Shown here: piece by piece, positions 1-64,000 of the stretch
Layout: each line of letters begins with the position of its first letter
How positions within the stretch are numbered: position 1 is the first letter of the stretch
Virus record (IMG/VR): IMGVR_UViG_3300030390_001111
Coordinates: 450-64,449 of that record
DNA: 64,000 bases
From: a virus
Direction: 5' to 3' (one strand)
Notes under the pieces: model-generated
Seen by the model: only the letters and a program-made list of their open reading frames with translations
The model's database searches: none
Told to the model about the DNA's origin: nothing
Position numbers and translations under genes: made by a program

Positions 1-284
1 AAACTTAACCAACCACCACCGCTGTTTGCTCTGTGTAAACTAAAACATTCGGTTTCTAATAAATGTATTGCTTCTGCATGTATTTCTTTCCAGGGTATAT
101 TAATATCTGGAATTGGTATCCATGGAACATGAGAATTATCTAATATATCATCTTCATCTTCCGGTATAATTTGTTGTGCATCTGCACTTGCAGGATTAGT
201 ATCCATAAGTTCATTAGCATAAAACCAATCTTTAGATTCTTGATCTATTTCTTCCCAATATGCAAGACGTTTATAATCTATCAT
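1..284 (-). CDS. Hypothetical protein, 3' end outside window
   Basis: An open frame starts at an ATG that directly follows the TAA stop of the upstream gene (TAAATG) and stays open to the window edge, giving at least 94 residues. It starts MIDYKRLAYWEE and has an acidic stretch (PEDEDDILD) near residue 45. No family is recognised. As the last visible gene of the radical SAM island it is probably co-transcribed with the two large paralogues upstream. Confidence 0.7.
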   Translation of the reverse strand, partial: MIDYKRLAYWEEIDQESKDWFYANELMDTNPASADAQQIIPEDEDDILDNSHVPWIPIPDINIPWKEIHAEAIHLLETECFSLHRANSGGGWLS

Positions 285-1763
285 TTATATTACTCCTGGC
301 AGCAGCCTCATATTTTGATACTCGTAATACTCGCCGCCTGGAGTATCACCTGAAAAATATATGGTTTTGTTATTTTGCAATAACTTGTTGAATAGATCAA
401 CAAATGCCACTTGGGCATCAAATGCAGGAGAGTTTATGTAATTAATCTCATACTGCCAAATATTACTTAACTGTAATAACGCTATGTGGTCTTTTCCCAC
501 TAGTTCAGCTAATCGTTTCCATTCTTTTACTACATCAATCTTAATAAACTGGTGATCAAGTGTTCTAATAAAATCCCAATGTTCTAACCAATCTTCTTCT
601 GATTCATAACTATCAATAAAATCTAATGCATTTTCTTCATCGTAGTTAATAAACTCTTTGCTTGGCAATCCTAAGTCTGTAATAATATGAAAGTTATCGT
701 TGTAGAATTTTGGAAAATCTATACCGTTCCAGTTTTTTAATACATACTCTTGCCAACCAATTCCAAATGGACTAAAGTCTGTCCACAATATACGTTTAAT
801 AGTATCTCTGTTATTACTAACATGTTTGTATTGGTGTAGCCCACTGCAAGGAACTACAAGTGTGTCTATACCTAATGGATCACCTAATGGAACATCTTCT
901 GTATTTGTAACATACATAATATGAGTATCCATTACTTTGTATTGAAATAGTTCACGTTTGTCTTCGCTTACTTCGTTGTATCCAAAACTGCGACTCTCAG
1001 CAAGGCTTAGCCTTGTGTTAAAATTGTAGTCAAAGAACCAACTTTTTGTAAACTCTAAATCATCTTCGACATAACAGCAAATCTTATGATTTCGTATGTT
1101 GTAATCTAAATTATGTATAGTTAGCCCATTTAAAAATGCTAAAGGAAATAATGTATTAAGAAAGTCATTAGTATAATCTGTTGGCTTTGTTTTATATTCT
1201 TCTTTGCCGTGTGTTAACGCATCTTTGCTTGCTACCCATGTAGGAGTATAATCATCATGCATATGATCCAATGACGCTTTATAGTCTGGGTATATTTCTA
1301 ATTGATTATCATCATTTGTAAACCCATCAAACGTTCTTAGTAATGGGCTAAATTCTTCTAAATTAATAATAACACATTGCTCATGCCACACAGGGCCGTC
1401 TTCATTTCTATTTAAAATATGTCCTGCTGCTAACCAATCTGTATTGTTCCATTTATTGTCTATTGCATCTATTAGTTCATCATCAAATTCACTTGCACCA
1501 GGCCAACAACCATCAAACCAAATTACAGCATGTTTAAATCCAAGACTAGTTACGTGATTAATTGCGTTACCAAAAAATCCATGTCGCCATTTATCTGCAT
1601 GTAGATATGGATATCTAGTGCTATTATTAATATTAATTTGCATTAGTTTTTTTAGTTTACCTGCATATTCATCTTCATTTTTTAATGCAGGATGTAATAC
1701 CTCATTAAAGAATAAATGAACTAGTTTTTTATCAGTAACATGTTCTGTTAAATTTAAATGCAT
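285..1763 (-). CDS. Large protein of unknown family, paralogue of the next upstream gene (492 aa)
   Basis: I do not recognise a family. The protein is soluble-looking, rich in W, Y and D, with no signal peptide or membrane segment. It shares order and local motifs with its upstream neighbour: an N-terminal block (AVIWFDGCWPGASEF here, ACVWFEGIWPDTEEF there) and a C-terminal block (LKNWNGIDFPKF here, IKYWNGEDFPAW there), so the two arose by duplication. It overlaps the upstream stop by one base (TAATG), so the two are translationally coupled. It sits directly downstream of two radical SAM genes, which suggests a role in the same pathway; that is inference. The repeated [IV]WF[DE]G.WP motif may mark a functional core. 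Confidence 0.85.
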   Translation of the reverse strand: MHLNLTEHVTDKKLVHLFFNEVLHPALKNEDEYAGKLKKLMQININNSTRYPYLHADKWRHGFFGNAINHVTSLGFKHAVIWFDGCWPGASEFDDELIDAIDNKWNNTDWLAAGHILNRNEDGPVWHEQCVIINLEEFSPLLRTFDGFTNDDNQLEIYPDYKASLDHMHDDYTPTWVASKDALTHGKEEYKTKPTDYTNDFLNTLFPLAFLNGLTIHNLDYNIRNHKICCYVEDDLEFTKSWFFDYNFNTRLSLAESRSFGYNEVSEDKRELFQYKVMDTHIMYVTNTEDVPLGDPLGIDTLVVPCSGLHQYKHVSNNRDTIKRILWTDFSPFGIGWQEYVLKNWNGIDFPKFYNDNFHIITDLGLPSKEFINYDEENALDFIDSYESEEDWLEHWDFIRTLDHQFIKIDVVKEWKRLAELVGKDHIALLQLSNIWQYEINYINSPAFDAQVAFVDLFNKLLQNNKTIYFSGDTPGGEYYEYQNMRLLPGVI

Positions 1764-3223
1764 TACTCTAATCCTATTCCTCTATTATCAGTCGCACTTA
1801 GCACAACATTTGCTGGACACATTAAATCATTGTCATTAATATCGGTTCCACTGAACCAACTGTGTTCGTGTGTGCTACATACTTTTTCTATCATTTCCAT
1901 AAAACTTTTTTCTAATGCAAACGGCTTTGCCATTAGTTTAGGTGTAATATAACTATAGATGTTGCTACTCCAAAATAGTGTTTTACAATTATTCATTGCA
2001 TCAAACATCTCATTATGATTATAAATTAAGTCTGTATTAAAATATTGATGTTCGCATTGTTTTACTTTGTTCCAAAACTCTAACCAATTTGCTGGACCAT
2101 CAAAGTAGTCTATTACTCTTGACCAACGTTCATGTGCCATATCACGTAGTCTATCATTACAACCTGGATGTGCATGAATCCACTTATCTACCCATGCTGG
2201 AAAGTCTTCACCGTTCCAATATTTAATAGTATCACGTTTAAATTGAACACTATCAGCATCAAAGTCAAACCATACGAAACGTGTGTTCTTAGTCATACCA
2301 TACTTGTAAGCATAGTATAGAAGCTTAAATCCTGCTGTGCAGCCTACATATTGGTCAAACTTAGTATCTAGTGCTTGTTGAGAAATACTTGGGCTACTAG
2401 GCTCTGTATTAACAAAGTAAACTGGACTACTGTCTCCATTATGTATTCTACCTACTAGTCTTTCTCCTTGATTAGAGAAACCACTGTTATCATGTTTTTG
2501 ACCCATTATTCCTTTTTCAAATTCTACTGGTGACAAATGTATTCTAGGTTGCATTATGTTTTCCATAAGTGTATCTGATAATCCCCACACTGTAAGATTT
2601 TGAATAAAACTCCATTGCACCCATTGAGCACCAAAATTATGTTGATACATAAATTGTCCTTGTTTAGGAGGCTCGTCACTGAATTGCCAATCTGGATGAA
2701 CGTTAAGTCTATATTCGCTATCTTCATAATTTGATTGAGAATCATGATTAATCCAATTTGGGTGAGAAGATGCTTCATAGTATGGACTTAGGCTTTTGTG
2801 TGCAATCCATTGCGGTATGTTTACAATTAACATTGTTCTTGCAAAGTAAGGATATATGTCATCATGTAATTGTAGTTGTCCACCAATAATCCAATTTGGA
2901 TCTTCTTTATTATAGCGATCAATTTCATCTAGTAAAAGTAAATTAAATTCTTCTGTGTCTGGCCATATACCTTCAAACCATACGCATGCATATTTGTATC
3001 CTAACTTATTCATTGCTGTTAGCCAAGTTGCATCATATTGATTGTATACATTAACAATACCACCACGTAGATGATTATTACATTCTACATCTTGTATAAT
3101 GCCTAGTTTTTGTTTTAGTATAGGTGTATCGTTGAGCTCTTTGTCCAATGGTAGAAAAGCATGCACAATAGGCCATGCATGATCTGTGTGACTATATTCC
3201 CAACTTTGTTGACCTTGTTTCAT
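1763..3223 (-). CDS. Large protein of unknown family, paralogue of the downstream gene (486 aa)
   Basis: This is the second member of the unknown paralogous pair. It carries the same ordered blocks (ACVWFEGIWPDTEEF around residue 75 and IKYWNGEDFPAW around residue 335). A VWFDFDADS stretch just before the second block resembles an acidic metal-binding loop, but this is weak evidence. Its ATG follows directly on the TAA of the small upstream gene. No signal peptide or transmembrane segment is seen. Its place at the end of a radical SAM/amidinotransferase operon suggests a large enzyme or carrier acting with those genes; function unknown. Confidence 0.85.
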   Translation of the reverse strand: MKQGQQSWEYSHTDHAWPIVHAFLPLDKELNDTPILKQKLGIIQDVECNNHLRGGIVNVYNQYDATWLTAMNKLGYKYACVWFEGIWPDTEEFNLLLLDEIDRYNKEDPNWIIGGQLQLHDDIYPYFARTMLIVNIPQWIAHKSLSPYYEASSHPNWINHDSQSNYEDSEYRLNVHPDWQFSDEPPKQGQFMYQHNFGAQWVQWSFIQNLTVWGLSDTLMENIMQPRIHLSPVEFEKGIMGQKHDNSGFSNQGERLVGRIHNGDSSPVYFVNTEPSSPSISQQALDTKFDQYVGCTAGFKLLYYAYKYGMTKNTRFVWFDFDADSVQFKRDTIKYWNGEDFPAWVDKWIHAHPGCNDRLRDMAHERWSRVIDYFDGPANWLEFWNKVKQCEHQYFNTDLIYNHNEMFDAMNNCKTLFWSSNIYSYITPKLMAKPFALEKSFMEMIEKVCSTHEHSWFSGTDINDNDLMCPANVVLSATDNRGIGLE

Positions 3224-3397
3224 TTATATTTTCTTCCAGTGATGTGTGTCTTGTTCAGTTGGCAGTTGCCCTATATATTCTTCGCCTGTTTCCATATCTG
3301 TTAGTTTCCATTTACCTGGACATTTAGTTACTACTTTTAATTTTATTGCCATATCAAATGTAGGCACAGATGTGCCATCTTTTAATTTTCGATCCAT
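3224..3397 (-). CDS. Small protein, 57 aa, unknown
   Basis: A short frame starts at ATG 3397, overlaps the end of the radical SAM gene upstream by 16 bases and ends TAA immediately before the ATG of the 486-aa gene. The product starts MDRKLKDGTSVPTFDM, has one cysteine, and ends in a His/Lys-rich tail (THHWKKI). The continuous coupling with both neighbours supports translation. It could be a small beta-strand domain protein or, more speculatively, a peptide acted on by the adjacent radical SAM enzymes. It has no recognisable leader/core layout. Confidence 0.6.
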   Translation of the reverse strand: MDRKLKDGTSVPTFDMAIKLKVVTKCPGKWKLTDMETGEEYIGQLPTEQDTHHWKKI

Positions 3398-4629
3398 TTA
3401 CTTTGTCTTTCATTTTCTTCTGCTACTACGTCCATACCTTCTAATGGCATATCTATATAATTTCTAACCATTTGCTTTAGGTTAATATCTTGTTTATATC
3501 GTTCTTCAATGTCTCTTGTATATTTCCGCATGCGAGCATATATCATATAATCACTTTTATTGTTTTCCATGTATGTTGCAAACCTATTCATCTCAGGATG
3601 TTCTTTTTCATGTGCCCTTAGCTTTTTAATAATAGAATCTCTATAATCACCTTGCCAAATTGCCGGAGACAAATACTTAGGTGTTTGTAATATGTTGGCC
3701 GTAATAAACTTTAGGTCAACTGGGCTGTCTTTCCAAAACTGATAAAACTCTGGCATCTGATATATGTTGTGTGCTTGCACTGTAATACCCGCAGCAACAT
3801 CAATTCCAGGTTCGTCGTTTAGCGCCATCATGTTAGCGTAAACTGTATCCCAATTGCCGTCTTGTCTAATGTAGTTGTATACATCTCCAACACCGTCCAT
3901 GCTTACTTTTATATTTACGTGTTTAAATTCATTCCATATTTTAATCAAGTCATATTTCTTAAATTTAATATAACTCAAGTTACTCGCATATCTTAATTTA
4001 ATTTTACTTTTAAGATGATCTGGAATACCTGCTAACAAGTCATAATGTTCTTTGTTAATAATAGGCTCACCACCTGTGAACTGTAGTGTATGAACTGTCT
4101 CCCACATATCAGGCCATTCATTTAAACTTGCAAATAAATCTGTAGGTCTTAATAATCTTGTTTCGTATCCATCTGCTTGATATTTTTTAAGTATATCTAA
4201 ATCTGCTACACGCTTATAAGAACTGTGTGTGCTACACATAATACACTTTAGGTTACAGAAGTTGCTTACTTTAAGTTCTACCCAGTAAGGCGCATTGTTG
4301 ACGCTGTAATCGTCGTTTACGCTTATCTTATCAGCAAATGTATTCCAGTTATCTTTTTCCCATTGTTGACGATTACTTACAATGCCACTATCCTCGTTGT
4401 GCCAGCACACATTACAGCGTTCTGGTCTTTCATCCTTTGCCAAAGCACGTCTCAACTCTTTATAATTTTCGTTATTCCAGCTTTCAAGAGCTGTCTCACC
4501 TGGATTATTCAATGGGGTTTCTTGTGCTTCGCAACATGGGACCATGTCGCCACCAGCACTACCATAGATGTGCATATACGGTAACATACAAAATGTTTTA
4601 CTATTTTTTAAATTGTCTTTGTTAATCAT
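3382..4629 (-). CDS. Radical SAM protein with N-terminal SPASM-like cysteine module (415 aa)
   Basis: The radical SAM cluster motif CxxxCxxC is C125-C129-C132, followed by a GGEPI-type SAM-binding motif (TGGEPI). Before the core lie C14, the pair C32-C33 and C72/C75 in a CMLPYMHI...MVPCCEAQ...RCNVCWHNE layout. This looks like a SPASM/twitch auxiliary Fe-S module placed at the N-terminus instead of the usual C-terminus. Such enzymes cleave SAM to a 5'-deoxyadenosyl radical; the substrate here is unknown. The gene overlaps the upstream radical SAM gene by one base (TAATG), so the two may act in sequence or as a pair. Confidence 0.9.
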   Translation of the reverse strand: MINKDNLKNSKTFCMLPYMHIYGSAGGDMVPCCEAQETPLNNPGETALESWNNENYKELRRALAKDERPERCNVCWHNEDSGIVSNRQQWEKDNWNTFADKISVNDDYSVNNAPYWVELKVSNFCNLKCIMCSTHSSYKRVADLDILKKYQADGYETRLLRPTDLFASLNEWPDMWETVHTLQFTGGEPIINKEHYDLLAGIPDHLKSKIKLRYASNLSYIKFKKYDLIKIWNEFKHVNIKVSMDGVGDVYNYIRQDGNWDTVYANMMALNDEPGIDVAAGITVQAHNIYQMPEFYQFWKDSPVDLKFITANILQTPKYLSPAIWQGDYRDSIIKKLRAHEKEHPEMNRFATYMENNKSDYMIYARMRKYTRDIEERYKQDINLKQMVRNYIDMPLEGMDVVAEENERQSKWIEN

Positions 4630-5840
4630 TAGTAAGGTATATACTCAATTCTATCTTTATACTCTGCCTCGCACAAAGTTTTTAATCTACGTATACATGG
4701 TTCATTAAAATCAAACCCACGTATTTTCCATATGTGTTTTAGTCCTGCAATATAAGCCGCACTAAAATCTTCTGCATCATTAGGCTTGCACATATCTTCT
4801 ACCAGCTTCTTCATTTTGTTAACACGATTAGGATTAATAACTGTTTCATTATATTGGTAGCGGAATGCATCAAGTAGCTTTTGTTTAAACCAGTCTGGCC
4901 AATGTGTTATACTTAGGTTGTGTGGTTCATATACTGTCTGTAGTATAACATTATTTACTTTCTTTACACTACGAGCCCAAACAACAAAGTCAAATAGATA
5001 TAGTATATTCATAACACTAATTGTGCATGCTATATTAACCTTGACTTTTCTTGGGTATTGCTCTTTGAATGCCAACCATTTGTCAAGTGTATCTTCTGTC
5101 TTTTCCCACTTGCTAGGATAACGTATCATGTCATTAAGTTTTCCATATGCATCAATACTCATGCTAAGTGTAAGTTCTTTAAACTGGAACAATGCATCAT
5201 ATTCTGCTTTCTTTGGCCAAAATGTGCAATTGCTAAAAATTTCCATATGTATCTGTGGAGCCAATCCTGCGTCTGCAAGTCTTAAAACAAACTTCATAAA
5301 CTGTGGATGTAAGAATGGTTCACCACCTGTAACTTTCATATGCTTTAGATGTTTTAATGCATCTAAGTCAATTGAATCAAAGTCTACAACAGATGGATCC
5401 TTTTTAAGTTTATTAATAAAGTCAATTGCTGCCTGTGAGTTCTTATTAAACTTTAAATAATCTTTATCCCAATTATGACTATACTCTGGTCCACATGTTT
5501 GACATGTTAAATTACATAATCTGCCAACTGTAATTTCTAAATACTCTAAACGCACCTCATCAGTAAAGTCGGTAAAAAACTCATCTGCTTCTGTTCTCAT
5601 ACTGCTACCTTTTGTTTCTTCATCTGCTTTACATTTGTAACAACCAGGATGCCATTCATTACGCATCATAGCTTCACGCACATCTTTAAACATATCCTTA
5701 TATGAGTTGACGTGAGCCATGTCATCTTCAGATAAGAAACGCTTGTGAAATCTACAACATGGTGTCGTAGGAGTCGCATGCATGATCATACCTGCTTTAA
5801 AAGGATACGCACATGCATTTTTAGGTAGTCTGTTGGACAA
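4629..5840 (-). CDS. Radical SAM protein with N-terminal SPASM-like cysteine module (403 aa)
   Basis: The core cluster is C109-C113-C116 (GRLCNLTCQTC) with a TGGEPF motif about 60 residues later. The auxiliary module precedes it: C10 (NACAYPF), C28-C29 (TTPCCRF) and C67/C70 (GCYKCKADEE). It is one of six proteins here with this order. The start overlaps the 155-aa gene upstream by 20 bases. The EVRLEYLEITVGRLC strand before the core is shared with the paralogues. Substrate unknown; acts in the cytoplasm. Confidence 0.9.
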   Translation of the reverse strand: MSNRLPKNACAYPFKAGMIMHATPTTPCCRFHKRFLSEDDMAHVNSYKDMFKDVREAMMRNEWHPGCYKCKADEETKGSSMRTEADEFFTDFTDEVRLEYLEITVGRLCNLTCQTCGPEYSHNWDKDYLKFNKNSQAAIDFINKLKKDPSVVDFDSIDLDALKHLKHMKVTGGEPFLHPQFMKFVLRLADAGLAPQIHMEIFSNCTFWPKKAEYDALFQFKELTLSMSIDAYGKLNDMIRYPSKWEKTEDTLDKWLAFKEQYPRKVKVNIACTISVMNILYLFDFVVWARSVKKVNNVILQTVYEPHNLSITHWPDWFKQKLLDAFRYQYNETVINPNRVNKMKKLVEDMCKPNDAEDFSAAYIAGLKHIWKIRGFDFNEPCIRRLKTLCEAEYKDRIEYIPY

Positions 5841-6288
5841 CTTCGTCTCCTATTTGAATGGCATACCATTTGCCATTTTTTTCAATTGCAAAGTCACCAT
5901 TTATACTACCCAGTTTAACTGATTGTATTGATAATGTGCTATTAACTTGAACACCGGTTTTCATATTACCAGACATTATAGGTGGAGTTTTTTTACTATT
6001 TGGAACGCCATCGCCTAGTCCAATTCTAAACTCAGGTCCATTAGCTGTTTTCATACCTTGCCACTTTGTTAAAATAGTTGGGTGGTCATTTAGTTTTGTA
6101 TATTGATAACTCTGAGTTACACTTACTCCTATTTCATTTTGTTCAATTTCACTTACTGTATCTATTACATTCTGCCATATAATATCTTCACAATTTTCTT
6201 GTCCAATATTATCAAATATATAATCGATCCTGACTGGAAAATCATCTTTAGCATTACTAGTAATATTAATAGGTGATGTGAAGTTCAT
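5821..6288 (-). CDS. Hypothetical protein, 155 aa
   Basis: ATG 6288 was chosen because it overlaps the stop of the aminotransferase-like gene by one base (TAATG), the commonest junction in this genome. The protein has no cysteine motif, signal peptide or membrane segment that I recognise. It has beta-rich stretches (KWYAIQIGDEVV at the C-terminus). It lies between the aminotransferase-like gene and two radical SAM genes, so it is probably an accessory factor of that pathway. Confidence 0.75.
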   Translation of the reverse strand: MNFTSPINITSNAKDDFPVRIDYIFDNIGQENCEDIIWQNVIDTVSEIEQNEIGVSVTQSYQYTKLNDHPTILTKWQGMKTANGPEFRIGLGDGVPNSKKTPPIMSGNMKTGVQVNSTLSIQSVKLGSINGDFAIEKNGKWYAIQIGDEVVQQTT

Positions 6289-7283
6289 TATAACCAAGTG
6301 CCTTTTTGTTTATAGTTTTTAATTGCATGTCTAATGTTTACTCTATTATACACACCATCTTTTTTAAATCGTTTCCATTGCTCAGCCTCTGGTGCTTGTG
6401 CAATATGTATTGTGTTACTTGGAATAAGTCCATAATGTTCGCATAGCTCTGCATGTTCTTTCATATACTTCTTAGGCATAGTGTCAGGGCTAAAGTTTTT
6501 CATAAGTGTATTTGCAATACATATGTTTAAATGGATACCATGTTTCCATTCTGTTTGCACTGCTAATGCACCTTCGTTGATCTTACTGAATACAATACCT
6601 GCACGCCAGTTGCCACAGCTAAGACCTTTTGTAGTGCTGAACGCAACCATCTTAATACAATCTCTATCCAAGTTAATCTCAATTCCATGACAGGTTCCAA
6701 ACCATGCCATGTCAACAAATACTGGAATATCATTTGCATCACAGAAGTCTAGGGTTTCTTCCATTTTATCATGTTTGGTTCCAGTGCCACTAAATGGCAA
6801 ACTAATAAGTAATGCATCGCCTTTGCTTAATGGAGTGTCATCTACATAACGTTCCCATGTCCAATCGTCACCACCAACATTAAGTATAGCATCTCTGTTG
6901 TATGGATATTCTCCACGGAACATACGGAACTCATAGCCATTTGCTAAACACCAGTAATGCCACCAGTCCATTCCTTGTGTAGTTCCTAAACTTACAAACC
7001 TATTTGGAAATGTTCGTAAGCCTTCTATTTTGTTTAGTTCACTGCTTTCAATCCAATCTGGATATATGTCTAAGTATTCATCACATTCATTTTGCATATT
7101 AAATATATCTGGATCATGAAATACATGTTCAACTACATAATCATAAAATGGCATGTTCCAAATGCTGTTACCATTTGTTTCAAAAATCTCAGTTAGCTTT
7201 TTTGCTTCTTCTACACTAAGATGATCAAACGGACTATAATGCGGTGTCATCTCAGTTCTGCTTGTTACTTTTTCATTCTTCAT
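6288..7283 (-). CDS. PLP-dependent aminotransferase-like protein, fold type I, short (331 aa)
   Basis: The PLP site is readable: D191 in PVFVDMAW (cofactor ring-nitrogen Asp), K219 in AFSTTKGLS (Schiff-base Lys) and R227 in NWRAGI (phosphate-binding Arg), spaced as in class I/II aminotransferases. The protein is about 60 residues shorter than usual (~390) and the C-terminal domain is reduced, so substrate recognition has probably changed. It could be an aminotransferase, decarboxylase or lyase. Beside amidinotransferases it could supply the amine that is later amidinated; this is inference. Confidence 0.8.
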   Translation of the reverse strand: MKNEKVTSRTEMTPHYSPFDHLSVEEAKKLTEIFETNGNSIWNMPFYDYVVEHVFHDPDIFNMQNECDEYLDIYPDWIESSELNKIEGLRTFPNRFVSLGTTQGMDWWHYWCLANGYEFRMFRGEYPYNRDAILNVGGDDWTWERYVDDTPLSKGDALLISLPFSGTGTKHDKMEETLDFCDANDIPVFVDMAWFGTCHGIEINLDRDCIKMVAFSTTKGLSCGNWRAGIVFSKINEGALAVQTEWKHGIHLNICIANTLMKNFSPDTMPKKYMKEHAELCEHYGLIPSNTIHIAQAPEAEQWKRFKKDGVYNRVNIRHAIKNYKQKGTWL

Positions 7284-8530
7284 TTATATTTCTCCATTTC
7301 CGGAATATTTGCAAAGGTATCTGTGCCTCGTAATCTGTCTAAGTCTTTCGTATACTTGACAAACCAATCCCAATACTTTGTTGCTTCTTCTTCGTTTGTT
7401 TCACGTTTAAGTCCTGCACGTATATCATCAATACCTGTTTGATATTCAAATGTATCAACTCTACTATTTGTAATTGGCCACATTTCCATATTTGGTAAAT
7501 GGTCTATTTTTTCTAATGCTAAATTTTTTAATTCTCGTGGCATGTGTGCAATATTTAAGTATGCAGGATTAACAACAACATTTGTCATGCTTATACTAGC
7601 ACGTTTTCTATGATTTGTATAGAACCAATCCCATACTTGATCTAAATTAAATATGTTTGTAATCATTACTGTTACTGCAAATGTAATTTCAATATTATCT
7701 TCTGCATAAAATTTTTCTAAGTTATCTTCTAAGTCAGACCACTGATACCCTTTGCCTCCACGTATAATACTATACAATTCATCTGTGGCTTCAATACTAA
7801 TTAATAATTCAATGTGTTTAAACTCTTTGAATATCTCTTTGAATCTATCTTCAAATACTGTTGCGTTAGTGCTGATATCTAATGCAATATTTTTACTAAG
7901 TCCGTTATCCACAAACCATTTTAATACATCATAACAACGCTCATCATATAAAGGTTCACCACCACGTAATGCTAGCCATTGTAAATTTCTAAAGTATTCT
8001 GGGTTAGCAAACAAGTTATCCATAAAGCTAAGTTCTGCAACACCATTAAACCCAACTGGTTCTTGTTTCCAGTATACAGGCTTTTCTTTGTTTAGCTTTT
8101 TACCATCTTTGGTCCAACCTGTGCTTACAAACGGCCCACAATGTATGCATGCTAGGTTACATTTATTACTAAGTGTAAAATCAAGATAACGAATATCAGG
8201 TGTGCTATCTACATCAAGTGTTTCACTTTCCATACGTAAATCGTAATCTAGTTTATCCCAGAAATACATACGTCTACTACGGCCACTTTTTTCTTTCTTT
8301 GCACAATTGGCACAATTTTTAGGAATTTCTCTGTTACGATGACTTTGCCGTAATTCTCTATATGCATCTCCATTCCATATTTCTTTCAATGTGCTGTTAT
8401 TAATATCTCCTAGTTTTTCTTTGTAGATAATATCAGGAACAACATTACCTCCCCATTTAATAGTTAATGCATGCCACGGTGCAATGCATGTGGGTAAGTT
8501 TTTCATATCTAAAAATTTATTTCTATACAC
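7280..8530 (-). CDS. Radical SAM protein, N-terminal auxiliary module lacking the CC pair (416 aa)
   Basis: Core cluster C124-C128-C131 (SNKCNLACIHC), then RGGEPL. The N-terminal module keeps C15 (TCIAPWH) and C73/C76 (NCANCAKKE), but the VPCC position of its paralogues reads VPDIIYK, so two auxiliary cluster ligands are lost. The start is a GTG preceded by GGAG at 6 nt and overlapping the upstream stop by 8 bases; ATG 8506 is an alternative. It overlaps the downstream aminotransferase-like gene by 4 bases (ATGA). Confidence 0.88.
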   Translation of the reverse strand: MYRNKFLDMKNLPTCIAPWHALTIKWGGNVVPDIIYKEKLGDINNSTLKEIWNGDAYRELRQSHRNREIPKNCANCAKKEKSGRSRRMYFWDKLDYDLRMESETLDVDSTPDIRYLDFTLSNKCNLACIHCGPFVSTGWTKDGKKLNKEKPVYWKQEPVGFNGVAELSFMDNLFANPEYFRNLQWLALRGGEPLYDERCYDVLKWFVDNGLSKNIALDISTNATVFEDRFKEIFKEFKHIELLISIEATDELYSIIRGGKGYQWSDLEDNLEKFYAEDNIEITFAVTVMITNIFNLDQVWDWFYTNHRKRASISMTNVVVNPAYLNIAHMPRELKNLALEKIDHLPNMEMWPITNSRVDTFEYQTGIDDIRAGLKRETNEEEATKYWDWFVKYTKDLDRLRGTDTFANIPEMEKYK

Positions 8531-9608
8531 ACTCTACTCCACATATATTTTGACATTGTTTCCAGCTTCCAGTGTTTAATGCATCGTTAAGATCTTCAGT
8601 AAACCATTGATTAGTTAATACTTGAGGCAAGCTATATTTCTTAAGATCGTTTTCTACTCTTGCTGCCAAAAATGATTCATCTACCAAACCATCAGTTAAT
8701 GACATACCTTCAATATAAGTTCCCCATAAACTTACATGGCAACACGGCCAAACTTTGCCCCATGGATCAATTTGAACTTGTCTATCATTATACCAAGGAC
8801 ATACTGTATCGTTTTTTCTATTATCTTTTAGTTTATCATTCATATTTAAAAATACACTATGATCACGTAACTCACTCATTCTGTAATGAGCTACACTCTC
8901 TGGTCTATCTTCAAACATAACTTGTTTTTCTTCTTGATCATAATTTGCATGTATTCTATAAGATTCTTCTGGAAGTTCTATTAACAAGTTATCTCCATGA
9001 CTATGCCTTAGTGTAAAATATAATGTATTACATTCTTTAGCAACTGCTTCTACTTGATCTACTTGATGTTTGTTATGCTCAAACAATGTCATGGTTATAT
9101 TTGCTCTACCACCCGCACTGGTAAATGCTTTTACATTTTCTATAATTTTTTTCCAATGTGTTTTTCTTCTATATATAGCGTGAGTGTCTTCCATGCCATC
9201 TACTGCAAATACAATTAAATGGTTTGTAAACTTCCTACATTCAAATGCTAAATCTTCCCAAAATTTGAGAGTTCGCATACTTCCATTGGTATGCAAATAC
9301 AAACTAGTTTCAGGGTGATACTTTGTCCATATGTTTAACATCCCTACTAGTTTTGGATGCATCATAGGATCACCCCAATTACCATTTAGTGTTAGGTCCC
9401 CAATAAACCAACCATGTGTATCACTACTGGCTAAACGCTCCCATACTTCCATATCAAAATGTTCAAGTATAAGTTCGTCTTTAACTTCATCCCCATTTTT
9501 ATTTCGTATACAAGCACCACACCTAGCATTACAATGACTTGTAATATCTACTTGTAGATTTGTTACTTGTTTAGCCCACTTAAACTGAGTGTCGCGCCAT
9601 TTAGCCAA
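8523..9608 (-). CDS. Radical SAM/SPASM protein with C-terminal auxiliary cysteines
   Basis: This has the conventional order. The CxxxCxxC core (HCNARCGAC) is near the N-terminus, a GNWGDPMMHP motif replaces GGEP, and a C-terminal SPASM-like set follows (CPWYND, VWPCCHV, CQNICGVEC). A TTG start at 9608 is preferred: it has an AGAGAGGA Shine-Dalgarno 5 nt upstream and overlaps the amidinotransferase stop by 8 bases. An ATG at 9644 would add 12 residues and a 44-base overlap. It belongs to a different subgroup from the N-terminal-module paralogues and resembles the split gene at 24.1 kb and the gene at 52.7 kb. Confidence 0.9.
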   Translation of the reverse strand: MAKWRDTQFKWAKQVTNLQVDITSHCNARCGACIRNKNGDEVKDELILEHFDMEVWERLASSDTHGWFIGDLTLNGNWGDPMMHPKLVGMLNIWTKYHPETSLYLHTNGSMRTLKFWEDLAFECRKFTNHLIVFAVDGMEDTHAIYRRKTHWKKIIENVKAFTSAGGRANITMTLFEHNKHQVDQVEAVAKECNTLYFTLRHSHGDNLLIELPEESYRIHANYDQEEKQVMFEDRPESVAHYRMSELRDHSVFLNMNDKLKDNRKNDTVCPWYNDRQVQIDPWGKVWPCCHVSLWGTYIEGMSLTDGLVDESFLAARVENDLKKYSLPQVLTNQWFTEDLNDALNTGSWKQCQNICGVECV

Positions 9609-10674
9609 AGTAGTCCTCTCTGTCGCCTTCACGCACCAAGTCACTTGTCAAGCAGTGTATTCCACCGTCCCAAAAGTATTGATGTCTAAAGCGCCACACA
9701 ATAGGCTCAATGCCGTGTGCTTCCATTCTACGAAATGCATCATCATTACGTCCTGTGCATATAACTGTATTTTCATCTAACGATAATACGTTAACATCAA
9801 ATACACTTTCGTCTGCATATCCTACCCAATGTCCAAGCCATTTTTGAACATACTCTTTGTAGTATCTACGTTTACGAGTATCTAAAAAGTCTTGTGGCAT
9901 TTCATGATCGTCATCTACTTCAATTATATCCCAATTTTTAAATTCTTCTGGAACCCATTTTTTATTCCATGTCATTAGCACACCAGGACGAAGCAATGCA
10001 ATTTTACCATCTGCGTGTCCACCTGTTCCAATATCAAGAAACTTAGTGCCCGGGTAACGTTGTGAGATTTCACGTTTCATCCATTCTTTTCCTAGTAATG
10101 TGCCTTTACCTTTTTTATTATCTTCTTCCCATGCTTGTGAAAACAAAATTGTATCTCCACATTTAATCATATTAGCTGCATGGAATAAAACTTTTTGTTC
10201 TGCTGAGTATGTATCGTATCCAATACCTCCTCTTACCATAGCACCGGGCATACTAATCCAGTCGGCCCCACTCTTATATAGCTCTACCATATGTTCGTAA
10301 TAGGCTAAGTTTTCAAAATATCTATTATCTCCGCCTGTAAAACATTCAAATACGCTGTTACCATATGGCATTAGTGTATCACGTGGCATTAGTGGGTGGT
10401 TAGGGAATCCACAACTCATCCAAGGTAATTGTATTTGTTCATCACCATTAATAGTAAAAATATTACTAGGGCGTAATACTTCAATGCCTCTGTCTTCTAA
10501 TAGTTTTGCAAGGACTTCAATATCCTCTTGTGTTTCTGTAAAGATTTGACGCATAGTATCACGTGTTTCTGGATCCTTATGCCAATCAAATGTTTCGGGT
10601 GGGAATGGAGCTCCAAGGATAACCTTCTTTAAAGGTTGAAACTCTGTCCATGCATTAACTGCCGGTGTAGTCAT
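9601..10674 (-). CDS. AGAT-like amidinotransferase 1 (357 aa)
   Basis: The family of glycine and inosamine-phosphate amidinotransferases moves the amidino group of arginine onto an amine through a Cys-His-Asp site. Here the nucleophile is C341 in GGIHCLTSDL, with H220 in GTGGHADGK. The N-terminal LKKVILGAPF and the MPRD segment match the family, and the length is normal. The gene is the first of the minus-strand operon that runs into the radical SAM genes, opposite the plus-strand oxygenases. The acceptor cannot be deduced. A second, diverged copy lies at 17.7 kb. Confidence 0.9.
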   Translation of the reverse strand: MTTPAVNAWTEFQPLKKVILGAPFPPETFDWHKDPETRDTMRQIFTETQEDIEVLAKLLEDRGIEVLRPSNIFTINGDEQIQLPWMSCGFPNHPLMPRDTLMPYGNSVFECFTGGDNRYFENLAYYEHMVELYKSGADWISMPGAMVRGGIGYDTYSAEQKVLFHAANMIKCGDTILFSQAWEEDNKKGKGTLLGKEWMKREISQRYPGTKFLDIGTGGHADGKIALLRPGVLMTWNKKWVPEEFKNWDIIEVDDDHEMPQDFLDTRKRRYYKEYVQKWLGHWVGYADESVFDVNVLSLDENTVICTGRNDDAFRRMEAHGIEPIVWRFRHQYFWDGGIHCLTSDLVREGDREDYFG

Positions 10675-10696
10675 AAAAAAGCCTCTTTCGTTTTTG

Positions 10697-10712
10697 TATA
10701 AATATATTTATC
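10697..10712. promoter_or_regulatory. T4-like late promoter motifs on both strands
   Basis: TATAAATA on the plus strand (10697-10704) abuts GATAAATA on the minus strand (10705-10712). The minus copy is about 30 nt before the amidinotransferase start. T4-like phages use TATAAATA as the only late promoter element. Back-to-back copies in the only divergent intergenic region of the island make late transcription in both directions plausible. Confidence 0.45.
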
Positions 10713-10724
10713 CACATAAACATA

Positions 10725-10742
10725 GTAGTTAATTGTAACTAC
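10725..10742. promoter_or_regulatory. Inverted repeat, possible operator
   Basis: GTAGTTA-ATTG-TAACTAC is a perfect 7-bp inverted repeat with a 4-bp centre. It lies between the divergent genes, about 18 bp upstream of the plus-strand -35 box. It is well placed for a regulator of either direction. A chance AT-rich palindrome cannot be excluded. Confidence 0.4.
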
Positions 10743-10759
10743 AACCTGCATTAATACAA

Positions 10760-10788
10760 TTGACATAACATCAATATTACTATATACT
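10760..10788 (+). promoter_or_regulatory. Sigma70-type promoter for the plus-strand oxygenase pair
   Basis: TTGACA and TATACT are separated by exactly 17 bp. A leader of about 20 nt with an AAGGAG ribosome binding site leads to the ATG at 10816. Confidence 0.85.
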
Positions 10789-10815
10789 TGTTGTAACTCA
10801 AGGAGAATTAAAACA

Positions 10816-11652
10816 ATGACACGAATTGCACTTGACAAAGATCATGCAACAGAAATGACTGTGCATGAATTTGACGCTACTAATATAGATATTATAGCAC
10901 ACTCTGACGAATTATACAAGTCTTTTGAGAGTGGCTGGCCTGTAGTAATTAAGAATTTAGTTATTCCTGGTGTAGACTATAATTATTATGATGAGTTAGA
11001 CGATTGGGTTATTAAAGATAACAAATGGATTATGCCTTGGTATAATTCGCACATCAAAAAAAGAGAACGATTAAGGACGGAAAGAGGTTGGACTGAAGAA
11101 CAAATTGATGTGTTTCACAAAAAACATAAACAAGCAAACAACGGTTGGAACGAAATATTTGACAAACTGTTTCCACGTTACAACACACCAGAACGTATGC
11201 TTAGTCATAGATACAATATGCTTGTTGAAAATAAACTACACATAGATGAGTTAGATGAGCAACACACAGGTAATGAACAACAGATACGTATGTTTGTTAA
11301 CTTGGATAAAAAGCGTCCACGAGTGTTAACGTTTGGCCCAGACTTAGAACAAATGTGGTATAAGTATAAAGACAAATTTAATTTAGAAGAATTAGATAAA
11401 ACTAACATACATACATTTATTAGTGAGATGCGTAATAGATGTGTATGGAATGATAAAATGTGGGATCAGTTTCATCACCCATTACACTACATTACATTTG
11501 ATCCAGGTGATGTATGGTTTTTCAATGCACAATGGATTACACATCAAATTGTATTTGGTGCTAAGTTACAATGCTTTGAAGCAGACATTACAAATGAGAG
11601 TCTGCTCCATCCAGAATTATGTATGACTGAGAGGGTAAAAAACCTTGAGTGA
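10816..11652 (+). CDS. Putative 2OG/Fe(II)-type oxygenase or cupin protein (278 aa)
   Basis: The C-terminal half reads as a double-stranded beta-helix: LHIDELD (H142, D144) and ITHQIVFG (H243) fit an HxD...H iron site, and HYITFDPGDVWFF is a typical cupin strand. No clear C-terminal 2OG-binding Arg was placed, so the cosubstrate is uncertain. The gene has a consensus promoter and an AAGGAG site, and overlaps the next oxygenase by 8 bases. Divergent from the amidinotransferase operon, it probably supplies an oxidative step to that pathway. Confidence 0.65.
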   Translation: MTRIALDKDHATEMTVHEFDATNIDIIAHSDELYKSFESGWPVVIKNLVIPGVDYNYYDELDDWVIKDNKWIMPWYNSHIKKRERLRTERGWTEEQIDVFHKKHKQANNGWNEIFDKLFPRYNTPERMLSHRYNMLVENKLHIDELDEQHTGNEQQIRMFVNLDKKRPRVLTFGPDLEQMWYKYKDKFNLEELDKTNIHTFISEMRNRCVWNDKMWDQFHHPLHYITFDPGDVWFFNAQWITHQIVFGAKLQCFEADITNESLLHPELCMTERVKNLE

Positions 11653-12664
11653 TATTCAACACACAATAATTGATGGCTATCTACCACAGGCATTTTTTAA
11701 AAAGTATAGCAAAGAATATCCTATTGAGTGGATTAAAGAATACTGTAGCAATCCAGAAGTAAGCGAACATGAAAGTAGTTTGTATGGAAACTATAGTGCC
11801 GGACTTGAACACTATGATTTAGAATTTTTAGAATGGGTTGAAAATCAATTACCGGCTATTAAGTTAGATGCGGTTGGACGTGATGTTAAACATGACCATT
11901 TTTATACTAATTTTCATTATGATGAAAGAGGCAGTTGGCTAGAACCACACAATGATTTAAAAGATATGCGTTGGTTAGTTACTAGCCAAATTTATATGAA
12001 TAATAATCAAGGTGCAAGACTATTAGATAGGCAGTTAGAAGTTACAAAACAAATACCATGTCACCCTAATTTATTTTACAGTATTGTTGCTGACCCTTGG
12101 AGTTGGCATGATGTTCCTGAAGTATCCAAGCACAAACAAAGTATATTATTTCGTGTGGGTAAACGTAGAAGCAATAGTATTGCACATCCAGATTCTGATA
12201 ATGATACTGCTTATGTTATATATAATAACTTTCACAAAGACAAACACTATGCTAAACTAGGTCCTAGATTAGGTAATATAACAGAAGCATGGTTACATAA
12301 TTTAGGTGCTAAAAACATAATGCATAGCTTTTGGCGTAGTGAGGATAGCTTAAAAAAGGTGGTTAAAAAGGGCTTAGAGCGCCATACAAGCGTGGTTATT
12401 GTATTAAGTGGGTATTTGCCGTCTTCGTTAAAGATCACCGCTAATACGGCGTTACAGACGGTTACAAACAAAGATTTTGAGCTAAATTTAAACCCAGATG
12501 TAGAAGTTGAGGAGTATTTTCGTCTTACTGATGAGAATATGAATGACTATGCAGACTGCGTATTTTCCAATTTAAGCGGAGATCATCCGTTAGTTGAAGC
12601 TGAGCAAGTAATGTATAGTTACTACGCTAATAAGCTACATTTAAACTATATAGACCTCTTTTAG
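11645..12664 (+). CDS. 2OG/Fe(II) oxygenase with extra C-terminal domain (339 aa)
   Basis: The first ~175 residues are a prolyl-4-hydroxylase-like oxygenase: H102 and D104 in EPHNDL, H155 in SWHDV, and R170 in ILFRVG for 2OG binding. Residues ~180-339 form a second region of unknown function. The start is a TTG overlapping the upstream stop (TTGAGTGA) with GAGAGGG 9 nt before it, showing that this genome uses TTG starts. The stop lies inside the hairpin that ends the transcription unit. Confidence 0.82.
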   Translation: MSDIQHTIIDGYLPQAFFKKYSKEYPIEWIKEYCSNPEVSEHESSLYGNYSAGLEHYDLEFLEWVENQLPAIKLDAVGRDVKHDHFYTNFHYDERGSWLEPHNDLKDMRWLVTSQIYMNNNQGARLLDRQLEVTKQIPCHPNLFYSIVADPWSWHDVPEVSKHKQSILFRVGKRRSNSIAHPDSDNDTAYVIYNNFHKDKHYAKLGPRLGNITEAWLHNLGAKNIMHSFWRSEDSLKKVVKKGLERHTSVVIVLSGYLPSSLKITANTALQTVTNKDFELNLNPDVEVEEYFRLTDENMNDYADCVFSNLSGDHPLVEAEQVMYSYYANKLHLNYIDLF

Positions 12665-12671
12665 GGGGTCT
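12652..12671. terminator. Hairpin between convergent genes
   Basis: AGACCTC-TTTTAG-GGGGTCT forms a 7-bp stem with a 6-nt loop. It spans the stop of the plus-strand oxygenase and faces the end of the minus-strand radical SAM gene. There is no long T run, so termination strength is uncertain. Confidence 0.45.
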
Positions 12672-12678
12672 TAGACGC

Positions 12679-13941
12679 TCAAATACCGTCTTGTATGCGT
12701 CGAAACTCAGGTGCTACACTCATTATATCATGTCCACGATGTTTGTCGTAGTTTTGTGTTATAGACACAAATTGCCCCATTTTTTCTTTACTATATTTGT
12801 GATCTGGATCTTTTCCAAAGTTCACTAGTTCCATTAATGGTTCTTCATAGTCTTCGTAATGTGGACTATTATGTATTGATTTTAAAAACTCTAATACTTG
12901 TTTTTCTTGTTCTTTCTTTAACCATTCAGGAGCATGTGCCATACTGTAGTATGCTGGTTCCACTAATTGATTAGTTGACATACCAATACCTCTGTTTACT
13001 GTGCATTGGTAATCATGCATAAACTTCCAAAAAGGAACAATATGTAAAGCATTATGTATTTGATTAACTGTAGTTACTCTTACTTTAATACGCTTGCCTT
13101 GTTTTGTATCTGCAAACTTAACTAACTTATCAAAGTTTTTCCAAACTGAATCCCACTTGGAGGGTGGGCGTAAATAATCATTCATTGGTCCCATACCTTC
13201 AAGTGAGCAGTTTACAATCACTTTTTCAAACTTCCCTAATTGTTCTAGCCAACGATCTTGCATGTTAGTGATGTTGGTATAGAAACTAAGTTCGATGTGA
13301 TCGGCGTGTCCGGATTCTACTGCGAGATCTAACAAAGTAAACATATCCTTTGCAACCGTTGGTTCCCCGCCTATAAGTTTTATTTTACGAGCTTTACCTA
13401 TCATGTCCTTAAAGCTCGCCCAGTCTATTCCAGGCTGAAGAAGAGCCTGCTTCTTGTCTGCAATATTGGAATGCCAATCGGGATGGTCCGCTCCGAGTCC
13501 TTTTTGCACCATGTGTGCTCGCTCAACACTTACTAAATGTGAAGCTTCTTTATTGCACATTTGACATTGTAGATTACACAAATTGCCAAGCCTGAAATCA
13601 AATTGTAAAGGCTGTTCAACCTCCCAATCATTAACGGAAGCGTCAGCAACCACTTCGTCAATTACGTCTTCCCAAACTTCGTTTTCCCATTGCCTAGAAC
13701 TAACAATATTGTTCTTTTCTAAATGTAAACATTCTCTACATTCAGGCAACCATTCACCTTTGGTCATACGTTTACGAACATCTTTAATGTAATCGTGATT
13801 CCATGTTCCGTCGATGCCTAGTTTTTCTTGGTCAACTTTTTCTTTGGGTTCTTTGGCCATGCAACATAACCTATAGCGTCCACCATTATAGGTGCTATAT
13901 TGAACAAAAGGTAATGCACAAAAGCCGTTATCTGTTTTCAT
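12679..13941 (-). CDS. Radical SAM protein with N-terminal SPASM-like cysteine module (420 aa)
   Basis: Core cluster C122-C126-C129 (GNLCNLQCQMC) with IGGEPT. The N-terminal module has C8 (FCALPF), C26-C27 (RLCCMAK) and C68/C71 (CRECLHLE). The SSRQWE segment after the module is shared with the 415- and 476-aa paralogues. It overlaps the upstream 2OG oxygenase by 4 bases (ATGA), which suggests the oxygenase and radical SAM steps are linked. Its codon usage looks slightly more GC-rich than its neighbours around 13.1-13.5 kb. Confidence 0.9.
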   Translation of the reverse strand: MKTDNGFCALPFVQYSTYNGGRYRLCCMAKEPKEKVDQEKLGIDGTWNHDYIKDVRKRMTKGEWLPECRECLHLEKNNIVSSRQWENEVWEDVIDEVVADASVNDWEVEQPLQFDFRLGNLCNLQCQMCNKEASHLVSVERAHMVQKGLGADHPDWHSNIADKKQALLQPGIDWASFKDMIGKARKIKLIGGEPTVAKDMFTLLDLAVESGHADHIELSFYTNITNMQDRWLEQLGKFEKVIVNCSLEGMGPMNDYLRPPSKWDSVWKNFDKLVKFADTKQGKRIKVRVTTVNQIHNALHIVPFWKFMHDYQCTVNRGIGMSTNQLVEPAYYSMAHAPEWLKKEQEKQVLEFLKSIHNSPHYEDYEEPLMELVNFGKDPDHKYSKEKMGQFVSITQNYDKHRGHDIMSVAPEFRRIQDGI

Positions 13942-14534
13942 CTGTATCTCGTTAGTAAACTTTTTCTTACCCGATCGCCTTGCTCGGTATAATGGTAATC
14001 AGCATCTGCGTTGCTCCCATATACAAGAAAAGAATTTTTTATTAGTGGTAGTTCTTTGCTTTCTAAAATATCATAGCAGTTATCATTATTTTCATTATAG
14101 CTATTTTTATCTACCTTGCAAAGTATTGTTCCATGTTTTTTATAATCTATATCAGGCATGTATATATGCCATTGTATTACTTCTTTACCATTTGCATCAG
14201 TATGCAAATGTATATAATGTTCTGGATCATCCCATAGATAATCCGTGCCAATTCTACTTATATCATTCCATGATCTAGTGGCTGTCAATTTAGTTTTTAT
14301 TGTATCATATAATTGTTTAGATGTTTCTATAAATTCTCTAAATGGTTTCCATTCTAGATCAGCACTAAGACTGTGATCACCAGTCCTACATTCAAACTGT
14401 TGAGCATGAAAATCTTTTACTAACTCAAAATAGTGATTGTCACTTAAAAAATTTTCAATCCATAAATGCTCGTATGGACTAGTAAGCAATTCTGCAGAGT
14501 CTATTTTATCTATGATATAATTAAATTCCTGCAT
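13938..14534 (-). CDS. 2OG/Fe(II) oxygenase-like protein (198 aa)
   Basis: H111 and D113 (HLHTDANG), H181 (DYHYTEQG) and an Arg near residue 190 (DRVRKSLLTRYR) form the HxD...H...R set of small 2OG oxygenases. QWHIYMPD is the strand after the HxD, and the length suits a minimal beta-helix oxygenase. It is coupled on both sides: TAATG-type overlap with the nucleosidase upstream and ATGA with the radical SAM gene downstream. Confidence 0.75.
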   Translation of the reverse strand: MQEFNYIIDKIDSAELLTSPYEHLWIENFLSDNHYFELVKDFHAQQFECRTGDHSLSADLEWKPFREFIETSKQLYDTIKTKLTATRSWNDISRIGTDYLWDDPEHYIHLHTDANGKEVIQWHIYMPDIDYKKHGTILCKVDKNSYNENNDNCYDILESKELPLIKNSFLVYGSNADADYHYTEQGDRVRKSLLTRYR

Positions 14535-15082
14535 TAAACTGTTTTAAGTAAATCTAAAAATAGTTCTGCACCTTTGGCTTGATTCTCTTCCCAAGTCTTT
14601 GGTGCATCTTCGTCTGCCATATCACTAGCATACTTAATTAGTGTAGTTGGTTTGCTAAACATTTTACCAACTTTGGCAATTGCATAACCTTCCATGTCAA
14701 CTAAATGACTTCTTAGTTCTGGTGGTTCTTTTACAAAATTATCACCTGAACTTAAGATTACTTTACTGTCTGGGTTAAGTGTTATGTCGCCTGCAATTTC
14801 TGTAGTTTCAAATGGTGTCATGCCTAATGGTGCTTGTGGTCTTGCATCCATGTCACGTTGTCTTACTGCACCTACTTCTAGTAACTTGCCTTCAAGCTCT
14901 GGTTCTAATGTGCCTGCTGTTCCAAAATTAATAATTCTCTCACAATCAGGTTGATTAACGGCCAGCATTGCTGATACAGTTGCATTAATTTTACCTACGC
15001 CTGTATACCATACTTTAAATTTTTCAGGGTCAAGTCTATTCTCTGGCAGTTCGCCTTTGAGTGCTACTAATACGTATATCAT
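14534..15082 (-). CDS. MTA/SAH nucleosidase-like protein, short form (182 aa)
   Basis: Matches the 5'-methylthioadenosine/S-adenosylhomocysteine nucleosidase family: GVGKINA, INFGTAGTL, E11, E131 in VDMEGYA and D154 in YASDMAD. The E131-D154 spacing of 23 equals that of E. coli MTAN (E174, D197), so the active site looks intact although the protein is ~50 residues shorter. Known MTANs hydrolyse MTA, SAH and 5'-deoxyadenosine, the last being the product that inhibits radical SAM enzymes. Its place inside a radical SAM operon fits that role. Salvage of SAH from methylation is an alternative. Confidence 0.9.
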   Translation of the reverse strand: MIYVLVALKGELPENRLDPEKFKVWYTGVGKINATVSAMLAVNQPDCERIINFGTAGTLEPELEGKLLEVGAVRQRDMDARPQAPLGMTPFETTEIAGDITLNPDSKVILSSGDNFVKEPPELRSHLVDMEGYAIAKVGKMFSKPTTLIKYASDMADEDAPKTWEENQAKGAELFLDLLKTV

Positions 15083-15083
15083 T

Positions 15084-16280
15084 TTAATCTCCTTCTACCA
15101 TATAATTAAAATATGGATATTGTTCTAAAAATTTAATTGGTCTAAAACTATCAAGATAATCTACAAAAGCAAGAAATTCTCTATTATGTTTGCCCATAGA
15201 AAACTTAGTGTTTCTAATGCTATTTATAAAGTTCATATTGTTGCCACATTTATCCCAACCTTCTAATACCAATTTACATTTTTGTATTTCTTCTTCAATT
15301 ATATCAGGTTTAATTCTACCTATATGAAGATAATCTTTCTCTCTTTGGCCTTTGTAGACTAGACTTGGATTAATTTGTATATCATGCTGTTTAGCAAAAG
15401 CATACAATTTATGTAGTCCTACAAAATTCATAATATGTAAACAAGGATTGAGTTCAACCATACAGTTATCTTCTGCATTTAGTTCAGCATATTTTATAAC
15501 ATTTCTTTCTAATACAGACCATTTGTTTGGGTATCTTGCATATTCTACTATTTCCTCTACTCCATCTAAACTTATCTGCATTGATAGTTCTCTAAAACTT
15601 TTTAGCATTTCTAACCATTTTGATCTAAATACAGTGCCATTGGTTAATATACGAAGTCTAATATTTTTACTGTAATTATTTTCAGTCAACCATTCAAGTA
15701 TATTAGTAACCTGTGGCATAAGCAAAGGTTCGCCTCCTGCTAATAATATCTCTTTAACATTAGCTATGTTTGATTTCATAAACTCATAGTAACTATCTTC
15801 TTCTTTTAGACCACAAGGTTGATTTAATCCTGTTGTTACTTTAAATTTTTTTGTGTATGTTTCTACTCTTGAACTAATTGCTGAACTGTTTTCTGGATTA
15901 CACATAACACATTCTAGATTACAATAATTGCTTGGTCTTAGATCCCAATAGATTGGATTATCAACAATTACTTTTTTGTTATTGTAATAATAATCAGTTT
16001 CTTTGCTAAATTCTGCGTTGTGGTATTGTCGTTTACTTTCAATGCCTGCCTTTTCATCATCTACGCATATGCTACATTCTTTTGGCATTTGTCTGTTGTT
16101 AAATGATTCTCTGACTTTTTGATATTCAATACTATTCCATAGATCTTTGGCAGTGGAATATCCTTGCTCAAAGCCTCCTTGCCACTCACAACAAGGTCTG
16201 TATTCTCTTTTTAACCCATGCCAGTGTCCATAAATTCCTGTAAATGGTAATACACAAAAATTATTCATCCTTTGGTTCAT
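15084..16280 (-). CDS. Radical SAM protein with N-terminal SPASM-like cysteine module (398 aa)
   Basis: Core cluster C120-C124-C127 (SNYCNLECVMC) with AGGEPL. The N-terminal module has C9 (FCVLPF), C30-C31 (RPCCEWQ) and C69/C72 (ECSICVDDE). ATG 16280 and ATG 16268 are both possible; the second gives an 8-base overlap with the upstream stop, more like the other junctions. It lies between the nucleosidase and another radical SAM gene. Substrate unknown. Confidence 0.9.
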   Translation of the reverse strand: MNQRMNNFCVLPFTGIYGHWHGLKREYRPCCEWQGGFEQGYSTAKDLWNSIEYQKVRESFNNRQMPKECSICVDDEKAGIESKRQYHNAEFSKETDYYYNNKKVIVDNPIYWDLRPSNYCNLECVMCNPENSSAISSRVETYTKKFKVTTGLNQPCGLKEEDSYYEFMKSNIANVKEILLAGGEPLLMPQVTNILEWLTENNYSKNIRLRILTNGTVFRSKWLEMLKSFRELSMQISLDGVEEIVEYARYPNKWSVLERNVIKYAELNAEDNCMVELNPCLHIMNFVGLHKLYAFAKQHDIQINPSLVYKGQREKDYLHIGRIKPDIIEEEIQKCKLVLEGWDKCGNNMNFINSIRNTKFSMGKHNREFLAFVDYLDSFRPIKFLEQYPYFNYMVEGD

Positions 16281-17691
16281 CTAACAGGTATGCCATTTCT
16301 GGGAATGTTTTACGAAAGTCTGTTCCACGCATTCCATCTAACTTAGTTAAATATTCTCTAAATTCAGGTAAACGTTGGCTCCAGTCTTCACTACGTGCAA
16401 AACTAATCATACCACGTAAACGTTTAATTCCATAGCTTGCATCTAACCATTGTTGTTTTGTTACTTTACCCTTGTGCCAACTTGGAACACCTAGTTCCCA
16501 ATTCTCACTCCACCATTCAATGAATTCTTCATACTTGGCTTCTGTTTTATCTAAGAACTCGTCTGGTAACACTTTGACATTTAAGTGTCCTGGCCAGTAT
16601 ACAAAGTGATAGTTAATACCACCTGCACCAAATGGCCACATATTTGTTTTATGTAATCCACTTTCTGTTAGTTTCCATTTAAGGAAATCTGGAATATAAT
16701 GAATGTTAAGAGCGTTAACGGCACATGCAATTGTAACTTCTACATTGTTAGTTGTTTCAGTATCTAAACGTTTAAACATTGCAAGTTGATGATCCCATTG
16801 ACTTGGATATCTAATATAATCATTCATAGCACCAATGCTATCAATACTATAATGGAATCTTACTTTCTTATAATGTGACCATAACTCTAATAGTCTATCT
16901 GGTAGTTCAATTCCATTTGAATTATAACGAACTTCTATATCTGCAGCATAGCCCATTTCAATAACTTTTTCTAAGATCTGGTAATGTTCTTCAATAACTG
17001 TAGACTCACCGCCTGCAAAATATAGCTGACGCATGTATGGAATTTGTGCATAAAATTGATCCCAAAACTCTGGATTGTCTTTGTGCCAATTATAACTAGC
17101 ACCAAATTCTTTTCCTTTGTTTTCCCAAACCATAGTTCCTTTAAGGCTTTCGTTTGTAATTTGTGGATACAGTTTATTCCAATCTTTTATCCACCCTGAA
17201 CTATCATGTGGGCTACACATAACGCACCCCAACTGGCATTTCGTCCCCATACGGATATCAATATACCGTAATTTACTATCAGTGCTTCCATCTTCGTATG
17301 TTTCCTTTACAAGCTCGTCAACATTAATACCGTTGTTCATCCAGTATTGCGTTTCCCATTGACGTTTTGATCTGTGCCCTGCGGCTTCTTCTTTAAAACA
17401 TTTTAAACAACTTGCTGGCTTTTCACCTTTAAGCATCATTTGTCTTACACTTCGCATGTATGTATTATTCCATGCTGTATTTAAATCTGTTGTATTTAAG
17501 TTAGCTGGTTTGCCATCTTCTGTTTTAACAATACCTACTCTTCCACCATGCACTTTATCGTTTGTAGCACCTACACTACTAGCATTAGCTGTGCAGCATA
17601 CTCGCATACTGCCGTCTGGTCTTGTTGAAAGGTGAATCCAAGGTAGTATACAAAATGTTTCTGATGGAGTTGGTAAGTCGTGTTCGCTCAT
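16261..17691 (-). CDS. Radical SAM protein with N-terminal SPASM-like cysteine module, longest form (476 aa)
   Basis: Core cluster C152-C156-C159 (GTKCQLGCVMC), then AGGEST in place of GGEP. The N-terminal module has C14 (FCILPWIH), C32-C33 (RVCCTAN) and C95/C98 (SCLKCFKEE); the interval between these is about 25 residues longer than in the paralogues. CILPW and RSKRQW are the clearest family signatures. It starts 4 bases after the stop of the second amidinotransferase gene. Confidence 0.9.
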   Translation of the reverse strand: MSEHDLPTPSETFCILPWIHLSTRPDGSMRVCCTANASSVGATNDKVHGGRVGIVKTEDGKPANLNTTDLNTAWNNTYMRSVRQMMLKGEKPASCLKCFKEEAAGHRSKRQWETQYWMNNGINVDELVKETYEDGSTDSKLRYIDIRMGTKCQLGCVMCSPHDSSGWIKDWNKLYPQITNESLKGTMVWENKGKEFGASYNWHKDNPEFWDQFYAQIPYMRQLYFAGGESTVIEEHYQILEKVIEMGYAADIEVRYNSNGIELPDRLLELWSHYKKVRFHYSIDSIGAMNDYIRYPSQWDHQLAMFKRLDTETTNNVEVTIACAVNALNIHYIPDFLKWKLTESGLHKTNMWPFGAGGINYHFVYWPGHLNVKVLPDEFLDKTEAKYEEFIEWWSENWELGVPSWHKGKVTKQQWLDASYGIKRLRGMISFARSEDWSQRLPEFREYLTKLDGMRGTDFRKTFPEMAYLLDEPKDE

Positions 17692-17695
17692 TTGT

Positions 17696-18772
17696 TTATT
17701 TTGTCCTTATTAGATCTTGTGTTAAGCAATGAAGTCCTTGATCAAAGAACCAACGGTTTCGCCAGTCAACACTTATAATCTCATGATCTACTTTTTTAAG
17801 TTCATCACGCATGCTATCACTATCTCCAATTACCATTGATAATTCAGGATTGATAGTAAGGCAATTTACTTCAAAGTATGTTTCTTTGCTATAGCCAAAC
17901 CAGTTACTGAGAGTTTTGTTAATAACTTCTGCAATTTTGTCTGCATTTTCTTGTTTTTCAAATCCCTCAATATGCCATTTGTTATCGCTGTTTGTTTTAA
18001 TACTATTTATTATTTCTTCATGTGGCATGTTGTATCCTGTTAACTGATTACACATATGCCTATATCCATTAGTTCCTGATGGTATAGTTTTCCAACCAGG
18101 AAATGTTTCTTCGTATACTTCATCTGCGTTACGTTCTGTTGTTAGTAACACACCTTCTTTAATACATGCCAAACTTGCATCCACATGTCCTCTTATATCT
18201 GTAGAGGTAAATTTTGAATCAGGAAAGTATGACATTACAGAATCAATAAGTTTAGAACTAAACTCATCTCCAAATACTAAACGATCATTAACTCTTGTAA
18301 CTGCTGGCCAATGCACATAGCCCCAGTCCATTTTTTCTGCATCAATTATCTTATTATCAAATTGATCCATGTCAATAAAAGCAGGTCTGTCGCCATTAGT
18401 AAAAATAATATCTTTATACACCATCATATCATTACGTGGTGCTAACGGAATAGGAATTTTTCCCATAAACACATTAGCCGCAATACTTGTTGTATTAGTG
18501 TCTAAATTTAATTTGAGAGTTTCTGCTTGCTCTAATTGAAATTGTGATAGGACTTCTTGATTGGGCCTAATAACTTCAACGCCAAGGTCTTCTAATTTTT
18601 GTTGAATAACATTTAAGTCATGCCAAGTTTCGTCTGCTAGTTGTTGTGCTATGGGTAGAAAATCTTTGTAAAATCCATGATTAAATATATCTTTTACAAT
18701 TTTGGGATCCATAAATGATCCTAATGCGACACTTTTTAAAGGATCCCAATCATTAACCGCATAACATTTCAT
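17696..18772 (-). CDS. AGAT-like amidinotransferase 2 (358 aa)
   Basis: Paralogue of the 357-aa amidinotransferase. The nucleophile is C349 (QGLHCLTQDL) with H196 (IRGHVDAS); the APRND segment and the N-terminal LKSVALGSF match the family. The two copies differ a lot outside the active site, so they probably act on different amines, or one makes guanidino groups while the other handles a related intermediate. Abuts the sulfotransferase-like gene upstream. Confidence 0.87.
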   Translation of the reverse strand: MKCYAVNDWDPLKSVALGSFMDPKIVKDIFNHGFYKDFLPIAQQLADETWHDLNVIQQKLEDLGVEVIRPNQEVLSQFQLEQAETLKLNLDTNTTSIAANVFMGKIPIPLAPRNDMMVYKDIIFTNGDRPAFIDMDQFDNKIIDAEKMDWGYVHWPAVTRVNDRLVFGDEFSSKLIDSVMSYFPDSKFTSTDIRGHVDASLACIKEGVLLTTERNADEVYEETFPGWKTIPSGTNGYRHMCNQLTGYNMPHEEIINSIKTNSDNKWHIEGFEKQENADKIAEVINKTLSNWFGYSKETYFEVNCLTINPELSMVIGDSDSMRDELKKVDHEIISVDWRNRWFFDQGLHCLTQDLIRTK

Positions 18773-19432
18773 TTATAACTCCGGAATTTTTGCATATGTA
18801 ATATAAATATCATTTGCATTTGCTTCCATGTATTTAGCTTTATTTTGGTTGAACCCTTTTATCTTAGAAAAAGATGTGGGTGGATTATATAGTTCCCATT
18901 GCAATCCTTTACGCATTGCAAAATCACATATCTTTGCATTCTCTTCAAATATAAGTGGACGCATATGATTGTAATCTGTATATGCTGGTCTATAGTCTGG
19001 GTAATGCTCTGGAGTAAAATCCATTACTTCACACCACCATGCAAAACTCTTTTGACTTTCACGATAGCATAGTGCAATGTAATCACCTGCAAAGTGATTC
19101 CATATGTAATCAAGGTTAAAATGTCTTGCAAATTGATGACTTTTTATTACACGTATACCTTCACCTGTAAATATTTCGTCAATATCATCTTGTAGTTCAG
19201 CTGGAGTCATGTAATTAAAATCTATCCAGTTTTCTCCACATCCCATTCCTGGGCCAAAGTAACTACCTGAATGTCCATTAAATAGATCATTAGGATTTAA
19301 TGGTCTATGATAAAATCTACGTTCGTCTGTTTCATCTGAACGATCTGCATCAATGACTTCTCTAAGTCCTGTGTCTACTCCACTCCATTTACTGCCTGGA
19401 ACTCCACAAAACCAGATGTTCTGTTTATTCAT
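18773..19432 (-). CDS. Sulfotransferase-like P-loop protein (219 aa)
   Basis: The N-terminus has a sulfate-donor-loop-like segment (FCGVPGSKWSG, residues 8-17). Later come VIKSHQF, like the KxH segment of PAPS sulfotransferases, and a YRESQKSFAWW helix where the 3'-phosphate motif is expected. The match is fold-level only and catalysis is unproven. A G-rich segment (GSYFGPGMGCGENW) follows. First gene of the operon whose later members are the second amidinotransferase and two radical SAM genes. Confidence 0.5.
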   Translation of the reverse strand: MNKQNIWFCGVPGSKWSGVDTGLREVIDADRSDETDERRFYHRPLNPNDLFNGHSGSYFGPGMGCGENWIDFNYMTPAELQDDIDEIFTGEGIRVIKSHQFARHFNLDYIWNHFAGDYIALCYRESQKSFAWWCEVMDFTPEHYPDYRPAYTDYNHMRPLIFEENAKICDFAMRKGLQWELYNPPTSFSKIKGFNQNKAKYMEANANDIYITYAKIPEL

Positions 19433-19456
19433 TATTGTATATACCTTCCAACTAGG

Positions 19457-19480
19457 AAAAGGAGACTGATGCCTCCTTTA
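19457..19480 (-). terminator. Rho-independent terminator
   Basis: On the minus strand AAAGGAG and CTCCTTT pair (7 bp, 8-nt loop) followed by a T, directly after the stop of the 95-aa gene. It separates the phage core genes from the radical SAM island. The hairpin is nearly symmetrical, but read-through in the plus direction meets no gene. Confidence 0.7.
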
Positions 19481-19481
19481 G

Positions 19482-19769
19482 TTATTTAAAATATTTTCCT
19501 AGAAATCCGCCTACGCCATTTAATACATCAGATTTAACTAATTCAAAATCAATCTTAACTTGGATGTCTTTGATATCATCTTTCATTATATGATTGAAAA
19601 CATCTTGTCCATCTTTTTCAATTCTTACAAGATCTTCTTTTGTCATAGTTACTTGTCTACCATCAACTAAATCTATGATAATTTCAAGTATGTATTCGGC
19701 TGGCACGTGATCTAGTGAAACCTGATCGAATATAATGTCAAACGATCTGTCTTTTCGCTCAATTGGCAT
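19482..19769 (-). CDS. Conserved small phage protein (95 aa)
   Basis: I chose ATG 19769 because AAGAGGA lies 9 nt upstream; a GTG at 19796 would add 9 residues. MPIERKDRSFDIIFD resembles small proteins of T4-like cyanophages, from memory. Strand-rich, no membrane segment. It is the last gene before the terminator. A stem-loop (TAGTGG/CCACTA, 19806-19825) lies in the gap to the gene upstream. Confidence 0.75.
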   Translation of the reverse strand: MPIERKDRSFDIIFDQVSLDHVPAEYILEIIIDLVDGRQVTMTKEDLVRIEKDGQDVFNHIMKDDIKDIQVKIDFELVKSDVLNGVGGFLGKYFK

Positions 19770-19829
19770 TCCACTAATCCTCTTATGAAGTGACACTAAT
19801 TACTCTAGTGGACTAAACCACTATACTAT

Positions 19830-20441
19830 TTACTCTGCTGGTGCAGGTGCTTTGGCTGGTCTGCCTCTGCGTGGCTTCAATGAAGGATCAAGTTCGTAAG
19901 CCTGTGCTTTTAGATTTTCAGCTTCAGCTTCAAATCCTTGAGCTTGATTCAGCATGCTCTTAGCAAGTTCTACATCGCCCATTACTGGTGCGTCTACAGG
20001 TGGTTGTCCAATTTCTGGAATATCACCTAAGTCACGTGCTGCTGGTTGCATTTGTGTAGTATCTGGTGCTACAACAGGTGCTCCATCAGTATCTTCTCTA
20101 ATAATATCATTCAGTTCTTTTAAATTAACTGATACACTATTATTAGGAGTCATTGCAACTTTTTCTGTAGGAAATTTAATTAAACGTCCTGAACTATGTA
20201 ATGTTTGTAACATATTAGTTCCGTCAGTAAAAACTGTTCTTTCAGCATACTCGTAAAAGTTTGCACTTGATTGTGCTCCGTTTGATTCAACGGCTGTCAT
20301 TAGATCATCATGCATCCAATCTGGAGCTGCATCTGTATCTACAAGTAGACAACTGTTTTGATCATCTGGTAGTTCGCGAAAGACTACAATACACTTCTTT
20401 TGTGTATTAATAATCTGTCCTACATGTTTAATGTTTGCCAT
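19830..20441 (-). CDS. Conserved phage protein with Ala/Pro-rich tail (203 aa)
   Basis: An N-terminal domain (about residues 1-115) is followed by a low-complexity Pro/Ala linker, a short helix with a Leu/Ala pattern (residues ~150-190) and a basic tail (KPRRGRPAKAPAP). That tail is an AT-hook-like RGRP motif, which suggests DNA or nucleoid contact. Function unknown; arranged as in T4-like cyanophages (from memory). Confidence 0.75.
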   Translation of the reverse strand: MANIKHVGQIINTQKKCIVVFRELPDDQNSCLLVDTDAAPDWMHDDLMTAVESNGAQSSANFYEYAERTVFTDGTNMLQTLHSSGRLIKFPTEKVAMTPNNSVSVNLKELNDIIREDTDGAPVVAPDTTQMQPAARDLGDIPEIGQPPVDAPVMGDVELAKSMLNQAQGFEAEAENLKAQAYELDPSLKPRRGRPAKAPAPAE

Positions 20442-20444
20442 AAT

Positions 20445-20675
20445 TTACTTCTCCTTAGAAGCCTCAGCCTCATCTTCTGGCTTTGCTTCTTCTTCTGGTG
20501 TGTTAGCTTTAACAAAAGCTACTAGTTTTTCAAAGCATGTTCCAACTTGTGTTGCTTCTGCTGCCTTGAATGCTCCTCGTTGCGTAGCAAGATCAATTAT
20601 ATTGCAAGCCATTACAATGTCTGCAATTTGAATCTGCGCCGTAGCGTTAGAGTCTTGTTTATTTTCTTCGCTCAT
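20445..20675 (-). CDS. Small helical phage protein with acidic tail (76 aa)
   Basis: The centre is helical (IADIVMACNIIDLATQRG...) and the last ~18 residues are Glu/Lys-rich. A late-promoter-like GATAAATA lies 43 nt upstream and AGGAGAA precedes the ATG. It is separated by 3 bases from the AT-hook protein gene downstream. No known function. Confidence 0.75.
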   Translation of the reverse strand: MSEENKQDSNATAQIQIADIVMACNIIDLATQRGAFKAAEATQVGTCFEKLVAFVKANTPEEEAKPEDEAEASKEK

Positions 20676-20717
20676 TTTTATATTCTCCTCGAGTTAAAAA
20701 TAATTATATACTATGTT

Positions 20718-20725
20718 TATTTATC
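20718..20725 (-). promoter_or_regulatory. T4-like late promoter motif
   Basis: GATAAATA overlaps the stop of the 97-aa gene and lies about 43 nt upstream of the 76-aa gene. It differs at one position from the T4 consensus TATAAATA. Confidence 0.45.
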
Positions 20726-21018
20726 TACGCAGATGCGAGTTTATTTAACATAAGTTTTTTCTCAAATTTATCTAAGTCCTTTAAGTCCTCAAACCATATT
20801 TGAAATACCATATTTGACTTGTCGACGGGCCTAATATGATAGAACGCCGTTACTTCTGATGTTAACCCATCCCAATCAATTGATGATTTAGGATCATTCG
20901 CAACAAGTAAAACCCTGTTACGCATCATGTTAACTATGATGTCAGTGTCACTTAAAAGTTGTAAATCACTTTCACTTAAACTTCCACTGTTCTTTACGAG
21001 CTTCAAGTTACTGTTCAT
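20725..21018 (-). CDS. Hypothetical protein (97 aa)
   Basis: ATG 21018 gives an 11-base overlap with the metallopeptidase/VWA gene; longer starts would run far into it. The C-terminal part (FQIWFEDLKDLDKFEKKLM) resembles an RNA-recognition-like strand-helix pattern, but this is weak. Unknown function. Confidence 0.65.
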   Translation of the reverse strand: MNSNLKLVKNSGSLSESDLQLLSDTDIIVNMMRNRVLLVANDPKSSIDWDGLTSEVTAFYHIRPVDKSNMVFQIWFEDLKDLDKFEKKLMLNKLASA

Positions 21019-22237
21019 AATGTATAGTAACTCCAAATGGTGCTTCAATCTTTCTTTGTGCATCACCGTGAATAACGTGTAGCACATCACAGTAATCTGG
21101 GTTACCCCAACTACCCCAAGGATAGCCATCTGTGAACATTACCATTTGATCTGGCTCAATTCCTTCTTGTTCCATGTAGTTATAAACTACATCAAAATCT
21201 GTTCCACCGCCACCTGTAATTTCGTATTCGTTCATTGAACGCCCGTCATCACTTGTAAATGTTTCTGGGGCATATACGTTTGTATCAAACTGTGCAATAT
21301 GAATTTTGTAACTTTGATACTGATCCATAATACCTTGCACTTCTGATAGGAAGTCACGCAACATTGTTTGACTTATACTTCCACTTGTATCTAAAAATAC
21401 GGCAACATTTAATTCTTCGTCTTTGTTCATGCCTGGAAATAATACTTCACCTGAACGTTTACTTGGACGCATAAATGTAAAATCATTCTTAAGAGAACTT
21501 TCTAGTTGTGTTCTTAACACATCTCGCCAATCCATTTTAGGTGAAACAAGTTCACTAATCATTCTTCTTACTGCTTCTGGCACATCTGGTCCTGCACTTT
21601 GAGCCGCTTGTATTACAGCCTGCTTAACTTCATCTTGTAGTGCTTTACGTTCTTCTTCAGACATAGTTACTTGAACATTCTTACCATCTGCATCACCTTC
21701 ACCGTCACCTGATCCGTCACCAAGTTCTATGTGAACATCCATGCCGCCACCTTCACCTGCGCCATCTTCAATTAGTTTATCATAAATCTCATATGAATTT
21801 AATCCACGATACTTCCAATCTAAACACATGTTTCCGCCATCTAATGATTCTGACTTAATAGGTTCTCCTACATGATGTTCTACTAGTGTCATGTTAATGT
21901 TGAAGTCTGCAGCTGCATTCCAAATCAATTTCTTGCGTTCGCCTCTCGCACCCATGTGATCGTATACAACATGCAGAACTTCATGGCCTACTAAAAAATC
22001 AAGTTCTGGATCGGATAGACGATTAATGAAGTCTACATTGTATAAAAACCTTTTGCCATCTGTAGCGGCAGTAGGAATATAACTAGTTGCATCTTCAAGT
22101 CTAAGGCGAGTTGCTAGTTGTCCAAAGAAAGGCTTTGTGAGTAGCAATCTAACACGGCTTTGTGTAATACGTTCAACTGCGGTTTTTTGCATTTCTGTAA
22201 TCTCCGTAACTTGAGTTTTTTCGATAGTATCTAACAT
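21008..22237 (-). CDS. VWA-like domain protein with metallopeptidase-type HExxH (409 aa)
   Basis: Two parts are clear. Residues ~25-150 hold an HEVLH zinc site (H85, E86, H89) of the predicted metallopeptidase family paired with VWA-like domains. The C-terminal half holds a MIDAS motif (DTSGS near residue 290), TGGGGTD and FTDG. A Gly/Asp-rich linker (GDGSGDGEGDADG) joins them. Such proteins work with MoxR AAA+ ATPases, and a MoxR gene lies one gene upstream. They may remodel or activate a protein complex during infection. Confidence 0.88.
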   Translation of the reverse strand: MLDTIEKTQVTEITEMQKTAVERITQSRVRLLLTKPFFGQLATRLRLEDATSYIPTAATDGKRFLYNVDFINRLSDPELDFLVGHEVLHVVYDHMGARGERKKLIWNAAADFNINMTLVEHHVGEPIKSESLDGGNMCLDWKYRGLNSYEIYDKLIEDGAGEGGGMDVHIELGDGSGDGEGDADGKNVQVTMSEEERKALQDEVKQAVIQAAQSAGPDVPEAVRRMISELVSPKMDWRDVLRTQLESSLKNDFTFMRPSKRSGEVLFPGMNKDEELNVAVFLDTSGSISQTMLRDFLSEVQGIMDQYQSYKIHIAQFDTNVYAPETFTSDDGRSMNEYEITGGGGTDFDVVYNYMEQEGIEPDQMVMFTDGYPWGSWGNPDYCDVLHVIHGDAQRKIEAPFGVTIHYEQ

Positions 22238-22246
22238 TATAGTAGT

Positions 22247-22275
22247 ATTATAGCATTTATGGTTATTATAGTCAA
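22247..22275 (-). promoter_or_regulatory. Sigma70-type promoter, near-leaderless
   Basis: TTGACT and TATAAT with a 17-bp spacer. Only 9 nt separate the -10 box from the ATG of the VWA gene, so the mRNA would have a leader of 0-3 nt. Confidence 0.8.
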
Positions 22276-22282
22276 CCGTTAA

Positions 22283-22612
22283 TTAGATTGAAAGTTTAAA
22301 AAGCATAGCTTCTTCTGGGTTTTTAAAGTAAATTGCATGTGAATCATCATTATTTGCATATTTGTGTATCTCAAAATTTTGGTGAAAGCAGTGTGTTCTG
22401 CACCATCTTTGGGCTATTGTCAATCTGCCTCTAATACTAACTTTGGTTGATTCTGCTTTCCATCTATTCTTATATTCAAATATATCTTGTGGTGTTGCAT
22501 CTTTAAAATCTAATCCGTATAAACGAATGTTTGTCCTTTCTCGAGGTGAGTAGAGGGAAAGGTCAACTATCTCTCCCTCTCTCAGCTTGGGCGTAATATA
22601 ACTACTACGCAT
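22283..22612 (-). CDS. Hypothetical protein (109 aa)
   Basis: ATG 22612 gives an 8-base overlap with the MoxR gene stop; ATG 22651 would add 13 residues and a longer overlap. It is basic, with a Trp/Cys/His-containing middle (RWCRTHCFHQNF) and a C-terminal PEEAMLFKL helix. No family recognised. Its position between MoxR and VWA partners suggests a cofactor or substrate of that system. Confidence 0.7.
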   Translation of the reverse strand: MRSSYITPKLREGEIVDLSLYSPRERTNIRLYGLDFKDATPQDIFEYKNRWKAESTKVSIRGRLTIAQRWCRTHCFHQNFEIHKYANNDDSHAIYFKNPEEAMLFKLSI

Positions 22613-23741
22613 CAAGCACCAAACGTCCGTACCTTGAGAAATATTCCTCAAAACGCTCGATTTTGTCTTGCTTAGGAACTAGTTTATATTGTTGCATTGC
22701 AACCCTACTAGCCATGATAACCATTTCTGTTTCAAAGTTATCCATCATAAACCCAAGCATGTTTGAAAAGCTCTTGTGGTATTTGTCCATCTTACCGGAC
22801 TTTTCTCCAGTAATGCTACGATCACGTAGTTCGTAACATAGTGAAGTTGCTAGTGCATACTTGGCACTAATTTCTGTTGACTGCATAGTTTTAACTTTGC
22901 CGTCTAACACTTCTACAGGATCTGGTAAGTCGCCTGCAATCTTACGGTGTGCCATAAACTTAACTGCAACACCTTCTCCTACACAACCTGCAACCAAATC
23001 TGTTTGCAATCCATCTGCAAGATCATCTGCATCTTCAATAAGTTCTGAAGTAAATGTCCAAGCCCTTGGTGTAGCAAATCCTCTTGAACTTGACGCTGGA
23101 TCAAAGTTATAAAGATCGCCTTTAGCAAACGACAAGTAACCTACAACGTCTGCATCTATGTCATGTTGCACTGCCCAATTTAACCAATCTTGGAAATCAA
23201 CACGTAGTTCAAAGTGAACAAACCTGTTCTCAAGTGGCTTAGGCATTCTATACGTAACACCTTTATCTGTTTCACGATTACCTGCGGCAATCATTACAAC
23301 GTTATCTGGTAGTTCGTATTGGCCAATTCTACGATTTAGAATGAGCTGGTAACCTGCAGCTTGCACACTTGGTGCAGCAGAGTTCATCTCATCTAGGAAC
23401 ACAATAACAGTATCGTATTGTGCGGCAACTTCTTTGCTTGGCAAATCAGCTGGTGGGAGCCACTTCATTACACCTGACTTTACGTCAGGAACAGGATAAC
23501 CACGCAAATCAGTTGGCTCAAACAATGCAAGACGCATATCAATAACTAGGGTTGAGCCTAGTTCGCCTGAGTCGCCAATGCCTTGCACTAGCTCTGATTT
23601 ACCAATTCCTGGAGGACCCCATAAAAATACTGGACGCTTCTTTTTAAACGCTCTAGTAATAAGGGTAGTTGCTTCACTAATCTTAACGGTACGAGTTTCA
23701 GTAATAGTTGACATTTTTTCTTCCTTCTTGTTAGTTGACAT
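22605..23741 (-). CDS. MoxR-family AAA+ ATPase (378 aa)
   Basis: Walker A is GPPGIGKSE near residue 42, Walker B VIVFLDEMNS near residue 110, and AAGNRETDKG is sensor 1, as in MoxR/RavA ATPases. It pairs with the VWA/metallopeptidase protein downstream. Two starts are possible. ATG 23741 sits 6 nt after the -10 box and would be leaderless; ATG 23714 has an AAGGAAG site and begins MSTITETRT. The leaderless start is reported because two other promoters here show the same 6-nt spacing. Confidence 0.9.
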   Translation of the reverse strand: MSTNKKEEKMSTITETRTVKISEATTLITRAFKKKRPVFLWGPPGIGKSELVQGIGDSGELGSTLVIDMRLALFEPTDLRGYPVPDVKSGVMKWLPPADLPSKEVAAQYDTVIVFLDEMNSAAPSVQAAGYQLILNRRIGQYELPDNVVMIAAGNRETDKGVTYRMPKPLENRFVHFELRVDFQDWLNWAVQHDIDADVVGYLSFAKGDLYNFDPASSSRGFATPRAWTFTSELIEDADDLADGLQTDLVAGCVGEGVAVKFMAHRKIAGDLPDPVEVLDGKVKTMQSTEISAKYALATSLCYELRDRSITGEKSGKMDKYHKSFSNMLGFMMDNFETEMVIMASRVAMQQYKLVPKQDKIERFEEYFSRYGRLVLDA

Positions 23742-23747
23742 AATTAT

Positions 23748-23776
23748 ATGTTACAGTATTTACTTTCAGTTGTCAA
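23748..23776 (-). promoter_or_regulatory. Sigma70-type promoter for the MoxR gene
   Basis: TTGACA and TAACAT with 17-bp spacing. The ATG lies 6 nt after the -10 box. Confidence 0.75.
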
Positions 23777-23779
23777 GCC

Positions 23780-23932
23780 TTAATTGCCTAATAATTGAAT
23801 TAAATACCACCACGTATATTCCTTGCTATTTTCAACGCCAAACATCCACAATGTATCAATCCACCCTAGGGCAAATATAGTAATTAATGTGCCTGCAATA
23901 ACGTCTGAAATTGTTGTTTTAAAAGTTGACAT
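23780..23932 (-). CDS. Small membrane protein (50 aa)
   Basis: Starts MSTFKTTISDVIAG and has one hydrophobic helix (about residues 10-30, GTLITIFALGWIDTLWMF) and an aromatic C-terminal half. It has its own operator-bearing promoter and an AAGAAAGAGA site. Early, strongly promoted small membrane proteins in phages often affect the host envelope; here that is only a guess. Confidence 0.65.
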   Translation of the reverse strand: MSTFKTTISDVIAGTLITIFALGWIDTLWMFGVENSKEYTWWYLIQLLGN

Positions 23933-23966
23933 ATAAATCTCTTTCTTTTTTATTAACTATACTTAC

Positions 23967-23995
23967 AGTATACAGTAAGACGTCTTACTTGTCAA
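23967..23995 (-). promoter_or_regulatory. Sigma70-type promoter with palindromic operator in the spacer
   Basis: TTGACA-17 bp-TATACT. The spacer holds AGTAAGAC-GTCTTACT (23974-23989), a perfect 16-bp palindrome. The same arrangement recurs before the subtilisin gene at 39.5 kb with two base changes over about 37 bp, so it is very likely the site of a shared regulator. Confidence 0.85.
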
Positions 23996-24061
23996 CCTTT
24001 ACATGCAACAAAAAACCCTTATTTTACAATACTTTGTAATTTTTTTTAAATAAATACGTGT

Positions 24062-24685
24062 ATGAAATACAGTTTTGAGTTCAATATTACCAGTTTTTGC
24101 CAGGCAAAATGTGCTAGTTGTGAAAGAACTATCAATGAAGGCAATTTTAAACCAACACATTATCCTATAGAAAAATTTGAAAAGACACTAAAAAACCTAA
24201 GTAGCCTTAAAATTTATAGGATTACATTATGTGGTGAATGGGGAGACCCTATGATGCATCCAGAGATAGAAGATATCATAAGACTTTGCACTGAGCAAGG
24301 CTATCGTGTTGAATTAATGACAAATGGTGGATTAAGAACTCCAAAATTTTATGAAAGATTAGCAAAAGAACATCCTAGACTTGAACTGTTTTTTTGTATA
24401 GATGGATTAGATCACGACACTAATTGGAAGTATAGAGAAGGTGTTGACTGGCAAAAGGCATGGAATAATATGCATAGCTGGTTTGCTAATGGCGGTGGCG
24501 GACAATGGGAAATGTTGCTTTTTACATGGAATCATCATCAACTTGAAGATGCTAGAAAACATGCACTAAAAAATAAAATTGATATTAACTTTAAAATTAA
24601 TACCAGAGATGACTTTCCTGGATGTCTAAAATCATATCAAAAGGAGGCAGTGAGTGAGCGACTCAAAGCAATCTACATGCATTAG
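24062..24685 (+). CDS. Radical SAM domain half of a split radical SAM/SPASM gene (207 aa)
   Basis: Core cluster C13-C17-C20 (SFCQAKCASC) and CGEWGDPMMHPE, closely like the GNWGDPMMHP segment of the protein at 8.5 kb. The frame ends shortly after the barrel, where the paralogue continues into its C-terminal SPASM part; that part follows here in the +1 frame with a 32-base overlap. No strong promoter is visible; AAATAAATAC just before the ATG resembles a late promoter but is too close for a leader. Either two polypeptides make one enzyme or a frameshift joins them. Confidence 0.85.
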   Translation: MKYSFEFNITSFCQAKCASCERTINEGNFKPTHYPIEKFEKTLKNLSSLKIYRITLCGEWGDPMMHPEIEDIIRLCTEQGYRVELMTNGGLRTPKFYERLAKEHPRLELFFCIDGLDHDTNWKYREGVDWQKAWNNMHSWFANGGGGQWEMLLFTWNHHQLEDARKHALKNKIDINFKINTRDDFPGCLKSYQKEAVSERLKAIYMH

Positions 24686-25022
24686 TTGTATTTTTCATAC
24701 TAAGAAAAGACGGGATTTTTATATAGATGCGTCTCAGACTGTATGGCCATGCTGTCATTATGCTAACTTAGGCATAACCGAAAAAGGCGTAGATCAACTA
24801 TATAAGCTAGATCGAAAATTATGGCAGTCTTTAAAAGATAATCCAGGTTGGAATAAAATTAGTAAAAATGATATAGAAAGTATTTTATCAAATGAAATCT
24901 ATGCACGTGACATATATTTTCCTGGATGGGAAACTACGCCAACGAAGGCATGTGCAAAATTTTGTGGTGGTGAAGAAAAAGTTTCTTCAAATAAACTAAG
25001 GGGCGATTATAATAATAATTAA
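24654..25022 (+). CDS. SPASM-domain half of the split radical SAM gene (122 aa)
   Basis: The cysteine pattern (CISCIF, VWPCCHYA, CAKFCGGE) matches the C-terminal auxiliary cluster part of the paralogue at 8.5 kb. A GTG start lies 6 nt after a perfect AGGAGG, with an in-frame TGA just before it, so the piece can be translated alone. The same AGGAGG could instead stimulate a +1 frameshift from the upstream frame. Ends one base before the convergent Smr gene; no terminator is seen there. Confidence 0.8.
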   Translation: MSDSKQSTCISCIFHTKKRRDFYIDASQTVWPCCHYANLGITEKGVDQLYKLDRKLWQSLKDNPGWNKISKNDIESILSNEIYARDIYFPGWETTPTKACAKFCGGEEKVSSNKLRGDYNNN

Positions 25023-25023
25023 T

Positions 25024-25338
25024 CTAAGTATTCCACTTTGCAACTAACTTAGCAATCTCGTCTGAAGTTGCAAGTCTAGTAGGTTTAACATTTTGTTGTT
25101 GTGGTTTATTTTTCTTCTTTAGTTTAACTTTAAAAGATCCTGTATTGTGTCCATCTTGTTCTACTGACACTGTTAATGGATTTCCATTAACCCAACCTTT
25201 TATTTCTTCAGACATTTTTCCATGTCCGGTTATAACTATTATAAATTTAAATCCTTTTGCATAAGACGTTTCAACATACGCATTAAATTGCTTCCATGCA
25301 TCATGCACTTTTTGTCCATGTAAATCTAGTTTTTTCAT
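25024..25338 (-). CDS. Smr-domain protein (104 aa)
   Basis: LDLHG at residues 4-8 and FIIVITGHGK near residue 36 are the two signature motifs of the Smr (MutS2 C-terminal) nuclease domain; the domain fills most of the protein. A basic low-complexity stretch (KLKKKNKPQQQN) follows. Stand-alone Smr proteins are nucleases acting on DNA or RNA. It overlaps the upstream 64-aa gene by 4 bases. Confidence 0.85.
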   Translation of the reverse strand: MKKLDLHGQKVHDAWKQFNAYVETSYAKGFKFIIVITGHGKMSEEIKGWVNGNPLTVSVEQDGHNTGSFKVKLKKKNKPQQQNVKPTRLATSDEIAKLVAKWNT

Positions 25339-25529
25339 ATATCTCTTTTTATTACAAATTCCATTCCGTGGGAATTTCCTACATACACACCGGTCTTAGT
25401 TCGCTTGAACCATAGTGGAACACCGTTGAGTAATACTCTTAATGAGTCTTTTGTTATGCTGACTATTGTTCCTTCAGCGTCTGTTTCGTGATCAGTGCAA
25501 TGAACGTTTACTTTATCATCAACTCTCAT
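25335..25529 (-). CDS. Small beta-strand protein (64 aa)
   Basis: Starts MRVDDKVNVHC; alternating strands (EGTIVSITKDSLRVLLNGVPLWFKRT) suggest a small SH3-like barrel that may bind nucleic acid. No known family. It overlaps the Smr gene by 4 bases and follows the rubredoxin stop by one base. Confidence 0.7.
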   Translation of the reverse strand: MRVDDKVNVHCTDHETDAEGTIVSITKDSLRVLLNGVPLWFKRTKTGVYVGNSHGMEFVIKRDI

Positions 25530-25530
25530 T

Positions 25531-25704
25531 TTATTCTTCCATTAATACAAAATCTTCTTTGCCTACACTACACACAGGACATACCCAATCGTCTGGGATA
25601 TTTTCCCATAGTGTTCCTGGTGCAAACCCTTCGTCTGGGTCACCTAGTGCTTCGTCGTATATATGAAAACAAACTGTGCATTCATATTTTCTATATTTGT
25701 CCAT
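25531..25704 (-). CDS. Rubredoxin (57 aa)
   Basis: Near-canonical rubredoxin: two CxxC knuckles at C9/C12 (YECTVC) and C42/C45 (VCPVC), with [11 protein letters not shown] and WENIPDDW between them. It binds one Fe with four Cys and carries single electrons in the cytoplasm. The normal family length is ~54. Possible roles are donating electrons to the radical SAM enzymes or to an oxygenase. Rubredoxins occur in marine phages but the partner is unknown. Confidence 0.95.
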
Positions 25705-25705
25705 A

Positions 25706-26038
25706 TTAATCTTTATTCTTAAGCCAACCTTCTGTGCCAGCTAATCTAGCCATAAAGGCGTCTTGTTCGCTAAACAATACCATATCTTTTTTATCTATAT
25801 AATATGGATGTTGCATTTTGCTTTGTAAATCCATTAAGTTACCTGCTAACTTTCCTGGTGTTTCTACTGTCCAAGATCGACATTTCTTTTTTAATAAGTT
25901 AACACCTTTTTTAGTTAGCCTCAGAGACTTTGGCGTCTGAAATAAAAGTCTAGCACTATTACCTACCACTGTTACGTTTGGTATTAAGTTTACTAGTATT
26001 TCACTTTGAATCGCTGTGATCTCTGTTAATTGTTTCAC
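25706..26038 (-). CDS. Hypothetical protein (110 aa)
   Basis: Basic protein with [15 protein letters not shown] near the middle, like a wing-helix segment, and [17 protein letters not shown] at the end. The GTG start overlaps the upstream gene by 38 bases and a later start is possible. Resembles unnamed T4-like cyanophage proteins (from memory). Confidence 0.65.
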
Positions 26039-26303
26039 CTTCCAACAACCTTACTACTTCAAATGATTCCGTATTAAACTTTTTGTTTAATCTGTCTGCT
26101 AAGTTAAAAGCATGGCCACTGTTACTAAAGCTAACTTTTTTATACTTAGGTCCTGGATAGTTTACCAGTGTATTCATTGTTCTTAAATTGATTGGTTTCT
26201 TGTTATGGTAAACGGCATATATTGCCTCAGCATCTAAGATTTGTTCTGTGTTATAATTCTTATCAACAATCTCTAACATAATATTGGGTTTAGGTCTTGC
26301 CAT
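26001..26303 (-). CDS. Conserved small phage protein (100 aa)
   Basis: ATG 26303 (MARPKPNIMLEIVDK) is preferred: it follows GGAGAGAGAAAAGT, and the N-terminus fits small T4-like cyanophage proteins (from memory). No motif with a known function. Confidence 0.7.
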   Translation of the reverse strand: MARPKPNIMLEIVDKNYNTEQILDAEAIYAVYHNKKPINLRTMNTLVNYPGPKYKKVSFSNSGHAFNLADRLNKKFNTESFEVVRLLEGETINRDHSDSK

Positions 26304-26357
26304 ACTTTTCTCTCTCCTATACATGTATTTAGCACGATAGAAGAATTAAGTAGTGTT

Positions 26358-26741
26358 TTATTGGCCAATTACCTTAAAATTATCTCCTGAATATATATTA
26401 CATGCAACTTGGTTTTCTTCATTTGCAATAACAATACTAAACTCGCCTGTAGCATCATTTAATGCTATAACTATCACATTAAAAAGTTCTGTTTCTACTA
26501 TTGCACTACCTGATGCAATAGGCTTTTGCCCACGCTGAGCAAGTATAGCCTGAACTATTTGAATATTTGTGCATGGAACATCTCTGTTCATTCTAAAAAT
26601 ACTTGGTGTAATTAGTAGTGGTGGTGACGCTTCTGGTGTTGGCGTAACTGGTTGTGTTTCTTCAGCTTTTACTGGATTAATTGCCCATAAGCAAAGTATT
26701 GTTACTGCTATTGTTGTTAAAAGTAAAGTTCTAATGTTCAT
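26358..26741 (-). CDS. Exported protein with signal peptide (127 aa)
   Basis: ATG 26741 starts a clean signal peptide (MNIRTLLLTTIAVTILCLW..., cleavage probably after VKA near residue 24), then a Pro/Thr-rich linker (TQPVTPTPEASPP). The mature part has two cysteines that could pair. It overlaps the upstream gene by 4 bases. Probably periplasmic; function unknown. Confidence 0.7.
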   Translation of the reverse strand: MNIRTLLLTTIAVTILCLWAINPVKAEETQPVTPTPEASPPLLITPSIFRMNRDVPCTNIQIVQAILAQRGQKPIASGSAIVETELFNVIVIALNDATGEFSIVIANEENQVACNIYSGDNFKVIGQ

Positions 26742-27184
26742 TCTTTCCTCGCTTTTCGTAACTGTAAATTCATATCCCATTCTGTAAAATATGGACCTTG
26801 ATATTCATATTTGTCTAAAGTCTCTGCCTTAGGACAATATGCATGTTGCCATCCCATTCCATGATATCTAAGTATGTAATAGCCTGCCGCATAAACAACT
26901 TTACCTGTTTCTGTTTTACGAAACAATGGTAAAGTTTTATGCTCTGTTGGTATAACTACACTGCTATTTGTTGGAAACCCATTAAGTGATTGACTTTCAG
27001 CTTTAGTATCTATTTTACGTTCTGCTGTTTTAAATCCATCTAAGGTTTCAAGTGTAGTTGTTGTTTTATCTCGTTGATCAAAGAACTCGTATAAGTCGCC
27101 ATGCTTTCGTATAGTTCCTATTTTACTAGAACTAGCTTCTACAATCCAAAACTTATCTTTGACTAGTTCTTTAGTAGTAAACAT
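26738..27184 (-). CDS. Hypothetical protein (148 aa)
   Basis: Strand-rich, with many Tyr/Gly/His near residues 95-130 (AAGYYILRYHGMGWQHAYCPK). It ends one base before the SH3-like protein gene begins on the operon. Not recognised beyond a likeness to unnamed proteins of T4-like marine phages. Confidence 0.7.
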   Translation of the reverse strand: MFTTKELVKDKFWIVEASSSKIGTIRKHGDLYEFFDQRDKTTTTLETLDGFKTAERKIDTKAESQSLNGFPTNSSVVIPTEHKTLPLFRKTETGKVVYAAGYYILRYHGMGWQHAYCPKAETLDKYEYQGPYFTEWDMNLQLRKARKE

Positions 27185-27469
27185 TTAGCCAACTGCTTCA
27201 ATTTCTTTGACTTCAACAACATTTTCCATTCTAAAGCTTCTGAATCCACTAGCTGTTGTATCCCATACAACAAGAATTTCTTCGTTTATCTTTCGAACTT
27301 TTTCTTGTGTTATTGCTTCATCTTTCTTTGCAGGCGGTAATGCTGATGGCATTAATGTGCATTCCATTACACGTTTGTCACCGTTAATTTTATTAAAAGT
27401 AACTTGCATAACATTTTCTTTAAGCAATAATTCTAAATCTTTGCGTTCAATAACTAATTTAGATGACAT
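27185..27469 (-). CDS. SH3-like beta-barrel (DUF2693-type) phage protein (94 aa)
   Basis: VTFNKINGDKRVMECTLMPSALP and WDTTASGFRSFRMENV fit the DUF2693-like SH3-barrel proteins common in T4-like phages. ATG 27469 is chosen because it follows AGGGAGG and overlaps the upstream stop by 11 bases. Confidence 0.75.
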   Translation of the reverse strand: MSSKLVIERKDLELLLKENVMQVTFNKINGDKRVMECTLMPSALPPAKKDEAITQEKVRKINEEILVVWDTTASGFRSFRMENVVEVKEIEAVG

Positions 27470-27734
27470 GTCCTGCCTCCCTAATTCTACGTTTCCATGC
27501 ACCACCTTGCTTTTGTTCGTTAAGCTGTAGTCTCATCCATCGTAATGTTGGTTCTTTAATATGTGGTTCAATTGTAGGATTAACTTCCATTGATTGAATC
27601 AGTTGTGTAATTTGTGTTTCTGTTAAACCATTTAAACACATAGTATCCTCTGTTGCCACTCTTGCCGCTTCTAATCCCATTTCAAATGCTCCTGCGTATT
27701 TTCTATTTCTTTTTGTGTTTTTTCCTGTTGCCAT
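27459..27734 (-). CDS. Hypothetical protein (91 aa)
   Basis: ATG 27734 (MATGKNTKRNRKYAGAF) lies just after the exonuclease stop. The N-terminus is basic and the middle helical (LTETQITQLIQSM). Its end carries the ribosome binding site of the next gene. Function unknown. Confidence 0.65.
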   Translation of the reverse strand: MATGKNTKRNRKYAGAFEMGLEAARVATEDTMCLNGLTETQITQLIQSMEVNPTIEPHIKEPTLRWMRLQLNEQKQGGAWKRRIREAGHVI

Positions 27735-27738
27735 AATA

Positions 27739-28731
27739 TTATACTCCATATGCTTTATTAAGATACTCTGCATGATCTTGAGCTCGTTCACTTACTCTGA
27801 TCATATCCCATTTGCCACAAAACTTCATAAAGTGTATGCCTACTTGTGACTTGGATTCTTTTTGCACTTGCTCGACTATTGCATTATCAAGTTCTGCTTT
27901 AATATTATCTGGCTGTGCGGTAAGGTCGATAATGTGCATGTTACGTTGATAGTCTTCTAATACACGATGTTCTACACCTTCGTGATCAGTCCAACGTTGT
28001 AACATAAAGTTATTCCAGTTATAACCTTTATTATCTTTGTCTGCAAATGCTTCCATCATGCCTACCTTATTCTTAGTGCCTTTCTTACGAGCACCTGGGC
28101 ATGCACTAAACACGTTGTCACTAGTGTCACCACGTATACATTTCTCAAACAATAACCATTCTGGATTACCTATTTGCTTAGGCTCCTTAGTTTTCTTATC
28201 CATAACATGCTTACCTTTATCATCAAAGATACCTTCTGTTGTAATAAGTTGTCCTGTAATACCATTGTATTGTGTTACATTGTTGTTAAGTAATTGATAA
28301 AAGTCACTGTCGCTACTTACAATACAATGTTTGTCATCAGGATGATTCTGTATCCAACGTGCAATAAAGTCATCTGCCTCACATTGCGAATTCTGTAATA
28401 CTGTGCAATTAGTTCGCTTCTCAAAGAATACCTTTAGTTCATCAAACGCATCCCAAAACATTTTATCTTCTTCTTGTTCACGTTCTGTTAATGCTGCACG
28501 TGCCGCCGAACGATTCTTCTTATAGGGTTCATAAGCATCTTTACGCCAACTACGGCCTTCCAAACATAACACAACATGACTACCATTCTGATTACGCCAT
28601 ACCTTATTAATACTATTAAACATAATATGATATGCCATACCTACTTTGTCTTTTGCGTCTGCTCCACGCTGAACTACGTGCCTAGCACGAAAAAACATAT
28701 TAGCTGCATCTACTAAAATATAACTCAACAT
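27739..28731 (-). CDS. 5'-3' exonuclease / RNase H, FEN family (330 aa)
   Basis: The acidic metal-binding residues of the FEN family are in order: LVDAANMFFRAR at the N-terminus, QCEADDFIA near residue 120, SSDSDFYQL near residue 140 and RGDTSDN near residue 200. T4 RNase H and T5 exonuclease belong here and remove RNA primers and 5' flaps at the fork. Length is normal. It is downstream of the strong promoter at 29.03 kb together with the 87-aa gene. Confidence 0.9.
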   Translation of the reverse strand: MLSYILVDAANMFFRARHVVQRGADAKDKVGMAYHIMFNSINKVWRNQNGSHVVLCLEGRSWRKDAYEPYKKNRSAARAALTEREQEEDKMFWDAFDELKVFFEKRTNCTVLQNSQCEADDFIARWIQNHPDDKHCIVSSDSDFYQLLNNNVTQYNGITGQLITTEGIFDDKGKHVMDKKTKEPKQIGNPEWLLFEKCIRGDTSDNVFSACPGARKKGTKNKVGMMEAFADKDNKGYNWNNFMLQRWTDHEGVEHRVLEDYQRNMHIIDLTAQPDNIKAELDNAIVEQVQKESKSQVGIHFMKFCGKWDMIRVSERAQDHAEYLNKAYGV

Positions 28732-28746
28732 TGTTCTCCTAAATGA

Positions 28747-29010
28747 TTATACTTCTTCTGATATTTGTTTACAAAGTGTTGTAAACCATAAGTCAACAAT
28801 CTCTTCTTCATTGTCGCCTGTATAGCCTGCTTCTAACAATTGTTTAACAAACAGGTTATTCCATTCAAGTTCAAAGTATCCATCGCCTGGGTTGTCTTTA
28901 TCAAACTTAACTTCTAATACTTTAACATACGGTTCGCCTTTAGCAGTAGCCTTGTCTTTAGCAGACATGCCTTCTTTTTTACTAAACAATTGCTTAATCT
29001 TATTGATCAT
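28747..29010 (-). CDS. Small acidic phage protein (87 aa)
   Basis: MINKIKQLFSKKEGMSAKDK then an acidic domain ending EEIVDLWFTTLCKQISEEV. It is the first gene after a consensus promoter with AGGAG before its ATG. Probably an early gene; resembles unnamed cyanophage proteins (from memory). Confidence 0.75.
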   Translation of the reverse strand: MINKIKQLFSKKEGMSAKDKATAKGEPYVKVLEVKFDKDNPGDGYFELEWNNLFVKQLLEAGYTGDNEEEIVDLWFTTLCKQISEEV

Positions 29011-29033
29011 GCTTTTCTCCTAATGTATATACT

Positions 29034-29062
29034 ATTATAAGACATCTTGAACTGTTTGTCAA
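29034..29062 (-). promoter_or_regulatory. Sigma70-type promoter with operator-like core
   Basis: TTGACA-17 bp-TATAAT. AAGATGTCTT (minus strand, 29039-29048) overlaps the -10 box and equals the central 10 bp of the palindrome in the promoter at 39.5 kb, though the outer arms are not conserved. Confidence 0.85.
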
Positions 29063-29070
29063 GTGATAGT

Positions 29071-30150
29071 TTACCACCCAATTTTCTCCCAAGGAACGTC
29101 TTTATTGCCAAAGTGACCGTATACACAATTCTCACTATAGCCGTAGAAGTTATACATATCAAACCTATCAATAATACCTTTAGGTGTTAGATCAATGTTT
29201 TCTTCAATGTATTTTTGAATACTGCTATTATGTCCATTACTGTCTACATAAATGCTTGTAGGTTGTTTAACACCAATAGCATAACTCAACTGTATTTGAC
29301 ACCAGTCAGCCATGTTATCAGCTACTACATTCTTTGCTAACCAACGTGCCATATAAGTTGCACTTCTATCTACTTTAGTAGGATCTTTACCACTAAAAGC
29401 GCCACCGCCATGAGGGGCAAAACCACCATAAGTATCCACAATGATCTTTCGTCCAGTAAGTCCTGTATCACCATCTGGGCCACCGATAACAAAGTTGCCA
29501 GTAGGATTAAGATGCCAAGTAGTATCCGCATCATATAAACCCTCCAATACTGTCATTCCTGCTAACTTGCATATGTTTTGCGCCTGTTTGATAAGTCCAT
29601 CACCATGCTGACTACTAATAACAACCTGGTCTACACGTTTAGGTTTACCACCTTCATATTGAATACTTACTTGTGATTTTGCATCTGGTCCTAGAACGTG
29701 TTGTCTTTGTGTTTTTAAATGTTTTAGAATTTCATGACTGTAATAAATTGGTGCTGGTAAGAATGCATCATTCTCATTAGTTGCATATCCAAACATAATG
29801 CCTTGGTCTCCTGCTCCAAAGTCATTTGTTCCCAATCCAATGTCACCACTTTGTGCATGAATCTCATTATAAATATTTAGTTTATCCCAATGAAATCCGT
29901 CTTGTTCGTATCCAATCTCTTTAACCTTATCACGAATGATTTGTTTTACCTCATCATTGCTTACGTTAAAGTTTTTTACTTCACCCGCTACTGTTACATG
30001 ATTAGTGGTTACAAGTGTTTCAATGGCTACACGTGTAGTTTCATCACCGTTTTTTAGACCGGCATCAACTAATGCATCTGAGATTTGGTCAGAGACCTTA
30101 TCTGGATGTCCATCACTAACACTTTCGCTTGTAAAAATATAATTATTCAT
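29071..30150 (-). CDS. metK: S-adenosylmethionine synthetase (359 aa)
   Basis: Makes SAM from methionine and ATP. FTSESVSDGHPDKVSDQ, GAGDQGIMFGYA, GGPDGDTGLTGRKI and GGGAFSGKDPTKVDRS are all diagnostic, and the length is near the bacterial norm (~380). ATG 30150 is chosen because the protein then starts at the conserved MNNYIFTSESV; an upstream in-frame start adds 16 unrelated residues. Next to a DNA methyltransferase gene and in a genome with nine radical SAM loci, it should raise the SAM supply during infection. Confidence 0.97.
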   Translation of the reverse strand: MNNYIFTSESVSDGHPDKVSDQISDALVDAGLKNGDETTRVAIETLVTTNHVTVAGEVKNFNVSNDEVKQIIRDKVKEIGYEQDGFHWDKLNIYNEIHAQSGDIGLGTNDFGAGDQGIMFGYATNENDAFLPAPIYYSHEILKHLKTQRQHVLGPDAKSQVSIQYEGGKPKRVDQVVISSQHGDGLIKQAQNICKLAGMTVLEGLYDADTTWHLNPTGNFVIGGPDGDTGLTGRKIIVDTYGGFAPHGGGAFSGKDPTKVDRSATYMARWLAKNVVADNMADWCQIQLSYAIGVKQPTSIYVDSNGHNSSIQKYIEENIDLTPKGIIDRFDMYNFYGYSENCVYGHFGNKDVPWEKIGW

Positions 30151-30158
30151 AGTTTGTT

Positions 30159-31277
30159 TTATCCTTTGTTTTTGGTAAAGACATATATGCCTTCCCATTT
30201 CTCTCGGCCTTCTTTTTTATCATTGCCTACACCAGGCCTAGTGTTCAGCATCATTTTAATTGTTGTATTGTATTTGAATCCTAGCTTTTCAGCAAGTTCA
30301 ATCCATCTATCAACAACAAAGTATTCTTTATTACCATAACTTTTATAGTCTGCAATATTTGTAGCAAACACTCCATCATTGTTTAGTCCTTTGTGTATTT
30401 GTTGCATTGTTGGTGCAACATACCCATCAAACCAATCATCCATTGTAGTATGCTTAACCATGCATTGAGTAGGCTCATCACTATACTTTTCTAAATTAAA
30501 GTATGGTGGACTACTAAATGCTAAGTCAATATTCTCGCATTGATAATCTTCTGAAGGACTGCAAATGATTTCTGCATCGTTAGTTAACAAACTATCTAAG
30601 TATTTTAGATACTCAAATGTTTGTGTGTTAGGGTCTGTGCCTATGTATTTATAGTTCATATTGCTACTGCTTATCCCAAGTAGCCTTCCACCATAACCAC
30701 AGCTATAATCGTAAATACGACCCCATAGCACCGGACATAAACGCTCTGCAATAGCTCTAGCATGTTGTGGCTTAAAGTTTTGCACGTTCTCACCTGTAAC
30801 AAGCTCTAAGCTTCTACGCATTGCTGTCGGGTATACTAACTTATTTCCTTCTCTAAATTCAAAGCAGATACGTATAGCACGTTTAAGTTTAGCATCGTCT
30901 CTAAACCTATCCATTAAACTGTTTGAGCCTCTTCCTTTTGGCTCCGCTGTCTGCATGTTTGTGAATACAAAACGATTAATTGTTTGTCCTTGGTTGTTGC
31001 CAAGTCCTAATACGTTTTGTTCAACTTTCTTATATGATGTGCGTTTAAAGTTCTTTAGTGCTTTACGTAATCCTGCTTCTGTGTAATAGACAATAGGAAT
31101 AATATCTCTCTTGCGATATATATCAAATACCTTGTCTATTGTTCCAGGTCCATCAGCTTCGTATACCTCTGCGGTAAACATATCTAACTCTGAATATAAA
31201 TCTTCGTATCCTGTAAATTCATCTGCAAAGATATGTTCTGGTTTTATATTCCAAAACTTGTGTATGGAATCTATCAA
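30159..31277 (-). CDS. DNA adenine/cytosine-N4 methyltransferase-like protein (372 aa)
   Basis: YDYSCGYGGRLLG (SAM-binding motif I) near residue 190 and SSPPYFNLEKY (catalytic SPPY motif IV) near residue 258 place it among amino-methyltransferases acting on DNA. The N-terminal ~180 residues are a separate domain, perhaps for target recognition. No endonuclease gene is nearby, so it may be an orphan enzyme for protecting or marking phage DNA. Directly upstream of metK. Confidence 0.82.
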   Translation of the reverse strand: MIDSIHKFWNIKPEHIFADEFTGYEDLYSELDMFTAEVYEADGPGTIDKVFDIYRKRDIIPIVYYTEAGLRKALKNFKRTSYKKVEQNVLGLGNNQGQTINRFVFTNMQTAEPKGRGSNSLMDRFRDDAKLKRAIRICFEFREGNKLVYPTAMRRSLELVTGENVQNFKPQHARAIAERLCPVLWGRIYDYSCGYGGRLLGISSSNMNYKYIGTDPNTQTFEYLKYLDSLLTNDAEIICSPSEDYQCENIDLAFSSPPYFNLEKYSDEPTQCMVKHTTMDDWFDGYVAPTMQQIHKGLNNDGVFATNIADYKSYGNKEYFVVDRWIELAEKLGFKYNTTIKMMLNTRPGVGNDKKEGREKWEGIYVFTKNKG

Positions 31278-31279
31278 TA

Positions 31280-31594
31280 CTAAACTCCAAAATAATAGTT
31301 TAATAGGCCTGTAAATATTAGTGTAACTAGCACACCATTGAGCAATATTAATGCTCTGTCATGCCATAAGTAACCTACCCAAAACCAACCTATAGTTCCA
31401 AAGAAACCAAACCATAAATCAACGTGTGCTAGTGTTCCTGTAGCTCTAGCCGATGTTGCTACTAGTATTAATATAACAGACACCCATTTGACATACCAAG
31501 ATAAATCATATTTAGGTGTTATCTTTTTAAAGACTCTCGTTGAATTAAGTGCTTTAATCTTATCGTTAAGTTTTTTATGTTTTTCGCTACTCAT
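31280..31594 (-). CDS. Small membrane protein (104 aa)
   Basis: After a basic N-terminus come three hydrophobic segments (LSWYVKWVSVILILVAT, LWFGFFGTIGWFWVGYLWH and LILLNGVLVTLIF), so an inner-membrane protein of 3 helices is likely. It resembles the 73-aa membrane protein at 54.4 kb in its GWFWVGYLW/GWIYVGWKQ segment. Overlaps the formate dehydrogenase stop by one base. Confidence 0.75.
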   Translation of the reverse strand: MSSEKHKKLNDKIKALNSTRVFKKITPKYDLSWYVKWVSVILILVATSARATGTLAHVDLWFGFFGTIGWFWVGYLWHDRALILLNGVLVTLIFTGLLNYYFGV

Positions 31595-32790
31595 TATTTC
31601 TTAAACTCTGCCGCTTCCTCAGACCCACCTGTTGCAGTTCCTTTAGAATAAGAATGGGCACCCATGCCTGCAAGTTCACCATTTTGAACTATTAGATATT
31701 GATTTCTTATTTCATCTCCAGCAAAGAAACATTCTAGTATTTCTCTAACTCCATCAGCATATCTCGTTTGTGCTGATAAAGAAGTTCCACTTGTATGTGG
31801 TGTCATTCCGTGATGTGGCATAGTTCGCCACACATGATCGTTTGGTGCTGGTTGTGGGAACCATACATCACCTGCATAGCCACTTAGCTGTCCAGATTCA
31901 CATGCTCTCGCAATAGCATCTTTATCACATATCTTACCACGTGCTGTATTAATAATATAAGCACCTTTCTTACATTTAGAAATTAACTCATCATTAAACA
32001 TATGTTCTGTTTCTGGATGTAATGGACAACTAATGTTAATCACATCACATACCGCAACTAAAGATTCTACTGTTTCATGGAAAGTAAGATTCAACTCTTG
32101 TTCCACTGCTTCAGGCAATCTATGTCTATCCATATAATGTAAATGCACATCAAATGGTTTCATTTTTCTTAACATATCAATACCAATGCGTCCTGCTGCA
32201 ATAGTTCCAATATGCATACCTTCTACATCATATGATCTAGATACTGCGTCAGCAATATGCCAACCACCATCATTAACAATCTTATGTTGCGTAGTAAAGT
32301 CTCTTACTAACACTAAAATCTGCATAACAATATGTTCTGCTACACTTCTACTGTTGCAATAAGTAACCTCAACTACATCAACATTATGATCCATAGCCGC
32401 TTGTAAGTCTACATGGTCTGACCCAATGCCTGCTGTAATTGCCATCTTTAGATTAGGTGCTGATTCCATTTTCTCTCTAGTTACATAGTAAGGAAAGAAT
32501 GGTTGTGATATAACAATATCTGCATCAACTAATTCTTTGTCAGCAACACAGCCCTCGCCATCTTTATCAGATGTAACTACTAGTGTGTGCCCTAAATCTT
32601 CTAAATACTTTCTTAATCCTAACTCACCTGAAACACAACCTAGTAACTCACCAGGCGTAAAGTCTCTACCTTTAGGACTTGGTAATGTCATACCATCTGG
32701 GTATTTTTCAATTGTTGGTAAATCTGTTAGTGGATAGCTTGTTGGCATACCACCTTTCGGATCATCATATAATATACATAATATTTTCAT
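31594..32790 (-). CDS. fdh: NAD-dependent formate dehydrogenase (398 aa)
   Basis: Oxidises formate to CO2 with NAD+, giving NADH. It matches the ~400-aa methylotroph/Pseudomonas-type enzyme end to end: SQPFFPYYVT, TAGIGSDHVDLQ, CNSRSVAEH, GTIAAGRIG, PQPAPNDHVWRTMP, GMTPHTSGT and the C-terminal GAHSYSKGTATGG. The catalytic His (MTPHTSG) and Arg (NTARGK) are present, so it should be active. AAAGGAG precedes the ATG. It may raise NADH during infection and could use formate, including that released by FolE. A full-length metabolic gene in a phage suggests transfer from a bacterium. Confidence 0.97.
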   Translation of the reverse strand: MKILCILYDDPKGGMPTSYPLTDLPTIEKYPDGMTLPSPKGRDFTPGELLGCVSGELGLRKYLEDLGHTLVVTSDKDGEGCVADKELVDADIVISQPFFPYYVTREKMESAPNLKMAITAGIGSDHVDLQAAMDHNVDVVEVTYCNSRSVAEHIVMQILVLVRDFTTQHKIVNDGGWHIADAVSRSYDVEGMHIGTIAAGRIGIDMLRKMKPFDVHLHYMDRHRLPEAVEQELNLTFHETVESLVAVCDVINISCPLHPETEHMFNDELISKCKKGAYIINTARGKICDKDAIARACESGQLSGYAGDVWFPQPAPNDHVWRTMPHHGMTPHTSGTSLSAQTRYADGVREILECFFAGDEIRNQYLIVQNGELAGMGAHSYSKGTATGGSEEAAEFKK

Positions 32791-32818
32791 TTTATACTCC
32801 TTTCTGTTAATAGTTTGT

Positions 32819-33055
32819 TTAGTGTATTGAAGAACTTAAAGGTTCTGTTTCAATACTTTCTGCTGTATTTCCTATATGGTCTGTTAGCAATTTAAATTCT
32901 TCTTCGCTCAGCATAATTTTATAGATCTTTAATGCTTGTGCCATCATTACTCCTGCAGCCATCAACGGATCTTCTGCATTAATTGTTAATTTTTCGATTT
33001 TTCTATATAGTTCTTCCATCATTTTCCTACAGTGATTACAATATTCATATTCCAT
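32819..33055 (-). CDS. Hypothetical protein with CxxC (78 aa)
   Basis: N-terminal YCNHCRKMMEELYRKI has a CxxC and a helix; the rest is helical and acidic. It follows an AGGGAAGCAGG site after the QueE stop. Function unknown; possibly early regulatory. Confidence 0.65.
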   Translation of the reverse strand: MEYEYCNHCRKMMEELYRKIEKLTINAEDPLMAAGVMMAQALKIYKIMLSEEEFKLLTDHIGNTAESIETEPLSSSIH

Positions 33056-33092
33056 TTACCAACCTGCTTCCCTAATTCTTTGTTCAACATTC

Positions 33093-33989
33093 TTATGTTC
33101 CCCATGCGTTTCCAAAGAGTGAGATGTGTAAGCGTGGGGTGAATCTCCAGCCCCTTTCCATGCAGATTTCTGCAACTTCTTGGACGTTAAGATTATATTC
33201 TTCACTGCGACCACCCAGCGGCATAAGATACACAGGGCATTCCAAGCCTTCTTTACGATATGCCTTGACAGCTCTATCAACATCAGCAATATCCTCACCG
33301 TCAGCAACAACAAATTTAAGATAGATATCGCTGTTATCCACAAGACTGTAGTTGACAGCAACCTTAGGCTTAATAGCATCTTCCCAAGATTCTCCCGATA
33401 CTGTGAGCTTGGGTGAACAACTCCATGTGACTTTAATTCTGTCACTGTTGTTGAGATACTTGAATAAATCGTCGTGTAAAAATTGTGTAGTGTTTGTTTC
33501 AAATGTAACATTCTTTAAATCTCCCATACGTGGATGTTCAAATAGTTCTACATAAAGTCGTTGCCACGCTAACAACGGCTCACCACCGGTCATAATTAAA
33601 TGGATGTCTTGTCCATTATCACATGTCCACTTGCCTTCTGGAGTTAAACTTAACAAGTGATTTACTACTTCGTCTACTTCTGCAAGTTTATTAAAGTCTT
33701 TAAACTCAGGATAGATACTTGCATAAGTGTCACAGCCTGTATGTATAATAGGCAAGTCTGTAAATTCTGTTACTGTATCAGTAATGCCACCATCAATTAA
33801 ATCTTTTACTTCTTGATTGTAACGATTACCAGCTTCATGCTTTTCAGCTCTGCTAGGTTCATCTCTACTTAGTCCAAAGTTCATACAACGAAAGTTACAT
33901 CCAAATGTGCGTAAAAACACACTAGGAACACCTACGTATTGTCCTTCACCTTGCACACTATAAAATGCTTCTGAATATCTAAGTTTCAT
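33093..33989 (-). CDS. queE: QueE-like 7-carboxy-7-deazaguanine synthase (298 aa)
   Basis: A radical SAM enzyme that turns carboxytetrahydropterin into CDG in the preQ0 pathway. The N-terminal SVQGEGQYVGVPSVFLRTFGCNFRC, MTGGEPLLAW and the C-terminal RLHISLFGNAWGT are typical. Cluster Cys are C31 and C35, and the third is probably C86 (TGCDT), so about 50 residues are inserted between the second and third ligands; bacterial QueE has a short insert there. Works with FolE and QueD at 42-46 kb. QueE overlaps MazG by 11 bases. Confidence 0.92.
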   Translation of the reverse strand: MKLRYSEAFYSVQGEGQYVGVPSVFLRTFGCNFRCMNFGLSRDEPSRAEKHEAGNRYNQEVKDLIDGGITDTVTEFTDLPIIHTGCDTYASIYPEFKDFNKLAEVDEVVNHLLSLTPEGKWTCDNGQDIHLIMTGGEPLLAWQRLYVELFEHPRMGDLKNVTFETNTTQFLHDDLFKYLNNSDRIKVTWSCSPKLTVSGESWEDAIKPKVAVNYSLVDNSDIYLKFVVADGEDIADVDRAVKAYRKEGLECPVYLMPLGGRSEEYNLNVQEVAEICMERGWRFTPRLHISLFGNAWGT

Positions 33990-34407
33990 TTATTAAGTTG
34001 CTCCATCTCTTTAATTTGTTACGCTTAACTTCTGCACGATCTTCTAAGTCAGCCATGGTAAACATTCCATGTTCTTCCATTAACTTCAGCATACAATACA
34101 CATCACCTGCTTCTTCAATTAACTTTTTTCTATTAGTTTGTGCATTTAATAGTTTACTGTTTGCTTCTTCTATTGTGTTAAACTTACGAACTGTTTTGCT
34201 ACACATCTGTGTTAGTTCACCACATTCTTCTGCTGTAATAATCATTAGTTGTTGTAATGTATTAAGTGGATGATTCTCACGTGCTTCGGCTTCTTCATGC
34301 TTCTGTGCTTTGTTATTAAACAAGTCTACAGGATATTCTTCTTTTAATCTGCGAGCCATGTAATCAGCGTAACCTTCCTGCTTATCATTATCATTTTTTA
34401 CTACCAT
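33979..34407 (-). CDS. mazG: MazG-like NTP pyrophosphohydrolase (142 aa)
   Basis: The EECGEL and EEAGDV helices (residues ~56-61 and ~96-101) are the metal-binding motif of the MazG/all-alpha NTP-PPase superfamily. Phage MazG proteins hydrolyse (d)NTPs and are common in marine T4-like phages. Single-domain form. Its 5' end abuts the 73-aa gene (TAATG) downstream of a consensus promoter. Confidence 0.88.
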   Translation of the reverse strand: MVVKNDNDKQEGYADYMARRLKEEYPVDLFNNKAQKHEEAEARENHPLNTLQQLMIITAEECGELTQMCSKTVRKFNTIEEANSKLLNAQTNRKKLIEEAGDVYCMLKLMEEHGMFTMADLEDRAEVKRNKLKRWSNLINET

Positions 34408-34628
34408 TAGTGTATTGTCCTGTTGTGTCTTGGTGTAACATCTTTTGCTATTTGATCACCATATATTAAACCTAGTATAACTAAAATAGTGTCTGGAAGT
34501 TCATCAAAGTCTTTTAATTCAAACGGTGCAAATATACCTTGAAATGATCCGTCACCTTTAAGAACCAATGCAAATTCATCATCTTCCAGCCAATCACTTA
34601 TTTGCCCTTCTCGTTTTTCATTTGCCAT
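34407..34628 (-). CDS. Hypothetical protein (73 aa)
   Basis: Acidic; first gene after the promoter at 34.66 kb with AGAGGA before the ATG. FALVLKGDGSFQGIFAP is a strand pair. Not recognised. Confidence 0.7.
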   Translation of the reverse strand: MANEKREGQISDWLEDDEFALVLKGDGSFQGIFAPFELKDFDELPDTILVILGLIYGDQIAKDVTPRHNRTIH

Positions 34629-34660
34629 ATGTTCCTCTTTTTATTATAGTTGTATATACG

Positions 34661-34689
34661 ATTATATACGATTTTATAGGATTAGTCAA
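34661..34689 (-). promoter_or_regulatory. Sigma70-type promoter for the MazG-QueE unit
   Basis: TTGACT-17 bp-TATAAT, about 33 nt upstream of the 73-aa gene. It would drive mazG, queE and possibly fdh. Confidence 0.8.
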
Positions 34690-34693
34690 CTGT

Positions 34694-34771
34694 TTATAGT
34701 CCTGCTAATTTGGCTAATACCCATAACACAATAAATGTAACTATAGCAAGCCCTAATGCTCCTTTAATCAT
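34694..34771 (-). CDS. Tiny membrane peptide (25 aa)
   Basis: Starts MIKGALGLAIVTFIVLWVLA and ends KLAGL, so it is one transmembrane helix. It overlaps the AbrB-like gene by 8 bases. Similar mini-membrane peptides are frequent in this genome, but at this length translation is uncertain. Confidence 0.4.
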   Translation of the reverse strand: MIKGALGLAIVTFIVLWVLAKLAGL

Positions 34772-34937
34772 GTTGCCCTTTCTTTTTTATTACAAATCCT
34801 GGAAAACTTTCTTCCCAAATAAGAGTATCTCCAATATCCCAACCAACTGAATTTAGAAGATCTATAGGCAATTCAATATATAGTTCTTTTGTTTTGCCAT
34901 CTTGTTGAACTGTAAGTAAATGTTTATCTTGTTTCAT
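34764..34937 (-). CDS. AbrB/MazE-like small protein (57 aa)
   Basis: KELYIELPIDLLNSVGWDIG and the closing GFVIKKKG fit the swapped-hairpin AbrB fold of small DNA-binding proteins and antitoxins. Its ATG overlaps the PRPP synthetase stop by one base. It may be a transcription regulator; no toxin gene is adjacent. Confidence 0.65.
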   Translation of the reverse strand: MKQDKHLLTVQQDGKTKELYIELPIDLLNSVGWDIGDTLIWEESFPGFVIKKKGQHD

Positions 34938-35896
34938 TAAACTTTTTGTGTAAATAAACTACTTACACTTTCCTCATTGCTTACCCTTCTTAGGGCCTCT
35001 CCAAATAATTCAGATACTGTTACAACTCTAACTTTAGTAATTTTATCTGGACAATTATATTCAATAGTATCAGTGATAACACATTCTTGTAGCACACTTT
35101 TTTGAATCTTTTGACATGCTTCTCCTGTGAGAACTCCATGTGTAATATATGCTCTAACACTTAATGCGCCTGCATCTAAAATTGCTTTTGCGGCATTACA
35201 TAATGTTCCACCACTGTCTACAATATCATCAACTAGAATAGCATGAGCACCTTCTACTTCACCAATTAGATTCATTACTTCGCTTACACCTGCTTTAGGT
35301 CTACGCTTGTCTACAATAGCAATATCTCCGCCAAACATATCAGCAAACTTTCTTGCTCTAACTGTTCCGCCTGCATCTGGTGAAACAAATACAGTTTCAA
35401 CTTCTGTTACATTTTGTCCTTCTTTGTAGAACTGCTTCTTAATATCCCTTGCAAATGATATACGACTTGTTAAATCATCTACAGGAATATCAAAAAAGCC
35501 TTGAATTTGACCGGCGTGTAAATCCATTGTAAGGATTCTATCTGCACCGGATTCGGTTAGCAGGTTCGCTACTAGTTTAGCCGTAATAGGAGTGCGGCTT
35601 GCACTTTTACGATCCTGCCTTGCATAACCGAAATAAGGTATGACTGCGGTAATACGTTTAGCACTGCTACGTTTGGCCGCATCAATCATAATCATTAATT
35701 CCATTAAATTATCGTTAACTGGTGTGCTTGTGCTTTGCACTATAAACACATCTTCACCTCTAACGTTTTCCATAAACTCTACACTACTTTCACCATCAGC
35801 AAATGCTTTAATGTCTGCTGGCACTAGTGTAGCAAAACAATGTTCTGCTATTTTTTGTGCTAAATTAATATTACTGTTTCCTGCGATAATTTTCAT
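34937..35896 (-). CDS. prs: Ribose-phosphate pyrophosphokinase (319 aa)
   Basis: Makes PRPP from ribose-5-phosphate and [45 protein letters not shown] and [14 protein letters not shown] (the PRPP-binding loop) are all present and the length is standard. ATG 35896 gives the canonical MKIIAGNSN start. PRPP feeds nucleotide synthesis, including the phosphoribosyltransferase at 41.3 kb. Confidence 0.96.
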
Positions 35897-35900
35897 TCTC

Positions 35901-36116
35901 TTAACACCCTGAGTCAAATGTGGTTCTCTCTTGTAGTTTTTTAGCTTGATCTTCTTGCCTAGGACGTTCTAGTTTATTAATAAGTCCTAGTATTGAGTTT
36001 GCAAACTCTTTACGTCCCTCAAATATATCTTCGGTTCCGTCTGTTAGTCCTTCAACTTTATCATCAAGTTCTTCTTGGCAAACTTGCTTTAAAATATCTA
36101 TTGTATGGTCTGTCAT
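35901..36116 (-). CDS. Small acidic protein (71 aa)
   Basis: Helical, Glu/Asp-rich, no known motif. Starts at an ATG overlapping the thymidine kinase stop (TAATG) and precedes the PRPP synthetase start by 4 bases. Unknown. Confidence 0.65.
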
Positions 36117-36673
36117 TATCTACTCTCCCAATGTTCGTGGCAACGTGGTTCGTATGTCTCTGCGCCGCCTATTGTTACTCTACCGCCACTTTTTCTAAGT
36201 CGCTGTGTTTTACTGCATGGTTGTCCACATACGTTACAAAATGCAGTAATCTTTGCTATACCGTCTGCTAATGCTAATAAACGGCCTGTTGTATCAAATG
36301 GTATTCCTCTGCTGTCTTGATCAAGTCCTGCACATACAAAGTTAACACCTTCTCTTAATCCTTCTTCTACAAACCATAGTGCTTCTTTAGGATCAAAGAA
36401 CTGCACCTCATCAATGAATACTGTATGAAAGTTGTAGGGTTTAATTGTGTAATTATCTTTTACTAATTCTAAATCAATAACACTAATAGCAGGGTGACTA
36501 AGTTTATTATGTGTAACAATCTTATCTGGGTCATACCTATCGTCTACTAATGGTTTTAGGACTAATGCTTTATGTCCTGAATGTTCTAAAAAGAGCAGTC
36601 GCTTTAATAACTCACTGCTCTTTCCTGCAAACATTGGGCCTGCAATGACCTCTAGTTCACCTCTTTTATACAT
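36116..36673 (-). CDS. tk: Thymidine kinase (185 aa)
   Basis: Type II thymidine kinase: P-loop GPMFAGKSSE near residue 13, VFIDEVQFF near residue 88, and a zinc-binding CNVCG plus a later Cys. Phosphorylates thymidine for dTTP synthesis; common in T4-like phages. ATG 36673 overlaps the subtilisin stop by one base. Confidence 0.96.
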   Translation of the reverse strand: MYKRGELEVIAGPMFAGKSSELLKRLLFLEHSGHKALVLKPLVDDRYDPDKIVTHNKLSHPAISVIDLELVKDNYTIKPYNFHTVFIDEVQFFDPKEALWFVEEGLREGVNFVCAGLDQDSRGIPFDTTGRLLALADGIAKITAFCNVCGQPCSKTQRLRKSGGRVTIGGAETYEPRCHEHWESR

Positions 36674-39489
36674 TAAAAGCTCCAATTAAAGTTAATACCA
36701 GCTGTAGTAATTGTTTCATTTGTTCCAGCATAGTTTAAACGTGCTTCTGCATGTGCTTTAATTGACATGTTATCAGTAACATTAAAGTTACGAAACACAC
36801 CAAAGTCTATTTCACGCTTTGTTGCACTTAAATCACTATTGCTAGTTACATAGTCTACATCACCGGTTGCACTAACTGTGCTTGCTGATTTGAATGTTGC
36901 ATTACCATTTGTAATTGCTACTGGTAAACTTGTTACAAATCCAAAATCACCTGTTTCAACATTACGTTTAATACCTAACGTTGCACTATTACTTATCAAG
37001 TCACTTGCATCAGTCATCATACTGTTACCTACATTTAGTTTTGTAACACCAAACATTGCATTACCAAACAATGTAACATCGTTTGTTAGTGCTTTATCTA
37101 AGTTATAACCTGCATAAAACGTAGTTGCTCCATTAACATCCATAAGTGAATTGTCTGCAACATTACCAAGGAAACTGTTACCTTCTGTAACTGCACCAAA
37201 CATAAACTTATCTACAGTTGTAGCAAATGCTATACTATCTTCGTTAATATTAAGAGCACCTGTTTCCATTGGAATAACTTGTCCATTACCATATCCAAAG
37301 TAATAGTCTGGAGCAAATCCTACACTAGCCGCTTGTGTTGTATCTGCTGAGCGTGTATCTGCAACACCAATCATGTTGTTACCATCTACATAAAAGTTAC
37401 GATCAAAATCATCAACAACCATTAAACTTGAGATACTACCTAAATGCACTCCACCACTCATTGCAAATGCACCCGAGTCTAAACTACTCTTGGCACCATC
37501 AATACGTCCACTAGTTGGAATACCTACGACACCTTGTGGACTAGTTGCTTCATCTAAATCAAGCATACCTTGTCCATGCGTGTTTACATCATATCCATTA
37601 ATGTCTTTGTTCGCTGTTTGTAACAATAGTTGAGTAATGTTCTCGCCTTTCATATATGGCCACATTTGGTGAACAATACCTACTGCACCTGTGACTGCCG
37701 GAGCTGCCATTGATGTTCCGCTATTAGTTCTATATTCTCCATTTGCACTTGTTGATGCTACATAACGACCTGGTGCTAAAAGATACCAGTCACTAATTCT
37801 ATGATCGTTTGCACACTCTCCGTTAGCACCAAAACACATTGTTCCTGCCTTGTTACTTGAGTTTGATATCTTATTTGTTTTAAGATCCCATGAACCAACT
37901 ACTAATGCTTTACCGCCTAATAACAATTCGCCATCTTCGTTGGCCGCAATTGCATAGTGAGCCGGGAATGTTGGAACATCCATACGTTGGTTACCTGCGG
38001 CAAATACAACAACTGTTTCAGTATCTGACATAGCATCTGTAATTTGTGGTAACATATAATCATCATCACTTGCTAAGTATGAATATCCATTTGTTTGGTA
38101 TACACCATCAAATCTTGTGTCGGTGCTACGAAATACTCCATCACTAACTGCAACAATACTTTTCTTATGCTCTCTGTCAACGTTATAGTTACCCGATACA
38201 TTTACTGCATCAGCACCATTATTAGTTGCCCATTCAATACCTTTACCTAATATTTGAAAATCATAGAATCCATTATCGTCTGCAACCTTACCAATAAGTA
38301 GTTTGGCATCCGGTGCTACACCTGTTGTGCCTACACCATCTAAGTTTGCCGCGGCAATACCTGCAACATGTGTTCCGTGTGAGTATTTGTTTTTGTCATC
38401 TATAGTTTGGCTTTCGCCCATGTCAATTAATCTTTGATCATTGCACATAGCTGTAAAACATTTACTATCAATAATTTTACCTGCAAACTCTGGATGGTCC
38501 ATATCAATACCAGTATCTAGTATTGCTAATACACTACCTTTACCTGTCCAACCTTTTGCCCAGGCATGTGGTGCTTTAATAGTTTCTAGACTGTTACCGT
38601 TGTTAATTAATCCACTGTCACGTGTAATATAATCTACATTAACATTAGGATTCATAACATGAACTGCATCAATATATGTTTGTGTTCCACCTAAATTAAC
38701 ATCGTCTCTTGCTAAGTATTCTTCTACTGTTAATACGTTGTCCGTTACAACACCTAAGCCATCGCTTACGTTAACAACGACAACTGGTTCTTCAACAACG
38801 ACAACTGGTTCTTCAACAACCTCTACAACTTCAATAACTTCTTCAACAACTTCAACAACTTCAACAGGACGTTCAAGTTCATATGTTCTAACAAAGTTAC
38901 GTTCAGTTTCAGTTCGTGTTATATCTTCTACATTTGTAGCAACCAACTCTGTGCTAACTTCTGTAGAGGTAGACCCATCACTCCAATGCGTTGTAGTGAA
39001 TGTGCCTTTATGCTTTTTTGTTGTAACTGTTTTTGTAAATGTGATTACAACATCTTCGTATACACTAACTGTATAATCTTCTGTTGTTTCTGATTCTGTA
39101 GATGTGCGTGTAGAAACTTCAGGTGTTTCTGTAACTGCCTCATGTTCATTGTATGTGTATGTTTTGTTAACTTCAGTAACTTCAATTACTTGTTTTGCAC
39201 CAATTAGTTCTTCAAATCGATGTATCTCAGTTTCATAAAAGTTCACTGTTTCAACTAGCGTTGCGGCCCAACTGTATTGGCCGTATTTCTCTGCTAGTGG
39301 TTTCAATGATGCAAGACCATTTCTGTATGATCTCATCATATTTTTTGCAAAAGTATTCCGAGACTCAATATTTGTTATGTTTGACACCATATCATAGTAA
39401 CTAAATGGTGCCGCATATGTTGGCAACGCAACAAACGACAAAGATATTACTGCAATAACAGTAACTATTGCTTTTCTTACAGTATTCAT
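36673..39489 (-). CDS. Secreted subtilisin-like (S8) protease with C-terminal beta-barrel-like region (938 aa)
   Basis: Signal peptide (VTVIAVISLSFVALPTYA), a Thr/Glu/Val-rich stalk with EEPVVVV repeats (residues ~100-245), an S8 domain with D325 (AILDTGID), H371 (SHGTHVAG), oxyanion N500 and S593 (GTSMAAP), then a strand-rich ~250-residue C-terminus ending in Phe (INFNWSF). This is the layout of an autotransporter protease. Start ATG 39489 has AGGAG 8 nt upstream. The palindromic promoter before it suggests strong, controlled expression. A complete secreted protease is rare in a phage; possible roles are host-envelope cleavage, lysis or surface change. Confidence 0.92.
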   Translation of the reverse strand: MNTVRKAIVTVIAVISLSFVALPTYAAPFSYYDMVSNITNIESRNTFAKNMMRSYRNGLASLKPLAEKYGQYSWAATLVETVNFYETEIHRFEELIGAKQVIEVTEVNKTYTYNEHEAVTETPEVSTRTSTESETTEDYTVSVYEDVVITFTKTVTTKKHKGTFTTTHWSDGSTSTEVSTELVATNVEDITRTETERNFVRTYELERPVEVVEVVEEVIEVVEVVEEPVVVVEEPVVVVNVSDGLGVVTDNVLTVEEYLARDDVNLGGTQTYIDAVHVMNPNVNVDYITRDSGLINNGNSLETIKAPHAWAKGWTGKGSVLAILDTGIDMDHPEFAGKIIDSKCFTAMCNDQRLIDMGESQTIDDKNKYSHGTHVAGIAAANLDGVGTTGVAPDAKLLIGKVADDNGFYDFQILGKGIEWATNNGADAVNVSGNYNVDREHKKSIVAVSDGVFRSTDTRFDGVYQTNGYSYLASDDDYMLPQITDAMSDTETVVVFAAGNQRMDVPTFPAHYAIAANEDGELLLGGKALVVGSWDLKTNKISNSSNKAGTMCFGANGECANDHRISDWYLLAPGRYVASTSANGEYRTNSGTSMAAPAVTGAVGIVHQMWPYMKGENITQLLLQTANKDINGYDVNTHGQGMLDLDEATSPQGVVGIPTSGRIDGAKSSLDSGAFAMSGGVHLGSISSLMVVDDFDRNFYVDGNNMIGVADTRSADTTQAASVGFAPDYYFGYGNGQVIPMETGALNINEDSIAFATTVDKFMFGAVTEGNSFLGNVADNSLMDVNGATTFYAGYNLDKALTNDVTLFGNAMFGVTKLNVGNSMMTDASDLISNSATLGIKRNVETGDFGFVTSLPVAITNGNATFKSASTVSATGDVDYVTSNSDLSATKREIDFGVFRNFNVTDNMSIKAHAEARLNYAGTNETITTAGINFNWSF
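38771..38870 (-). repeat. Short tandem repeats coding for Val/Glu-rich stalk
   Basis: A 21-bp unit (CAACGACAACTGGTTCTTCAA-like on the plus strand) occurs twice in tandem, followed by shorter related ACTTCAACA steps. It codes for the EEPVVVV and VVEVVEE repeats in the stalk of the S8 protease. Confidence 0.7.
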
Positions 39490-39527
39490 AATTAACACTC
39501 CTATTGTTTTTTATGATTTATACTTAT

Positions 39528-39556
39528 AGTATACAGTAAGACATCTTACTTGTCAA
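39528..39556 (-). promoter_or_regulatory. Sigma70-type promoter with palindromic operator, copy 2
   Basis: TTGACA-17 bp-TATACT with AGTAAGATGTCTTACT (39535-39550) in the spacer, differing at one centre base from the perfect palindrome at 23.97 kb. The flanks from the -10 box to beyond the -35 box are also nearly identical. Drives the S8 protease gene. Confidence 0.85.
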
Positions 39557-39564
39557 CCAGTTTT

Positions 39565-40128
39565 TTACGTATTATTGTAAAATTCATATGTTTCTTTAAT
39601 AATACCTGTATCTTCTAGTGTATTTTCTAGTGTTTTACGCCCATATTCCACACGATATAGTAACTTATCTCCATCAATATCAACTAATGCTAAGTTTAGC
39701 AAATGATGACTAAAGTTTTCTTCTTCCAAATATCCTGTAAAAAACGTGCCTTTTCTATCTCTAACACCTTTTAAATAACAACCTTTTCCAAGCGAGTTAC
39801 ATTCCATTGTAAATCTTACTGATTCATCAATGCTACTTGTTTTAAATACTTCATTGCCATCTTCGTCAGTAACATGCACATGTATATGACTTGGACGTGG
39901 ACCAAATACCTCTATAAGTCTATCACGCTTTGATTTTGCCATTCCAAGAAACAATGGATCTTCTTCATCGCTTATTGGGTTGTCTGGGTGTTCACCATAG
40001 GAATCTTCAAACAAATGTCTTTTTGTATGTTCTGCATCTTGTTTATTCCAAAATTCATATTGTTCTAATGTTATGCGTCTTATATGTAAATTTGCACCGT
40101 ATCCGTTTACTACTATTTTATATTTCAT
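39565..40128 (-). CDS. Paralogue pair member, unknown (187 aa)
   Basis: Same length and plan as its upstream neighbour: [KT]I.[VI]NGYG....L..[IL]T.EQY[ED]FW near the start and similar central acidic and HVTDEDGN/EVTDDSGN strands. A tandem duplication of a protein family I cannot name; similar unnamed proteins occur in marine T4-like phages (from memory). Confidence 0.75.
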   Translation of the reverse strand: MKYKIVVNGYGANLHIRRITLEQYEFWNKQDAEHTKRHLFEDSYGEHPDNPISDEEDPLFLGMAKSKRDRLIEVFGPRPSHIHVHVTDEDGNEVFKTSSIDESVRFTMECNSLGKGCYLKGVRDRKGTFFTGYLEEENFSHHLLNLALVDIDGDKLLYRVEYGRKTLENTLEDTGIIKETYEFYNNT

Positions 40129-40688
40129 ACCATTTCATATAGCTCAAAACCCTGACCTTTTCCGGTTGTCCCGTCCATGTCATAGTCAAGCTCTTCTCCG
40201 TCATATTCAACTCTTGAGATTATATTATCTCCTTCAACGCTGGTTACATAAAATCTTAATTTAGCAGAATCAAAATTATCTGTTTCAATTTCTGCTATAT
40301 AAAAATTACCTTTTTCTGAAGTCCATCCTTTAAAATAATATCCAGGATCTTGATCATCAACATCTAATGTTTCTGTCTTAACTATTTTAGGTTCTTCTGT
40401 TTCCCATACTGTATTGCCGCTATCATCTGTAACTTCAATATGACACATATCTACTTGAGCACCATTAAGATGTTCAATACTGTCAATATCATGCCAGTAT
40501 CCCAAAAACCTAGGGTCATCAGGATCAGTAACAGGGTTACCTTCATCTTCTTCATATGGGTCCCAAAATAAATGACTGTTCATGCTGTCATCATCTTGTT
40601 TATCTACCCAAAAGTCGTATTGTTCTTTAGTTAACTTACCCAATACAACTTCACCGCCATAGCCGTTAATTGTTATTTCATAAGTCAT
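40125..40688 (-). CDS. Paralogue pair member, unknown (187 aa)
   Basis: Second copy of the pair (MTYEITINGYGGEVVLGKLT). It is more acidic than its neighbour and has Trp-rich segments (YFKGWTSEKGNFYIAEIE). Overlaps both neighbours (4 and 11 bases). Function unknown. Confidence 0.75.
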   Translation of the reverse strand: MTYEITINGYGGEVVLGKLTKEQYDFWVDKQDDDSMNSHLFWDPYEEDEGNPVTDPDDPRFLGYWHDIDSIEHLNGAQVDMCHIEVTDDSGNTVWETEEPKIVKTETLDVDDQDPGYYFKGWTSEKGNFYIAEIETDNFDSAKLRFYVTSVEGDNIISRVEYDGEELDYDMDGTTGKGQGFELYEMV

Positions 40689-41043
40689 TTGGATCTTCTC
40701 CTAACTTGTTTAAAAATTTCTTCTGCTCAACTCGTCTGTCTAAATCCCATTCTATGTTAAAGTTTTTTGTTTCTACCATTTCTTTAATCATATCTGACAG
40801 AGATTCAATTTGTAATTTCTGTTCATGAATTATTTCAGTAACATTTATTCTATCTCCGTTTGGAGGTTGTTGAATAATATCTCCTAAAACTACAAAATCA
40901 GAATCTGGTTCATCGAGCGTAATTGTGTTACTACTATAGTCAATTAAATCGCCAACTTCTATGCTATAATTATTTGACCCATAGGAGTAGTAACTGTCAG
41001 TAGTATCAGTATTAACAGTTATTACGCAATCATCTGGATTCAT
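40678..41043 (-). CDS. Hypothetical protein (121 aa)
   Basis: The N-terminal part is Tyr/Ser/Asn-rich (TTDSYYSYGSNNYSIE) and strand-forming. The C-terminal ~45 residues form a helix ending in FLNKLGEDPNDL. No family recognised. Confidence 0.65.
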   Translation of the reverse strand: MNPDDCVITVNTDTTDSYYSYGSNNYSIEVGDLIDYSSNTITLDEPDSDFVVLGDIIQQPPNGDRINVTEIIHEQKLQIESLSDMIKEMVETKNFNIEWDLDRRVEQKKFLNKLGEDPNDL

Positions 41044-41054
41044 ACTACACTCCT

Positions 41055-41279
41055 TTATTCTGGAACGGTCATATCAACTGCAAAATGAATATCTAGCATC
41101 TCTAGTCTATCATGTGCTGTTGCCATTGCATCTAATTCTTTTTGAATTGTTTCGATGATATCTGAATGTTCACCAATGCCTACAACGTTCTGCATGTAGA
41201 CTTCAATGTTAGTTTTGTGTAGCTCGATCTCCGCCTCTGCGTGTTTCCTAGCTGCATTAATCATTTGTTGTCTCAACAT
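41055..41279 (-). CDS. Small helical phage protein (74 aa)
   Basis: Starts MLRQQMINAARKHAEAEIELHK; amphipathic helices, coiled-coil-like. Unknown; like small T4-like cyanophage proteins (from memory). Confidence 0.7.
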   Translation of the reverse strand: MLRQQMINAARKHAEAEIELHKTNIEVYMQNVVGIGEHSDIIETIQKELDAMATAHDRLEMLDIHFAVDMTVPE

Positions 41280-41294
41280 AAGTTCCTTTCCTTT

Positions 41295-41846
41295 TTAAAA
41301 GTTTCCGTAGTCTCGTTCACCTTCCCACGGAAATACTACCCATACATCTTTTTCCATCTTATTGATTTCCATAGCTGTATAGTCGCATTCGCCAAAATTA
41401 CTTGCTTGATTATCTAATAGACAAGCAAATCTGACATTATTGCCCCATACTGTTTCCCAACCTTTGTCGTTAGGTAAACAACTTTGAGGCCAATCTTTTT
41501 TAATCCATTCCATAGTTTTACCACTATCATTAATATCATCAAAGATTAATATATTCTTTCTATGACTGATGTGTGATAATCCATCTCCCTGATAACCAAA
41601 TGCTTCTTCGGCCATCCAAGTATTAGATTCTGGACCACTGTAATTATTTCCTGTGTCTCTAAACCTTACATCCAATGCATGCATTGTTATGCCTGTCATG
41701 TTGGACATCATGACAGCTGGCACTAGACCACCACGTGTCATACCAACAATATAATCTGGACGCCAATTGTCTGCAAACATAAGATTATTAACTGTATTAA
41801 CCATATGTTCAATATCTTTCCATGTGTAATATACTTTGCTTACCAT
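41295..41846 (-). CDS. Type I phosphoribosyltransferase (183 aa)
   Basis: ILIFDDINDSGKT is the PRPP-binding motif and VGMTRGGLVPAVMMS the N-terminal Arg-Gly-Gly loop; WVVFPWE near the C-terminus resembles xanthine/hypoxanthine phosphoribosyltransferases. ATG 41846 (MVSKVYYTW) is chosen for its 7-base overlap with the upstream stop. It probably salvages purine bases using phage-made PRPP. Confidence 0.85.
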   Translation of the reverse strand: MVSKVYYTWKDIEHMVNTVNNLMFADNWRPDYIVGMTRGGLVPAVMMSNMTGITMHALDVRFRDTGNNYSGPESNTWMAEEAFGYQGDGLSHISHRKNILIFDDINDSGKTMEWIKKDWPQSCLPNDKGWETVWGNNVRFACLLDNQASNFGECDYTAMEINKMEKDVWVVFPWEGERDYGNF

Positions 41847-42049
41847 AGCTCTAGTGTTCTCCCATTTCCTAAAATAATCATAAGACATGTTACAATGTGT
41901 AACACTATCCAAAACGTGCGAAATGTTAATGCACGTCTTACATCTTTTTGTGTAATAGGCAAAAACTCAGGCTTGTCCTCATCGTTGAGTCCAATTGGCA
42001 TTCCAACTGTTCTCGCCCATAATTTAAGCCATCGTCTTTGCCCTTCCAT
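41840..42049 (-). CDS. Small membrane protein (69 aa)
   Basis: Basic N-terminus and one helix (TFWIVLHIVTCLMIILG) near the C-terminus. Its ATG overlaps the upstream stop (TAATG). Function unknown. Confidence 0.65.
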   Translation of the reverse strand: MEGQRRWLKLWARTVGMPIGLNDEDKPEFLPITQKDVRRALTFRTFWIVLHIVTCLMIILGNGRTLELW

Positions 42050-42228
42050 TACATTGCGTTCTTTTTTTCTTGGATTTCCTTACGTCTTTCTTTTGTAAGT
42101 TTACCCAGCTCGCCAAGTGCTTTACGGGCTCTTGATGCAGCCGCTTTAATTGGCTTTTCAGATTCCCATGATTCATGTTCTTTAACATATGTTTCATATG
42201 CTTCTGTAATTTTATCGTGATTTGTCAT
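42049..42228 (-). CDS. Small basic Lys/Ala-rich protein (59 aa)
   Basis: AAASRARKALGELGKLTKER is a basic helix like histone H1/HU-tail or VLP-type phage proteins. It may bind nucleic acid. Start ATG 42228 follows AAGGAGAAAA. Short but well bounded by coupled neighbours. Confidence 0.7.
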   Translation of the reverse strand: MTNHDKITEAYETYVKEHESWESEKPIKAAASRARKALGELGKLTKERRKEIQEKKNAM

Positions 42229-42247
42229 TTTTTCTCCTTGTGTTCAG

Positions 42248-42946
42248 TTACTTGGCTGCAAAATCTGATTGAAGTTTAATGTTATCCATAAACTCTTCTT
42301 TTGTTGCAGGGTCATTTTTAAATGCGCCTTTAAGAACTGTGGTTTGTGTTAAACTGCTATGTGCCATAATGCCTCTATTCTCACAACAACCATGTGTTGC
42401 TTGAATATAAACACCTACATTTTCTGACTTAGTTGCTTTCATAATCTCACGTGAGATATCCATAGCAAGTTCTTCTTGTAGTGTTCCACGTCTTGCACAC
42501 CATTGTGCGATACGTGTATACTTCGATAGTCCAATAAGTGTATCAGCGGCAATAATGCCAATGTATGCTACACCTGTTACTGGTTGGTGATGATGTGAAC
42601 AAACACTTTTAAGTTCACTTCGCACAACCAACATTCCATCATAACATTCATTTGTAATGTTATCTGGATCATTAGGAAATGCTGTTGCCGGTGGAGCGGT
42701 TTCGTATCGCCCTGCCATTAATTCATTGTAATACATTTTAGCTAAACGCCTACCTGTATCCATGCTGTTAGGATCTGTTTTCCTATCAATAATTAATGTA
42801 TCTAATACTGTTTCAAAGGCAACTGCGGCCTCATCAATTAGTTTTTCTTTGTCACCGTTTTGTAATACTTGACTGATGTTATCACCAGCCCAATATCTAA
42901 TGCCTGCTTCTTCTAATTTGTTTCTTATTTGTTCTGCTTTTCCCAT
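42248..42946 (-). CDS. folE: GTP cyclohydrolase I (232 aa)
   Basis: Converts GTP to dihydroneopterin triphosphate and formate, the first step toward preQ0 and folate. Zinc ligands are present in CSHHHQPV (C116, H118/119) and THGCCENRG (C187); LSKYTRIAQWCARR and LQEEL are also typical. Some conserved positions differ (CSHHH for CEHH), but the site looks complete. Lies upstream of the GalE, QueD and DpdA genes of the deazaguanine set. Confidence 0.94.
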   Translation of the reverse strand: MGKAEQIRNKLEEAGIRYWAGDNISQVLQNGDKEKLIDEAAVAFETVLDTLIIDRKTDPNSMDTGRRLAKMYYNELMAGRYETAPPATAFPNDPDNITNECYDGMLVVRSELKSVCSHHHQPVTGVAYIGIIAADTLIGLSKYTRIAQWCARRGTLQEELAMDISREIMKATKSENVGVYIQATHGCCENRGIMAHSSLTQTTVLKGAFKNDPATKEEFMDNIKLQSDFAAK

Positions 42947-42960
42947 TTACTTCTCCGAGT

Positions 42961-43914
42961 TTAAGACGAGGATGTCTTGTTAGTTTTCATATACCATTTG
43001 TAAGCTGAGCTTACAATATCATTAAGACCTTTTTGTGGCACCCATGATAGTTCTTCAGTTGCCTTCATATCTGCTACAAGTATTGGAGGATCTCCTGCTC
43101 TTGCTTCAGCAAAGGCTGTGTTCACCATTAATGGTGTTTGCAATGCTACTGCATCTACAATCTCTTTATTACTACTACCTTCACCACTACCTAAATTAAA
43201 TACGTGGGCTCCAGTGTTGTTTTCTAAATAATTTATTGAAGCATTAATACCGCCTGCAATATCTTCTACATGTATATAATCTCTAATACATGTTCCATCT
43301 GGTGTAGGATAATTATTACCATAAAAAGTAAATGTTTTCTCAGCCATTGCACTTTCCATTACTCTTGCAATAATGTGTGTTGCGGCTTTTTCTTGTCCCA
43401 TCTCACCATCTGTATCAGCACCAGCAACGTTAAAGAAACGTAAACTAACACTGTTCATATTGTATGCTCTTGCAAAATCTTCAAGCATTATTTCTGTCAT
43501 ACGCTTACTCCATCCATATGGATTACTTGGCGTATTACCATCTTCAATTCTACATATGCCATCTTCAACAATGCCATAACAGGCGGCCGAACTTGCGAAA
43601 ACAAATTTGTTAACGTTTTGTATCTTGCAGTCTCGCATTAACGCCAATGTCCCTTGCACATTATTTTGATAATATGTGTGAGGATCTGTCATGCTAGGAC
43701 CCACTAGACTAGTGGCCGCTATATGAACACAAGCATCAACTCCAAGCAATAGGTCTTGGATGTCGTTGTAGTCACGATCATCATGGAATACTGTGTAGTA
43801 GTCGTGACGTGGTTTGTGCCTGTCTACTCCAATAACTTCATGTCCTGCTAACGTTAATGTCTTACATGTTTGACTGCCGATATATCCGGCCGCTCCTGTT
43901 ATAACAATCTTCAT
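42961..43914 (-). CDS. galE: UDP-glucose 4-epimerase-like SDR enzyme (317 aa)
   Basis: An extended short-chain dehydrogenase: NAD-binding GAAGYIG at residues 7-13, SSAACYG, and YGWSK (Y133, K137). GTCIRDYIHVED and VFNLGSGEGSS match the GalE family. It would interconvert UDP-hexoses. It overlaps the glycosyltransferase gene by 4 bases, so the two probably supply and transfer a sugar, perhaps to DNA, virion or host surface. Confidence 0.9.
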   Translation of the reverse strand: MKIVITGAAGYIGSQTCKTLTLAGHEVIGVDRHKPRHDYYTVFHDDRDYNDIQDLLLGVDACVHIAATSLVGPSMTDPHTYYQNNVQGTLALMRDCKIQNVNKFVFASSAACYGIVEDGICRIEDGNTPSNPYGWSKRMTEIMLEDFARAYNMNSVSLRFFNVAGADTDGEMGQEKAATHIIARVMESAMAEKTFTFYGNNYPTPDGTCIRDYIHVEDIAGGINASINYLENNTGAHVFNLGSGEGSSNKEIVDAVALQTPLMVNTAFAEARAGDPPILVADMKATEELSWVPQKGLNDIVSSAYKWYMKTNKTSSS

Positions 43915-45089
43915 GCGTATTTTGCCTCCGCAACAAAGTCTCTGTAGCGGTTGCCACTACGTAGCCATTGTTCACCATTTCCTTGCATAATATCAATCAT
44001 ACGATCAATAGTGCCATTATTCCAATCACTAATCTTACCCATGTTTTTAGAAGGTGCATCAAGTCCTGCAAGGATCTTTTCAACTGCGTGTTCTTTACTC
44101 CATGGTGTGTATAGACGTGTGTGATCGTTTGCAAACGTTTCAGGAAAGCTACGATATGCAGGGTAAACTACATTGCAACCTAATGCATCTGCTTCACTAA
44201 CGGTATTAGATACCCAGTCTTGCAATGCACAATTAAACAATACTTTACTATCATTGACGATATCATAGTATTGATTTTTCTTTAGGTCTTCGTATATTTT
44301 TAACTTACCTTCGTCTTGCATCTTATAGGCACGATCCAAATACTTCTGGTTGTTACTACGTAGTGGCCCGCCACTTAGCACTGCAAACTCTGTATCAGGT
44401 CGTTGTTGCAATACCATTTCAATAACATCCATGTAAAAGTCAGGTTGTTTCTCCTGATCGAATCGGGCAGCAAAAATTACACGGTTGTTACGTTGATCAA
44501 ATGATTTAATATTATCTACACCAATACGACTTTGCACTTCGGCTTTACCAAAGCTAAGTCCTGATATATTATATAGTGGTGCTTCCCAATTTGCAATTCT
44601 CATGTGTGCAATCATTTCTTCGTTTGTTGCCAACACTGTTGCAAATTGATTAACCATTTGCTCATACAAGCTCATCCATTTACCCATGCCCCAAACGTGG
44701 ACAAAGTCATCTGGATCTACTGCTTGTGCTAGACACCTTACATAAACTGTAGGGCGTTGTTCTTGTGGAATCTGATTCATAATATACGGAAGGGATTCCA
44801 TACCAGGTTGAAACATATCTTCAAATAAGATTGCATCTTCTCCTGTGCATTCTCCATTACGCATCAGTTGAACTAGATTCATAATCTGTGACATTCCAAA
44901 GAAACTTCTGCCATGTGCGTCTAGCACTTGTCCAACACTAATAGCTTTAGTGTCATCAATAGTTTCTCCTGGAACGATAGTATAGTCTATTCCTCGTTTT
45001 TTGAATACCGCTTCTGCCCAGTCTTGCAACTGTAGTGTGTAGCGGCCTTCGTATGGTTCGAGGCCCATATAAAATAGTTTACGAAACAT
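43911..45089 (-). CDS. GT-B-type glycosyltransferase (392 aa)
   Basis: Two Rossmann-like halves: an N-terminal part with DAHGRSFFGMSQI and a C-terminal part with VIFAARFDQEKQPDF, FAVLSGGP and SEADALGCNVVYP, the E...G pattern of family-4-like transferases. No signal peptide. The acceptor is unknown. Coupled to galE and placed among the deazaguanine genes. Confidence 0.82.
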   Translation of the reverse strand: MFRKLFYMGLEPYEGRYTLQLQDWAEAVFKKRGIDYTIVPGETIDDTKAISVGQVLDAHGRSFFGMSQIMNLVQLMRNGECTGEDAILFEDMFQPGMESLPYIMNQIPQEQRPTVYVRCLAQAVDPDDFVHVWGMGKWMSLYEQMVNQFATVLATNEEMIAHMRIANWEAPLYNISGLSFGKAEVQSRIGVDNIKSFDQRNNRVIFAARFDQEKQPDFYMDVIEMVLQQRPDTEFAVLSGGPLRSNNQKYLDRAYKMQDEGKLKIYEDLKKNQYYDIVNDSKVLFNCALQDWVSNTVSEADALGCNVVYPAYRSFPETFANDHTRLYTPWSKEHAVEKILAGLDAPSKNMGKISDWNNGTIDRMIDIMQGNGEQWLRSGNRYRDFVAEAKYA

Positions 45090-45426
45090 TTGTTACCTCA
45101 GGTTTGTAAACTAGTTTGCCAACATGAATCTTCAACTTCTTGGGTGAACGATCACGGTGCATTTGCACTTGAACATCATATGTGAAAGCATTTTCTTTTT
45201 CCACATTATCAATGTTAAATCCAAAAATCTTCCAAGAATGTTTTAAGTCATTCAAGTAAGAAATAAACAAAGAACGAATAACAGTTACGTCTTTGTCACT
45301 GTGCATTAACCCATCATAGGGTTGAATGATTTTTAATAGATCGTATTTCACATCATTAATGTTATATTGACCTGAAATGCGATACCGGTTAGCATAGCTA
45401 GTTTTGTTTGTAGTAGTGTTTGACAT
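45079..45426 (-). CDS. Hypothetical protein (115 aa)
   Basis: Basic, alpha/beta (YRISGQYNINDVKYDLLKII; LKIHVGKLVYKP). Overlaps the glycosyltransferase by 11 bases. Similar unnamed proteins appear near QueD in marine T4-like phages (from memory). Confidence 0.65.
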   Translation of the reverse strand: MSNTTTNKTSYANRYRISGQYNINDVKYDLLKIIQPYDGLMHSDKDVTVIRSLFISYLNDLKHSWKIFGFNIDNVEKENAFTYDVQVQMHRDRSPKKLKIHVGKLVYKPEVTNVS

Positions 45427-45464
45427 TGTTCATGTTCCTTCTGTCAAATTAGTTAGTTACGTTT

Positions 45465-45848
45465 TTAATCATCTGTAAATTGCATATTGGCGCCATTCTC
45501 ATTATCTTCAGCGATACTAATTTTAAGTTCACGCTTTGGATACTTGTTAAGAATAACTTGTGCTAACTCTTCTGCAATCATTTCACAACTACGGTGATTT
45601 AGTTCTAGTGTTCCATCACTATAAAGTGATTCTAACCAACGCTTGAACTGAATAAATTCAATGTCTCTATCATTGTGTTTTACACTAATCTCTACACGAA
45701 AGTGAAAGATATGTCTGTGTGCTACACCAAGAAATGAAACATCGTCCCATCCGCCTGTTGCTAATGCTGGGTCGTCTTTTGCTGCAGGATACAAATGTAT
45801 TCCTTCTTTTTGAAATGTTACCCAGATGTTACGAGCTGACACTTGCAT
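45465..45848 (-). CDS. queD: QueD-like 6-carboxytetrahydropterin synthase (127 aa)
   Basis: T-fold protein of the QueD/PTPS family: HRHIFHFRVE (H44, H46) with H18 gives the three zinc His, and SCEMIAEELA then EDNENGAN match the family's C-terminal TxExLA and E segments. The usual catalytic Cys near the zinc His was not found, so the mechanism or product may differ. Its stop overlaps the upstream start by one base. Likely converts the FolE product for QueE. Confidence 0.72.
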   Translation of the reverse strand: MQVSARNIWVTFQKEGIHLYPAAKDDPALATGGWDDVSFLGVAHRHIFHFRVEISVKHNDRDIEFIQFKRWLESLYSDGTLELNHRSCEMIAEELAQVILNKYPKRELKISIAEDNENGANMQFTDD

Positions 45849-46045
45849 TACTCAGCCTCATCTTTATCTGTTGCTTCGTCATATTTACGTGCAAGTTTAA
45901 GTAATTCCCATAGCTTCCAATCGATAGCTTCTAGGAACTTCATTAACGCTTCTGTGTCTAGATTAGATTCAACAGGAGTAGCATCAGTTGTTTCTGTTGC
46001 TTCTGTATTATTATCATCATCTAGTAGCCTTACTTTTTTTACCAT
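45848..46045 (-). CDS. Small acidic protein (65 aa)
   Basis: Thr/Asp/Glu-rich N-terminal half, then a helical LWELLKLARKYDEAT. Start overlaps the QueD start region by one base. Unknown. Confidence 0.6.
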   Translation of the reverse strand: MVKKVRLLDDDNNTEATETTDATPVESNLDTEALMKFLEAIDWKLWELLKLARKYDEATDKDEAE

Positions 46046-46055
46046 AATATATCTC

Positions 46056-46592
46056 CTATTTGATTATATGATCTTGTGTATATTGATCCCAGTCTGTAAA
46101 CACACTACGATCCATTAGTTTATGAAGACTGTGAACCCACACACCTTCATTGGTAGCATCAAAATCAACATCGTCAATTTTAATACATGCATTATATCCC
46201 AACTGATCAACATAAGGAATTCTTACGCTTATCATTGGAATAAATCTGCGATACTCAGTGTAGCCACATTCAAGGACATAATCTGTGTATTTGTTTTCAA
46301 AGTCTAGTGTAACCCAAAGATCTGCTTTAAGCAAACCCATTACTAAGGTATCCCATGCTTTGTTTTCTTCGTCAGTTCCATGTGGTAACTGAACGCCAAA
46401 CGACATATTTGCACCCAAGTAAATATGTTTACATCCATGTTCGTTTGCATATTCTATGATTTCTGCAACTGATGTTTCTGTTCCCACCACAAAGAGTGTC
46501 TTCATACCATGTGCTGGTGTGCGTTCTATTTCTTTGCCTACAAACAATGTGATGTCAGTTACACCGCTTGCTTCATCATAGTTTCTTTTCAT
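46056..46592 (-). CDS. Conserved protein of the deazaguanine gene group (178 aa)
   Basis: Alternating strands and helices (GMKTLFVVGTETSVAEIIEYA; HIYLGANMSFG; YNACIKIDDVDFDATNEGVW), suggesting an alpha/beta fold. No catalytic motif recognised. Conserved position between QueD-like and DpdA-like genes suggests a partner of the DNA modification step; that is inference. Confidence 0.75.
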   Translation of the reverse strand: MKRNYDEASGVTDITLFVGKEIERTPAHGMKTLFVVGTETSVAEIIEYANEHGCKHIYLGANMSFGVQLPHGTDEENKAWDTLVMGLLKADLWVTLDFENKYTDYVLECGYTEYRRFIPMISVRIPYVDQLGYNACIKIDDVDFDATNEGVWVHSLHKLMDRSVFTDWDQYTQDHIIK

Positions 46593-46792
46593 TACTGTTT
46601 TCTTTCTGCAATGTTTGTTTCAAGTTTAACAATCTCTTCTTTTAATGAAAGTTTTTCTTTTTTCATTTTATGAAGTTCAATGTCGTTAATATGATTACTA
46701 TACGCTGTTTTTATGTCATTGTCAAGTGTTTTATGCTTTAATATCAATGAATCTTTTCTGCGTGTTAAACTGTTTATTGTTCCTGTTCCCAT
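46592..46792 (-). CDS. DUF465/YdcH-like small coiled-coil protein (66 aa)
   Basis: Short helical hairpin (LTRRKDSLILKHKTLDNDIK ... EEIVKLETNIAERKQ) of the YdcH type. TAATG with the downstream gene. Function in the family is unknown. Confidence 0.7.
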   Translation of the reverse strand: MGTGTINSLTRRKDSLILKHKTLDNDIKTAYSNHINDIELHKMKKEKLSLKEEIVKLETNIAERKQ

Positions 46793-46808
46793 TTTAACTT
46801 TCTCCTTA

Positions 46809-48308
46809 TTAGTTCAAACCTTCTAAGAATTTTTCTGCATCTTCGGCATCATTTTCTGTAAAGTCTGCATCTCCTTGGTCACCCCAACTTGCGTCAAACA
46901 AGTTATCAAATGCACTTGCACTAGTTTTAATACTTTTTTGACCACTAAAGTCAGCAAGCATTGGTTGTGCTTCTTCTAACATTTGCATTGGAGTTTCACT
47001 TTTAAATAGTTCATTGATAAAGTTTACTATATAAATTGTGTTACGTGGAATCCATGTATCAAACTCATCAATCTTCTTACCAGCTCTAACTTTTTGCCAA
47101 TGTTTATGACTAGTATTATATCTGGTTGTAGCAACATCTGTTAATGCATTTGCATTTTGAATACTGTCAATATGCATATAAACATTGTGTGCCATCATTA
47201 AGAAGTAACTAAAGCTATCCCAACTTGTTTTACCTTCTTTGCCAACTTTGTTTAACATACCTGGCTTATACCAACATATATCTCCCATTGTAAGTCTGTC
47301 TGCAATAGGTCCGTTGAACGGAAACTTCATGTCATAGTTTCCTGCAAAACATTTGTCGTCAATAGCACCTTCCATTACATAACCAAATTTGTCACTACGC
47401 ATATTATTGCTAGTATACATTTGACCTTTAGCTGTAGTAATAAAAGGACTGGCCGCATCAAAAGTAACCATCATGTTCTCATTTACATGCTCACGTAAAT
47501 TACGTTGAATAGCTGTAAATACACAACTCCAATCAAGTTTTGCTGTTCCAAGATAGTGAATTAAATCTTTACCTGGGTCCAACATCTTTTCATCACGCAT
47601 AACAATAAGTCTACGTAATATTAGATGCAACTGTTTCATGTTGTAACCAGCCATTGCCCAACCCTCAAATGGATAGTGCTTGACTGCTTCATACCAAATG
47701 TCAGCGGTGTGTTCATCATTACCTTGTAACACATTCATAAACTTAGTCTTACCTTGTCTGTTACGAACAAAGTAATCGTTGTTAAACATTGTGTAGTCTA
47801 AACAATCACCAAAGCTCTTTAGTCCAGTTTTTTCACTAAGTGGTGGAATTGCTGCCAGTGTTGGAATATCTAACACCATACTATAATCTGCTGTGTGTTC
47901 TAGCCAATTAAGAATAGTGCTACGCAACTTGTCCTCAGTTTTAAAGTTAGCCCAATCCATTTGAATTACGCCTTTAGCAATCTGGAAACCTCCACTATCG
48001 CCTAAGATAAAACTTTTGTTTCTGTCACGTTTTTGTATCATGCATTCTTGGATATCGCTTTTAGCTGTATCAAGAGTAGCATGACCGGCTGAGTATAAAC
48101 CCCATTTGTAATTGTAGTAAGTGTCTATATCTTTTAAAAAGTCACAACCATCAATCCCATGCTCGAAGCCGTTAGGCATACGTTCATTACTTAGGTAGTT
48201 AGGATCTCGTCTTTGATTGCTAATTAGTTTGCTATAGAAACTGCTGATGCTAGGCAGGAATACTGCATAGTCTTTGTTTTTTGTTGTGAGGTCTACACTT
48301 GGAATCAT
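46809..48308 (-). CDS. dpdA: DpdA-like / tRNA-guanine transglycosylase superfamily base exchanger (499 aa)
   Basis: The TGT superfamily signature GDSGGFQ (D104) and the nucleophile-type Asp in TFDAASP (D284) are present, with LVLDIPT and MAGYNMKQ between. The CxCxxC...H zinc site of tRNA TGT is not evident, and the protein is longer than TGT (~380 aa), as in DpdA enzymes that swap guanine for preQ0 in DNA. With FolE, QueD and QueE encoded here it probably modifies phage DNA against restriction. It lies directly after the sliding clamp gene. Confidence 0.85.
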   Translation of the reverse strand: MIPSVDLTTKNKDYAVFLPSISSFYSKLISNQRRDPNYLSNERMPNGFEHGIDGCDFLKDIDTYYNYKWGLYSAGHATLDTAKSDIQECMIQKRDRNKSFILGDSGGFQIAKGVIQMDWANFKTEDKLRSTILNWLEHTADYSMVLDIPTLAAIPPLSEKTGLKSFGDCLDYTMFNNDYFVRNRQGKTKFMNVLQGNDEHTADIWYEAVKHYPFEGWAMAGYNMKQLHLILRRLIVMRDEKMLDPGKDLIHYLGTAKLDWSCVFTAIQRNLREHVNENMMVTFDAASPFITTAKGQMYTSNNMRSDKFGYVMEGAIDDKCFAGNYDMKFPFNGPIADRLTMGDICWYKPGMLNKVGKEGKTSWDSFSYFLMMAHNVYMHIDSIQNANALTDVATTRYNTSHKHWQKVRAGKKIDEFDTWIPRNTIYIVNFINELFKSETPMQMLEEAQPMLADFSGQKSIKTSASAFDNLFDASWGDQGDADFTENDAEDAEKFLEGLN

Positions 48309-48312
48309 AAAC

Positions 48313-49062
48313 TTACACCGTTAATGCTGGAAGAATATAATCGTATTTGCCAATGCCTGAGTCTACACTAATTTGTAGGGCACCACGTGAACTAATTTCC
48401 ATTACGCATGTTCCTGACATACCTAATTTTAAAATAGCTAATACTTGTGCTAATGGCCAAGCATAACCTTCATTTAGTTCTCCGCTAATATTTTTAGCAA
48501 ATGTTCGCTTACCTGTAAATGATCCGTCTGGAGCACCTACTGTAACAATTAAGTCACCTTCTTCAGTTTTAACAGTGAAGTTTGGTTCAATGCCTCCGTA
48601 AATGCCTGCAATAGCATTTAGTTCAGCAACTTTATTTTTAGTTGGTTCAAAAGTAACATCCCAATCAGCACCTTTAAACTTAACAGTTTGTAGTGTTTGT
48701 TCAATGATTTCTTTTGACATAAACCTATACTGGTCTGTGTTACCATCTGCATCTTTAAACATTAGATGATCTGGCATTTGAACTCCATTACGTTCTCGAG
48801 AAACAACTTCAACTGAAGCTGTGTCTTCTTGATAGTTTGATAATGCTGTAACACCTGCTAGGAAACCTAAGTTACCTAACCCAAACTCACCTTTGAAGTC
48901 TGGTACTGCATTATGCAATGTTGCATGTAAAATAACTGTGCGATCGGCATCCATTGCGTCTAGCTCTGTTGCTTCATCTGTGCCTGTTACTTTAACATTA
49001 GTAATAAAACCAAGACCGGCTGTATGTTTTACAATGTCTTGAACTACGTCACGTGTGCTCAT
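48313..49062 (-). CDS. 45: Sliding clamp, T4 gp45-like (249 aa)
   Basis: Processivity clamp of the phage polymerase. KGEFGLGNLGFLAG and the C-terminal strand GIGKYDYILPALTV match T4-type gp45, which is ~228 aa. It has two tandem consensus promoters, one 36 nt and one ~120 nt upstream, and an AGGAG site. In T4 the clamp also activates late transcription at TATAAATA promoters, as seen here. Confidence 0.85.
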   Translation of the reverse strand: MSTRDVVQDIVKHTAGLGFITNVKVTGTDEATELDAMDADRTVILHATLHNAVPDFKGEFGLGNLGFLAGVTALSNYQEDTASVEVVSRERNGVQMPDHLMFKDADGNTDQYRFMSKEIIEQTLQTVKFKGADWDVTFEPTKNKVAELNAIAGIYGGIEPNFTVKTEEGDLIVTVGAPDGSFTGKRTFAKNISGELNEGYAWPLAQVLAILKLGMSGTCVMEISSRGALQISVDSGIGKYDYILPALTV

Positions 49063-49097
49063 GTTTTCTCCTATTGAATTATGTTTTAACTACTAGT

Positions 49098-49126
49098 AGT
49101 ATATAATAGTATTTAGAAAATGTCAA
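49098..49126 (-). promoter_or_regulatory. Sigma70-type promoter P1 for the clamp operon
   Basis: TTGACA-17 bp-TATACT; the clamp ATG lies 36 nt after the -10 box. Confidence 0.85.
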
Positions 49127-49183
49127 GTAAAAAGGCTCTTAATGGCTTTAAAATTGATATTCTTATACACATACTATTAAACT

Positions 49184-49212
49184 ATTATACTACAATTAAG
49201 GGTTAGTGTCAA
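49184..49212 (-). promoter_or_regulatory. Sigma70-type promoter P2 upstream of the clamp
   Basis: TTGACA-17 bp-TATAAT. It starts 11 bp downstream of the tRNA 3' end and gives a ~115-nt leader before the clamp gene. It could also make a short RNA. Confidence 0.8.
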
Positions 49213-49223
49213 CCTTAGTGATC

Positions 49224-49300
49224 TGGCCCGCTCTACAGGATTCGAACCTGTGACCTACTGCTTAGAAGGCAGTTGCTCTATCCAGCTGAGCTAAGAGCGG
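49224..49300 (-). tRNA. trnR(UCU): tRNA-Arg (anticodon TCT), CCA encoded
   Basis: Full cloverleaf: 7-bp acceptor CCGCTCT/AGAGCGG, D-stem GCTC/GAGC, anticodon stem ACTGC/GCAGT with loop CTTCTAA (anticodon TCT, reads AGA), T-arm ACAGG-TTCGAAT-CCTGT, discriminator G and encoded CCA. AGA is an AT-rich codon frequent in this phage, so supply of this tRNA is useful. Confidence 0.96.
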
Positions 49301-49301
49301 A

Positions 49302-49436
49302 CTATACACCACTGTCAAAAATTACTACTACAACAAATAGTATAAAACAAATAATTATTGATACACGTTTACTGTAAAGTAAAAATGAAGTGTAAGTTTT
49401 CTTTGCTTCTATTTCTGCTTCTTCTCTTGGTGTCAT
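49302..49436 (-). CDS. Small membrane protein (44 aa)
   Basis: MTPREEAEIEAKK then one hydrophobic helix (VSIIICFILFVVVVIF). Its ATG overlaps the pseudoazurin stop by one base and its stop is 1 bp before the tRNA. Confidence 0.6.
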   Translation of the reverse strand: MTPREEAEIEAKKTYTSFLLYSKRVSIIICFILFVVVVIFDSGV

Positions 49437-49855
49437 TAGAGATCAGCCAACAATGCCTTTAGTTTCTTCTTTGACTTGCCTTTTACTTTGGCTTTTGAGA
49501 TATCATTGTCTCCGTCACCTACAACTACAATAGCAATCATGCCCATGCTTTTGTGTGGTGAACACTGATACAAGTATACGCCAGGTGTATCAAATGTAAT
49601 AGCAACTTCTTTGTTGTTTTTTGATTTCTTTGGAGCATCCCATCCATCTGGGCCTGCAATGAATTCTACATTGTGACCTTTTGATGTTGGTACCCATGTA
49701 ATTGTATCACCTGCATCAATACGAGCAATATCTTGACTGTAAACCATTTTGGCTCCGTCATCACGTTTGTTAAGCATTTCAATTGTTATGTCCTCTGCAA
49801 ATGCAGGAACAGATAATATAGCCATAGCGGCTACTGTAGATAATAAACTTCTCAT
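49436..49855 (-). CDS. Pseudoazurin-like blue copper protein (139 aa)
   Basis: A periplasmic electron carrier with one type-1 copper. Signal peptide (residues 1-20, cut after AFA) and copper ligands H61 (KGHNVEF), C98 (YQCSPH), H101 and M106 (MGMIAI), spaced C-x2-H-x4-M as in pseudoazurin. The mature part ends with a basic tail (KVKGKSKKKLK). Cyanophages carry plastocyanin; a pseudoazurin here suggests support of host respiration or denitrification during infection. Role is inference. Confidence 0.92.
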   Translation of the reverse strand: MRSLLSTVAAMAILSVPAFAEDITIEMLNKRDDGAKMVYSQDIARIDAGDTITWVPTSKGHNVEFIAGPDGWDAPKKSKNNKEVAITFDTPGVYLYQCSPHKSMGMIAIVVVGDGDNDISKAKVKGKSKKKLKALLADL

Positions 49856-49874
49856 TTTAATTTCCTTTTAATTT

Positions 49875-49951
49875 TGGCGTGCCTGAAGAGATTTGAACTC
49901 CTGGCCTTAGGTTCCGCAAACCTACGCTCTATCCAACTGAGCTACAGGCAC
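49875..49951 (-). tRNA. trnR(GCG): tRNA-Arg-like (anticodon GCG), CCA encoded
   Basis: Acceptor GTGCCTG/CAGGCAC, discriminator G and encoded CCA; D-stem GCTC/GAGC; anticodon stem TAGGT/ACCTA with loop TTGCGGA (anticodon GCG, reads CGC and CGU by wobble); T-arm AGGAG-TTCAAAT-CTCTT with one G-T pair. Bacterial CGN-Arg tRNAs normally use ACG, so this anticodon is unusual. Confidence 0.9.
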
Positions 49952-49957
49952 ACATCA

Positions 49958-50092
49958 TTAACCAAAGTGTTTCGTAACACTGTCTGGTAATTTTGATTTG
50001 ATAGGGTTCCAGATAGCCATTTCTGCCTTGCCTAAAAACTTAGGTCTTGGCACTAACCAGCCAACTAGAATACCTAGTAAAAAATATCCCAT
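49958..50092 (-). CDS. Small membrane-anchored protein (44 aa)
   Basis: MGYFLLGILVGWLVPRPKFL gives one N-terminal helix and a basic cytoplasmic tail. Start overlaps the PsiE stop by one base; it ends 7 bp before the tRNA. Confidence 0.6.
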   Translation of the reverse strand: MGYFLLGILVGWLVPRPKFLGKAEMAIWNPIKSKLPDSVTKHFG

Positions 50093-50499
50093 TATAAGAT
50101 CTCCTTTTGTTTCTTCTTTTCTAAACTTAGTTTTTCTTTAGCACTCATAACATAGGCTGCTCCTGCTAATAAAACGATAGCACCTGCTTCTGCTATTAAT
50201 ACCCAAGGGTCAGCATCTTTACTGTGTAATATAATCAATCTACACAATGCCGTCATTGCAATAATAATTGGTAGTGTTACTGGTATTCTATTGCTGATAT
50301 AGTAAGCACCGACCATTCCTACAATTTCTGTATAAATGAATAACAAAAACAAATCTGCTAATTCAATATTTTGTATTAACCACATACCCCATACTTCGTT
50401 GGCAGCTGCTAAAACAGTTAATGCACCTATTCCACCAAGCATTAGTTTTTCTGTAACTGTTGTAGTCCAATGCAGTCTTGCGTTTAACTTATCTTTCAT
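50092..50499 (-). CDS. PsiE-family membrane protein (135 aa)
   Basis: Four hydrophobic helices and LFLLFIYTEIVGMVGAYY with a following RIP..LPI segment fit the phosphate-starvation-inducible PsiE family. The family's biochemical role is not settled. In a marine phage it may relate to phosphate stress. TAATG overlap with the DoxX-like gene. Confidence 0.8.
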   Translation of the reverse strand: MKDKLNARLHWTTTVTEKLMLGGIGALTVLAAANEVWGMWLIQNIELADLFLLFIYTEIVGMVGAYYISNRIPVTLPIIIAMTALCRLIILHSKDADPWVLIAEAGAIVLLAGAAYVMSAKEKLSLEKKKQKEIL

Positions 50500-50906
50500 T
50501 ATGTTCTATTACCTCTTAGTGCAAAAAATAATCCACCTACCCATAATAGCACATGGAAGTTGTCATATAAAATTACATCCATAAAACTATCAGGTTGACC
50601 GACCCATATAACACCTGTCACAATACTACAAATTGTAATACCACTAAAACGTGTAATTATATCTTGTAACTCTGCTAGTTTGTTAATAAACACTGCACCA
50701 CCTATAAGTAGTCCAATGCCTGCACCTATTTCGCCCCAAGCTGCAAACCACCATACAATGTAAGGCAATTCAAAACTTTCAGCATCTTCTACTGTAATTG
50801 GTAATTTACTTAATCCTTGTTGTAAAAATACAATTGCAAGTGGTATTCTTAAAAGCCAATGGCTCATGCAAAATTCTGGAATTCTGCTTGCAATAGTTTT
50901 AATCAT
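50499..50906 (-). CDS. DoxX-like membrane protein (135 aa)
   Basis: Four helices with LLRIPLAIVFLQQGLSKL at the start and FAAWGEIGAGIGLLIGG, typical of DoxX/DoxD-type inner-membrane proteins linked to respiratory or redox functions. Overlaps the SufE stop by 4 bases. Exact role unknown. Confidence 0.75.
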   Translation of the reverse strand: MIKTIASRIPEFCMSHWLLRIPLAIVFLQQGLSKLPITVEDAESFELPYIVWWFAAWGEIGAGIGLLIGGAVFINKLAELQDIITRFSGITICSIVTGVIWVGQPDSFMDVILYDNFHVLLWVGGLFFALRGNRT

Positions 50907-51301
50907 AATCGGTGTATCCTTTTTCTTATAGTCTCGATTAAATTTCCTAATCCATTTCTACGTTGTTGTGTAAGAAGCTGTGCAATATTTAAACCTTGAA
51001 AGTCATCATGTGTAAGTTGCTTTGCTTCTGCAACTGGAATATCTGAGAAACAATCTGCAACAATACTAGTAATACCTTTTGTTATCATTGCATCGCTGTC
51101 ATAGTATACTTTTACGTTATCTTCTACAACACCAACATCTATCCATATCTGTGACATACATCCATCTACTAATCTATCTTTTGTTCGTAGCTCTGCTGGT
51201 AGACTGGTTTCTTTTCTTGCTAGTTCAATTAGGTAGGTTAGCCTTTCATGGCCATCATCCATTAAACCTAAATTGTCTGCCCATTCGGCTATAGTTGCCA
51301 T
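50903..51301 (-). CDS. sufE: SufE-like Fe-S assembly sulfur acceptor (132 aa)
   Basis: SufE accepts sulfur from the SufS desulfurase through a Cys. Here C48 lies in DRLVDGCMSQIW, matching the family's VxGCxSQ. ATG 51301 (MATIAEWADNLGL) is the natural start; an upstream start adds unrelated residues. A phage SufE can boost Fe-S cluster building, fitting the high Fe-S need of the radical SAM enzymes. Confidence 0.92.
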   Translation of the reverse strand: MATIAEWADNLGLMDDGHERLTYLIELARKETSLPAELRTKDRLVDGCMSQIWIDVGVVEDNVKVYYDSDAMITKGITSIVADCFSDIPVAEAKQLTHDDFQGLNIAQLLTQQRRNGLGNLIETIRKRIHRL

Positions 51302-51314
51302 GTTGTTATACCTT

Positions 51315-51431
51315 TTATTCGGTCTGATTGTTTTCGTGGAAGCTAGGGCATCCATCGTCTGTGCAATTATTTTCTATGTGGTTAGCATTGTATAGAAACA
51401 ACGCTGTAATCATTACTATTATATATTCCAT
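51315..51431 (-). CDS. Small membrane peptide (38 aa)
   Basis: MEYIIVMITALFLYNANH then an acidic Cys-containing tail. The ATG lies 6 nt after a -10 box, so translation would be leaderless; ATG 51413 is an alternative. It stops 13 bases before the SufE start. Confidence 0.45.
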   Translation of the reverse strand: MEYIIVMITALFLYNANHIENNCTDDGCPSFHENNQTE

Positions 51432-51437
51432 TGTTAT

Positions 51438-51466
51438 ATAATAGGCTAAAATTGACTGTTTGTCAA
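51438..51466 (-). promoter_or_regulatory. Sigma70-type promoter upstream of SufE-DoxX-PsiE
   Basis: TTGACA-17 bp-TATTAT. The first ATG is 6 nt from the -10 box. It would drive the 38-aa peptide, sufE, DoxX, PsiE and perhaps the tRNA and pseudoazurin. The -35 overlaps the end of the oxygenase gene. Confidence 0.8.
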
Positions 51467-52110
51467 GTAATAATTTTAAAATCTCTACACATAAAACTTG
51501 GTCGGTAGAAATCTATTGTAGGAACTGCATGCCATGTTTCAGGACTTGCAGTAAAGGCCCATGCCTGATTTGGAGTGTATGGCACTTGATATTGTGCCAT
51601 GGTTGGATTAGATAAATTACGCACATCAATGTCTTCATCATCTTCTGGGCAAATACTAGTTACCATTGCTCCACTGTGTGCTTTATCATTGTTCTTTGCC
51701 ATATAAACTTGAAAGGTAGTAATCTCTTTTCCTGGATAGGAATCAAAATCATTGTGCCATGGCTGATCAAATCCTGGATAATCTAAATGCCACATCCAAC
51801 TATGACGTTTAAATTCTACACCTGTTGCTTCATGTATTTTAGCATCAAGTTCTCTGGTCCATAGCCAATCATAAAACTCACGTAAGAATCCTGTAGACTT
51901 TTCACGTGCTTCTTCGTCTATCATTACTACAGTAGCTTGTGGATAAGATGAATCACTGCCATCTCCATTGCATACTGTCCAATCTTTTACTGCTTCAGAA
52001 TATAATATATTTGTAAGATTCTCATATACTTCTGAAGTAAAAAAGCCACCTTGTGATGTTATATACTTCCATGGCTCTTTGTGTATTGTATATTCACAAT
52101 CATTAATCAA
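51463..52110 (-). CDS. 2OG/Fe(II) oxygenase-like protein (215 aa)
   Basis: H119 and D121 (QPWHNDFD), H194 (ETWHAVPT) and R203 (FYRPSF) form the HxD...H...R set, with FQVYM and AWAFTASP strands around. It lies 2 bp downstream of the MIP18-like gene. Target unknown; it may act in the same pathway as the radical SAM gene further upstream. Confidence 0.8.
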   Translation of the reverse strand: MINDCEYTIHKEPWKYITSQGGFFTSEVYENLTNILYSEAVKDWTVCNGDGSDSSYPQATVVMIDEEAREKSTGFLREFYDWLWTRELDAKIHEATGVEFKRHSWMWHLDYPGFDQPWHNDFDSYPGKEITTFQVYMAKNNDKAHSGAMVTSICPEDDEDIDVRNLSNPTMAQYQVPYTPNQAWAFTASPETWHAVPTIDFYRPSFMCRDFKIIT

Positions 52111-52112
52111 TG

Positions 52113-52409
52113 TTATACTCCTAATATTAATCTAGTGTCTTCACTCATCTTATCTGGTCCAAACGGAGGATCAAATACTACTTTTACATCACATGTTTTC
52201 ATTTCTTCAACATCAGTTACTGCTTCAGTAACATCTTCTACTATTTCATCTGCCATTGGGCAAAATGCACTAGTGAGTGTCATTACAATGTCACAATGTG
52301 CTTCATTAATATTTATTTCATAAATTAGACCCAGGTCCCATACATTTATTGAGATTTCTGGATCGTATACTTCTTTTAGATTCTCAATAATCTTTTCTTT
52401 GATGTCCAT
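52113..52409 (-). CDS. MIP18/SufT-family Fe-S assembly factor (98 aa)
   Basis: DUF59/MIP18 signature: VYDPEISINVWDLGLIYEI, VMTLTSAFCPMADEI (conserved Cys of the family) and VVFDPPFGPDKMSE. Such proteins help insert or mature Fe-S clusters. ATG 52409 is preferred, with AAAGGA just upstream. Confidence 0.92.
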   Translation of the reverse strand: MDIKEKIIENLKEVYDPEISINVWDLGLIYEININEAHCDIVMTLTSAFCPMADEIVEDVTEAVTDVEEMKTCDVKVVFDPPFGPDKMSEDTRLILGV

Positions 52410-52424
52410 TAACATCCTTTCTTT

Positions 52425-52751
52425 TTAAAACACTCCAGGATCCTTGTGTGGATTAGCCGAATGATTTAGAGTGTTGTTTACTTCTAACATTGATGACCCT
52501 GCGGCCTGCAATGCTTCTTCGCAACTTGATGGTAGCTTTTCTCCGTTGTATGTTTGATCAAACGAATTAAGAAATGCATCTTGTATATTTTGATCTACTT
52601 CTTGTTTCTCAAAAACTATTTGTATATTAGGTCGTAGCTTTTTAAACTCTGGAATATCTTCTTCACATACTTGCACAATTCCTCCTGCCATACTGCCTAT
52701 AAACATAGCCTGTATAACATTTGATAGTGCATTAACAAATGCATCTATCAC
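52425..52751 (-). CDS. Hypothetical protein (108 aa)
   Basis: Hydrophobic N-terminal helix (NVIQAMFIGSMAGGIVQV), then an acidic helical body with two Cys. It overlaps the radical SAM/SPASM gene by 4 bases. Not recognised; may be a partner protein. Confidence 0.65.
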   Translation of the reverse strand: MIDAFVNALSNVIQAMFIGSMAGGIVQVCEEDIPEFKKLRPNIQIVFEKQEVDQNIQDAFLNSFDQTYNGEKLPSSCEEALQAAGSSMLEVNNTLNHSANPHKDPGVF

Positions 52752-53839
52752 GTAAACTGCTCCGCAAATGGATCAAACTCTGTTCCACATTTCATACTGC
52801 AAACACCTAGCTTACCTTCTTCAATACTTTTCTTATTCCAACTGTGTTGTATGTCTTGCATAATTCCTGTTTCAAATACACCTTCTACTCCATGTATCCT
52901 TGCATCAAGGGCCTCTTTACCACCAACTGCATCTATGAAGTCCCATATTTGTTCTACTTTTGGATCTTTGTGCCACCACTTATACATACGTCCGGCAGTC
53001 CAACAGCAAGGTAATACAAGTCCTTCTGCTGTAATAAAGATGTTAGGATCTTTACCTGCTACTTTACATTTAATATCACAGCTATCATAATACTTTTTCA
53101 TACTGCCATATGTTTTCTTAATTTCTTCTGTCTTAGCTAATGCAAGGTTCTGGTGCTCTGCTTTCTTGGGCTTTGCTAAGTTTTGCATTGTAGCACCTTT
53201 ACGATTAGTTGCTTGGTGTGTTTCTTTTGTTTCACTGTCAGAAGTAATAAAGCGTCCAGTTTTCTTTTTCATAAACTTCTCAACGCCCCATTCTTTGGCA
53301 AGTTTTTCTGCACGTTCTACATCACATTCACTGTGTTCAAATATCAAGTAATCCCATCTAGCTCTGCCTCCGGCTTCAATGAAAGCTCGCATGTTACGTT
53401 CTACTTTATCCCATTGCACACCTTGTCTATACAAATGGTTTGTGTTCTCTAATCCATCTACACTAAAGATAACTGCACCGTTCTTGCCAATAGTTTTAGC
53501 AAGTTCTTGCCACCATGTAACATCTCTTGCGCCTGCGTTAGTGTTCATGCTTAACCATATGTTGTCATTCATTGCACGGGTGTAATCAAATATTTCTAAT
53601 GTATCTCTAGCACTAATTGGATCACCTAAGTTACCACACATGTATAATACTTTTAATTGCTGTAGAAAGTCTGGATCAAATATGTTAATACAATCATCTA
53701 AACTTAGTTCTTGTAAGTTGTTTTTGATATGCTGATTTACTGCTCCACCATTCTCATTACGATCACACATAGGACAACTAGCATTACAACGTTGTGTAAC
53801 TTCTAAGTGAACTGTGTTTATATCTTTATAATTATACAT
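52748..53839 (-). CDS. Radical SAM/SPASM protein (363 aa)
   Basis: Core cluster C18-C22-C25 (QRCNASCPMC) and CGNLGDPISA in place of GGEP. A central Lys-rich insertion (MKKKTGRFITSDSETKE) is followed by C-terminal SPASM-like cysteines (CDIKC, LPCCWTAGR, CSMKCGTEF). ATG 53839 starts just after the upstream stop. It sits with MIP18, SufE and an oxygenase, and is the paralogue group of the genes at 8.5 and 24.1 kb. Confidence 0.9.
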   Translation of the reverse strand: MYNYKDINTVHLEVTQRCNASCPMCDRNENGGAVNQHIKNNLQELSLDDCINIFDPDFLQQLKVLYMCGNLGDPISARDTLEIFDYTRAMNDNIWLSMNTNAGARDVTWWQELAKTIGKNGAVIFSVDGLENTNHLYRQGVQWDKVERNMRAFIEAGGRARWDYLIFEHSECDVERAEKLAKEWGVEKFMKKKTGRFITSDSETKETHQATNRKGATMQNLAKPKKAEHQNLALAKTEEIKKTYGSMKKYYDSCDIKCKVAGKDPNIFITAEGLVLPCCWTAGRMYKWWHKDPKVEQIWDFIDAVGGKEALDARIHGVEGVFETGIMQDIQHSWNKKSIEEGKLGVCSMKCGTEFDPFAEQFT

Positions 53840-53840
53840 G

Positions 53841-54392
53841 TTAGTAATTATTCCAATTAGGTAAACCTTTAGGCCACGTAATGTTTGGATTTGGTATGTA
53901 TTCAACATATTGATTTTCTGGTATAGTTCTAATTACTTTACCATAGTCATCACCTGGAACACTTCCCCATTTCTTACATAACTGTAGCCACTGATACCAA
54001 TCAAAATTAGTATGAGGGAATATACACTTTGCATACCACCCATCTTTGTTGACTACATTTTCCCATGGTGCTTGCGTCCAATCAAATTGTCTAATTGCTT
54101 CTCTTATTTCTAAGACAGTAAGATTACAAAATGGACTGTATTCCACCTTGGGCAATTTAAATCCAAATTCTTCACAGCATACTTCATACTCAACTGTAGC
54201 TGGATTCATAAACGGATGCACTGCATATACAATAGGTCTACTAGAATCATATCCTTGCATTTCATTGCATTGTTTTAAATAATGTTTAAGTATACTTTGA
54301 TAATGAAAATCCCAATTTGGATAAACCTGAGTCCTACCCATTAAAAAGTTATGAGTGCAATAATGCCCGTGTATGTATACGTTGTTATCCAT
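53841..54392 (-). CDS. Hypothetical protein (183 aa)
   Basis: Begins MDNNVYIHGHYCTHNFLMGR and has many Trp, Tyr, Cys and His (five Cys, many His). No family recognised. It may be an SPT-like or metal-binding enzyme, but nothing proves it. Directly upstream of the radical SAM/SPASM gene. Confidence 0.6.
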   Translation of the reverse strand: MDNNVYIHGHYCTHNFLMGRTQVYPNWDFHYQSILKHYLKQCNEMQGYDSSRPIVYAVHPFMNPATVEYEVCCEEFGFKLPKVEYSPFCNLTVLEIREAIRQFDWTQAPWENVVNKDGWYAKCIFPHTNFDWYQWLQLCKKWGSVPGDDYGKVIRTIPENQYVEYIPNPNITWPKGLPNWNNY

Positions 54393-54403
54393 GCTATTAT
54401 TTA

Positions 54404-54622
54404 TTAGCCTAACCACATGTATACCAAACCAGGTATAATAATAAAAAACTGTGGTAAGAAATTTAGTATAAGAGCTTTTTCATTTTGTTTCCAGCCTACA
54501 TATATCCAACCAGAGGCTCCTAGCATTTGTAGGAAACTATTGTAGGGTGTCCATCCTTGCACGTGAAATATCATTGCTGTAAGTATTATAATGGCGCTGC
54601 CATATTTAATGTAACTAATCAT
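54404..54622 (-). CDS. Small membrane protein (72 aa)
   Basis: Two to three helices (YGSAIIILTAMIFHV; LQMLGASGWIYVGW; FLPQFFIIIPGLVYMW). ATG 54622 overlaps the upstream stop by 8 bases. Paralogue-like to the 104-aa membrane protein at 31.3 kb in its GW.YVGW segment. Confidence 0.7.
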   Translation of the reverse strand: MISYIKYGSAIIILTAMIFHVQGWTPYNSFLQMLGASGWIYVGWKQNEKALILNFLPQFFIIIPGLVYMWLG

Positions 54623-54860
54623 CAAGTATCAACTTTACATCTTTGCCGGGTCCTATCTCACTTGGAAAATCTCCGTGTTCATTTATATAATATTTTACTA
54701 CTGCTTTATACCAAAGATTACTGTTGTGTCTTGCAACTGCATTAAACTTATGTATACTATCATTGTCAGCAGGCATAGTGCATATTGCTCTAGCGGCTTC
54801 TTTTTGTAATTGTCTGGGTGTAAAGCCGTCCATGATAGCATCCCATAGTTCATCATCCAT
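54615..54860 (-). CDS. Hypothetical protein (81 aa)
   Basis: Helical (DELWDAIMDGFTPRQLQKEAA) with a short C-terminal strand. Overlaps both neighbours by 8 bases. Unknown. Confidence 0.65.
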   Translation of the reverse strand: MDDELWDAIMDGFTPRQLQKEAARAICTMPADNDSIHKFNAVARHNSNLWYKAVVKYYINEHGDFPSEIGPGKDVKLILDD

Positions 54861-55068
54861 TGCTGTTGGCCTTTTGTGCTAAATCTTTTGCAAATTCCAT
54901 TGCTGTCATTCCATTAGGATAAACTACTTCAGGTGGTAGTGCCATTAGCTTATTGTGTGTTTCTATAATAAGTTTCTCAAACTTAGTTTTCTCTGCACAT
55001 GGCGAACGCAATTGATTGTTTATTGCATTGTAGTTTGTTAATAGAAGTTGTAATGTTTTTCTATTCAT
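54853..55068 (-). CDS. Hypothetical protein (71 aa)
   Basis: Basic N-terminal helix (MNRKTLQLLLTNYNAINNQL) and a PPEVVYPNGMTAMEFAKDLA end. Overlaps the 57-aa gene by 4 bases. Unknown. Confidence 0.65.
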   Translation of the reverse strand: MNRKTLQLLLTNYNAINNQLRSPCAEKTKFEKLIIETHNKLMALPPEVVYPNGMTAMEFAKDLAQKANSNG

Positions 55069-55238
55069 TTAAATCTCCGGTCAATCCATTTCTTTCCAAT
55101 ATACATTAGGCTTACTAAAACAAGTAGTCCTACTATTATTCCTGTTTCTAAATATAGACTGCCAGTATCTTCAACTTTAATACCTTTGGTTGTTATTTCA
55201 ATTCTACAGTCTTCGCATTGTTGTGTTTCATTATCCAT
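55065..55238 (-). CDS. Small membrane protein with CxxC (57 aa)
   Basis: N-terminal CEDC (C8, C11), then one helix (GIIVGLLVLVSLMYIG) and a basic KKWIDRRFK end. It overlaps both neighbours (4 and 8 bases), which supports it as real. Unknown. Confidence 0.6.
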   Translation of the reverse strand: MDNETQQCEDCRIEITTKGIKVEDTGSLYLETGIIVGLLVLVSLMYIGKKWIDRRFK

Positions 55239-55488
55239 TATATATTCCCATCATCTTTGATATAAATGCCGTGTAATCATCTTTGAACGCAAACTTTAAT
55301 ACACGCTTGCCTTTTCGATCATAGTATGCTTCTTGAAACCAAAAGTCTTTATCATATTGTAAATCAAGTTGCTTTGTTAACTTACTGGTTATATCACAAC
55401 AAACTTCTACAGTAGCATGATTTGTTTCTGGTGTTGACTGTGGCTTTATAAATTCATTAAGCTCGAATTCAATATATGTTAATTTCAT
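55231..55488 (-). CDS. Hypothetical protein (85 aa)
   Basis: Strand/helix mix (MKLTYIEFELNEFIKPQS ... FAFKDDYTAFISKM). Overlaps the methyltransferase-like gene by 4 bases. Resembles unnamed T4-like marine phage proteins (from memory). Confidence 0.65.
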   Translation of the reverse strand: MKLTYIEFELNEFIKPQSTPETNHATVEVCCDITSKLTKQLDLQYDKDFWFQEAYYDRKGKRVLKFAFKDDYTAFISKMMGIYNG

Positions 55489-56624
55489 TTAATTCCTATT
55501 AACATAAACCTGTTGTAAAGGTTTGTGTCGAGTTCTCCTTCATAGTATATCTCAGTCATTGGATACTTAGACTTTACGTCTTCTATATCTTTACAACAAT
55601 TAACATGTTGTTCGTTACTGAAGTAATCGTTTTGATGTAATACAACAAATGTTCCTGTTGGCAGGTTCTCATACCAAGTGTTATCCATGTGTTCACAACT
55701 TGTATTAATTACACAATTGATATTATCTAATTCTACCCAACCAAACTTATTTTCAAGTAACTCATCTTTGTCTTTAAACATTTCTGTGCGTAAATCTTCA
55801 CTTATTTTTTCAATAACTGAACCTTTGTCTACAACGCCTTGTTTAATATTCTCTTCGTTTTCATCAATCCACTTATCAATTAGTTCTTGTCTTTTATTTG
55901 TTAATGCACTTTCTTGCTTTTGTATCCAGCGTTCAATTTGTTCATCACGTAGTTCATAGTTTCTATAACTAAGTTTATTACTATTCCAACGTAGCCTGTT
56001 TACATCTGTAGCAATAGGAACAAATCTATTCTCAACTGTTTCGTCATAACATAACTTCTTACTAGGTTCTACTGTTTCTTCATTGAGGTCTAAACTGTAT
56101 ATTTTACCTACATTAAAGTTTTGAAATATAAAGTGTGCAGGAAAGTTATACCAACCTCCATAAAATACTACGTTACCTAAGCTACCTTCAATAACTTTTT
56201 TAAGTTCTCTAATTAACCATAGTTTACTTTGCACTTGTCCTTTACTAAAGAAGTCGTTTAGGTCTGGAACTTTTGCTCCTTCGCCTTCGTCACCACTCCA
56301 ATGATTAATAAACCTTGCTGTGTTTGATAACAATGGATCTTCGTGCATATACTTACGAATAAGTGTTACAACTAATTGTGCTTTTATTTCTATGTCTGTT
56401 AACTGTTCATGTAATAACAGATTCATCCAACTCTTTAAATGCTTTTCAGTTTCAATGTCATGTTTTTGATACAACTCTGTAAGCACATCACGTTTGCGAT
56501 ACCAGTTGTCGTGATACAATGCTTTGAATAATACTTCATACCTATCACCTTCGCCTATTGCATCAAAGTATTCACGTAGGCCAATTAGCCAATGATATTC
56601 TTTTTGAAAGTCTGCTTGTTTCAT
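55485..56624 (-). CDS. Rossmann/methyltransferase-like protein (379 aa)
   Basis: GNVVFYGGWYNFPAHF and IYSLDLNEE around residues 150-180 form a nucleotide-binding-like strand-turn-helix, and INCVINTSCEHM and TFVVLHQNDYF fit later strands of a class-I SAM fold. A charged helical insertion (~residues 220-290) interrupts it. No motif for a known substrate. Overlaps the glycosyltransferase-like gene by one base. Confidence 0.55.
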   Translation of the reverse strand: MKQADFQKEYHWLIGLREYFDAIGEGDRYEVLFKALYHDNWYRKRDVLTELYQKHDIETEKHLKSWMNLLLHEQLTDIEIKAQLVVTLIRKYMHEDPLLSNTARFINHWSGDEGEGAKVPDLNDFFSKGQVQSKLWLIRELKKVIEGSLGNVVFYGGWYNFPAHFIFQNFNVGKIYSLDLNEETVEPSKKLCYDETVENRFVPIATDVNRLRWNSNKLSYRNYELRDEQIERWIQKQESALTNKRQELIDKWIDENEENIKQGVVDKGSVIEKISEDLRTEMFKDKDELLENKFGWVELDNINCVINTSCEHMDNTWYENLPTGTFVVLHQNDYFSNEQHVNCCKDIEDVKSKYPMTEIYYEGELDTNLYNRFMLIGIK

Positions 56625-57328
56625 TAAAGTGCATCCTCGAATGTTTTCTTAAGCCATTCCCAATCATTAATCTTTCGTAGTGCTTCTTGATTACCTTTAT
56701 AATGATTACCAAAGTCTCGCCCTTGTTGAGCTCCTAGTATTGCATACTCACCATAGTGTCTATTCTCACCACGGGTGCACCATACTTCTAATCTATATGC
56801 ATCATCTACTTGTTTTTTGTGATCAATAATACCACTAGCCATCTTAGTTCCTTCACGGAATCCACTACGCCATGTATTAAATGGATCAGTGTTAAACGCT
56901 GTAGTATTTGATATCTCAAACTTAGGTTTAAATATTGCACCAATGCTTGTAGTCATATCAACTTTAAACTCTTTAGTAGCAAGTAACTTCTTCTTGGGAA
57001 ATAGTTTTAACGCACCAAATCCATATATGAGATCGTTAACAGGGTTATGACTACGATAAGTAAATACGCATTCTGTTTCGGGAACACCTGGGTATGCCTC
57101 TCTTCTGTCACTTGGTTCAAACTTAAATTGAAAGTTCTCTTGTATGATTGCATCTGCGTCACACACATAAAAGTAATTTGTTTTTGATAATTCTGCAGCA
57201 GCTTTGTGTGCCTCTAGTAATCCAACTACGTTGTCTACTCGCTGTGCATGTGGGGCCTTTTGTTTTAGTATCTCAAAGTTTTCGTCAGCTTCTGGCTCAC
57301 CAAAAGTTAACATAATAACATCTAGCAT
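56624..57328 (-). CDS. GT-A-type glycosyltransferase-like protein (234 aa)
   Basis: YFYVCDADAII near residue 55 is a DxD-type metal-binding motif in a GT-A fold; LDVIMLTFGEPEADENF is the first strand region. Acceptor unknown. Likely glycosylates a phage or host surface or DNA. Confidence 0.6.
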   Translation of the reverse strand: MLDVIMLTFGEPEADENFEILKQKAPHAQRVDNVVGLLEAHKAAAELSKTNYFYVCDADAIIQENFQFKFEPSDRREAYPGVPETECVFTYRSHNPVNDLIYGFGALKLFPKKKLLATKEFKVDMTTSIGAIFKPKFEISNTTAFNTDPFNTWRSGFREGTKMASGIIDHKKQVDDAYRLEVWCTRGENRHYGEYAILGAQQGRDFGNHYKGNQEALRKINDWEWLKKTFEDAL

Positions 57329-57331
57329 GTA

Positions 57332-57439
57332 TTACTTCTCCGTCAATGAGTATACTTTTGTTGCACTAATCCAGCCTAGTATAAATGAGATTGCCATCAC
57401 ACTTACAATTGCTAACATATGCCATAGAATAAAAGTCAT
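57332..57439 (-). CDS. Small membrane peptide (35 aa)
   Basis: MTFILWHMLAIVSVMAISFI is one transmembrane helix with a short polar end. It lies between coupled genes, with AAGGAAAATA before its ATG. Confidence 0.5.
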   Translation of the reverse strand: MTFILWHMLAIVSVMAISFILGWISATKVYSLTEK

Positions 57440-57453
57440 ATTATTTTCCTTGT

Positions 57454-58080
57454 TTAACTTTGGCGCACTGCTTCTTGGACTTCGTAGTCCAACCAATGTT
57501 CATGCACCTCTTTAATATATTTAGTGTTACTATCTTGCTTTAGAATTTCATCCATGTCTGCGTTCCAAAAAGCAATAGGCCAATCTATTTCTCTGCTTAG
57601 TTGTTCCAAATAGTTTTGCCTATATAACTGCAATAGTTCTTGACTTAAAAAGTAACAGTTTTGTGTTTCAAATAACCAGTTAAAAGATTGCAATGCAATA
57701 GGAGTAGTTTCTTTACCTCGCACTCTTTTTTGTTGGTTGCGTAAAATATTTTGATCTCTACCAATTATACCTATATCAATTTTATCTACATACTCTTGTG
57801 CATGTTCAATAAACTCAACATAATTAGGTATAACAGGCTGTTGATCTTTAAAGTATGGACTGCTAACACTGGTTACAAAGTATTCACGTTGATTCCAGTC
57901 AAAGTTGTCTAACTTAGATGGATCTTCCCAATACTCTGCAAAGGGTTCGTGGTGATGCCCTTCCCAATATCTATTGAGCAATGTCTTCCATCCAAAGACG
58001 TCCTCATGTAATGCTAAACATTTACTAAACAAATGATTACCACTACCTTGAGGTCCTGTAATTATCAATAGCCTACTCAT
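57454..58080 (-). CDS. P-loop NTPase/sulfotransferase-like protein (208 aa)
   Basis: MSRLLIITGPQGSGNHLFSK is a P-loop-like N-terminus with GSGNH, and IDIGIIGRDQNIL a later strand-loop like a sulfotransferase 3'-phosphate region. Either a kinase or a sulfotransferase relative. ATG 58080 is 6 nt after the -10 box, a leaderless start. Confidence 0.6.
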   Translation of the reverse strand: MSRLLIITGPQGSGNHLFSKCLALHEDVFGWKTLLNRYWEGHHHEPFAEYWEDPSKLDNFDWNQREYFVTSVSSPYFKDQQPVIPNYVEFIEHAQEYVDKIDIGIIGRDQNILRNQQKRVRGKETTPIALQSFNWLFETQNCYFLSQELLQLYRQNYLEQLSREIDWPIAFWNADMDEILKQDSNTKYIKEVHEHWLDYEVQEAVRQS

Positions 58081-58086
58081 TATATA

Positions 58087-58115
58087 ATAATACACTAGAA
58101 TAGCTACTTTGTCAA
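58087..58115 (-). promoter_or_regulatory. Sigma70-type promoter, leaderless start
   Basis: TTGACA-17 bp-TATTAT, with the ATG of the P-loop gene exactly 6 nt after the -10 box. Confidence 0.82.
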
Positions 58116-58122
58116 GCAGCTA

Positions 58123-58632
58123 TTACTGTGCTAATGGGTTGTCTAATGCTCTTTGTAGTCTTAGATTAAGTCTTTGTTCTAGTTCTTTAAGTTTAATATC
58201 GGTACTATTACGTAAACTGTCAGCTTTTTGTTCGTAATCTGTTAACAACTGATCACGTTTGTTTTCAAAACGTTGGTCAGCTAATGTTAATAGTTCACGT
58301 GTATCTTCTTCAGTTTTGTTGACATCATCTTCTACTTGATCAACTATACGTTCTAGTCTAACGATATCATCACGTAATCCGTTTTTAATATCTTTAGAAT
58401 AGTCTAGTGCTTCATCTAGCTTAGTATTAACTACTGCTAGTTCCGATCTAATTCCACTCAAGTCTGGTGCTACATACTTTTCTATTTTAGCTTTCATCAT
58501 TCTATAGTCATTATAGAACTCAAAGCCTCCCCAAGCTGCTCCGCCTAGGGTAGTTAGAATAGTTATAACTAGAAACAGTTTCCCACCAGTGAACTTTACT
58601 CCACCTACTTCTACTGTTGTTTTATCACTCAT
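58123..58632 (-). CDS. Membrane-anchored coiled-coil protein (169 aa)
   Basis: One helix (LFLVITILTTLGGAAWGGF, residues ~19-37) followed by a long coiled coil rich in Asp/Glu/Leu/Arg. A spanin-like or spacer protein of the envelope block; unknown. Confidence 0.7.
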   Translation of the reverse strand: MSDKTTVEVGGVKFTGGKLFLVITILTTLGGAAWGGFEFYNDYRMMKAKIEKYVAPDLSGIRSELAVVNTKLDEALDYSKDIKNGLRDDIVRLERIVDQVEDDVNKTEEDTRELLTLADQRFENKRDQLLTDYEQKADSLRNSTDIKLKELEQRLNLRLQRALDNPLAQ

Positions 58633-58643
58633 TACTTTATTCC

Positions 58644-58973
58644 TTATTTCTTTTTAGTTGTTTTCTTAGCTGGCTTCTTAGCTGCTAGTTTCTTTGTTTC
58701 TTTTAACTTTTTATCTAATGCATAGTCTTTTCTAGTGCCACGTATTGCTGGCTCTTTCTTTGCTTTAGTCTTTGCTTTAGTCTTTGCTTTAGTCTTTGCT
58801 TTAGTCTTAACTGGTGCTTTACCACCTTCCCATGCTTCATTGACATCTGGTGTAGACTTATCGTCTGCTTTGTATTTGCCTTTAACTCTTGCACGTTTAG
58901 GTGTTGTTGGTCCGTTCCCTTTTCCAAAGAAAAGTTCGGTTAAACTTGGCCAGTCTTTAATTGCTTTCCACAT
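58644..58973 (-). CDS. Lys/Ala-rich repeat protein (109 aa)
   Basis: Basic N-terminal part, then KTKA units repeated in tandem, then a Lys/Thr/Ala-rich tail. The composition resembles histone-H1-like or DNA-binding tails. Start overlaps the next gene by 17 bases. Confidence 0.65.
   Translation of the reverse strand: MWKAIKDWPSLTELFFGKGNGPTTPKRARVKGKYKADDKSTPDVNEAWEGGKAPVKTKAKTKAKTKAKTKAKKEPAIRGTRKDYALDKKLKETKKLAAKKPAKKTTKKK
58759..58806 (-). repeat. 12-bp tandem repeat, four copies
   Basis: TTTGCTTTAGTC (plus strand) repeats four times without change, coding for the KTKA steps in the basic protein. Slippage could vary the copy number. Confidence 0.9.
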
Positions 58974-59391
58974 CTTTATTCTCCTTTTTTGATACTCCTG
59001 AACACATACGTTTTACTTCAGCAAACTCTTCACCTAGCTCAAGGCCTTGATACCTTGCACAAAGTTTAAGCATTTCTAACTGTTGCTTTAGTAATTCATT
59101 TGTCATCATTGTTTTTTTATATTTTTTAGTGCAAGTTGAACCCAATGGTATTGACAACCTAATGCCAAATCTCAATGAGTCTCTGTCACTGTCGTTGTTA
59201 TAGCTAGAGTCACCGCCGTTGATAGATAAACTATCTTCTGTAGTTTTTTCTATGTATGGTTCTAGTGTTGCTGATTGACAATGGCCGCCATAATTGTTTA
59301 AATATTCATTGGCAGCCTTTGCTGGTTTGCTCCAAAAAGCCATTACAACTGCAACTACAATAAGAATACCAAAATACATATATTTGTTCAT
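58957..59391 (-). CDS. Exported protein (144 aa)
   Basis: Signal peptide or membrane anchor (MYFGILIVVAVVMAFWSK, then KAA). The mature part has four Cys and a C-terminal helix with a Glu/Leu pattern. First gene after a single-base gap from the 150-aa gene. Similar envelope-block proteins occur in T4-like cyanophages (from memory). Confidence 0.7.
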   Translation of the reverse strand: MNKYMYFGILIVVAVVMAFWSKPAKAANEYLNNYGGHCQSATLEPYIEKTTEDSLSINGGDSSYNNDSDRDSLRFGIRLSIPLGSTCTKKYKKTMMTNELLKQQLEMLKLCARYQGLELGEEFAEVKRMCSGVSKKENKDVESN

Positions 59392-59392
59392 T

Positions 59393-59845
59393 TTAGTATC
59401 CTCCGTTGAGTTGTCTTTGCATCTCTTTCAAGTCATATTTCAATTGAACAATTGAATCATTCAACTTATAATAACTTTGTTCCATTGCTCGTAGTTCAGC
59501 TTCACTTGCCAGTTTATACTGACCATCTCTTAGTGATTCTGCTAATACTTGTATTCTTGCAATCTGTGTAGCAAAGTTAGTCATCTCAATAAGCATTTCT
59601 TCACGTCCTTGCTTATACAACTCATTAACAGCCTTTAAACGAATGTCTAGTTTTTCTACTTCACTATTCATCATTGTGTCTAACGATTGAAAATCATTTT
59701 TAGTTGACATTTGCATAGATGCAATGTGTTTTTCATTTGTTTCTATTGTATTCTGCAACCCGGTTACATATTGTAAACCTCCATACAGTGATGCCACCAC
59801 GGCTGCAACTGCTGGTATGATTGCTAAATATTTTAATAATCCCAT
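59393..59845 (-). CDS. Membrane-anchored coiled-coil protein (150 aa)
   Basis: N-terminal helix (YLAIIPAVAAVVASLYGGL) then ~110 residues of coiled coil ending LKEMQRQLNGGY. Similar plan to the 169-aa protein; perhaps part of a spanin-like pair. Confidence 0.7.
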   Translation of the reverse strand: MGLLKYLAIIPAVAAVVASLYGGLQYVTGLQNTIETNEKHIASMQMSTKNDFQSLDTMMNSEVEKLDIRLKAVNELYKQGREEMLIEMTNFATQIARIQVLAESLRDGQYKLASEAELRAMEQSYYKLNDSIVQLKYDLKEMQRQLNGGY

Positions 59846-59849
59846 ATCT

Positions 59850-60185
59850 CTACTCCTTTAATTTAAATTCAAACTGAAAGCCTACTACGACTCCAGTTCT
59901 ATCATCTTCTAATGCTGGCATTATGAATAGGTTTTTATAACGTAGCCGTGCCATAGGCACTACATCGTAATGATATCCTGTTACTACTCCAACATCTAGT
60001 GTTATGTCGTTAGTTAAGTCATACTTAACTCCACCAACTACACTCCACTTATCTAAACTGTTATAGTATACTCCTCCTATAACATCTTCAGTTTCACACA
60101 TGAGATATGGGTGTTTCTGATTATATTTGTTTTCTAGTCCTGCATGTAAACTTAGGGCAAGTCCTAATACTAAACAATTTAACAT
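59850..60185 (-). CDS. Exported, possible small outer-membrane protein (111 aa)
   Basis: Starts MLNCLVLGLALSLHAGLE, a short signal peptide with a possible lipobox Cys at residue 4, followed by alternating strands (GGVKYDLTNDITLDVGVV; VVVGFQFEFKLKE) ending in an amphipathic strand. A small beta-barrel or barrel subunit is possible. Overlaps the repeat protein by one base. Confidence 0.6.
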   Translation of the reverse strand: MLNCLVLGLALSLHAGLENKYNQKHPYLMCETEDVIGGVYYNSLDKWSVVGGVKYDLTNDITLDVGVVTGYHYDVVPMARLRYKNLFIMPALEDDRTGVVVGFQFEFKLKE

Positions 60186-62728
60186 TATTCCATTCCTTCG
60201 TATTGCATGTCTACCATGTCATTCCATTTTAATTCACTTGCAAGACCATTACGTAATGCACGTTGATTCTCTGGAATCTTTTTATCTTTATAAATCTCAT
60301 CTGAATTATAAAAGTCTACTCCAGGTATTGCTAATTCACCATAAGCATTAAATCCTGGAACATAGTTAATCAATGCTGCAATAATACGTTGAAGCGCCTG
60401 TTGTGCCTCAAGTGATGTTGCTTTGCCTTGATCTTCTGCAAGTTTTTTAAGTTTGTCTTTGATAATCTCTTTCATCTTTTTACGTTTAGCCGCTTCCTTT
60501 TCTTTCTTGGATAGCTTCTTAACTTTCTTAGGCTTTGATTCAGCTACTTTTTTATCCTTTGTTTCTTCCGTTGTTTCTTCCTTTGACTCTTCTGAATTTT
60601 CTTCTTCACTTTCATCTTCTTCGGTAGCTTCTTCATTGCTTTCTTCTTCAGTAGTTTCTTCTTCCTCTGTGCTTTCTTCTTCAGTTGATTCCTCTTCGGT
60701 CTCTTCTGTAGCCTCTTCCTCTGTGCTTTCTTCAGCTTCTTCCTCAGCCTCAGTTTCTTCTACTGCTTCTTCTTGGGTTGATTCTTCTTCGGTGGTATCT
60801 CCTTCAGGTACCTCATCGGAACTTGTATCGTCTGTTCCGCTTTCGTTATTGTCCTCGTCTGCCCTGGAATCTCCATCCACTGACTGTTCCACATCACCAC
60901 CGGACTCTTCTTCTCCCTGCGTCTCATTTGGCATCTCCACTTCTGGCTCAATTTCTAACTCTACCTCTGGCAAAGATAATTCTAATTCTATTTGTTGTTC
61001 TACTTCTAATTCTATTTGTTCTACTTCACCTAACGGTTCTGGAACTGTTATAGTATTGTCTATTGTTCCTATGTTAGGTAATTCAATTGTTGGCAACTCT
61101 ATTACTATCTCAGGCTCTGGTTCTGGTTCTGGCTCTGGCATAGGCTCTGGTATCACTGGTAATACTATAATTGGCGTCACTGGTGTTGTAATTACACTAT
61201 CAACAATACTATCACCTGTTCCTGTTCCAATATCACTTGTGTCAGTTTCAATAATTGGTGCTACATAACCTGGGCACTGCGAATCATACTGTGAGTTATA
61301 ACTACACTGCTGATTTAAGTATGCTGTATCGTATCCTGCACAACCTGGACTATGTGTTGCATCTAAAATACATTGCTGTTCAAAGTATGCCTCTTCGTAT
61401 CCTGTGCATGATTCATCATGTGTTGAGTCTAAGGCACATTGTTGTGTTAGGTAAGCGGCATCATATCCTTCACACGCACTATCGTATAATACACTTATGC
61501 CACATTGCTGTGTTAGATAAGCAGCGGCATATCCATCACATCCACTGTCGTATAATGCACTTATGCCACACTGTTGGTTGTAGTAGGCTGATGCATACCC
61601 ATCACATGCAATAGAATATAATGCACTTATGCCACACTGTTGAGACAAGTAAGCTGCTTCGTATCCATTACATCCACTATCATATAATGCACTTATACCA
61701 CACTGTTGATTGTAGTATGCGGTTGCATAGCCCGAGCACCCACTATCATATAATGCACTTATGCCACATTGTTGACTGTAGTATGCTTCTGCATATCCGT
61801 CACAGCCACTATCGTGGAGTGGACTATAACTACATTGTGCATTGTAATATGCTGTTGCATAACCTGGGCACCCACTATCATATAATGCATCTGCACTACA
61901 ATTTTGATCATATTGTTGAGCCGCATATGCTGTTGCATAACCTGGACAACTAGGATCATAAAGGGCTGTATCGTTACAAGGGTTTGCTCTATAAGTAAAC
62001 CAAGTTTTTAAATTTTTTATAATAGGACCGTAGTAACCATCCCAATTACCTTTGTCGTATCCATTAATTCTAAACCTCACATCACCAACAGCATTTGGTG
62101 TGCGTATTGTTCCTACTTTATCTATGTGATTGTAAATTTCTATATTGCCTGAGTGAATCTGCCAAGTTGTGGATGTGGAATCTGTGGTTTCACTATTACT
62201 ATGAGCGTTAGTGCTTAGATAATCATACCACTTATCCATAGTCCATGTTTTAGTTTCAACTACGTTACCATTACTATCTGTTACTTCGACAACTACAACC
62301 AATTCGTCCCAATAGGTATCATCAGTAATCTCACCGGTAGTAGTGTTTACTCTATCTTCAATATCTGTATTACAGAATTTGCCAGGTTCATTAAAACAAT
62401 GTATATACCTCCATGAGTAATGAACTTTGTCTATGCTAACGCCAGTGCCTGATAATGCTTGATTGATTGCATATGATACTGCGAATGTGTTGACACACTC
62501 ACCAAAACGTAAGGTGCTTCCTGATCCATATACATATGCTGCTGAGGTGCCAGACGGACATCCACCGGACGGACTAGTAATAGTTCCGTCATCCAAGTCT
62601 GGGCCTTGATTTTGGTTAGTCCATGTGGATTGACCTCCACCGGGTGGATTAGTATCTGCGTATATTATGCTACTAAAGAAGAAGCAAATACAACAGAACA
62701 CCAATACCCACAGCCTTTTTGGCGCCAT
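60185..62728 (-). CDS. Large exported protein with 11 two-cysteine repeats (847 aa)
   Basis: Signal peptide (KRLWVLVFCCICFFFSSIIYA), an N-terminal domain (~25-250), then eleven 22-residue repeats of the form CGISALYDSGCxGYxxAYxxQQ, each with two Cys. A Pro/Glu-rich linker (PEPEPEPEPE), a long Glu/Thr/Ser acidic stretch and a Lys-rich region with a C-terminal domain follow. The repeats suggest disulfide-linked extracellular modules, such as adhesin or host-binding parts. ATG 62728 gives a good signal peptide; ATG 62740 is an alternative. Confidence 0.85.
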   Translation of the reverse strand: MAPKRLWVLVFCCICFFFSSIIYADTNPPGGGQSTWTNQNQGPDLDDGTITSPSGGCPSGTSAAYVYGSGSTLRFGECVNTFAVSYAINQALSGTGVSIDKVHYSWRYIHCFNEPGKFCNTDIEDRVNTTTGEITDDTYWDELVVVVEVTDSNGNVVETKTWTMDKWYDYLSTNAHSNSETTDSTSTTWQIHSGNIEIYNHIDKVGTIRTPNAVGDVRFRINGYDKGNWDGYYGPIIKNLKTWFTYRANPCNDTALYDPSCPGYATAYAAQQYDQNCSADALYDSGCPGYATAYYNAQCSYSPLHDSGCDGYAEAYYSQQCGISALYDSGCSGYATAYYNQQCGISALYDSGCNGYEAAYLSQQCGISALYSIACDGYASAYYNQQCGISALYDSGCDGYAAAYLTQQCGISVLYDSACEGYDAAYLTQQCALDSTHDESCTGYEEAYFEQQCILDATHSPGCAGYDTAYLNQQCSYNSQYDSQCPGYVAPIIETDTSDIGTGTGDSIVDSVITTPVTPIIVLPVIPEPMPEPEPEPEPEIVIELPTIELPNIGTIDNTITVPEPLGEVEQIELEVEQQIELELSLPEVELEIEPEVEMPNETQGEEESGGDVEQSVDGDSRADEDNNESGTDDTSSDEVPEGDTTEEESTQEEAVEETEAEEEAEESTEEEATEETEEESTEEESTEEEETTEEESNEEATEEDESEEENSEESKEETTEETKDKKVAESKPKKVKKLSKKEKEAAKRKKMKEIIKDKLKKLAEDQGKATSLEAQQALQRIIAALINYVPGFNAYGELAIPGVDFYNSDEIYKDKKIPENQRALRNGLASELKWNDMVDMQYEGME
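61268..61980 (-). repeat. Eleven 66-bp tandem repeats
   Basis: Each 66-bp unit codes for 22 residues with two Cys, a GY and an AY. Inner units (about 61480-61800) are most alike; the outer ones have drifted. This points to growth by duplication of the central copies. Confidence 0.9.
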
Positions 62729-63227
62729 CGAGTTGGTCATTTTGACGTTGCTCCTTTATTTTGTTTTCTGGTCTTTTCTCTGGTGCGGCTTCCCAACTTG
62801 CTTGGGCCTCTTCACCAATTTTACCAAAATACGGACAAGGAGTTCCTGCCATTTCCATTGCATTGAATACACGTTCATCTTGACACATAATACTGACGGC
62901 TGCAACCTTCATGCCCATGTCGTAGATTGTTTTGGCTAGCTTTAAACGTTCACAATTTAAATCGCGAACAGTAGATCCGCCACTGATACCAAGTATCTGT
63001 GTTTGAACTGCACCTGAAATACCTACTGTGCATAAGTCACTGTTGCTACTATTGATGCTTGGTGATATTGCACTAGGCGGTGGACTCTTTACTGTTGTTT
63101 TGTTGTCACCTGTTGTTGTGACTGTGCTGTTACTCGTTGAATTTGTTACTATTGGATCTGCAGCGAGTGCCGATGTCATTCCAAATGCTATTGTCATGAC
63201 GATTAAAAATGTTTTTATGTTTCTCAT
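62673..63227 (-). CDS. Exported conserved phage protein (184 aa)
   Basis: Signal peptide (MRNIKTFLIVMTIAFGMTSALA), a Ser/Thr/Asn-rich stretch and a conserved core with GISGAVQTQILGISGG, RDLNCERLKLAKTIYDMGMKVAAVS and FNAMEMAGTPCPYFGKIG, known from T4-like cyanophages (from memory), then a basic linker and a C-terminal helix (GVLLYLLLL). ATG 63227 has AAGGAA upstream. It overlaps the large repeat protein gene by 56 bases. A TATAAATA promoter lies 76 nt upstream, so it is a late gene. Confidence 0.8.
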   Translation of the reverse strand: MRNIKTFLIVMTIAFGMTSALAADPIVTNSTSNSTVTTTGDNKTTVKSPPPSAISPSINSSNSDLCTVGISGAVQTQILGISGGSTVRDLNCERLKLAKTIYDMGMKVAAVSIMCQDERVFNAMEMAGTPCPYFGKIGEEAQASWEAAPEKRPENKIKEQRQNDQLDGAKKAVGIGVLLYLLLL

Positions 63228-63303
63228 CTGCATTTCCTTCTTAATTAAGTTCGAAATCTTCATAGATTATTGCTTTGTGAATATTTCATTCACTTTCGTG
63301 CTG

Positions 63304-63311
63304 TATTTATA
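63304..63311 (-). promoter_or_regulatory. T4-like late promoter, exact consensus
   Basis: TATAAATA followed by CAG on the minus strand, 76 nt upstream of the exported-protein gene. It matches the T4 late promoter core exactly. Confidence 0.75.
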
Positions 63312-63355
63312 ACTATTGTTAATTCTATTAACTAATAGTTTAATACTATGCATTA

Positions 63356-63363
63356 TATTTATC
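63356..63363 (-). promoter_or_regulatory. Second late-promoter-like motif
   Basis: GATAAATA (minus strand), 45 nt upstream of the exact TATAAATA and next to the terminator T run. One mismatch to consensus. Confidence 0.45.
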
Positions 63364-63369
63364 AAAAGA

Positions 63370-63399
63370 AAAGGACGATACATTTCTGCACCGTCCTTT
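63370..63399 (-). terminator. Rho-independent terminator
   Basis: AAAGGACG/CGTCCTTT forms an 8-bp stem with a 14-nt loop followed by TCTTTT on the minus strand, 37 bp past the stop of the 63.4-kb gene. Confidence 0.85.
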
Positions 63400-63436
63400 A
63401 ATGTAACTTGCGTTACGTTCCTAAGGTAGTTAGGAC

Positions 63437-64000
63437 TTATTGAGGGATAACATCTTCTTTGAAGATTGCATCTTTACCTGTAAACTTCAAGAAGTCAACT
63501 AGGTTAGCATATGTATCACGCTCGATTTGGTTACGTAAAATATCTAGTGCGCCTTTCATATCGTCACCGATAATCCAGTCATACTTTCCAGTTTTTACAT
63601 AAATCTTTGCCATTGACTCTGGGTCTGCTGCCATGGCACGGAATGCCGCAACAAGAGCCGGAGTGTTTGGGTTATCTTTTTGTGTCCACAATGCTTTTTG
63701 CATTACGTCACGGAAGTTACGAACTAGTTCGAAAGCATTCCAGAATTCACCTGATGGTGCTTCGCCCCATTTTTGTTCAAACACTTCGTGTATTGATTGA
63801 TTAGGCCAGTTTGGATCTGCATCAATTTCACCTGTTTCCAAGTTGAATACACCTTGTGAGAACCATACAGTTGAGTAAGGAGCATCAGTATAATACTTGT
63901 TATAAGCTGCTGTTGACTCACGTGTTACGTTAAGCTCACCACGTTGGTAAGACAATCTACGCTCTCCGCCTGACATACCTTTGATATATCTGTATTGAGT
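63437..64000 (-). CDS. TctC-like tricarboxylate-binding protein C-terminal part (5' end outside window)
   Basis: The frame stays open to the window edge (at least 187 residues), and the first internal ATG (63976) has no ribosome binding site, so the gene starts outside. VWFSQGVFNLETGEID, DADPNWPN, FEQKWGEAPSGEFWNA and FRDVMQKALWTQKDNPNTP resemble the C-terminal part of TctC/Bug periplasmic substrate-binding proteins of bacterial tripartite tricarboxylate transporters. This is a motif-level judgement. A strong terminator follows. If right, the phage would alter carboxylate uptake. Confidence 0.45.
   Translation of the reverse strand, partial: TQYRYIKGMSGGERRLSYQRGELNVTRESTAAYNKYYTDAPYSTVWFSQGVFNLETGEIDADPNWPNQSIHEVFEQKWGEAPSGEFWNAFELVRNFRDVMQKALWTQKDNPNTPALVAAFRAMAADPESMAKIYVKTGKYDWIIGDDMKGALDILRNQIERDTYANLVDFLKFTGKDAIFKEDVIPQ

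Follow-up and report, generated by a model that had tools for sequence, protein, structure and literature searches.

Introduction

Phage gene clusters with several radical SAM (rSAM) genes have been on record since 2010, and a function has never been given for them. Campylobacter phages carry interchangeable clusters with five rSAM genes and a putative glycine amidinotransferase (PMC2853527), the host-recognition island of pelagimyophages holds rSAM cassettes together with glycosyltransferases (PMC7029224) and one T4-like viral genome contains 12 rSAM genes (PMC5332604). The available text of these three reports assigns no product to the rSAM clusters. The initial annotation of the DNA described here stated that no such system was known in phages, a statement that these precedents show to be wrong in kind.

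The window analysed here is a stretch of 64 000 nucleotides (positions 450–64 449 of IMG/VR record IMGVR_UViG_3300030390_001111) from a virus of bacteria. It contains an rSAM-rich island that is a co-inherited gene unit in a T4-related phage group, with about eleven genes inherited jointly and built round several radical-chemistry enzymes.

Organization and co-inheritance of the island

The island spans positions 285–19432 and consists of seven rSAM genes, two AGAT-fold genes, a PLP enzyme, an MTA/SAH-nucleosidase-like gene, three 2OG-oxygenase-like genes and the paralogues unkA1 and unkA2 (Table 1). Most neighbouring genes overlap or abut, as first annotated. Ten island genes are each present, in conserved order, in all members of the close-relative set, which comprises 11 full-length loci, all distinct, on contigs of related viruses; the ten-gene set and its order persist in relatives whose AGAT1 is as little as 71% identical. 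The conserved island genes are under purifying selection, with a dN/dS of 0.06–0.24 wherever it could be computed (the values for MetK and Sulf were left out owing to alignment failure and saturated dS, respectively). At the DNA level, the phage records contained no match to the island.

The island genes are not random insertions, and the presence of ten of them in conserved order in every locus supports a single pathway, as we infer for the island. The original single-pathway proposal is supported in part: its suggested check, co-occurrence in related phages, holds for this core and fails for TwiR5, AGAT2, OG3 and sml158, which are absent from all or most of the relatives. TwiR5, AGAT2 and OG3 are recent additions; OG3 has a dS of only 0.10 to its one relative, compared with 0.46–1.27 for the other island genes with estimable dS, and has therefore been exchanged recently.

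Table 1. Genes of the island and related genes elsewhere in the window, with the number of close relatives holding each.
Gene	Position	Strand	Description	Relatives
unkA1	285-1763	-	Paralogue of unkA2, architecture predicted alike by homology; 32-75% identity in relatives; dN/dS 0.13
unkA2	1763-3223	-	Predicted GT-A glycosyltransferase-like N-half and Rossmann/methyltransferase-like C-half	11/11
TwiR1	3382-4629	-	rSAM, putative N-terminal twitch-type auxiliary Fe-S domain; NF033640 314 bits	11/11
TwiR2	4629-5840	-	N-terminal twitch rSAM; NF033640 241 bits	11/11
sml158	5821-6297	-	158-aa ORF, mobile insert	3/11
PLP enzyme	6288-7283	-	Fold-type-I aminotransferase-like; K219, D191, R227 invariant	11/11
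TwiR3	7280-8530	-	N-terminal twitch rSAM, auxiliary-cluster CC pair absent; NF033640 270 bits	11/11 (distant group 10/10)
rSPASM	8523-9644	-	rSAM, C-terminal SPASM-like cysteines; PF04055 40.7 bits	10/11
AGAT1	9601-10674	-	Amidinotransferase fold (pentein); Cys341, His220, Asp222 kept; FDAA-motif Asp replaced by His
OG1	10816-11652	+	2-Oxoglutarate-oxygenase-like; H142-x-D144, H243 invariant	11/11
OG2	11645-12664	+	Oxygenase-like by motif (H91-x-D93, H155)	6/11
TwiR4	12679-13941	-	N-terminal twitch rSAM; NF033640 305 bits	11/11
OG3	13938-14534	-	Oxygenase-like by motif; recent insertion	1/11
MTA/SAH-nucleosidase-like	14534-15082	-	PF01048 45.9 bits, cut-off 25.1	11/11
TwiR5	15084-16280	-	N-terminal twitch rSAM; NF033640 261 bits	0/11
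TwiR6	16261-17691	-	N-terminal twitch rSAM, universal core gene; NF033640 419 bits
AGAT2	17696-18772	-	Divergent AGAT fold; 28% identical to AGAT1	0/11
Sulf	18773-19432	-	P-loop-like N-terminus; predicted model pLDDT 79, weak nucleotide-kinase-like fold matches
Rubredoxin	about 25549-25689
MetK	29071-30198	-	S-adenosylmethionine synthetase, three S-AdoMet_synt domains; possible SAM supply; conserved in lineage
Formate dehydrogenase	31594-32790		649 bits, cut-off 329
SufE	about 50903-51355
MIP18	about 52113-52415
rSAM52	52748-53908	-	rSAM, C-terminal SPASM-like cysteines; outlying core partner of TwiR6; dN/dS 0.064

The rSAM enzymes and the TwiR6-rSAM52 core

All seven rSAM genes first annotated in the island were confirmed; they lie on the minus strand and encode one copy each of the CxxxCxxC motif, which also occurs once in rSAM52 and in another rSAM protein at the right end of the record. 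TwiR6 falls 0.2 bit short of the Pfam Radical_SAM cut-off, which the other six exceed, and the six TwiR proteins exceed the curated cut-off of 170 bits for NCBIfam NF033640 (N-terminal twitch rSAM), scoring 241–419 bits. The N-terminal cysteines expected of a twitch auxiliary Fe–S cluster [C-x(~18)-CC ... CxxC] are found in TwiR1, TwiR2, TwiR4, TwiR5 and TwiR6, while TwiR3 is without the CC pair. Besides rSAM52 and the right-end gene, the record holds rSAM genes at 24062–24685 and 33093–33989, the latter QueE-like. TwiR6 is 64–94% identical over 23 sequences, with a dN/dS of 0.059, and the sole solved-structure match of its profile is SkfB, a peptide maturase. PDB profile or sequence searches yielded nothing useful for the rSAM52, unkA and PLP-enzyme families.

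The core of the island is TwiR6 together with rSAM52, to which AGAT1-carrying lineages add TwiR3, AGAT1 and, as a rule, the PLP enzyme; the other tailoring genes vary. A more distant viral group likewise retains these three and TwiR6, the PLP enzyme again in most cases, plus rSAM52. In the window rSAM52 is located ∼35 kb away; in two other loci (L084 and L085) it is inside the island adjoining TwiR6, and the two genes neighbour each other in dozens of viral contigs and in Bdellovibrionota genomes. Among TwiR6-anchored loci flanked on each side by at least 5 kb, an rSAM52 ortholog is present in 46 of 55 viral loci (within 3 kb in 31 of the 46 and upstream of TwiR6 in 44) and in ten of 12 bacterial loci (within 3 kb in nine). 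Wherever a viral locus holds the ortholog (65 loci), it is on the TwiR6 strand; in bacteria this applies to nine of 14 loci. The distance matrices of the two families are correlated in a mirror-tree comparison (r = 0.74), with none of 2000 permutations reaching this value. A search of 50,697 phage records gave no close match for either gene, and close relatives of the pair are missing from catalogued phages in culture.

The analysis tells passengers apart from a conserved core, made up of TwiR6 and rSAM52 and, in many viruses, of AGAT1, TwiR3 and the PLP enzyme as well. It shows the core pair in genomes of predatory bacteria too and makes the question of function testable with two to five genes. 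Among the records studied here, up to 25 rSAM matches occur in one viral contig and 10–37 twitch-family matches per bacterial genome; such contigs and genomes hold a large store of radical chemistry yet to be characterised.

Tailoring and support genes

The PDB matches of AGAT1 are HsvA (E = 7e-26), the inosamine-phosphate amidinotransferase StrB1 (1e-19), SxtG (1e-16) and AGAT. The Asp of the FDAA motif is catalytic in arginine amidinotransferases; in our alignment it is His in AGAT1 and is also not kept in AGAT2. Both proteins have the AGAT fold, in line with their initial AGAT-like label, and neither retains the catalytic Asp, and the His in AGAT1 leaves amidination unproven. Sulf, initially labelled sulfotransferase-like, has no match in Pfam or PHROG and no confident PDB match; its fold matches are weak and P-loop-kinase-like and the label was dropped, so that the amidination and sulfation suggested for the island are weakly founded.

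The assignment of the PLP enzyme was upheld: it scores 21.6 bits against Aminotran_1_2 (cut-off 19.7), and the Schiff-base Lys and the cofactor Asp are invariant in an alignment of 16 sequences. The three annotated 2OG-type oxygenases are likely from their motifs, and none passes a curated cut-off. The HxD...H metal triad is invariant in the OG1 and OG2 alignments; OG3 has one homolog only. Kdo hydroxylase was considered for OG1 and rejected, as the Pfam match is below threshold (PF11004, 17.5 bits; cut-off 25) and there is no PDB profile match; it is kept as a hint only. OG2 has no PDB match. The nucleosidase, first placed elsewhere in the window, is a nucleosidase-like gene inside the island; it remains below the cut-offs of NF004168 (100.9 versus 129 bits) and NF004079 (65 versus 169 bits).

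The two large paralogues, unkA1 and unkA2, were also borne out, with 19% identity in an alignment over the length of the protein. The AlphaFold2 model of unkA2 (pLDDT 80, pTM 0.68) matches majastridin (probability 1.00), NNMT (0.99) and the PBCV-1 capsid glycosyltransferase (0.96) in Foldseek, with TM-scores of just 0.16–0.4.

The support genes proposed initially are all present in the window, and their conservation was examined in two long relatives (G001 and G004). MetK is kept in both and rubredoxin in one; SufE, MIP18 and formate dehydrogenase are found in neither, which rejects these three as obligatory support.

Proposed pathway and alternatives

The best explanation, which we put forward tentatively, is an unusual amino- or guanidino-sugar-like decoration of the infected-cell envelope or the virion, serving host recognition or the exclusion of other phages. 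In this scheme a common precursor would first pass through fixed radical steps catalysed by TwiR6 and rSAM52. Its remodelling may then fall to the PLP enzyme, the AGAT-fold protein, the oxygenases and the remaining twitch rSAM enzymes; examples would be the transfer of an amino group, C—H oxidation or epimerisation, and a guanidine-like group being transferred or removed. The 5'-deoxyadenosine released by the rSAM enzymes would be cleared by the nucleosidase, and the glycosyltransferase-like unkA1 and unkA2 would attach the finished unit; tailoring genes could be swapped while decorations diverge. The order of these steps is conjecture.

The sugar-type reading draws on the GT-A-like model of unkA2, on the inosamine-phosphate amidinotransferase among the nearest characterised AGAT relatives, on GalE and a glycosyltransferase retained in both long relatives checked and on the right end of the record, where a NodU-like carbamoyltransferase, a sugar-nucleotidyltransferase-like protein and the additional rSAM gene are clustered. 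It also draws on context in other phages: rSAM, amidinotransferase and glycosyltransferase genes occur together in cyanophage S-SCSM2R, CP220 offers a similar setting (see below) and the pelagimyophage host-recognition island has glycosyltransferases with its rSAM cassettes (PMC7029224). Counted against it are the low TM-scores of unkA2, the missing Asp of AGAT1, the 102 non-rSAM neighbours counted in AGAT-free viral loci, among which Pfam recognised few named families and no glycosyltransferase family, and the window itself, in which no tail-fibre gene was recognised.

Phages make elaborate bases, and the island might instead equip the phage's nucleic acid, DNA or RNA, with a bulky group as protection from nucleases. 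FolE and the QueE-like gene, present in the window and in both long relatives, and QueC-like domains near related islands are compatible with such hypermodification, which we nevertheless consider unlikely: family scans recognised no DNA-modifying transferase or dedicated hydroxymethylase in the window, and the TwiR6-rSAM52 pair is also retained in Bdellovibrionota genomes. Specifically, 7-deazaguanine DNA modification was rejected as the product, since none of the 12 island-bearing records, which may be incomplete, has a TGT/DpdA-type base-exchange gene or a QueC above cut-off.

Two further readings are less probable still, and about equally so. Peptides are frequent substrates of SPASM/twitch rSAM enzymes (PMC11002830), and the SkfB match of TwiR6 would suit RiPP-like modification of a peptide or virion protein, for which a secreted-looking Cys/Tyr-repeat protein encoded by the virus (60185–62740) is a possible target. 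The overlapping island genes, however, leave no space for a small precursor gene, which rejects an in-operon precursor; sml158, the sole small ORF, is confined to a minority of the relatives, and the PLP enzyme, AGAT-fold protein and glycosyltransferase-like genes better match small-molecule chemistry. The other reading, in which the product is a small diffusible metabolite of guanidino or amino type that affects competitors or the host cell, accords with the self-contained set of tailoring enzymes and with the place of HsvA, StrB1 and SxtG in natural-product pathways, but no assembly-line, export or self-protection genes were recognised in the island, and TctA/TctC elsewhere resemble uptake proteins. 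Finally, a hotspot of unlinked auxiliary genes without a common pathway is improbable: cassettes of this kind are swapped in other phages (PMC2853527), and the four added genes (TwiR5, AGAT2, OG3 and sml158) are either recent or specific to the lineage. The reading holds just for these and is largely refuted for the core by the persistence of the ten-gene set and the recurrence of the core in distant viruses and bacteria.

Returning to the decoration pathway, its wider form is a shade more tentative: a dedicated radical pathway founded on TwiR6-rSAM52, with swappable tailoring enzymes, may be common to the predatory Bdellovibrionota and to a large group of uncultured viruses of T4 type. Its product would be a decoration, whether sugar-like or not, of a new class that no characterised pathway makes.

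Comparison with known systems

The clusters of CP220 and CPt10 resemble the island in combining several rSAM genes with a single putative glycine amidinotransferase, and they vary between phages (PMC2853527); in CP220 genes of the nucleotide-diphospho-sugar-transferase fold follow. Their amidinotransferase is, however, just 27.9% identical to AGAT1 and their rSAM proteins show 24% identity, and neither the CP220 region nor any phage record yielded an ortholog of TwiR6 or rSAM52. Near its tail-fibre genes, Pelagibacter phage Mosig likewise has rSAM-type, carbamoyltransferase, aminotransferase and oxygenase genes, but gene-level similarity of the Mosig and pelagimyophage clusters to the island is only 21–32%. 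The pelagimyophage cluster lies between VrlC and gp14 with tail fibres (PMC7029224). The island is known from contig fragments, and neither a comparable position nor a tail fibre was identified for it. TARA_ERS488813_N000010, likened here by its description only, is T4-like and carries 12 rSAM genes with the Fe–S accessory genes paaD and glutaredoxin; the paper reads these as Fe–S metabolism and not as a shared biosynthetic island (PMC5332604). Six island proteins are members of the NCBIfam subfamily NF033640, which provides a family name without a reaction, to which the present analysis adds the fixed partner rSAM52 and a gene context.

Island content and architecture

The virus record is 72,801 bases long and the window covers bases 450-64449 of it. 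The island is a dense run of mostly overlapping minus-strand genes with two divergent plus-strand genes. All seven radical SAM genes proposed in the initial annotation (the twitch-type TwiR1-6 and rSPASM) are real, and six of their products belong to NCBIfam family NF033640, with the twitch-type auxiliary Fe-S domain placed N-terminally here rather than in its usual C-terminal position. The amidinotransferase-fold proteins AGAT1 and AGAT2 match solved amidinotransferases, K219, D191 and R227 are invariant in the aminotransferase-like PLP enzyme, and the support genes MetK, SufE, MIP18, rubredoxin and formate dehydrogenase are all present, as originally described. The MTA/SAH-nucleosidase-like gene lies within the island rather than elsewhere in the window. 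GTP cyclohydrolase I and QueE-like genes are present, but no TGT, and no QueC scoring over the cut-off, was found in the record or related records.

Coordinates of island genes and other features (L004 positions refer to the right end of the same record)
Feature	Position	Remark
sml158	window 5821-6297	158-residue ORF
rSPASM	window 8523-9644	SPASM-like cysteines at C-terminus
Nucleosidase-like	window 14534-15082	
QueE-like	window 33093-33989	
Subtilase-family protease	window 36673-39498	941 residues
GTP cyclohydrolase I	window 42248-42946	
GalE and glycosyltransferase	window 42961-45089	
Plastocyanin/azurin family	window 49436-49855	
PsiE family	window 50092-50499	
rSAM52	window 52748-53908	radical SAM gene outside island
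Repeat protein	window 60185-62740	minus strand, 851 residues
TctC/TctA-like	L004 3887-4960, 4977-6440	
Second small cluster	L004 8645-12800	NodU-like carbamoyltransferase, radical SAM and sugar-nucleotidyltransferase-like genes
Bdellovibrionota locus	G027:C1:745513-774880	roughly 12 twitch-type radical SAM genes in ~30 kb

Conservation of the island core

The core of the island is very probably a real unit serving one pathway. Searches anchored on AGAT1 gave 41 viral loci; for TwiR6, the best 80 viral loci (identity at least 64% throughout) and the best 20 bacterial loci were taken. In all, 596 stretches encode a TwiR6 relative, a figure that may include paralogues. For gene content, near-duplicates were dropped and loci of at least 20.5 kb retained, 11 of which come from the group to which the window belongs, with AGAT1 71-94% identical. 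Ten genes (TwiR6, nucleosidase, TwiR4, OG1, AGAT1, TwiR3, PLP, TwiR2, TwiR1 and unkA2) are present in all 11 in identical order, AGAT1 by construction as the search anchor. With genes at locus edges undercounted, rSPASM was found in ten, unkA1 in eight, Sulf in seven, OG2 in six, sml158 in three and OG3 in one; TwiR5 and AGAT2 occur in none of these 11. The co-occurrence expected of a single pathway thus holds for the ten genes, but fails for the last four.

The conserved genes have dN/dS values of 0.06-0.24 against the long related viral record G001, which argues that they are maintained. In the same comparison OG3 has a dS of 0.10, far below the 0.46-1.27 of the other island genes with estimable dS, and was therefore exchanged recently. 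The sml158 copy in the related locus L024 is 79% identical, whereas the flanking PLP and TwiR2 are only 52-57% identical, so that sml158 moves independently of its neighbours.

The core extends to rSAM52, which lies ~35 kb from the island and likewise tens of kilobases away in G001, the second long record G004 and other relatives; in loci L084/L085 it is within the island, adjoining TwiR6. With TwiR6 alone as anchor, an rSAM52 ortholog occurs in 46 of the 55 viral loci (among the best 80) whose flanks reach at least 5 kb on either side; it is upstream of TwiR6 in 44, and several of the loci lacking it belong to the window's group, whose rSAM52 is known to lie further off. The corresponding bacterial count is 10/12 (among the best 20). 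The two genes share a strand in all 65 viral loci holding rSAM52 (among the best 80) and in nine of 14 bacterial loci (among the best 20). In a more distant viral group of ten full-length loci (AGAT1 identity 46-61%), rSAM52, TwiR6, AGAT1 and TwiR3 are each present in all ten and PLP in seven. TwiR6 and rSAM52 distance matrices correlate with r = 0.74 over 72 pairs (0/2000 permutations as high; 0.65 for viruses alone, 0.83 for bacteria alone), which indicates co-inheritance and not function by itself, since whole-genome descent is partly shared.

Virus group and bacterial counterparts

A T4-type portal gene occurs in four related records, which span 192-328 kb (none was found in the window's own fragment), and G004 encodes a DNA polymerase and clamp loader, both of phage families; the virus group is therefore most likely that of T4-related tailed phages. 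Against 50,697 deposited phage records, TwiR6 and rSAM52 gave only partial matches of 22-28% identity.

In the TwiR6 tree, twelve Bdellovibrionota-type sequences form a supported clade adjoining the viral sequences, with one Planctomycetota sequence beside it. Some of these contigs run to hundreds of kilobases (maximum 936 kb), which suggests that the genes are chromosomal. Eleven bacterial genomes tested contain 10-37 NF033640 matches each. Three other loci, assigned to Gammaproteobacteria, Acidimicrobiaceae and Chloroflexi, may be viral contigs binned there. Near TwiR6 in bacterial records, 46 of 118 proteins are radical SAM proteins, a census that takes in two of these three doubtful records. 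Other families represented there are glycosyltransferase 2, carbamoyltransferase, QueC-like, TauD and sugar dehydratase.

Possible chemistry and product

Radical SAM enzymes split SAM and release 5'-deoxyadenosine, which a nucleosidase can remove. The island enzymes would cleave SAM in this way, and the island nucleosidase could clear the product. The PLP enzyme would fit transamination of an α-amino or keto compound. In AGAT1 the nucleophilic Cys and the His are conserved, but His replaces the FDAA-motif Asp in all close homologs, and the enzyme may use a different donor or different chemistry; AGAT2 lacks the motif.

The predicted structure of unkA2 combines a GT-A-like half with a methyltransferase-like Rossmann half; at low TM-scores, this predicted fold would be the strongest pointer within the island to a glycosylation step. 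GalE and the glycosyltransferase are retained in both long relatives, and at the right end of the record a further radical SAM gene is clustered with genes for a NodU-like carbamoyltransferase and a sugar-nucleotidyltransferase-like protein. On these grounds an unusual sugar-like decoration is the leading, though tentative, reading of the product, ranked ahead of nucleic-acid modification, peptide modification and a free metabolite.

Other genes in the record

The second small cluster also holds a short glycerophosphodiesterase-like gene and, truncated where the contig stops, a HAD-like gene. The TctC/TctA-like transporter proteins, named by sequence resemblance, matched no family model; their identity to the G001 counterparts is 98 and 100%, compared with 59-87% for their neighbours, so that very recent exchange or unusual constraint is likely. 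The 851-residue protein has a signal-peptide-like start and many ~22-residue Cys- and Tyr-rich repeats (QQC...LYDSGC.GY..AY), with 42-63% identity in related viral contigs and no match among phage records. The plastocyanin/azurin-family and PsiE-family genes lie beside two tRNA-Arg genes and SufE and were not found in the two long relatives. The subtilase-family protease is 41-76% identical in relatives.

Comparison with known phage systems

The initial annotation knew of no such system in phages, but three reports describe comparable ones, so this kind of system is already known. Two Campylobacter phages have differing clusters of five radical SAM genes with a putative amidinotransferase, and their genomes encode 11-12 radical SAM proteins each (PMC2853527); a pelagimyophage host-recognition cluster has radical SAM cassettes alongside LPS-type glycosyltransferases (PMC7029224), and one T4-like genome has 12 radical SAM genes (PMC5332604). 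No gene-level orthology was found between the CP220 cluster and the island. Relative to the open-licence literature, the novelty lies in the fixed core, the gene order it retains in many viruses, the existence of a bacterial counterpart and the distinction of members from passengers.

Follow-up and report, generated by a model that had tools for sequence, protein, structure and literature searches.

An autotransporter-like subtilisin with a predicted outer-membrane barrel in large phages

Gene, domain layout and promoter

The DNA analysed here (the window, 64,000 nucleotides) is part of a 72,801-base IMG/VR virus record, and on its minus strand, at 36673..39489, an open reading frame, a PF00082 match and an AlphaFold2 model define the gene of what we call the S8-barrel protein. 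The frame encodes 938 aa and runs from an ATG at 39489 to a TAA at 36675-36673, with AGGAG 8 nt ahead of the start codon and an alternative in-frame GTG 9 nt upstream of the ATG. The protein begins with an export signal at residues 1-27 (MNTVRKAIVTVIAVISLSFVALPTYAA, judged by eye), after which the AlphaFold2 model places a helical stretch (residues 32-95), a beta stalk (residues 106-204) and a Val/Glu-rich segment of low confidence (residues 207-250), with 19 Val and 11 Glu among the 38 aa of residues 206-243. The S8 domain occupies residues about 300-650, and a linker (residues 651-736) leads to a barrel predicted by the same model at residues 737-938. The reading frame, the triad D325/H371/S593, the Val/Glu stalk, the strand-rich C terminus and the terminal Phe were all found where the initial annotation had placed them, and the signal peptide that it proposed is apparent by pattern and by eye, the N terminus reading as a cleavable export signal. 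The observation of an S8-barrel protein on a phage genome was confirmed.

Regarding the protease domain, Peptidase_S8 was the sole Pfam family above its cut-off in the window protein, and PF00082 matched residues 316-634 with an E-value of 7.4e-41, scoring 140.8 bits where the cut-off is 21.8. In an alignment of 64 sequences, S593 and the oxyanion residue N500 were conserved in every row, and D325 and H371 in all 63 rows that reach them, one row being truncated. The description of the protein as a subtilisin with a full S8 triad was thus borne out by the Pfam match and the invariant catalytic residues; on these grounds, the protein is assigned to the S8 family and proteolysis is predicted.

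The gene appears to have its own promoter. A sigma70-like sequence, TTGACA-17-TATACT, which agrees with the consensus at 11 of 12 bases, lies at 39528..39556 on the minus strand, and an exact-pattern search located an operator-like palindrome, GTAAGA-NN-TCTTAC, in its spacer (39536..39549, minus strand). Exact copies of this palindrome (GTAAGANNTCTTAC) occur in the window only at 23975 and 39536, in both cases inside a -35/-10 spacer. The second of these promoters (23967..23995, minus strand) is located upstream of an AAA-ATPase/DUF2201-VWA gene pair, the products of which matched the Pfam families AAA and DUF2201. In four related phage records, all 10 exact copies of the 14-mer AAGAYRTCTTACTG sit in a promoter spacer, and a control search with the reversed palindrome, allowing up to one mismatch, returned 0 or 1 matches per record in ten records. 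When up to three mismatches were allowed, the palindrome gave 33 matches in the window against 35.8 expected, which is not above chance. A promoter match of at least 10/12 was present in 37 of the 56 upstream regions of the family, several of which are nearly identical and hence not independent, compared with a mean of 3.0 (maximum 9) in 100 shuffles. The 11/12 match and the recurrence in related phages upheld the earlier proposal of a dedicated promoter with an operator-like palindrome, and the recurrence of the palindrome points to a putative operator.

The C-terminal domain and its comparison with known systems

The full protein, modelled by AlphaFold2 from 28 sequences, had a mean pLDDT of 78.6, with predicted strands at residues ~737-936, for which the block pLDDT was mostly 78-92 and 55 in one block. 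Among the matches listed by Foldseek for the full model, subtilisins were dominant and the Ssp autotransporter passenger (8e7f) appeared at rank 48; therefore, the barrel was modelled and searched alone. The C-terminal part (residues 650-938; 36676..37542, minus strand) folded by itself as an outer-membrane-type beta-barrel (pLDDT 81.7, pTM 0.75), and both models contain about 12 strands, a number that rises slightly when the segments of two interrupted strands are counted separately. Foldseek with the isolated barrel gave weak barrel matches (best E-value 1.8e-4, TM 0.2-0.4). Among the 50 matches listed by VIA-align, 132-210 residues aligned with outer-membrane barrels of known structure at Z scores of 9.4-11.9, and every match was an outer-membrane barrel or a BAM component, porins included; the autotransporter EspP (Z 11.2 and 11.0) was tied with porins. 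Hydrophobic alternation over the predicted strands gave an overall score that only 8 of 5000 shuffles reached, and it was near zero in 3 of the 12 strands.

The last strand (TTAGINFNWSF; 36676..36708, minus strand) resembles a BAM-type beta-signal when viewed with the C termini of the family. The window protein ends in AGINFNWSF, with the terminal Phe of such a signal, and Phe or Trp is terminal in 50 of 62 distinct complete C termini, with Gly at position -8 in 44 of those 50. The remaining 12 lack a terminal Phe or Trp, nearly all through extra residues after the barrel, and residues trailing the barrel are unusual for BAM substrates. A conserved tail, KHGLVYDxxTDxFxPI, was observed after the barrel in L006, L039, L051, L091 and similar relatives. 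The initial annotation had named a model with no barrel among the outcomes that would count against it; an outer-membrane-type barrel was obtained in the model, and the C-terminal domain is accordingly described here as a predicted outer-membrane beta-barrel of about 12 strands.

Group 15 of the type Va autotransporters, which comprises the subtilisin-like NalP, SphB1, EprS and Ssp (PMC9289746), has an export signal or lipidation, an S8 passenger and a C-terminal outer-membrane barrel, and the phage protein shows an S8 domain with a predicted export signal and a predicted barrel. However, the phage barrel is unrelated by sequence to PF03797, the protein is phage-borne, the joint between S8 and barrel is about 85 residues long and lacks a beta-helix, and the stalk precedes the S8 domain. 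Pfam scans of 28 members at E-values up to 1 listed PF03797 for none of them, and HHalign comparison of the phage barrel profile with three PF03797-type proteins returned a probability of 0.1%. A classical autotransporter in terms of sequence was rejected on this lack of similarity. The NCBIfam model for the EprS autotransporter was matched by 28 of 28 members; the score of the window protein was 92 bits against a cut-off of 1700, far below it, and so the protein was not called a member. Neither AlphaFold2 model contains a helix of more than 6 residues between the S8 domain and the barrel, and no beta-helix was found in the S8-barrel protein. The term "autotransporter-like" in the initial annotation is supported for an exported S8 protease with a predicted outer-membrane barrel and is not supported by similarity to PF03797, and the models show neither a long linker helix nor a beta-helix; the interpretation was correct in outline and is partly supported.

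A closer counterpart was found among bacterial S8 peptidases. HHalign aligned the phage barrel with their C-terminal domain over 171 columns with a probability of 99.0% and an E-value of 2.6e-18, and, judging from this profile comparison, the two are homologous. The bacterial domain has no name, no Pfam model for it was found in the five bacterial proteins scanned, and comparison of the bacterial C-terminal set with PF03797-type proteins was also negative. Its profile was matched in 31 of 398 sampled genomes from the phylum of the Hylemonella metagenome-assembled genome (MAG) discussed below. The bacterial S8 peptidases (L105, L106, L108, L115 and L120) resemble the phage protein in having a signal peptide where the N terminus is complete, an S8 domain, a conserved D-x-x-x-R linker motif, the homologous C-terminal domain and a terminal Phe. 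The few that were read differ in lacking the long Thr/Val/Glu stalk and the poly-Gly lipobox of the phage type, and a tree that was midpoint-rooted with no outgroup separates the bacterial S8 domain from the phage group, which has a support of 0.31. Should the reading proposed below be correct, these results point to an outer-membrane barrel family that is common to phages and bacteria and lacks a Pfam model.

Relatives, carriers and gene neighbourhood

The initial annotation regarded such a protease as unusual on a phage genome and proposed a search for homologues in phages. A one-off oddity it is not, as relatives are widespread in uncultured large phages. A single-sequence search yielded 15 viral loci; four were full-length, and their best segments were 61-77% identical. 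A profile search recognised 118 of 137 candidate stretches on viral contigs as relatives, and the best 80 of these were carried forward. Under a motif filter, 17 loci, including L096 and L097 (studied separately), had no open reading frame; L098 and L099, from Paenibacillus, were excluded, and 63 distinct proteins were kept. For cultured phages, no record among 50,697 reached 80% coverage of any of the three proteins compared (the window protein, L036 and L053). The S8-barrel protein belongs to a widespread, as yet unnamed phage protein family, of which A0A6J5TBB6, a Peptidase S8/S53 domain protein from an uncultured Caudovirales phage and the best match among viral models (BFVD; E-value 7e-14, TM 0.66), is probably a database member; it differs in being shorter (689 aa), and its name covers the protease only. 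The S8 proteases of Bacillus and Staphylococcus phages (e.g. SP-15) are 28% identical in the S8 domain only, and belong to phages with Gram-positive hosts; the match includes no barrel.

By pattern, 40 of 58 distinct complete N termini carry a lipobox, often followed by poly-Gly, and 16 have a signal-peptide-like N terminus; the other 2 have neither and may represent wrong starts.

The carriers include large phages of the T4 superfamily. In 13 carrier records, Gp23 was found in 5, a T4-type portal in 4 and a terminase in 4. The window's own record had no Gp23, portal or terminase match; the RNase H/exonuclease encoded in the window shares 55% identity with its counterpart in Pseudomonas phage PA5oct (287 kb). 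Contamination by a host gene was rejected on the basis of the neighbourhood conserved in most of 60 loci and the phage hallmark genes in several carriers. Pseudomonas phage Y5 (OQ572407.1, L104) was also considered as a phage relative and rejected, its record being unverified and its S8 protein being of the classical type and located beside bacterial-type genes; at this spot, the record may consist of host DNA.

The gene immediately downstream (36116..36673, minus strand) encodes what we take, from its P-loop motif, to be a thymidine-kinase-like protein, and belongs to a family (family 24) present in 10 of the 60 loci. Its ATG overlaps the stop codon of the S8 gene (TAATG), which suggests that it is probably translated together with the S8 gene. 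With neighbours named from the members in the window and counted over the 60 loci that remained after duplicate removal, a GTP cyclohydrolase was present in 33, a phosphoribosyltransferase in 46 and a QueE-like gene in 45, such that the S8 gene is located among genes for nucleotide and deazaguanine metabolism in most loci. The neighbourhood differs in nine loci that form a second subgroup, and the neighbours in the subgroup of L006, L039, L051, L091 and similar relatives include Clp-like ATPase, virion-structural-like and tail-assembly-chaperone-like genes. The latter two would suit a particle-borne protease that aids passage through surface layers at entry; however, export signals and lipoboxes, a beta-signal and a barrel are ill-suited to a part of the virion, as are a dedicated promoter and the metabolic neighbourhood of most loci, and we regard a virion-associated protease as highly improbable.

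Other genes in the window were also of interest. Just upstream of the S8 gene, two adjacent 187-aa genes (39565-40128 and 40125-40688) belong to one family, which is present in 17 of the 60 loci. Nine radical-SAM genes were recognised with PHROG (3382-4629, 4629-5840, 7280-8530, 8523-9644, 12679-13941, 15084-16280, 16261-17691, 33093-33989 and 52748-53908), an unusual concentration for a phage record, and the two scanned with Pfam both have SPASM domains. The genes at 33093-33989, 42248-42946 and 46809-48308 comprise QueE-like and GTP-cyclohydrolase genes (PHROG) and a third that is DpdA/TGT-like by eye and gave no Pfam or PHROG match; this trio suggests 7-deazaguanine modification.

Proposed role at the cell surface and exchange of the passenger

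The reading that we favour, and consider somewhat more probable than its negation, is that the S8-barrel protein is an autotransporter-like, outer-membrane-anchored subtilisin that is made during infection, displayed on the host surface and cuts envelope proteins. Host RNA polymerase would transcribe the gene from its own promoter, and Sec would take the product across the inner membrane, many relatives being lipidated instead. The host BAM machinery would then fold the C-terminal domain into the outer membrane, and the S8 domain, on its stalk, would be shown at the cell surface, where it may cut exposed host envelope proteins. The gene, its triad, the predicted barrel and beta-signal, conservation across the family and the promoter-like sequence come directly from the analysis; export by Sec, insertion by BAM, the topology at the surface, proteolysis and its target, the timing and the benefit are inferred. 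In bacteria, a C-terminal motif is recognised by the Bam complex, which inserts the barrel ahead of passenger translocation (PMC3297439), and the lipidated NalP and SphB1 stay surface-bound and process other proteins located there (PMC9289746). If this reading is correct, it provides a testable mechanism for the alteration of host cell surfaces by large phages.

To our knowledge, phages are not generally described as putting a proteolytic enzyme of their own into the outer membrane of the host, and we found no report of a phage-encoded autotransporter in the open-access literature. The benefit would lie in an altered surface of the infected cell, for example through the removal of phage receptors (superinfection exclusion) or the shedding of surface proteins. 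Superinfection exclusion in phages is known to include receptor inactivation, as performed by Cor (PMC11436027); the word "protease" is absent from the text of this review. We consider surface alteration the most likely benefit, followed by the digestion of external protein for nutrition. In the latter case, the displayed protease would digest dissolved or particulate protein outside the cell and feed phage production as an auxiliary metabolic gene, which is consistent with carriers that are large phages rich in metabolic genes and with bacterial homologues that resemble ordinary exported peptidases. However, the gain in peptides for a single tethered cell during one infection is, by reasoning, probably small, and there is no peptide transporter among the named neighbouring genes; we consider nutrient acquisition quite improbable.

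The models also bear on the side of the membrane that the protease faces. Since no long helix passes through the pore, the S8 domain could face the periplasm, with the barrel, and in lipidated relatives the lipid, tethering it inside the envelope, where it would degrade periplasmic or incoming proteins such as misfolded envelope proteins or the entry proteins of a competing phage. The lack of a long helical linker in the AlphaFold2 models favours this arrangement, as do the barrel and lipid anchors, both of which would hold the enzyme inside in the many relatives with a lipobox. On the other hand, surface autotransporters likewise have the passenger ahead of the barrel and a beta-signal at the C terminus, and the swapping of passengers on the same barrel, described below, fits display better; a periplasm-facing protease appears unlikely.

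Returning to a protease displayed at the surface, its barrel was also found with a different passenger. The barrel profile identified a bacterial locus (L109) with FG-GAP repeats where the S8 domain would be, and the FG-GAP form is also present, with 71-73% identity, on three viral contigs, one of them 221 kb long. The viral FG-GAP frames have a lipobox at the start and NLAF at the end. In a BLASTP comparison, L127 (FG-GAP) and L013 (S8) were 30% identical over 322 columns (E-value 4e-36), the alignment starting at the last helix of the S8 domain and taking in the barrel; profile comparison of the FG-GAP form with the barrels of the window's group was weaker, with a probability of 48%. L127 had no match among the 50,697 phage records. 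An FG-GAP propeller replacing the protease on the same barrel suggests a display chassis. We tentatively raise the possibility, to which we give rather less than even weight, that large phages possess a general chassis for surface display, composed of either an export signal or a lipobox, together with a variable stalk, a passenger that can be exchanged (mostly a subtilisin, in some an FG-GAP propeller) and an outer-membrane barrel lacking a Pfam model, that its early switch-on from a dedicated operator-bearing promoter rebuilds the surface of the infected cell, and that such genes have moved back into bacterial chromosomes. With relatives in more than 100 other phage sequences, these phages may refashion the surface of infected cells.

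A profile search of 84,980 bacterial and archaeal genomes gave 23 candidates, only four of which were relatives: two from Hylemonella MAGs and two Paenibacillus proteins that match part of the S8 domain only. Bacterial relatives were found within the order, class and phylum of a Hylemonella MAG, the groups covered by targeted searches. The tree of S8 domains puts both MAG copies next to phage L016 with a support of 0.978, this nesting alone being well supported. The S8 copy in L096 sits among ordinary bacterial genes, which suggests the transfer of an S8-barrel gene from a phage to a bacterium, although both MAG copies come from metagenome bins. At 13619-14230 of L096, about 3.7 kb from the S8 copy, there is a P-loop gene that is phage-like by eye and is possibly a second phage-derived gene.
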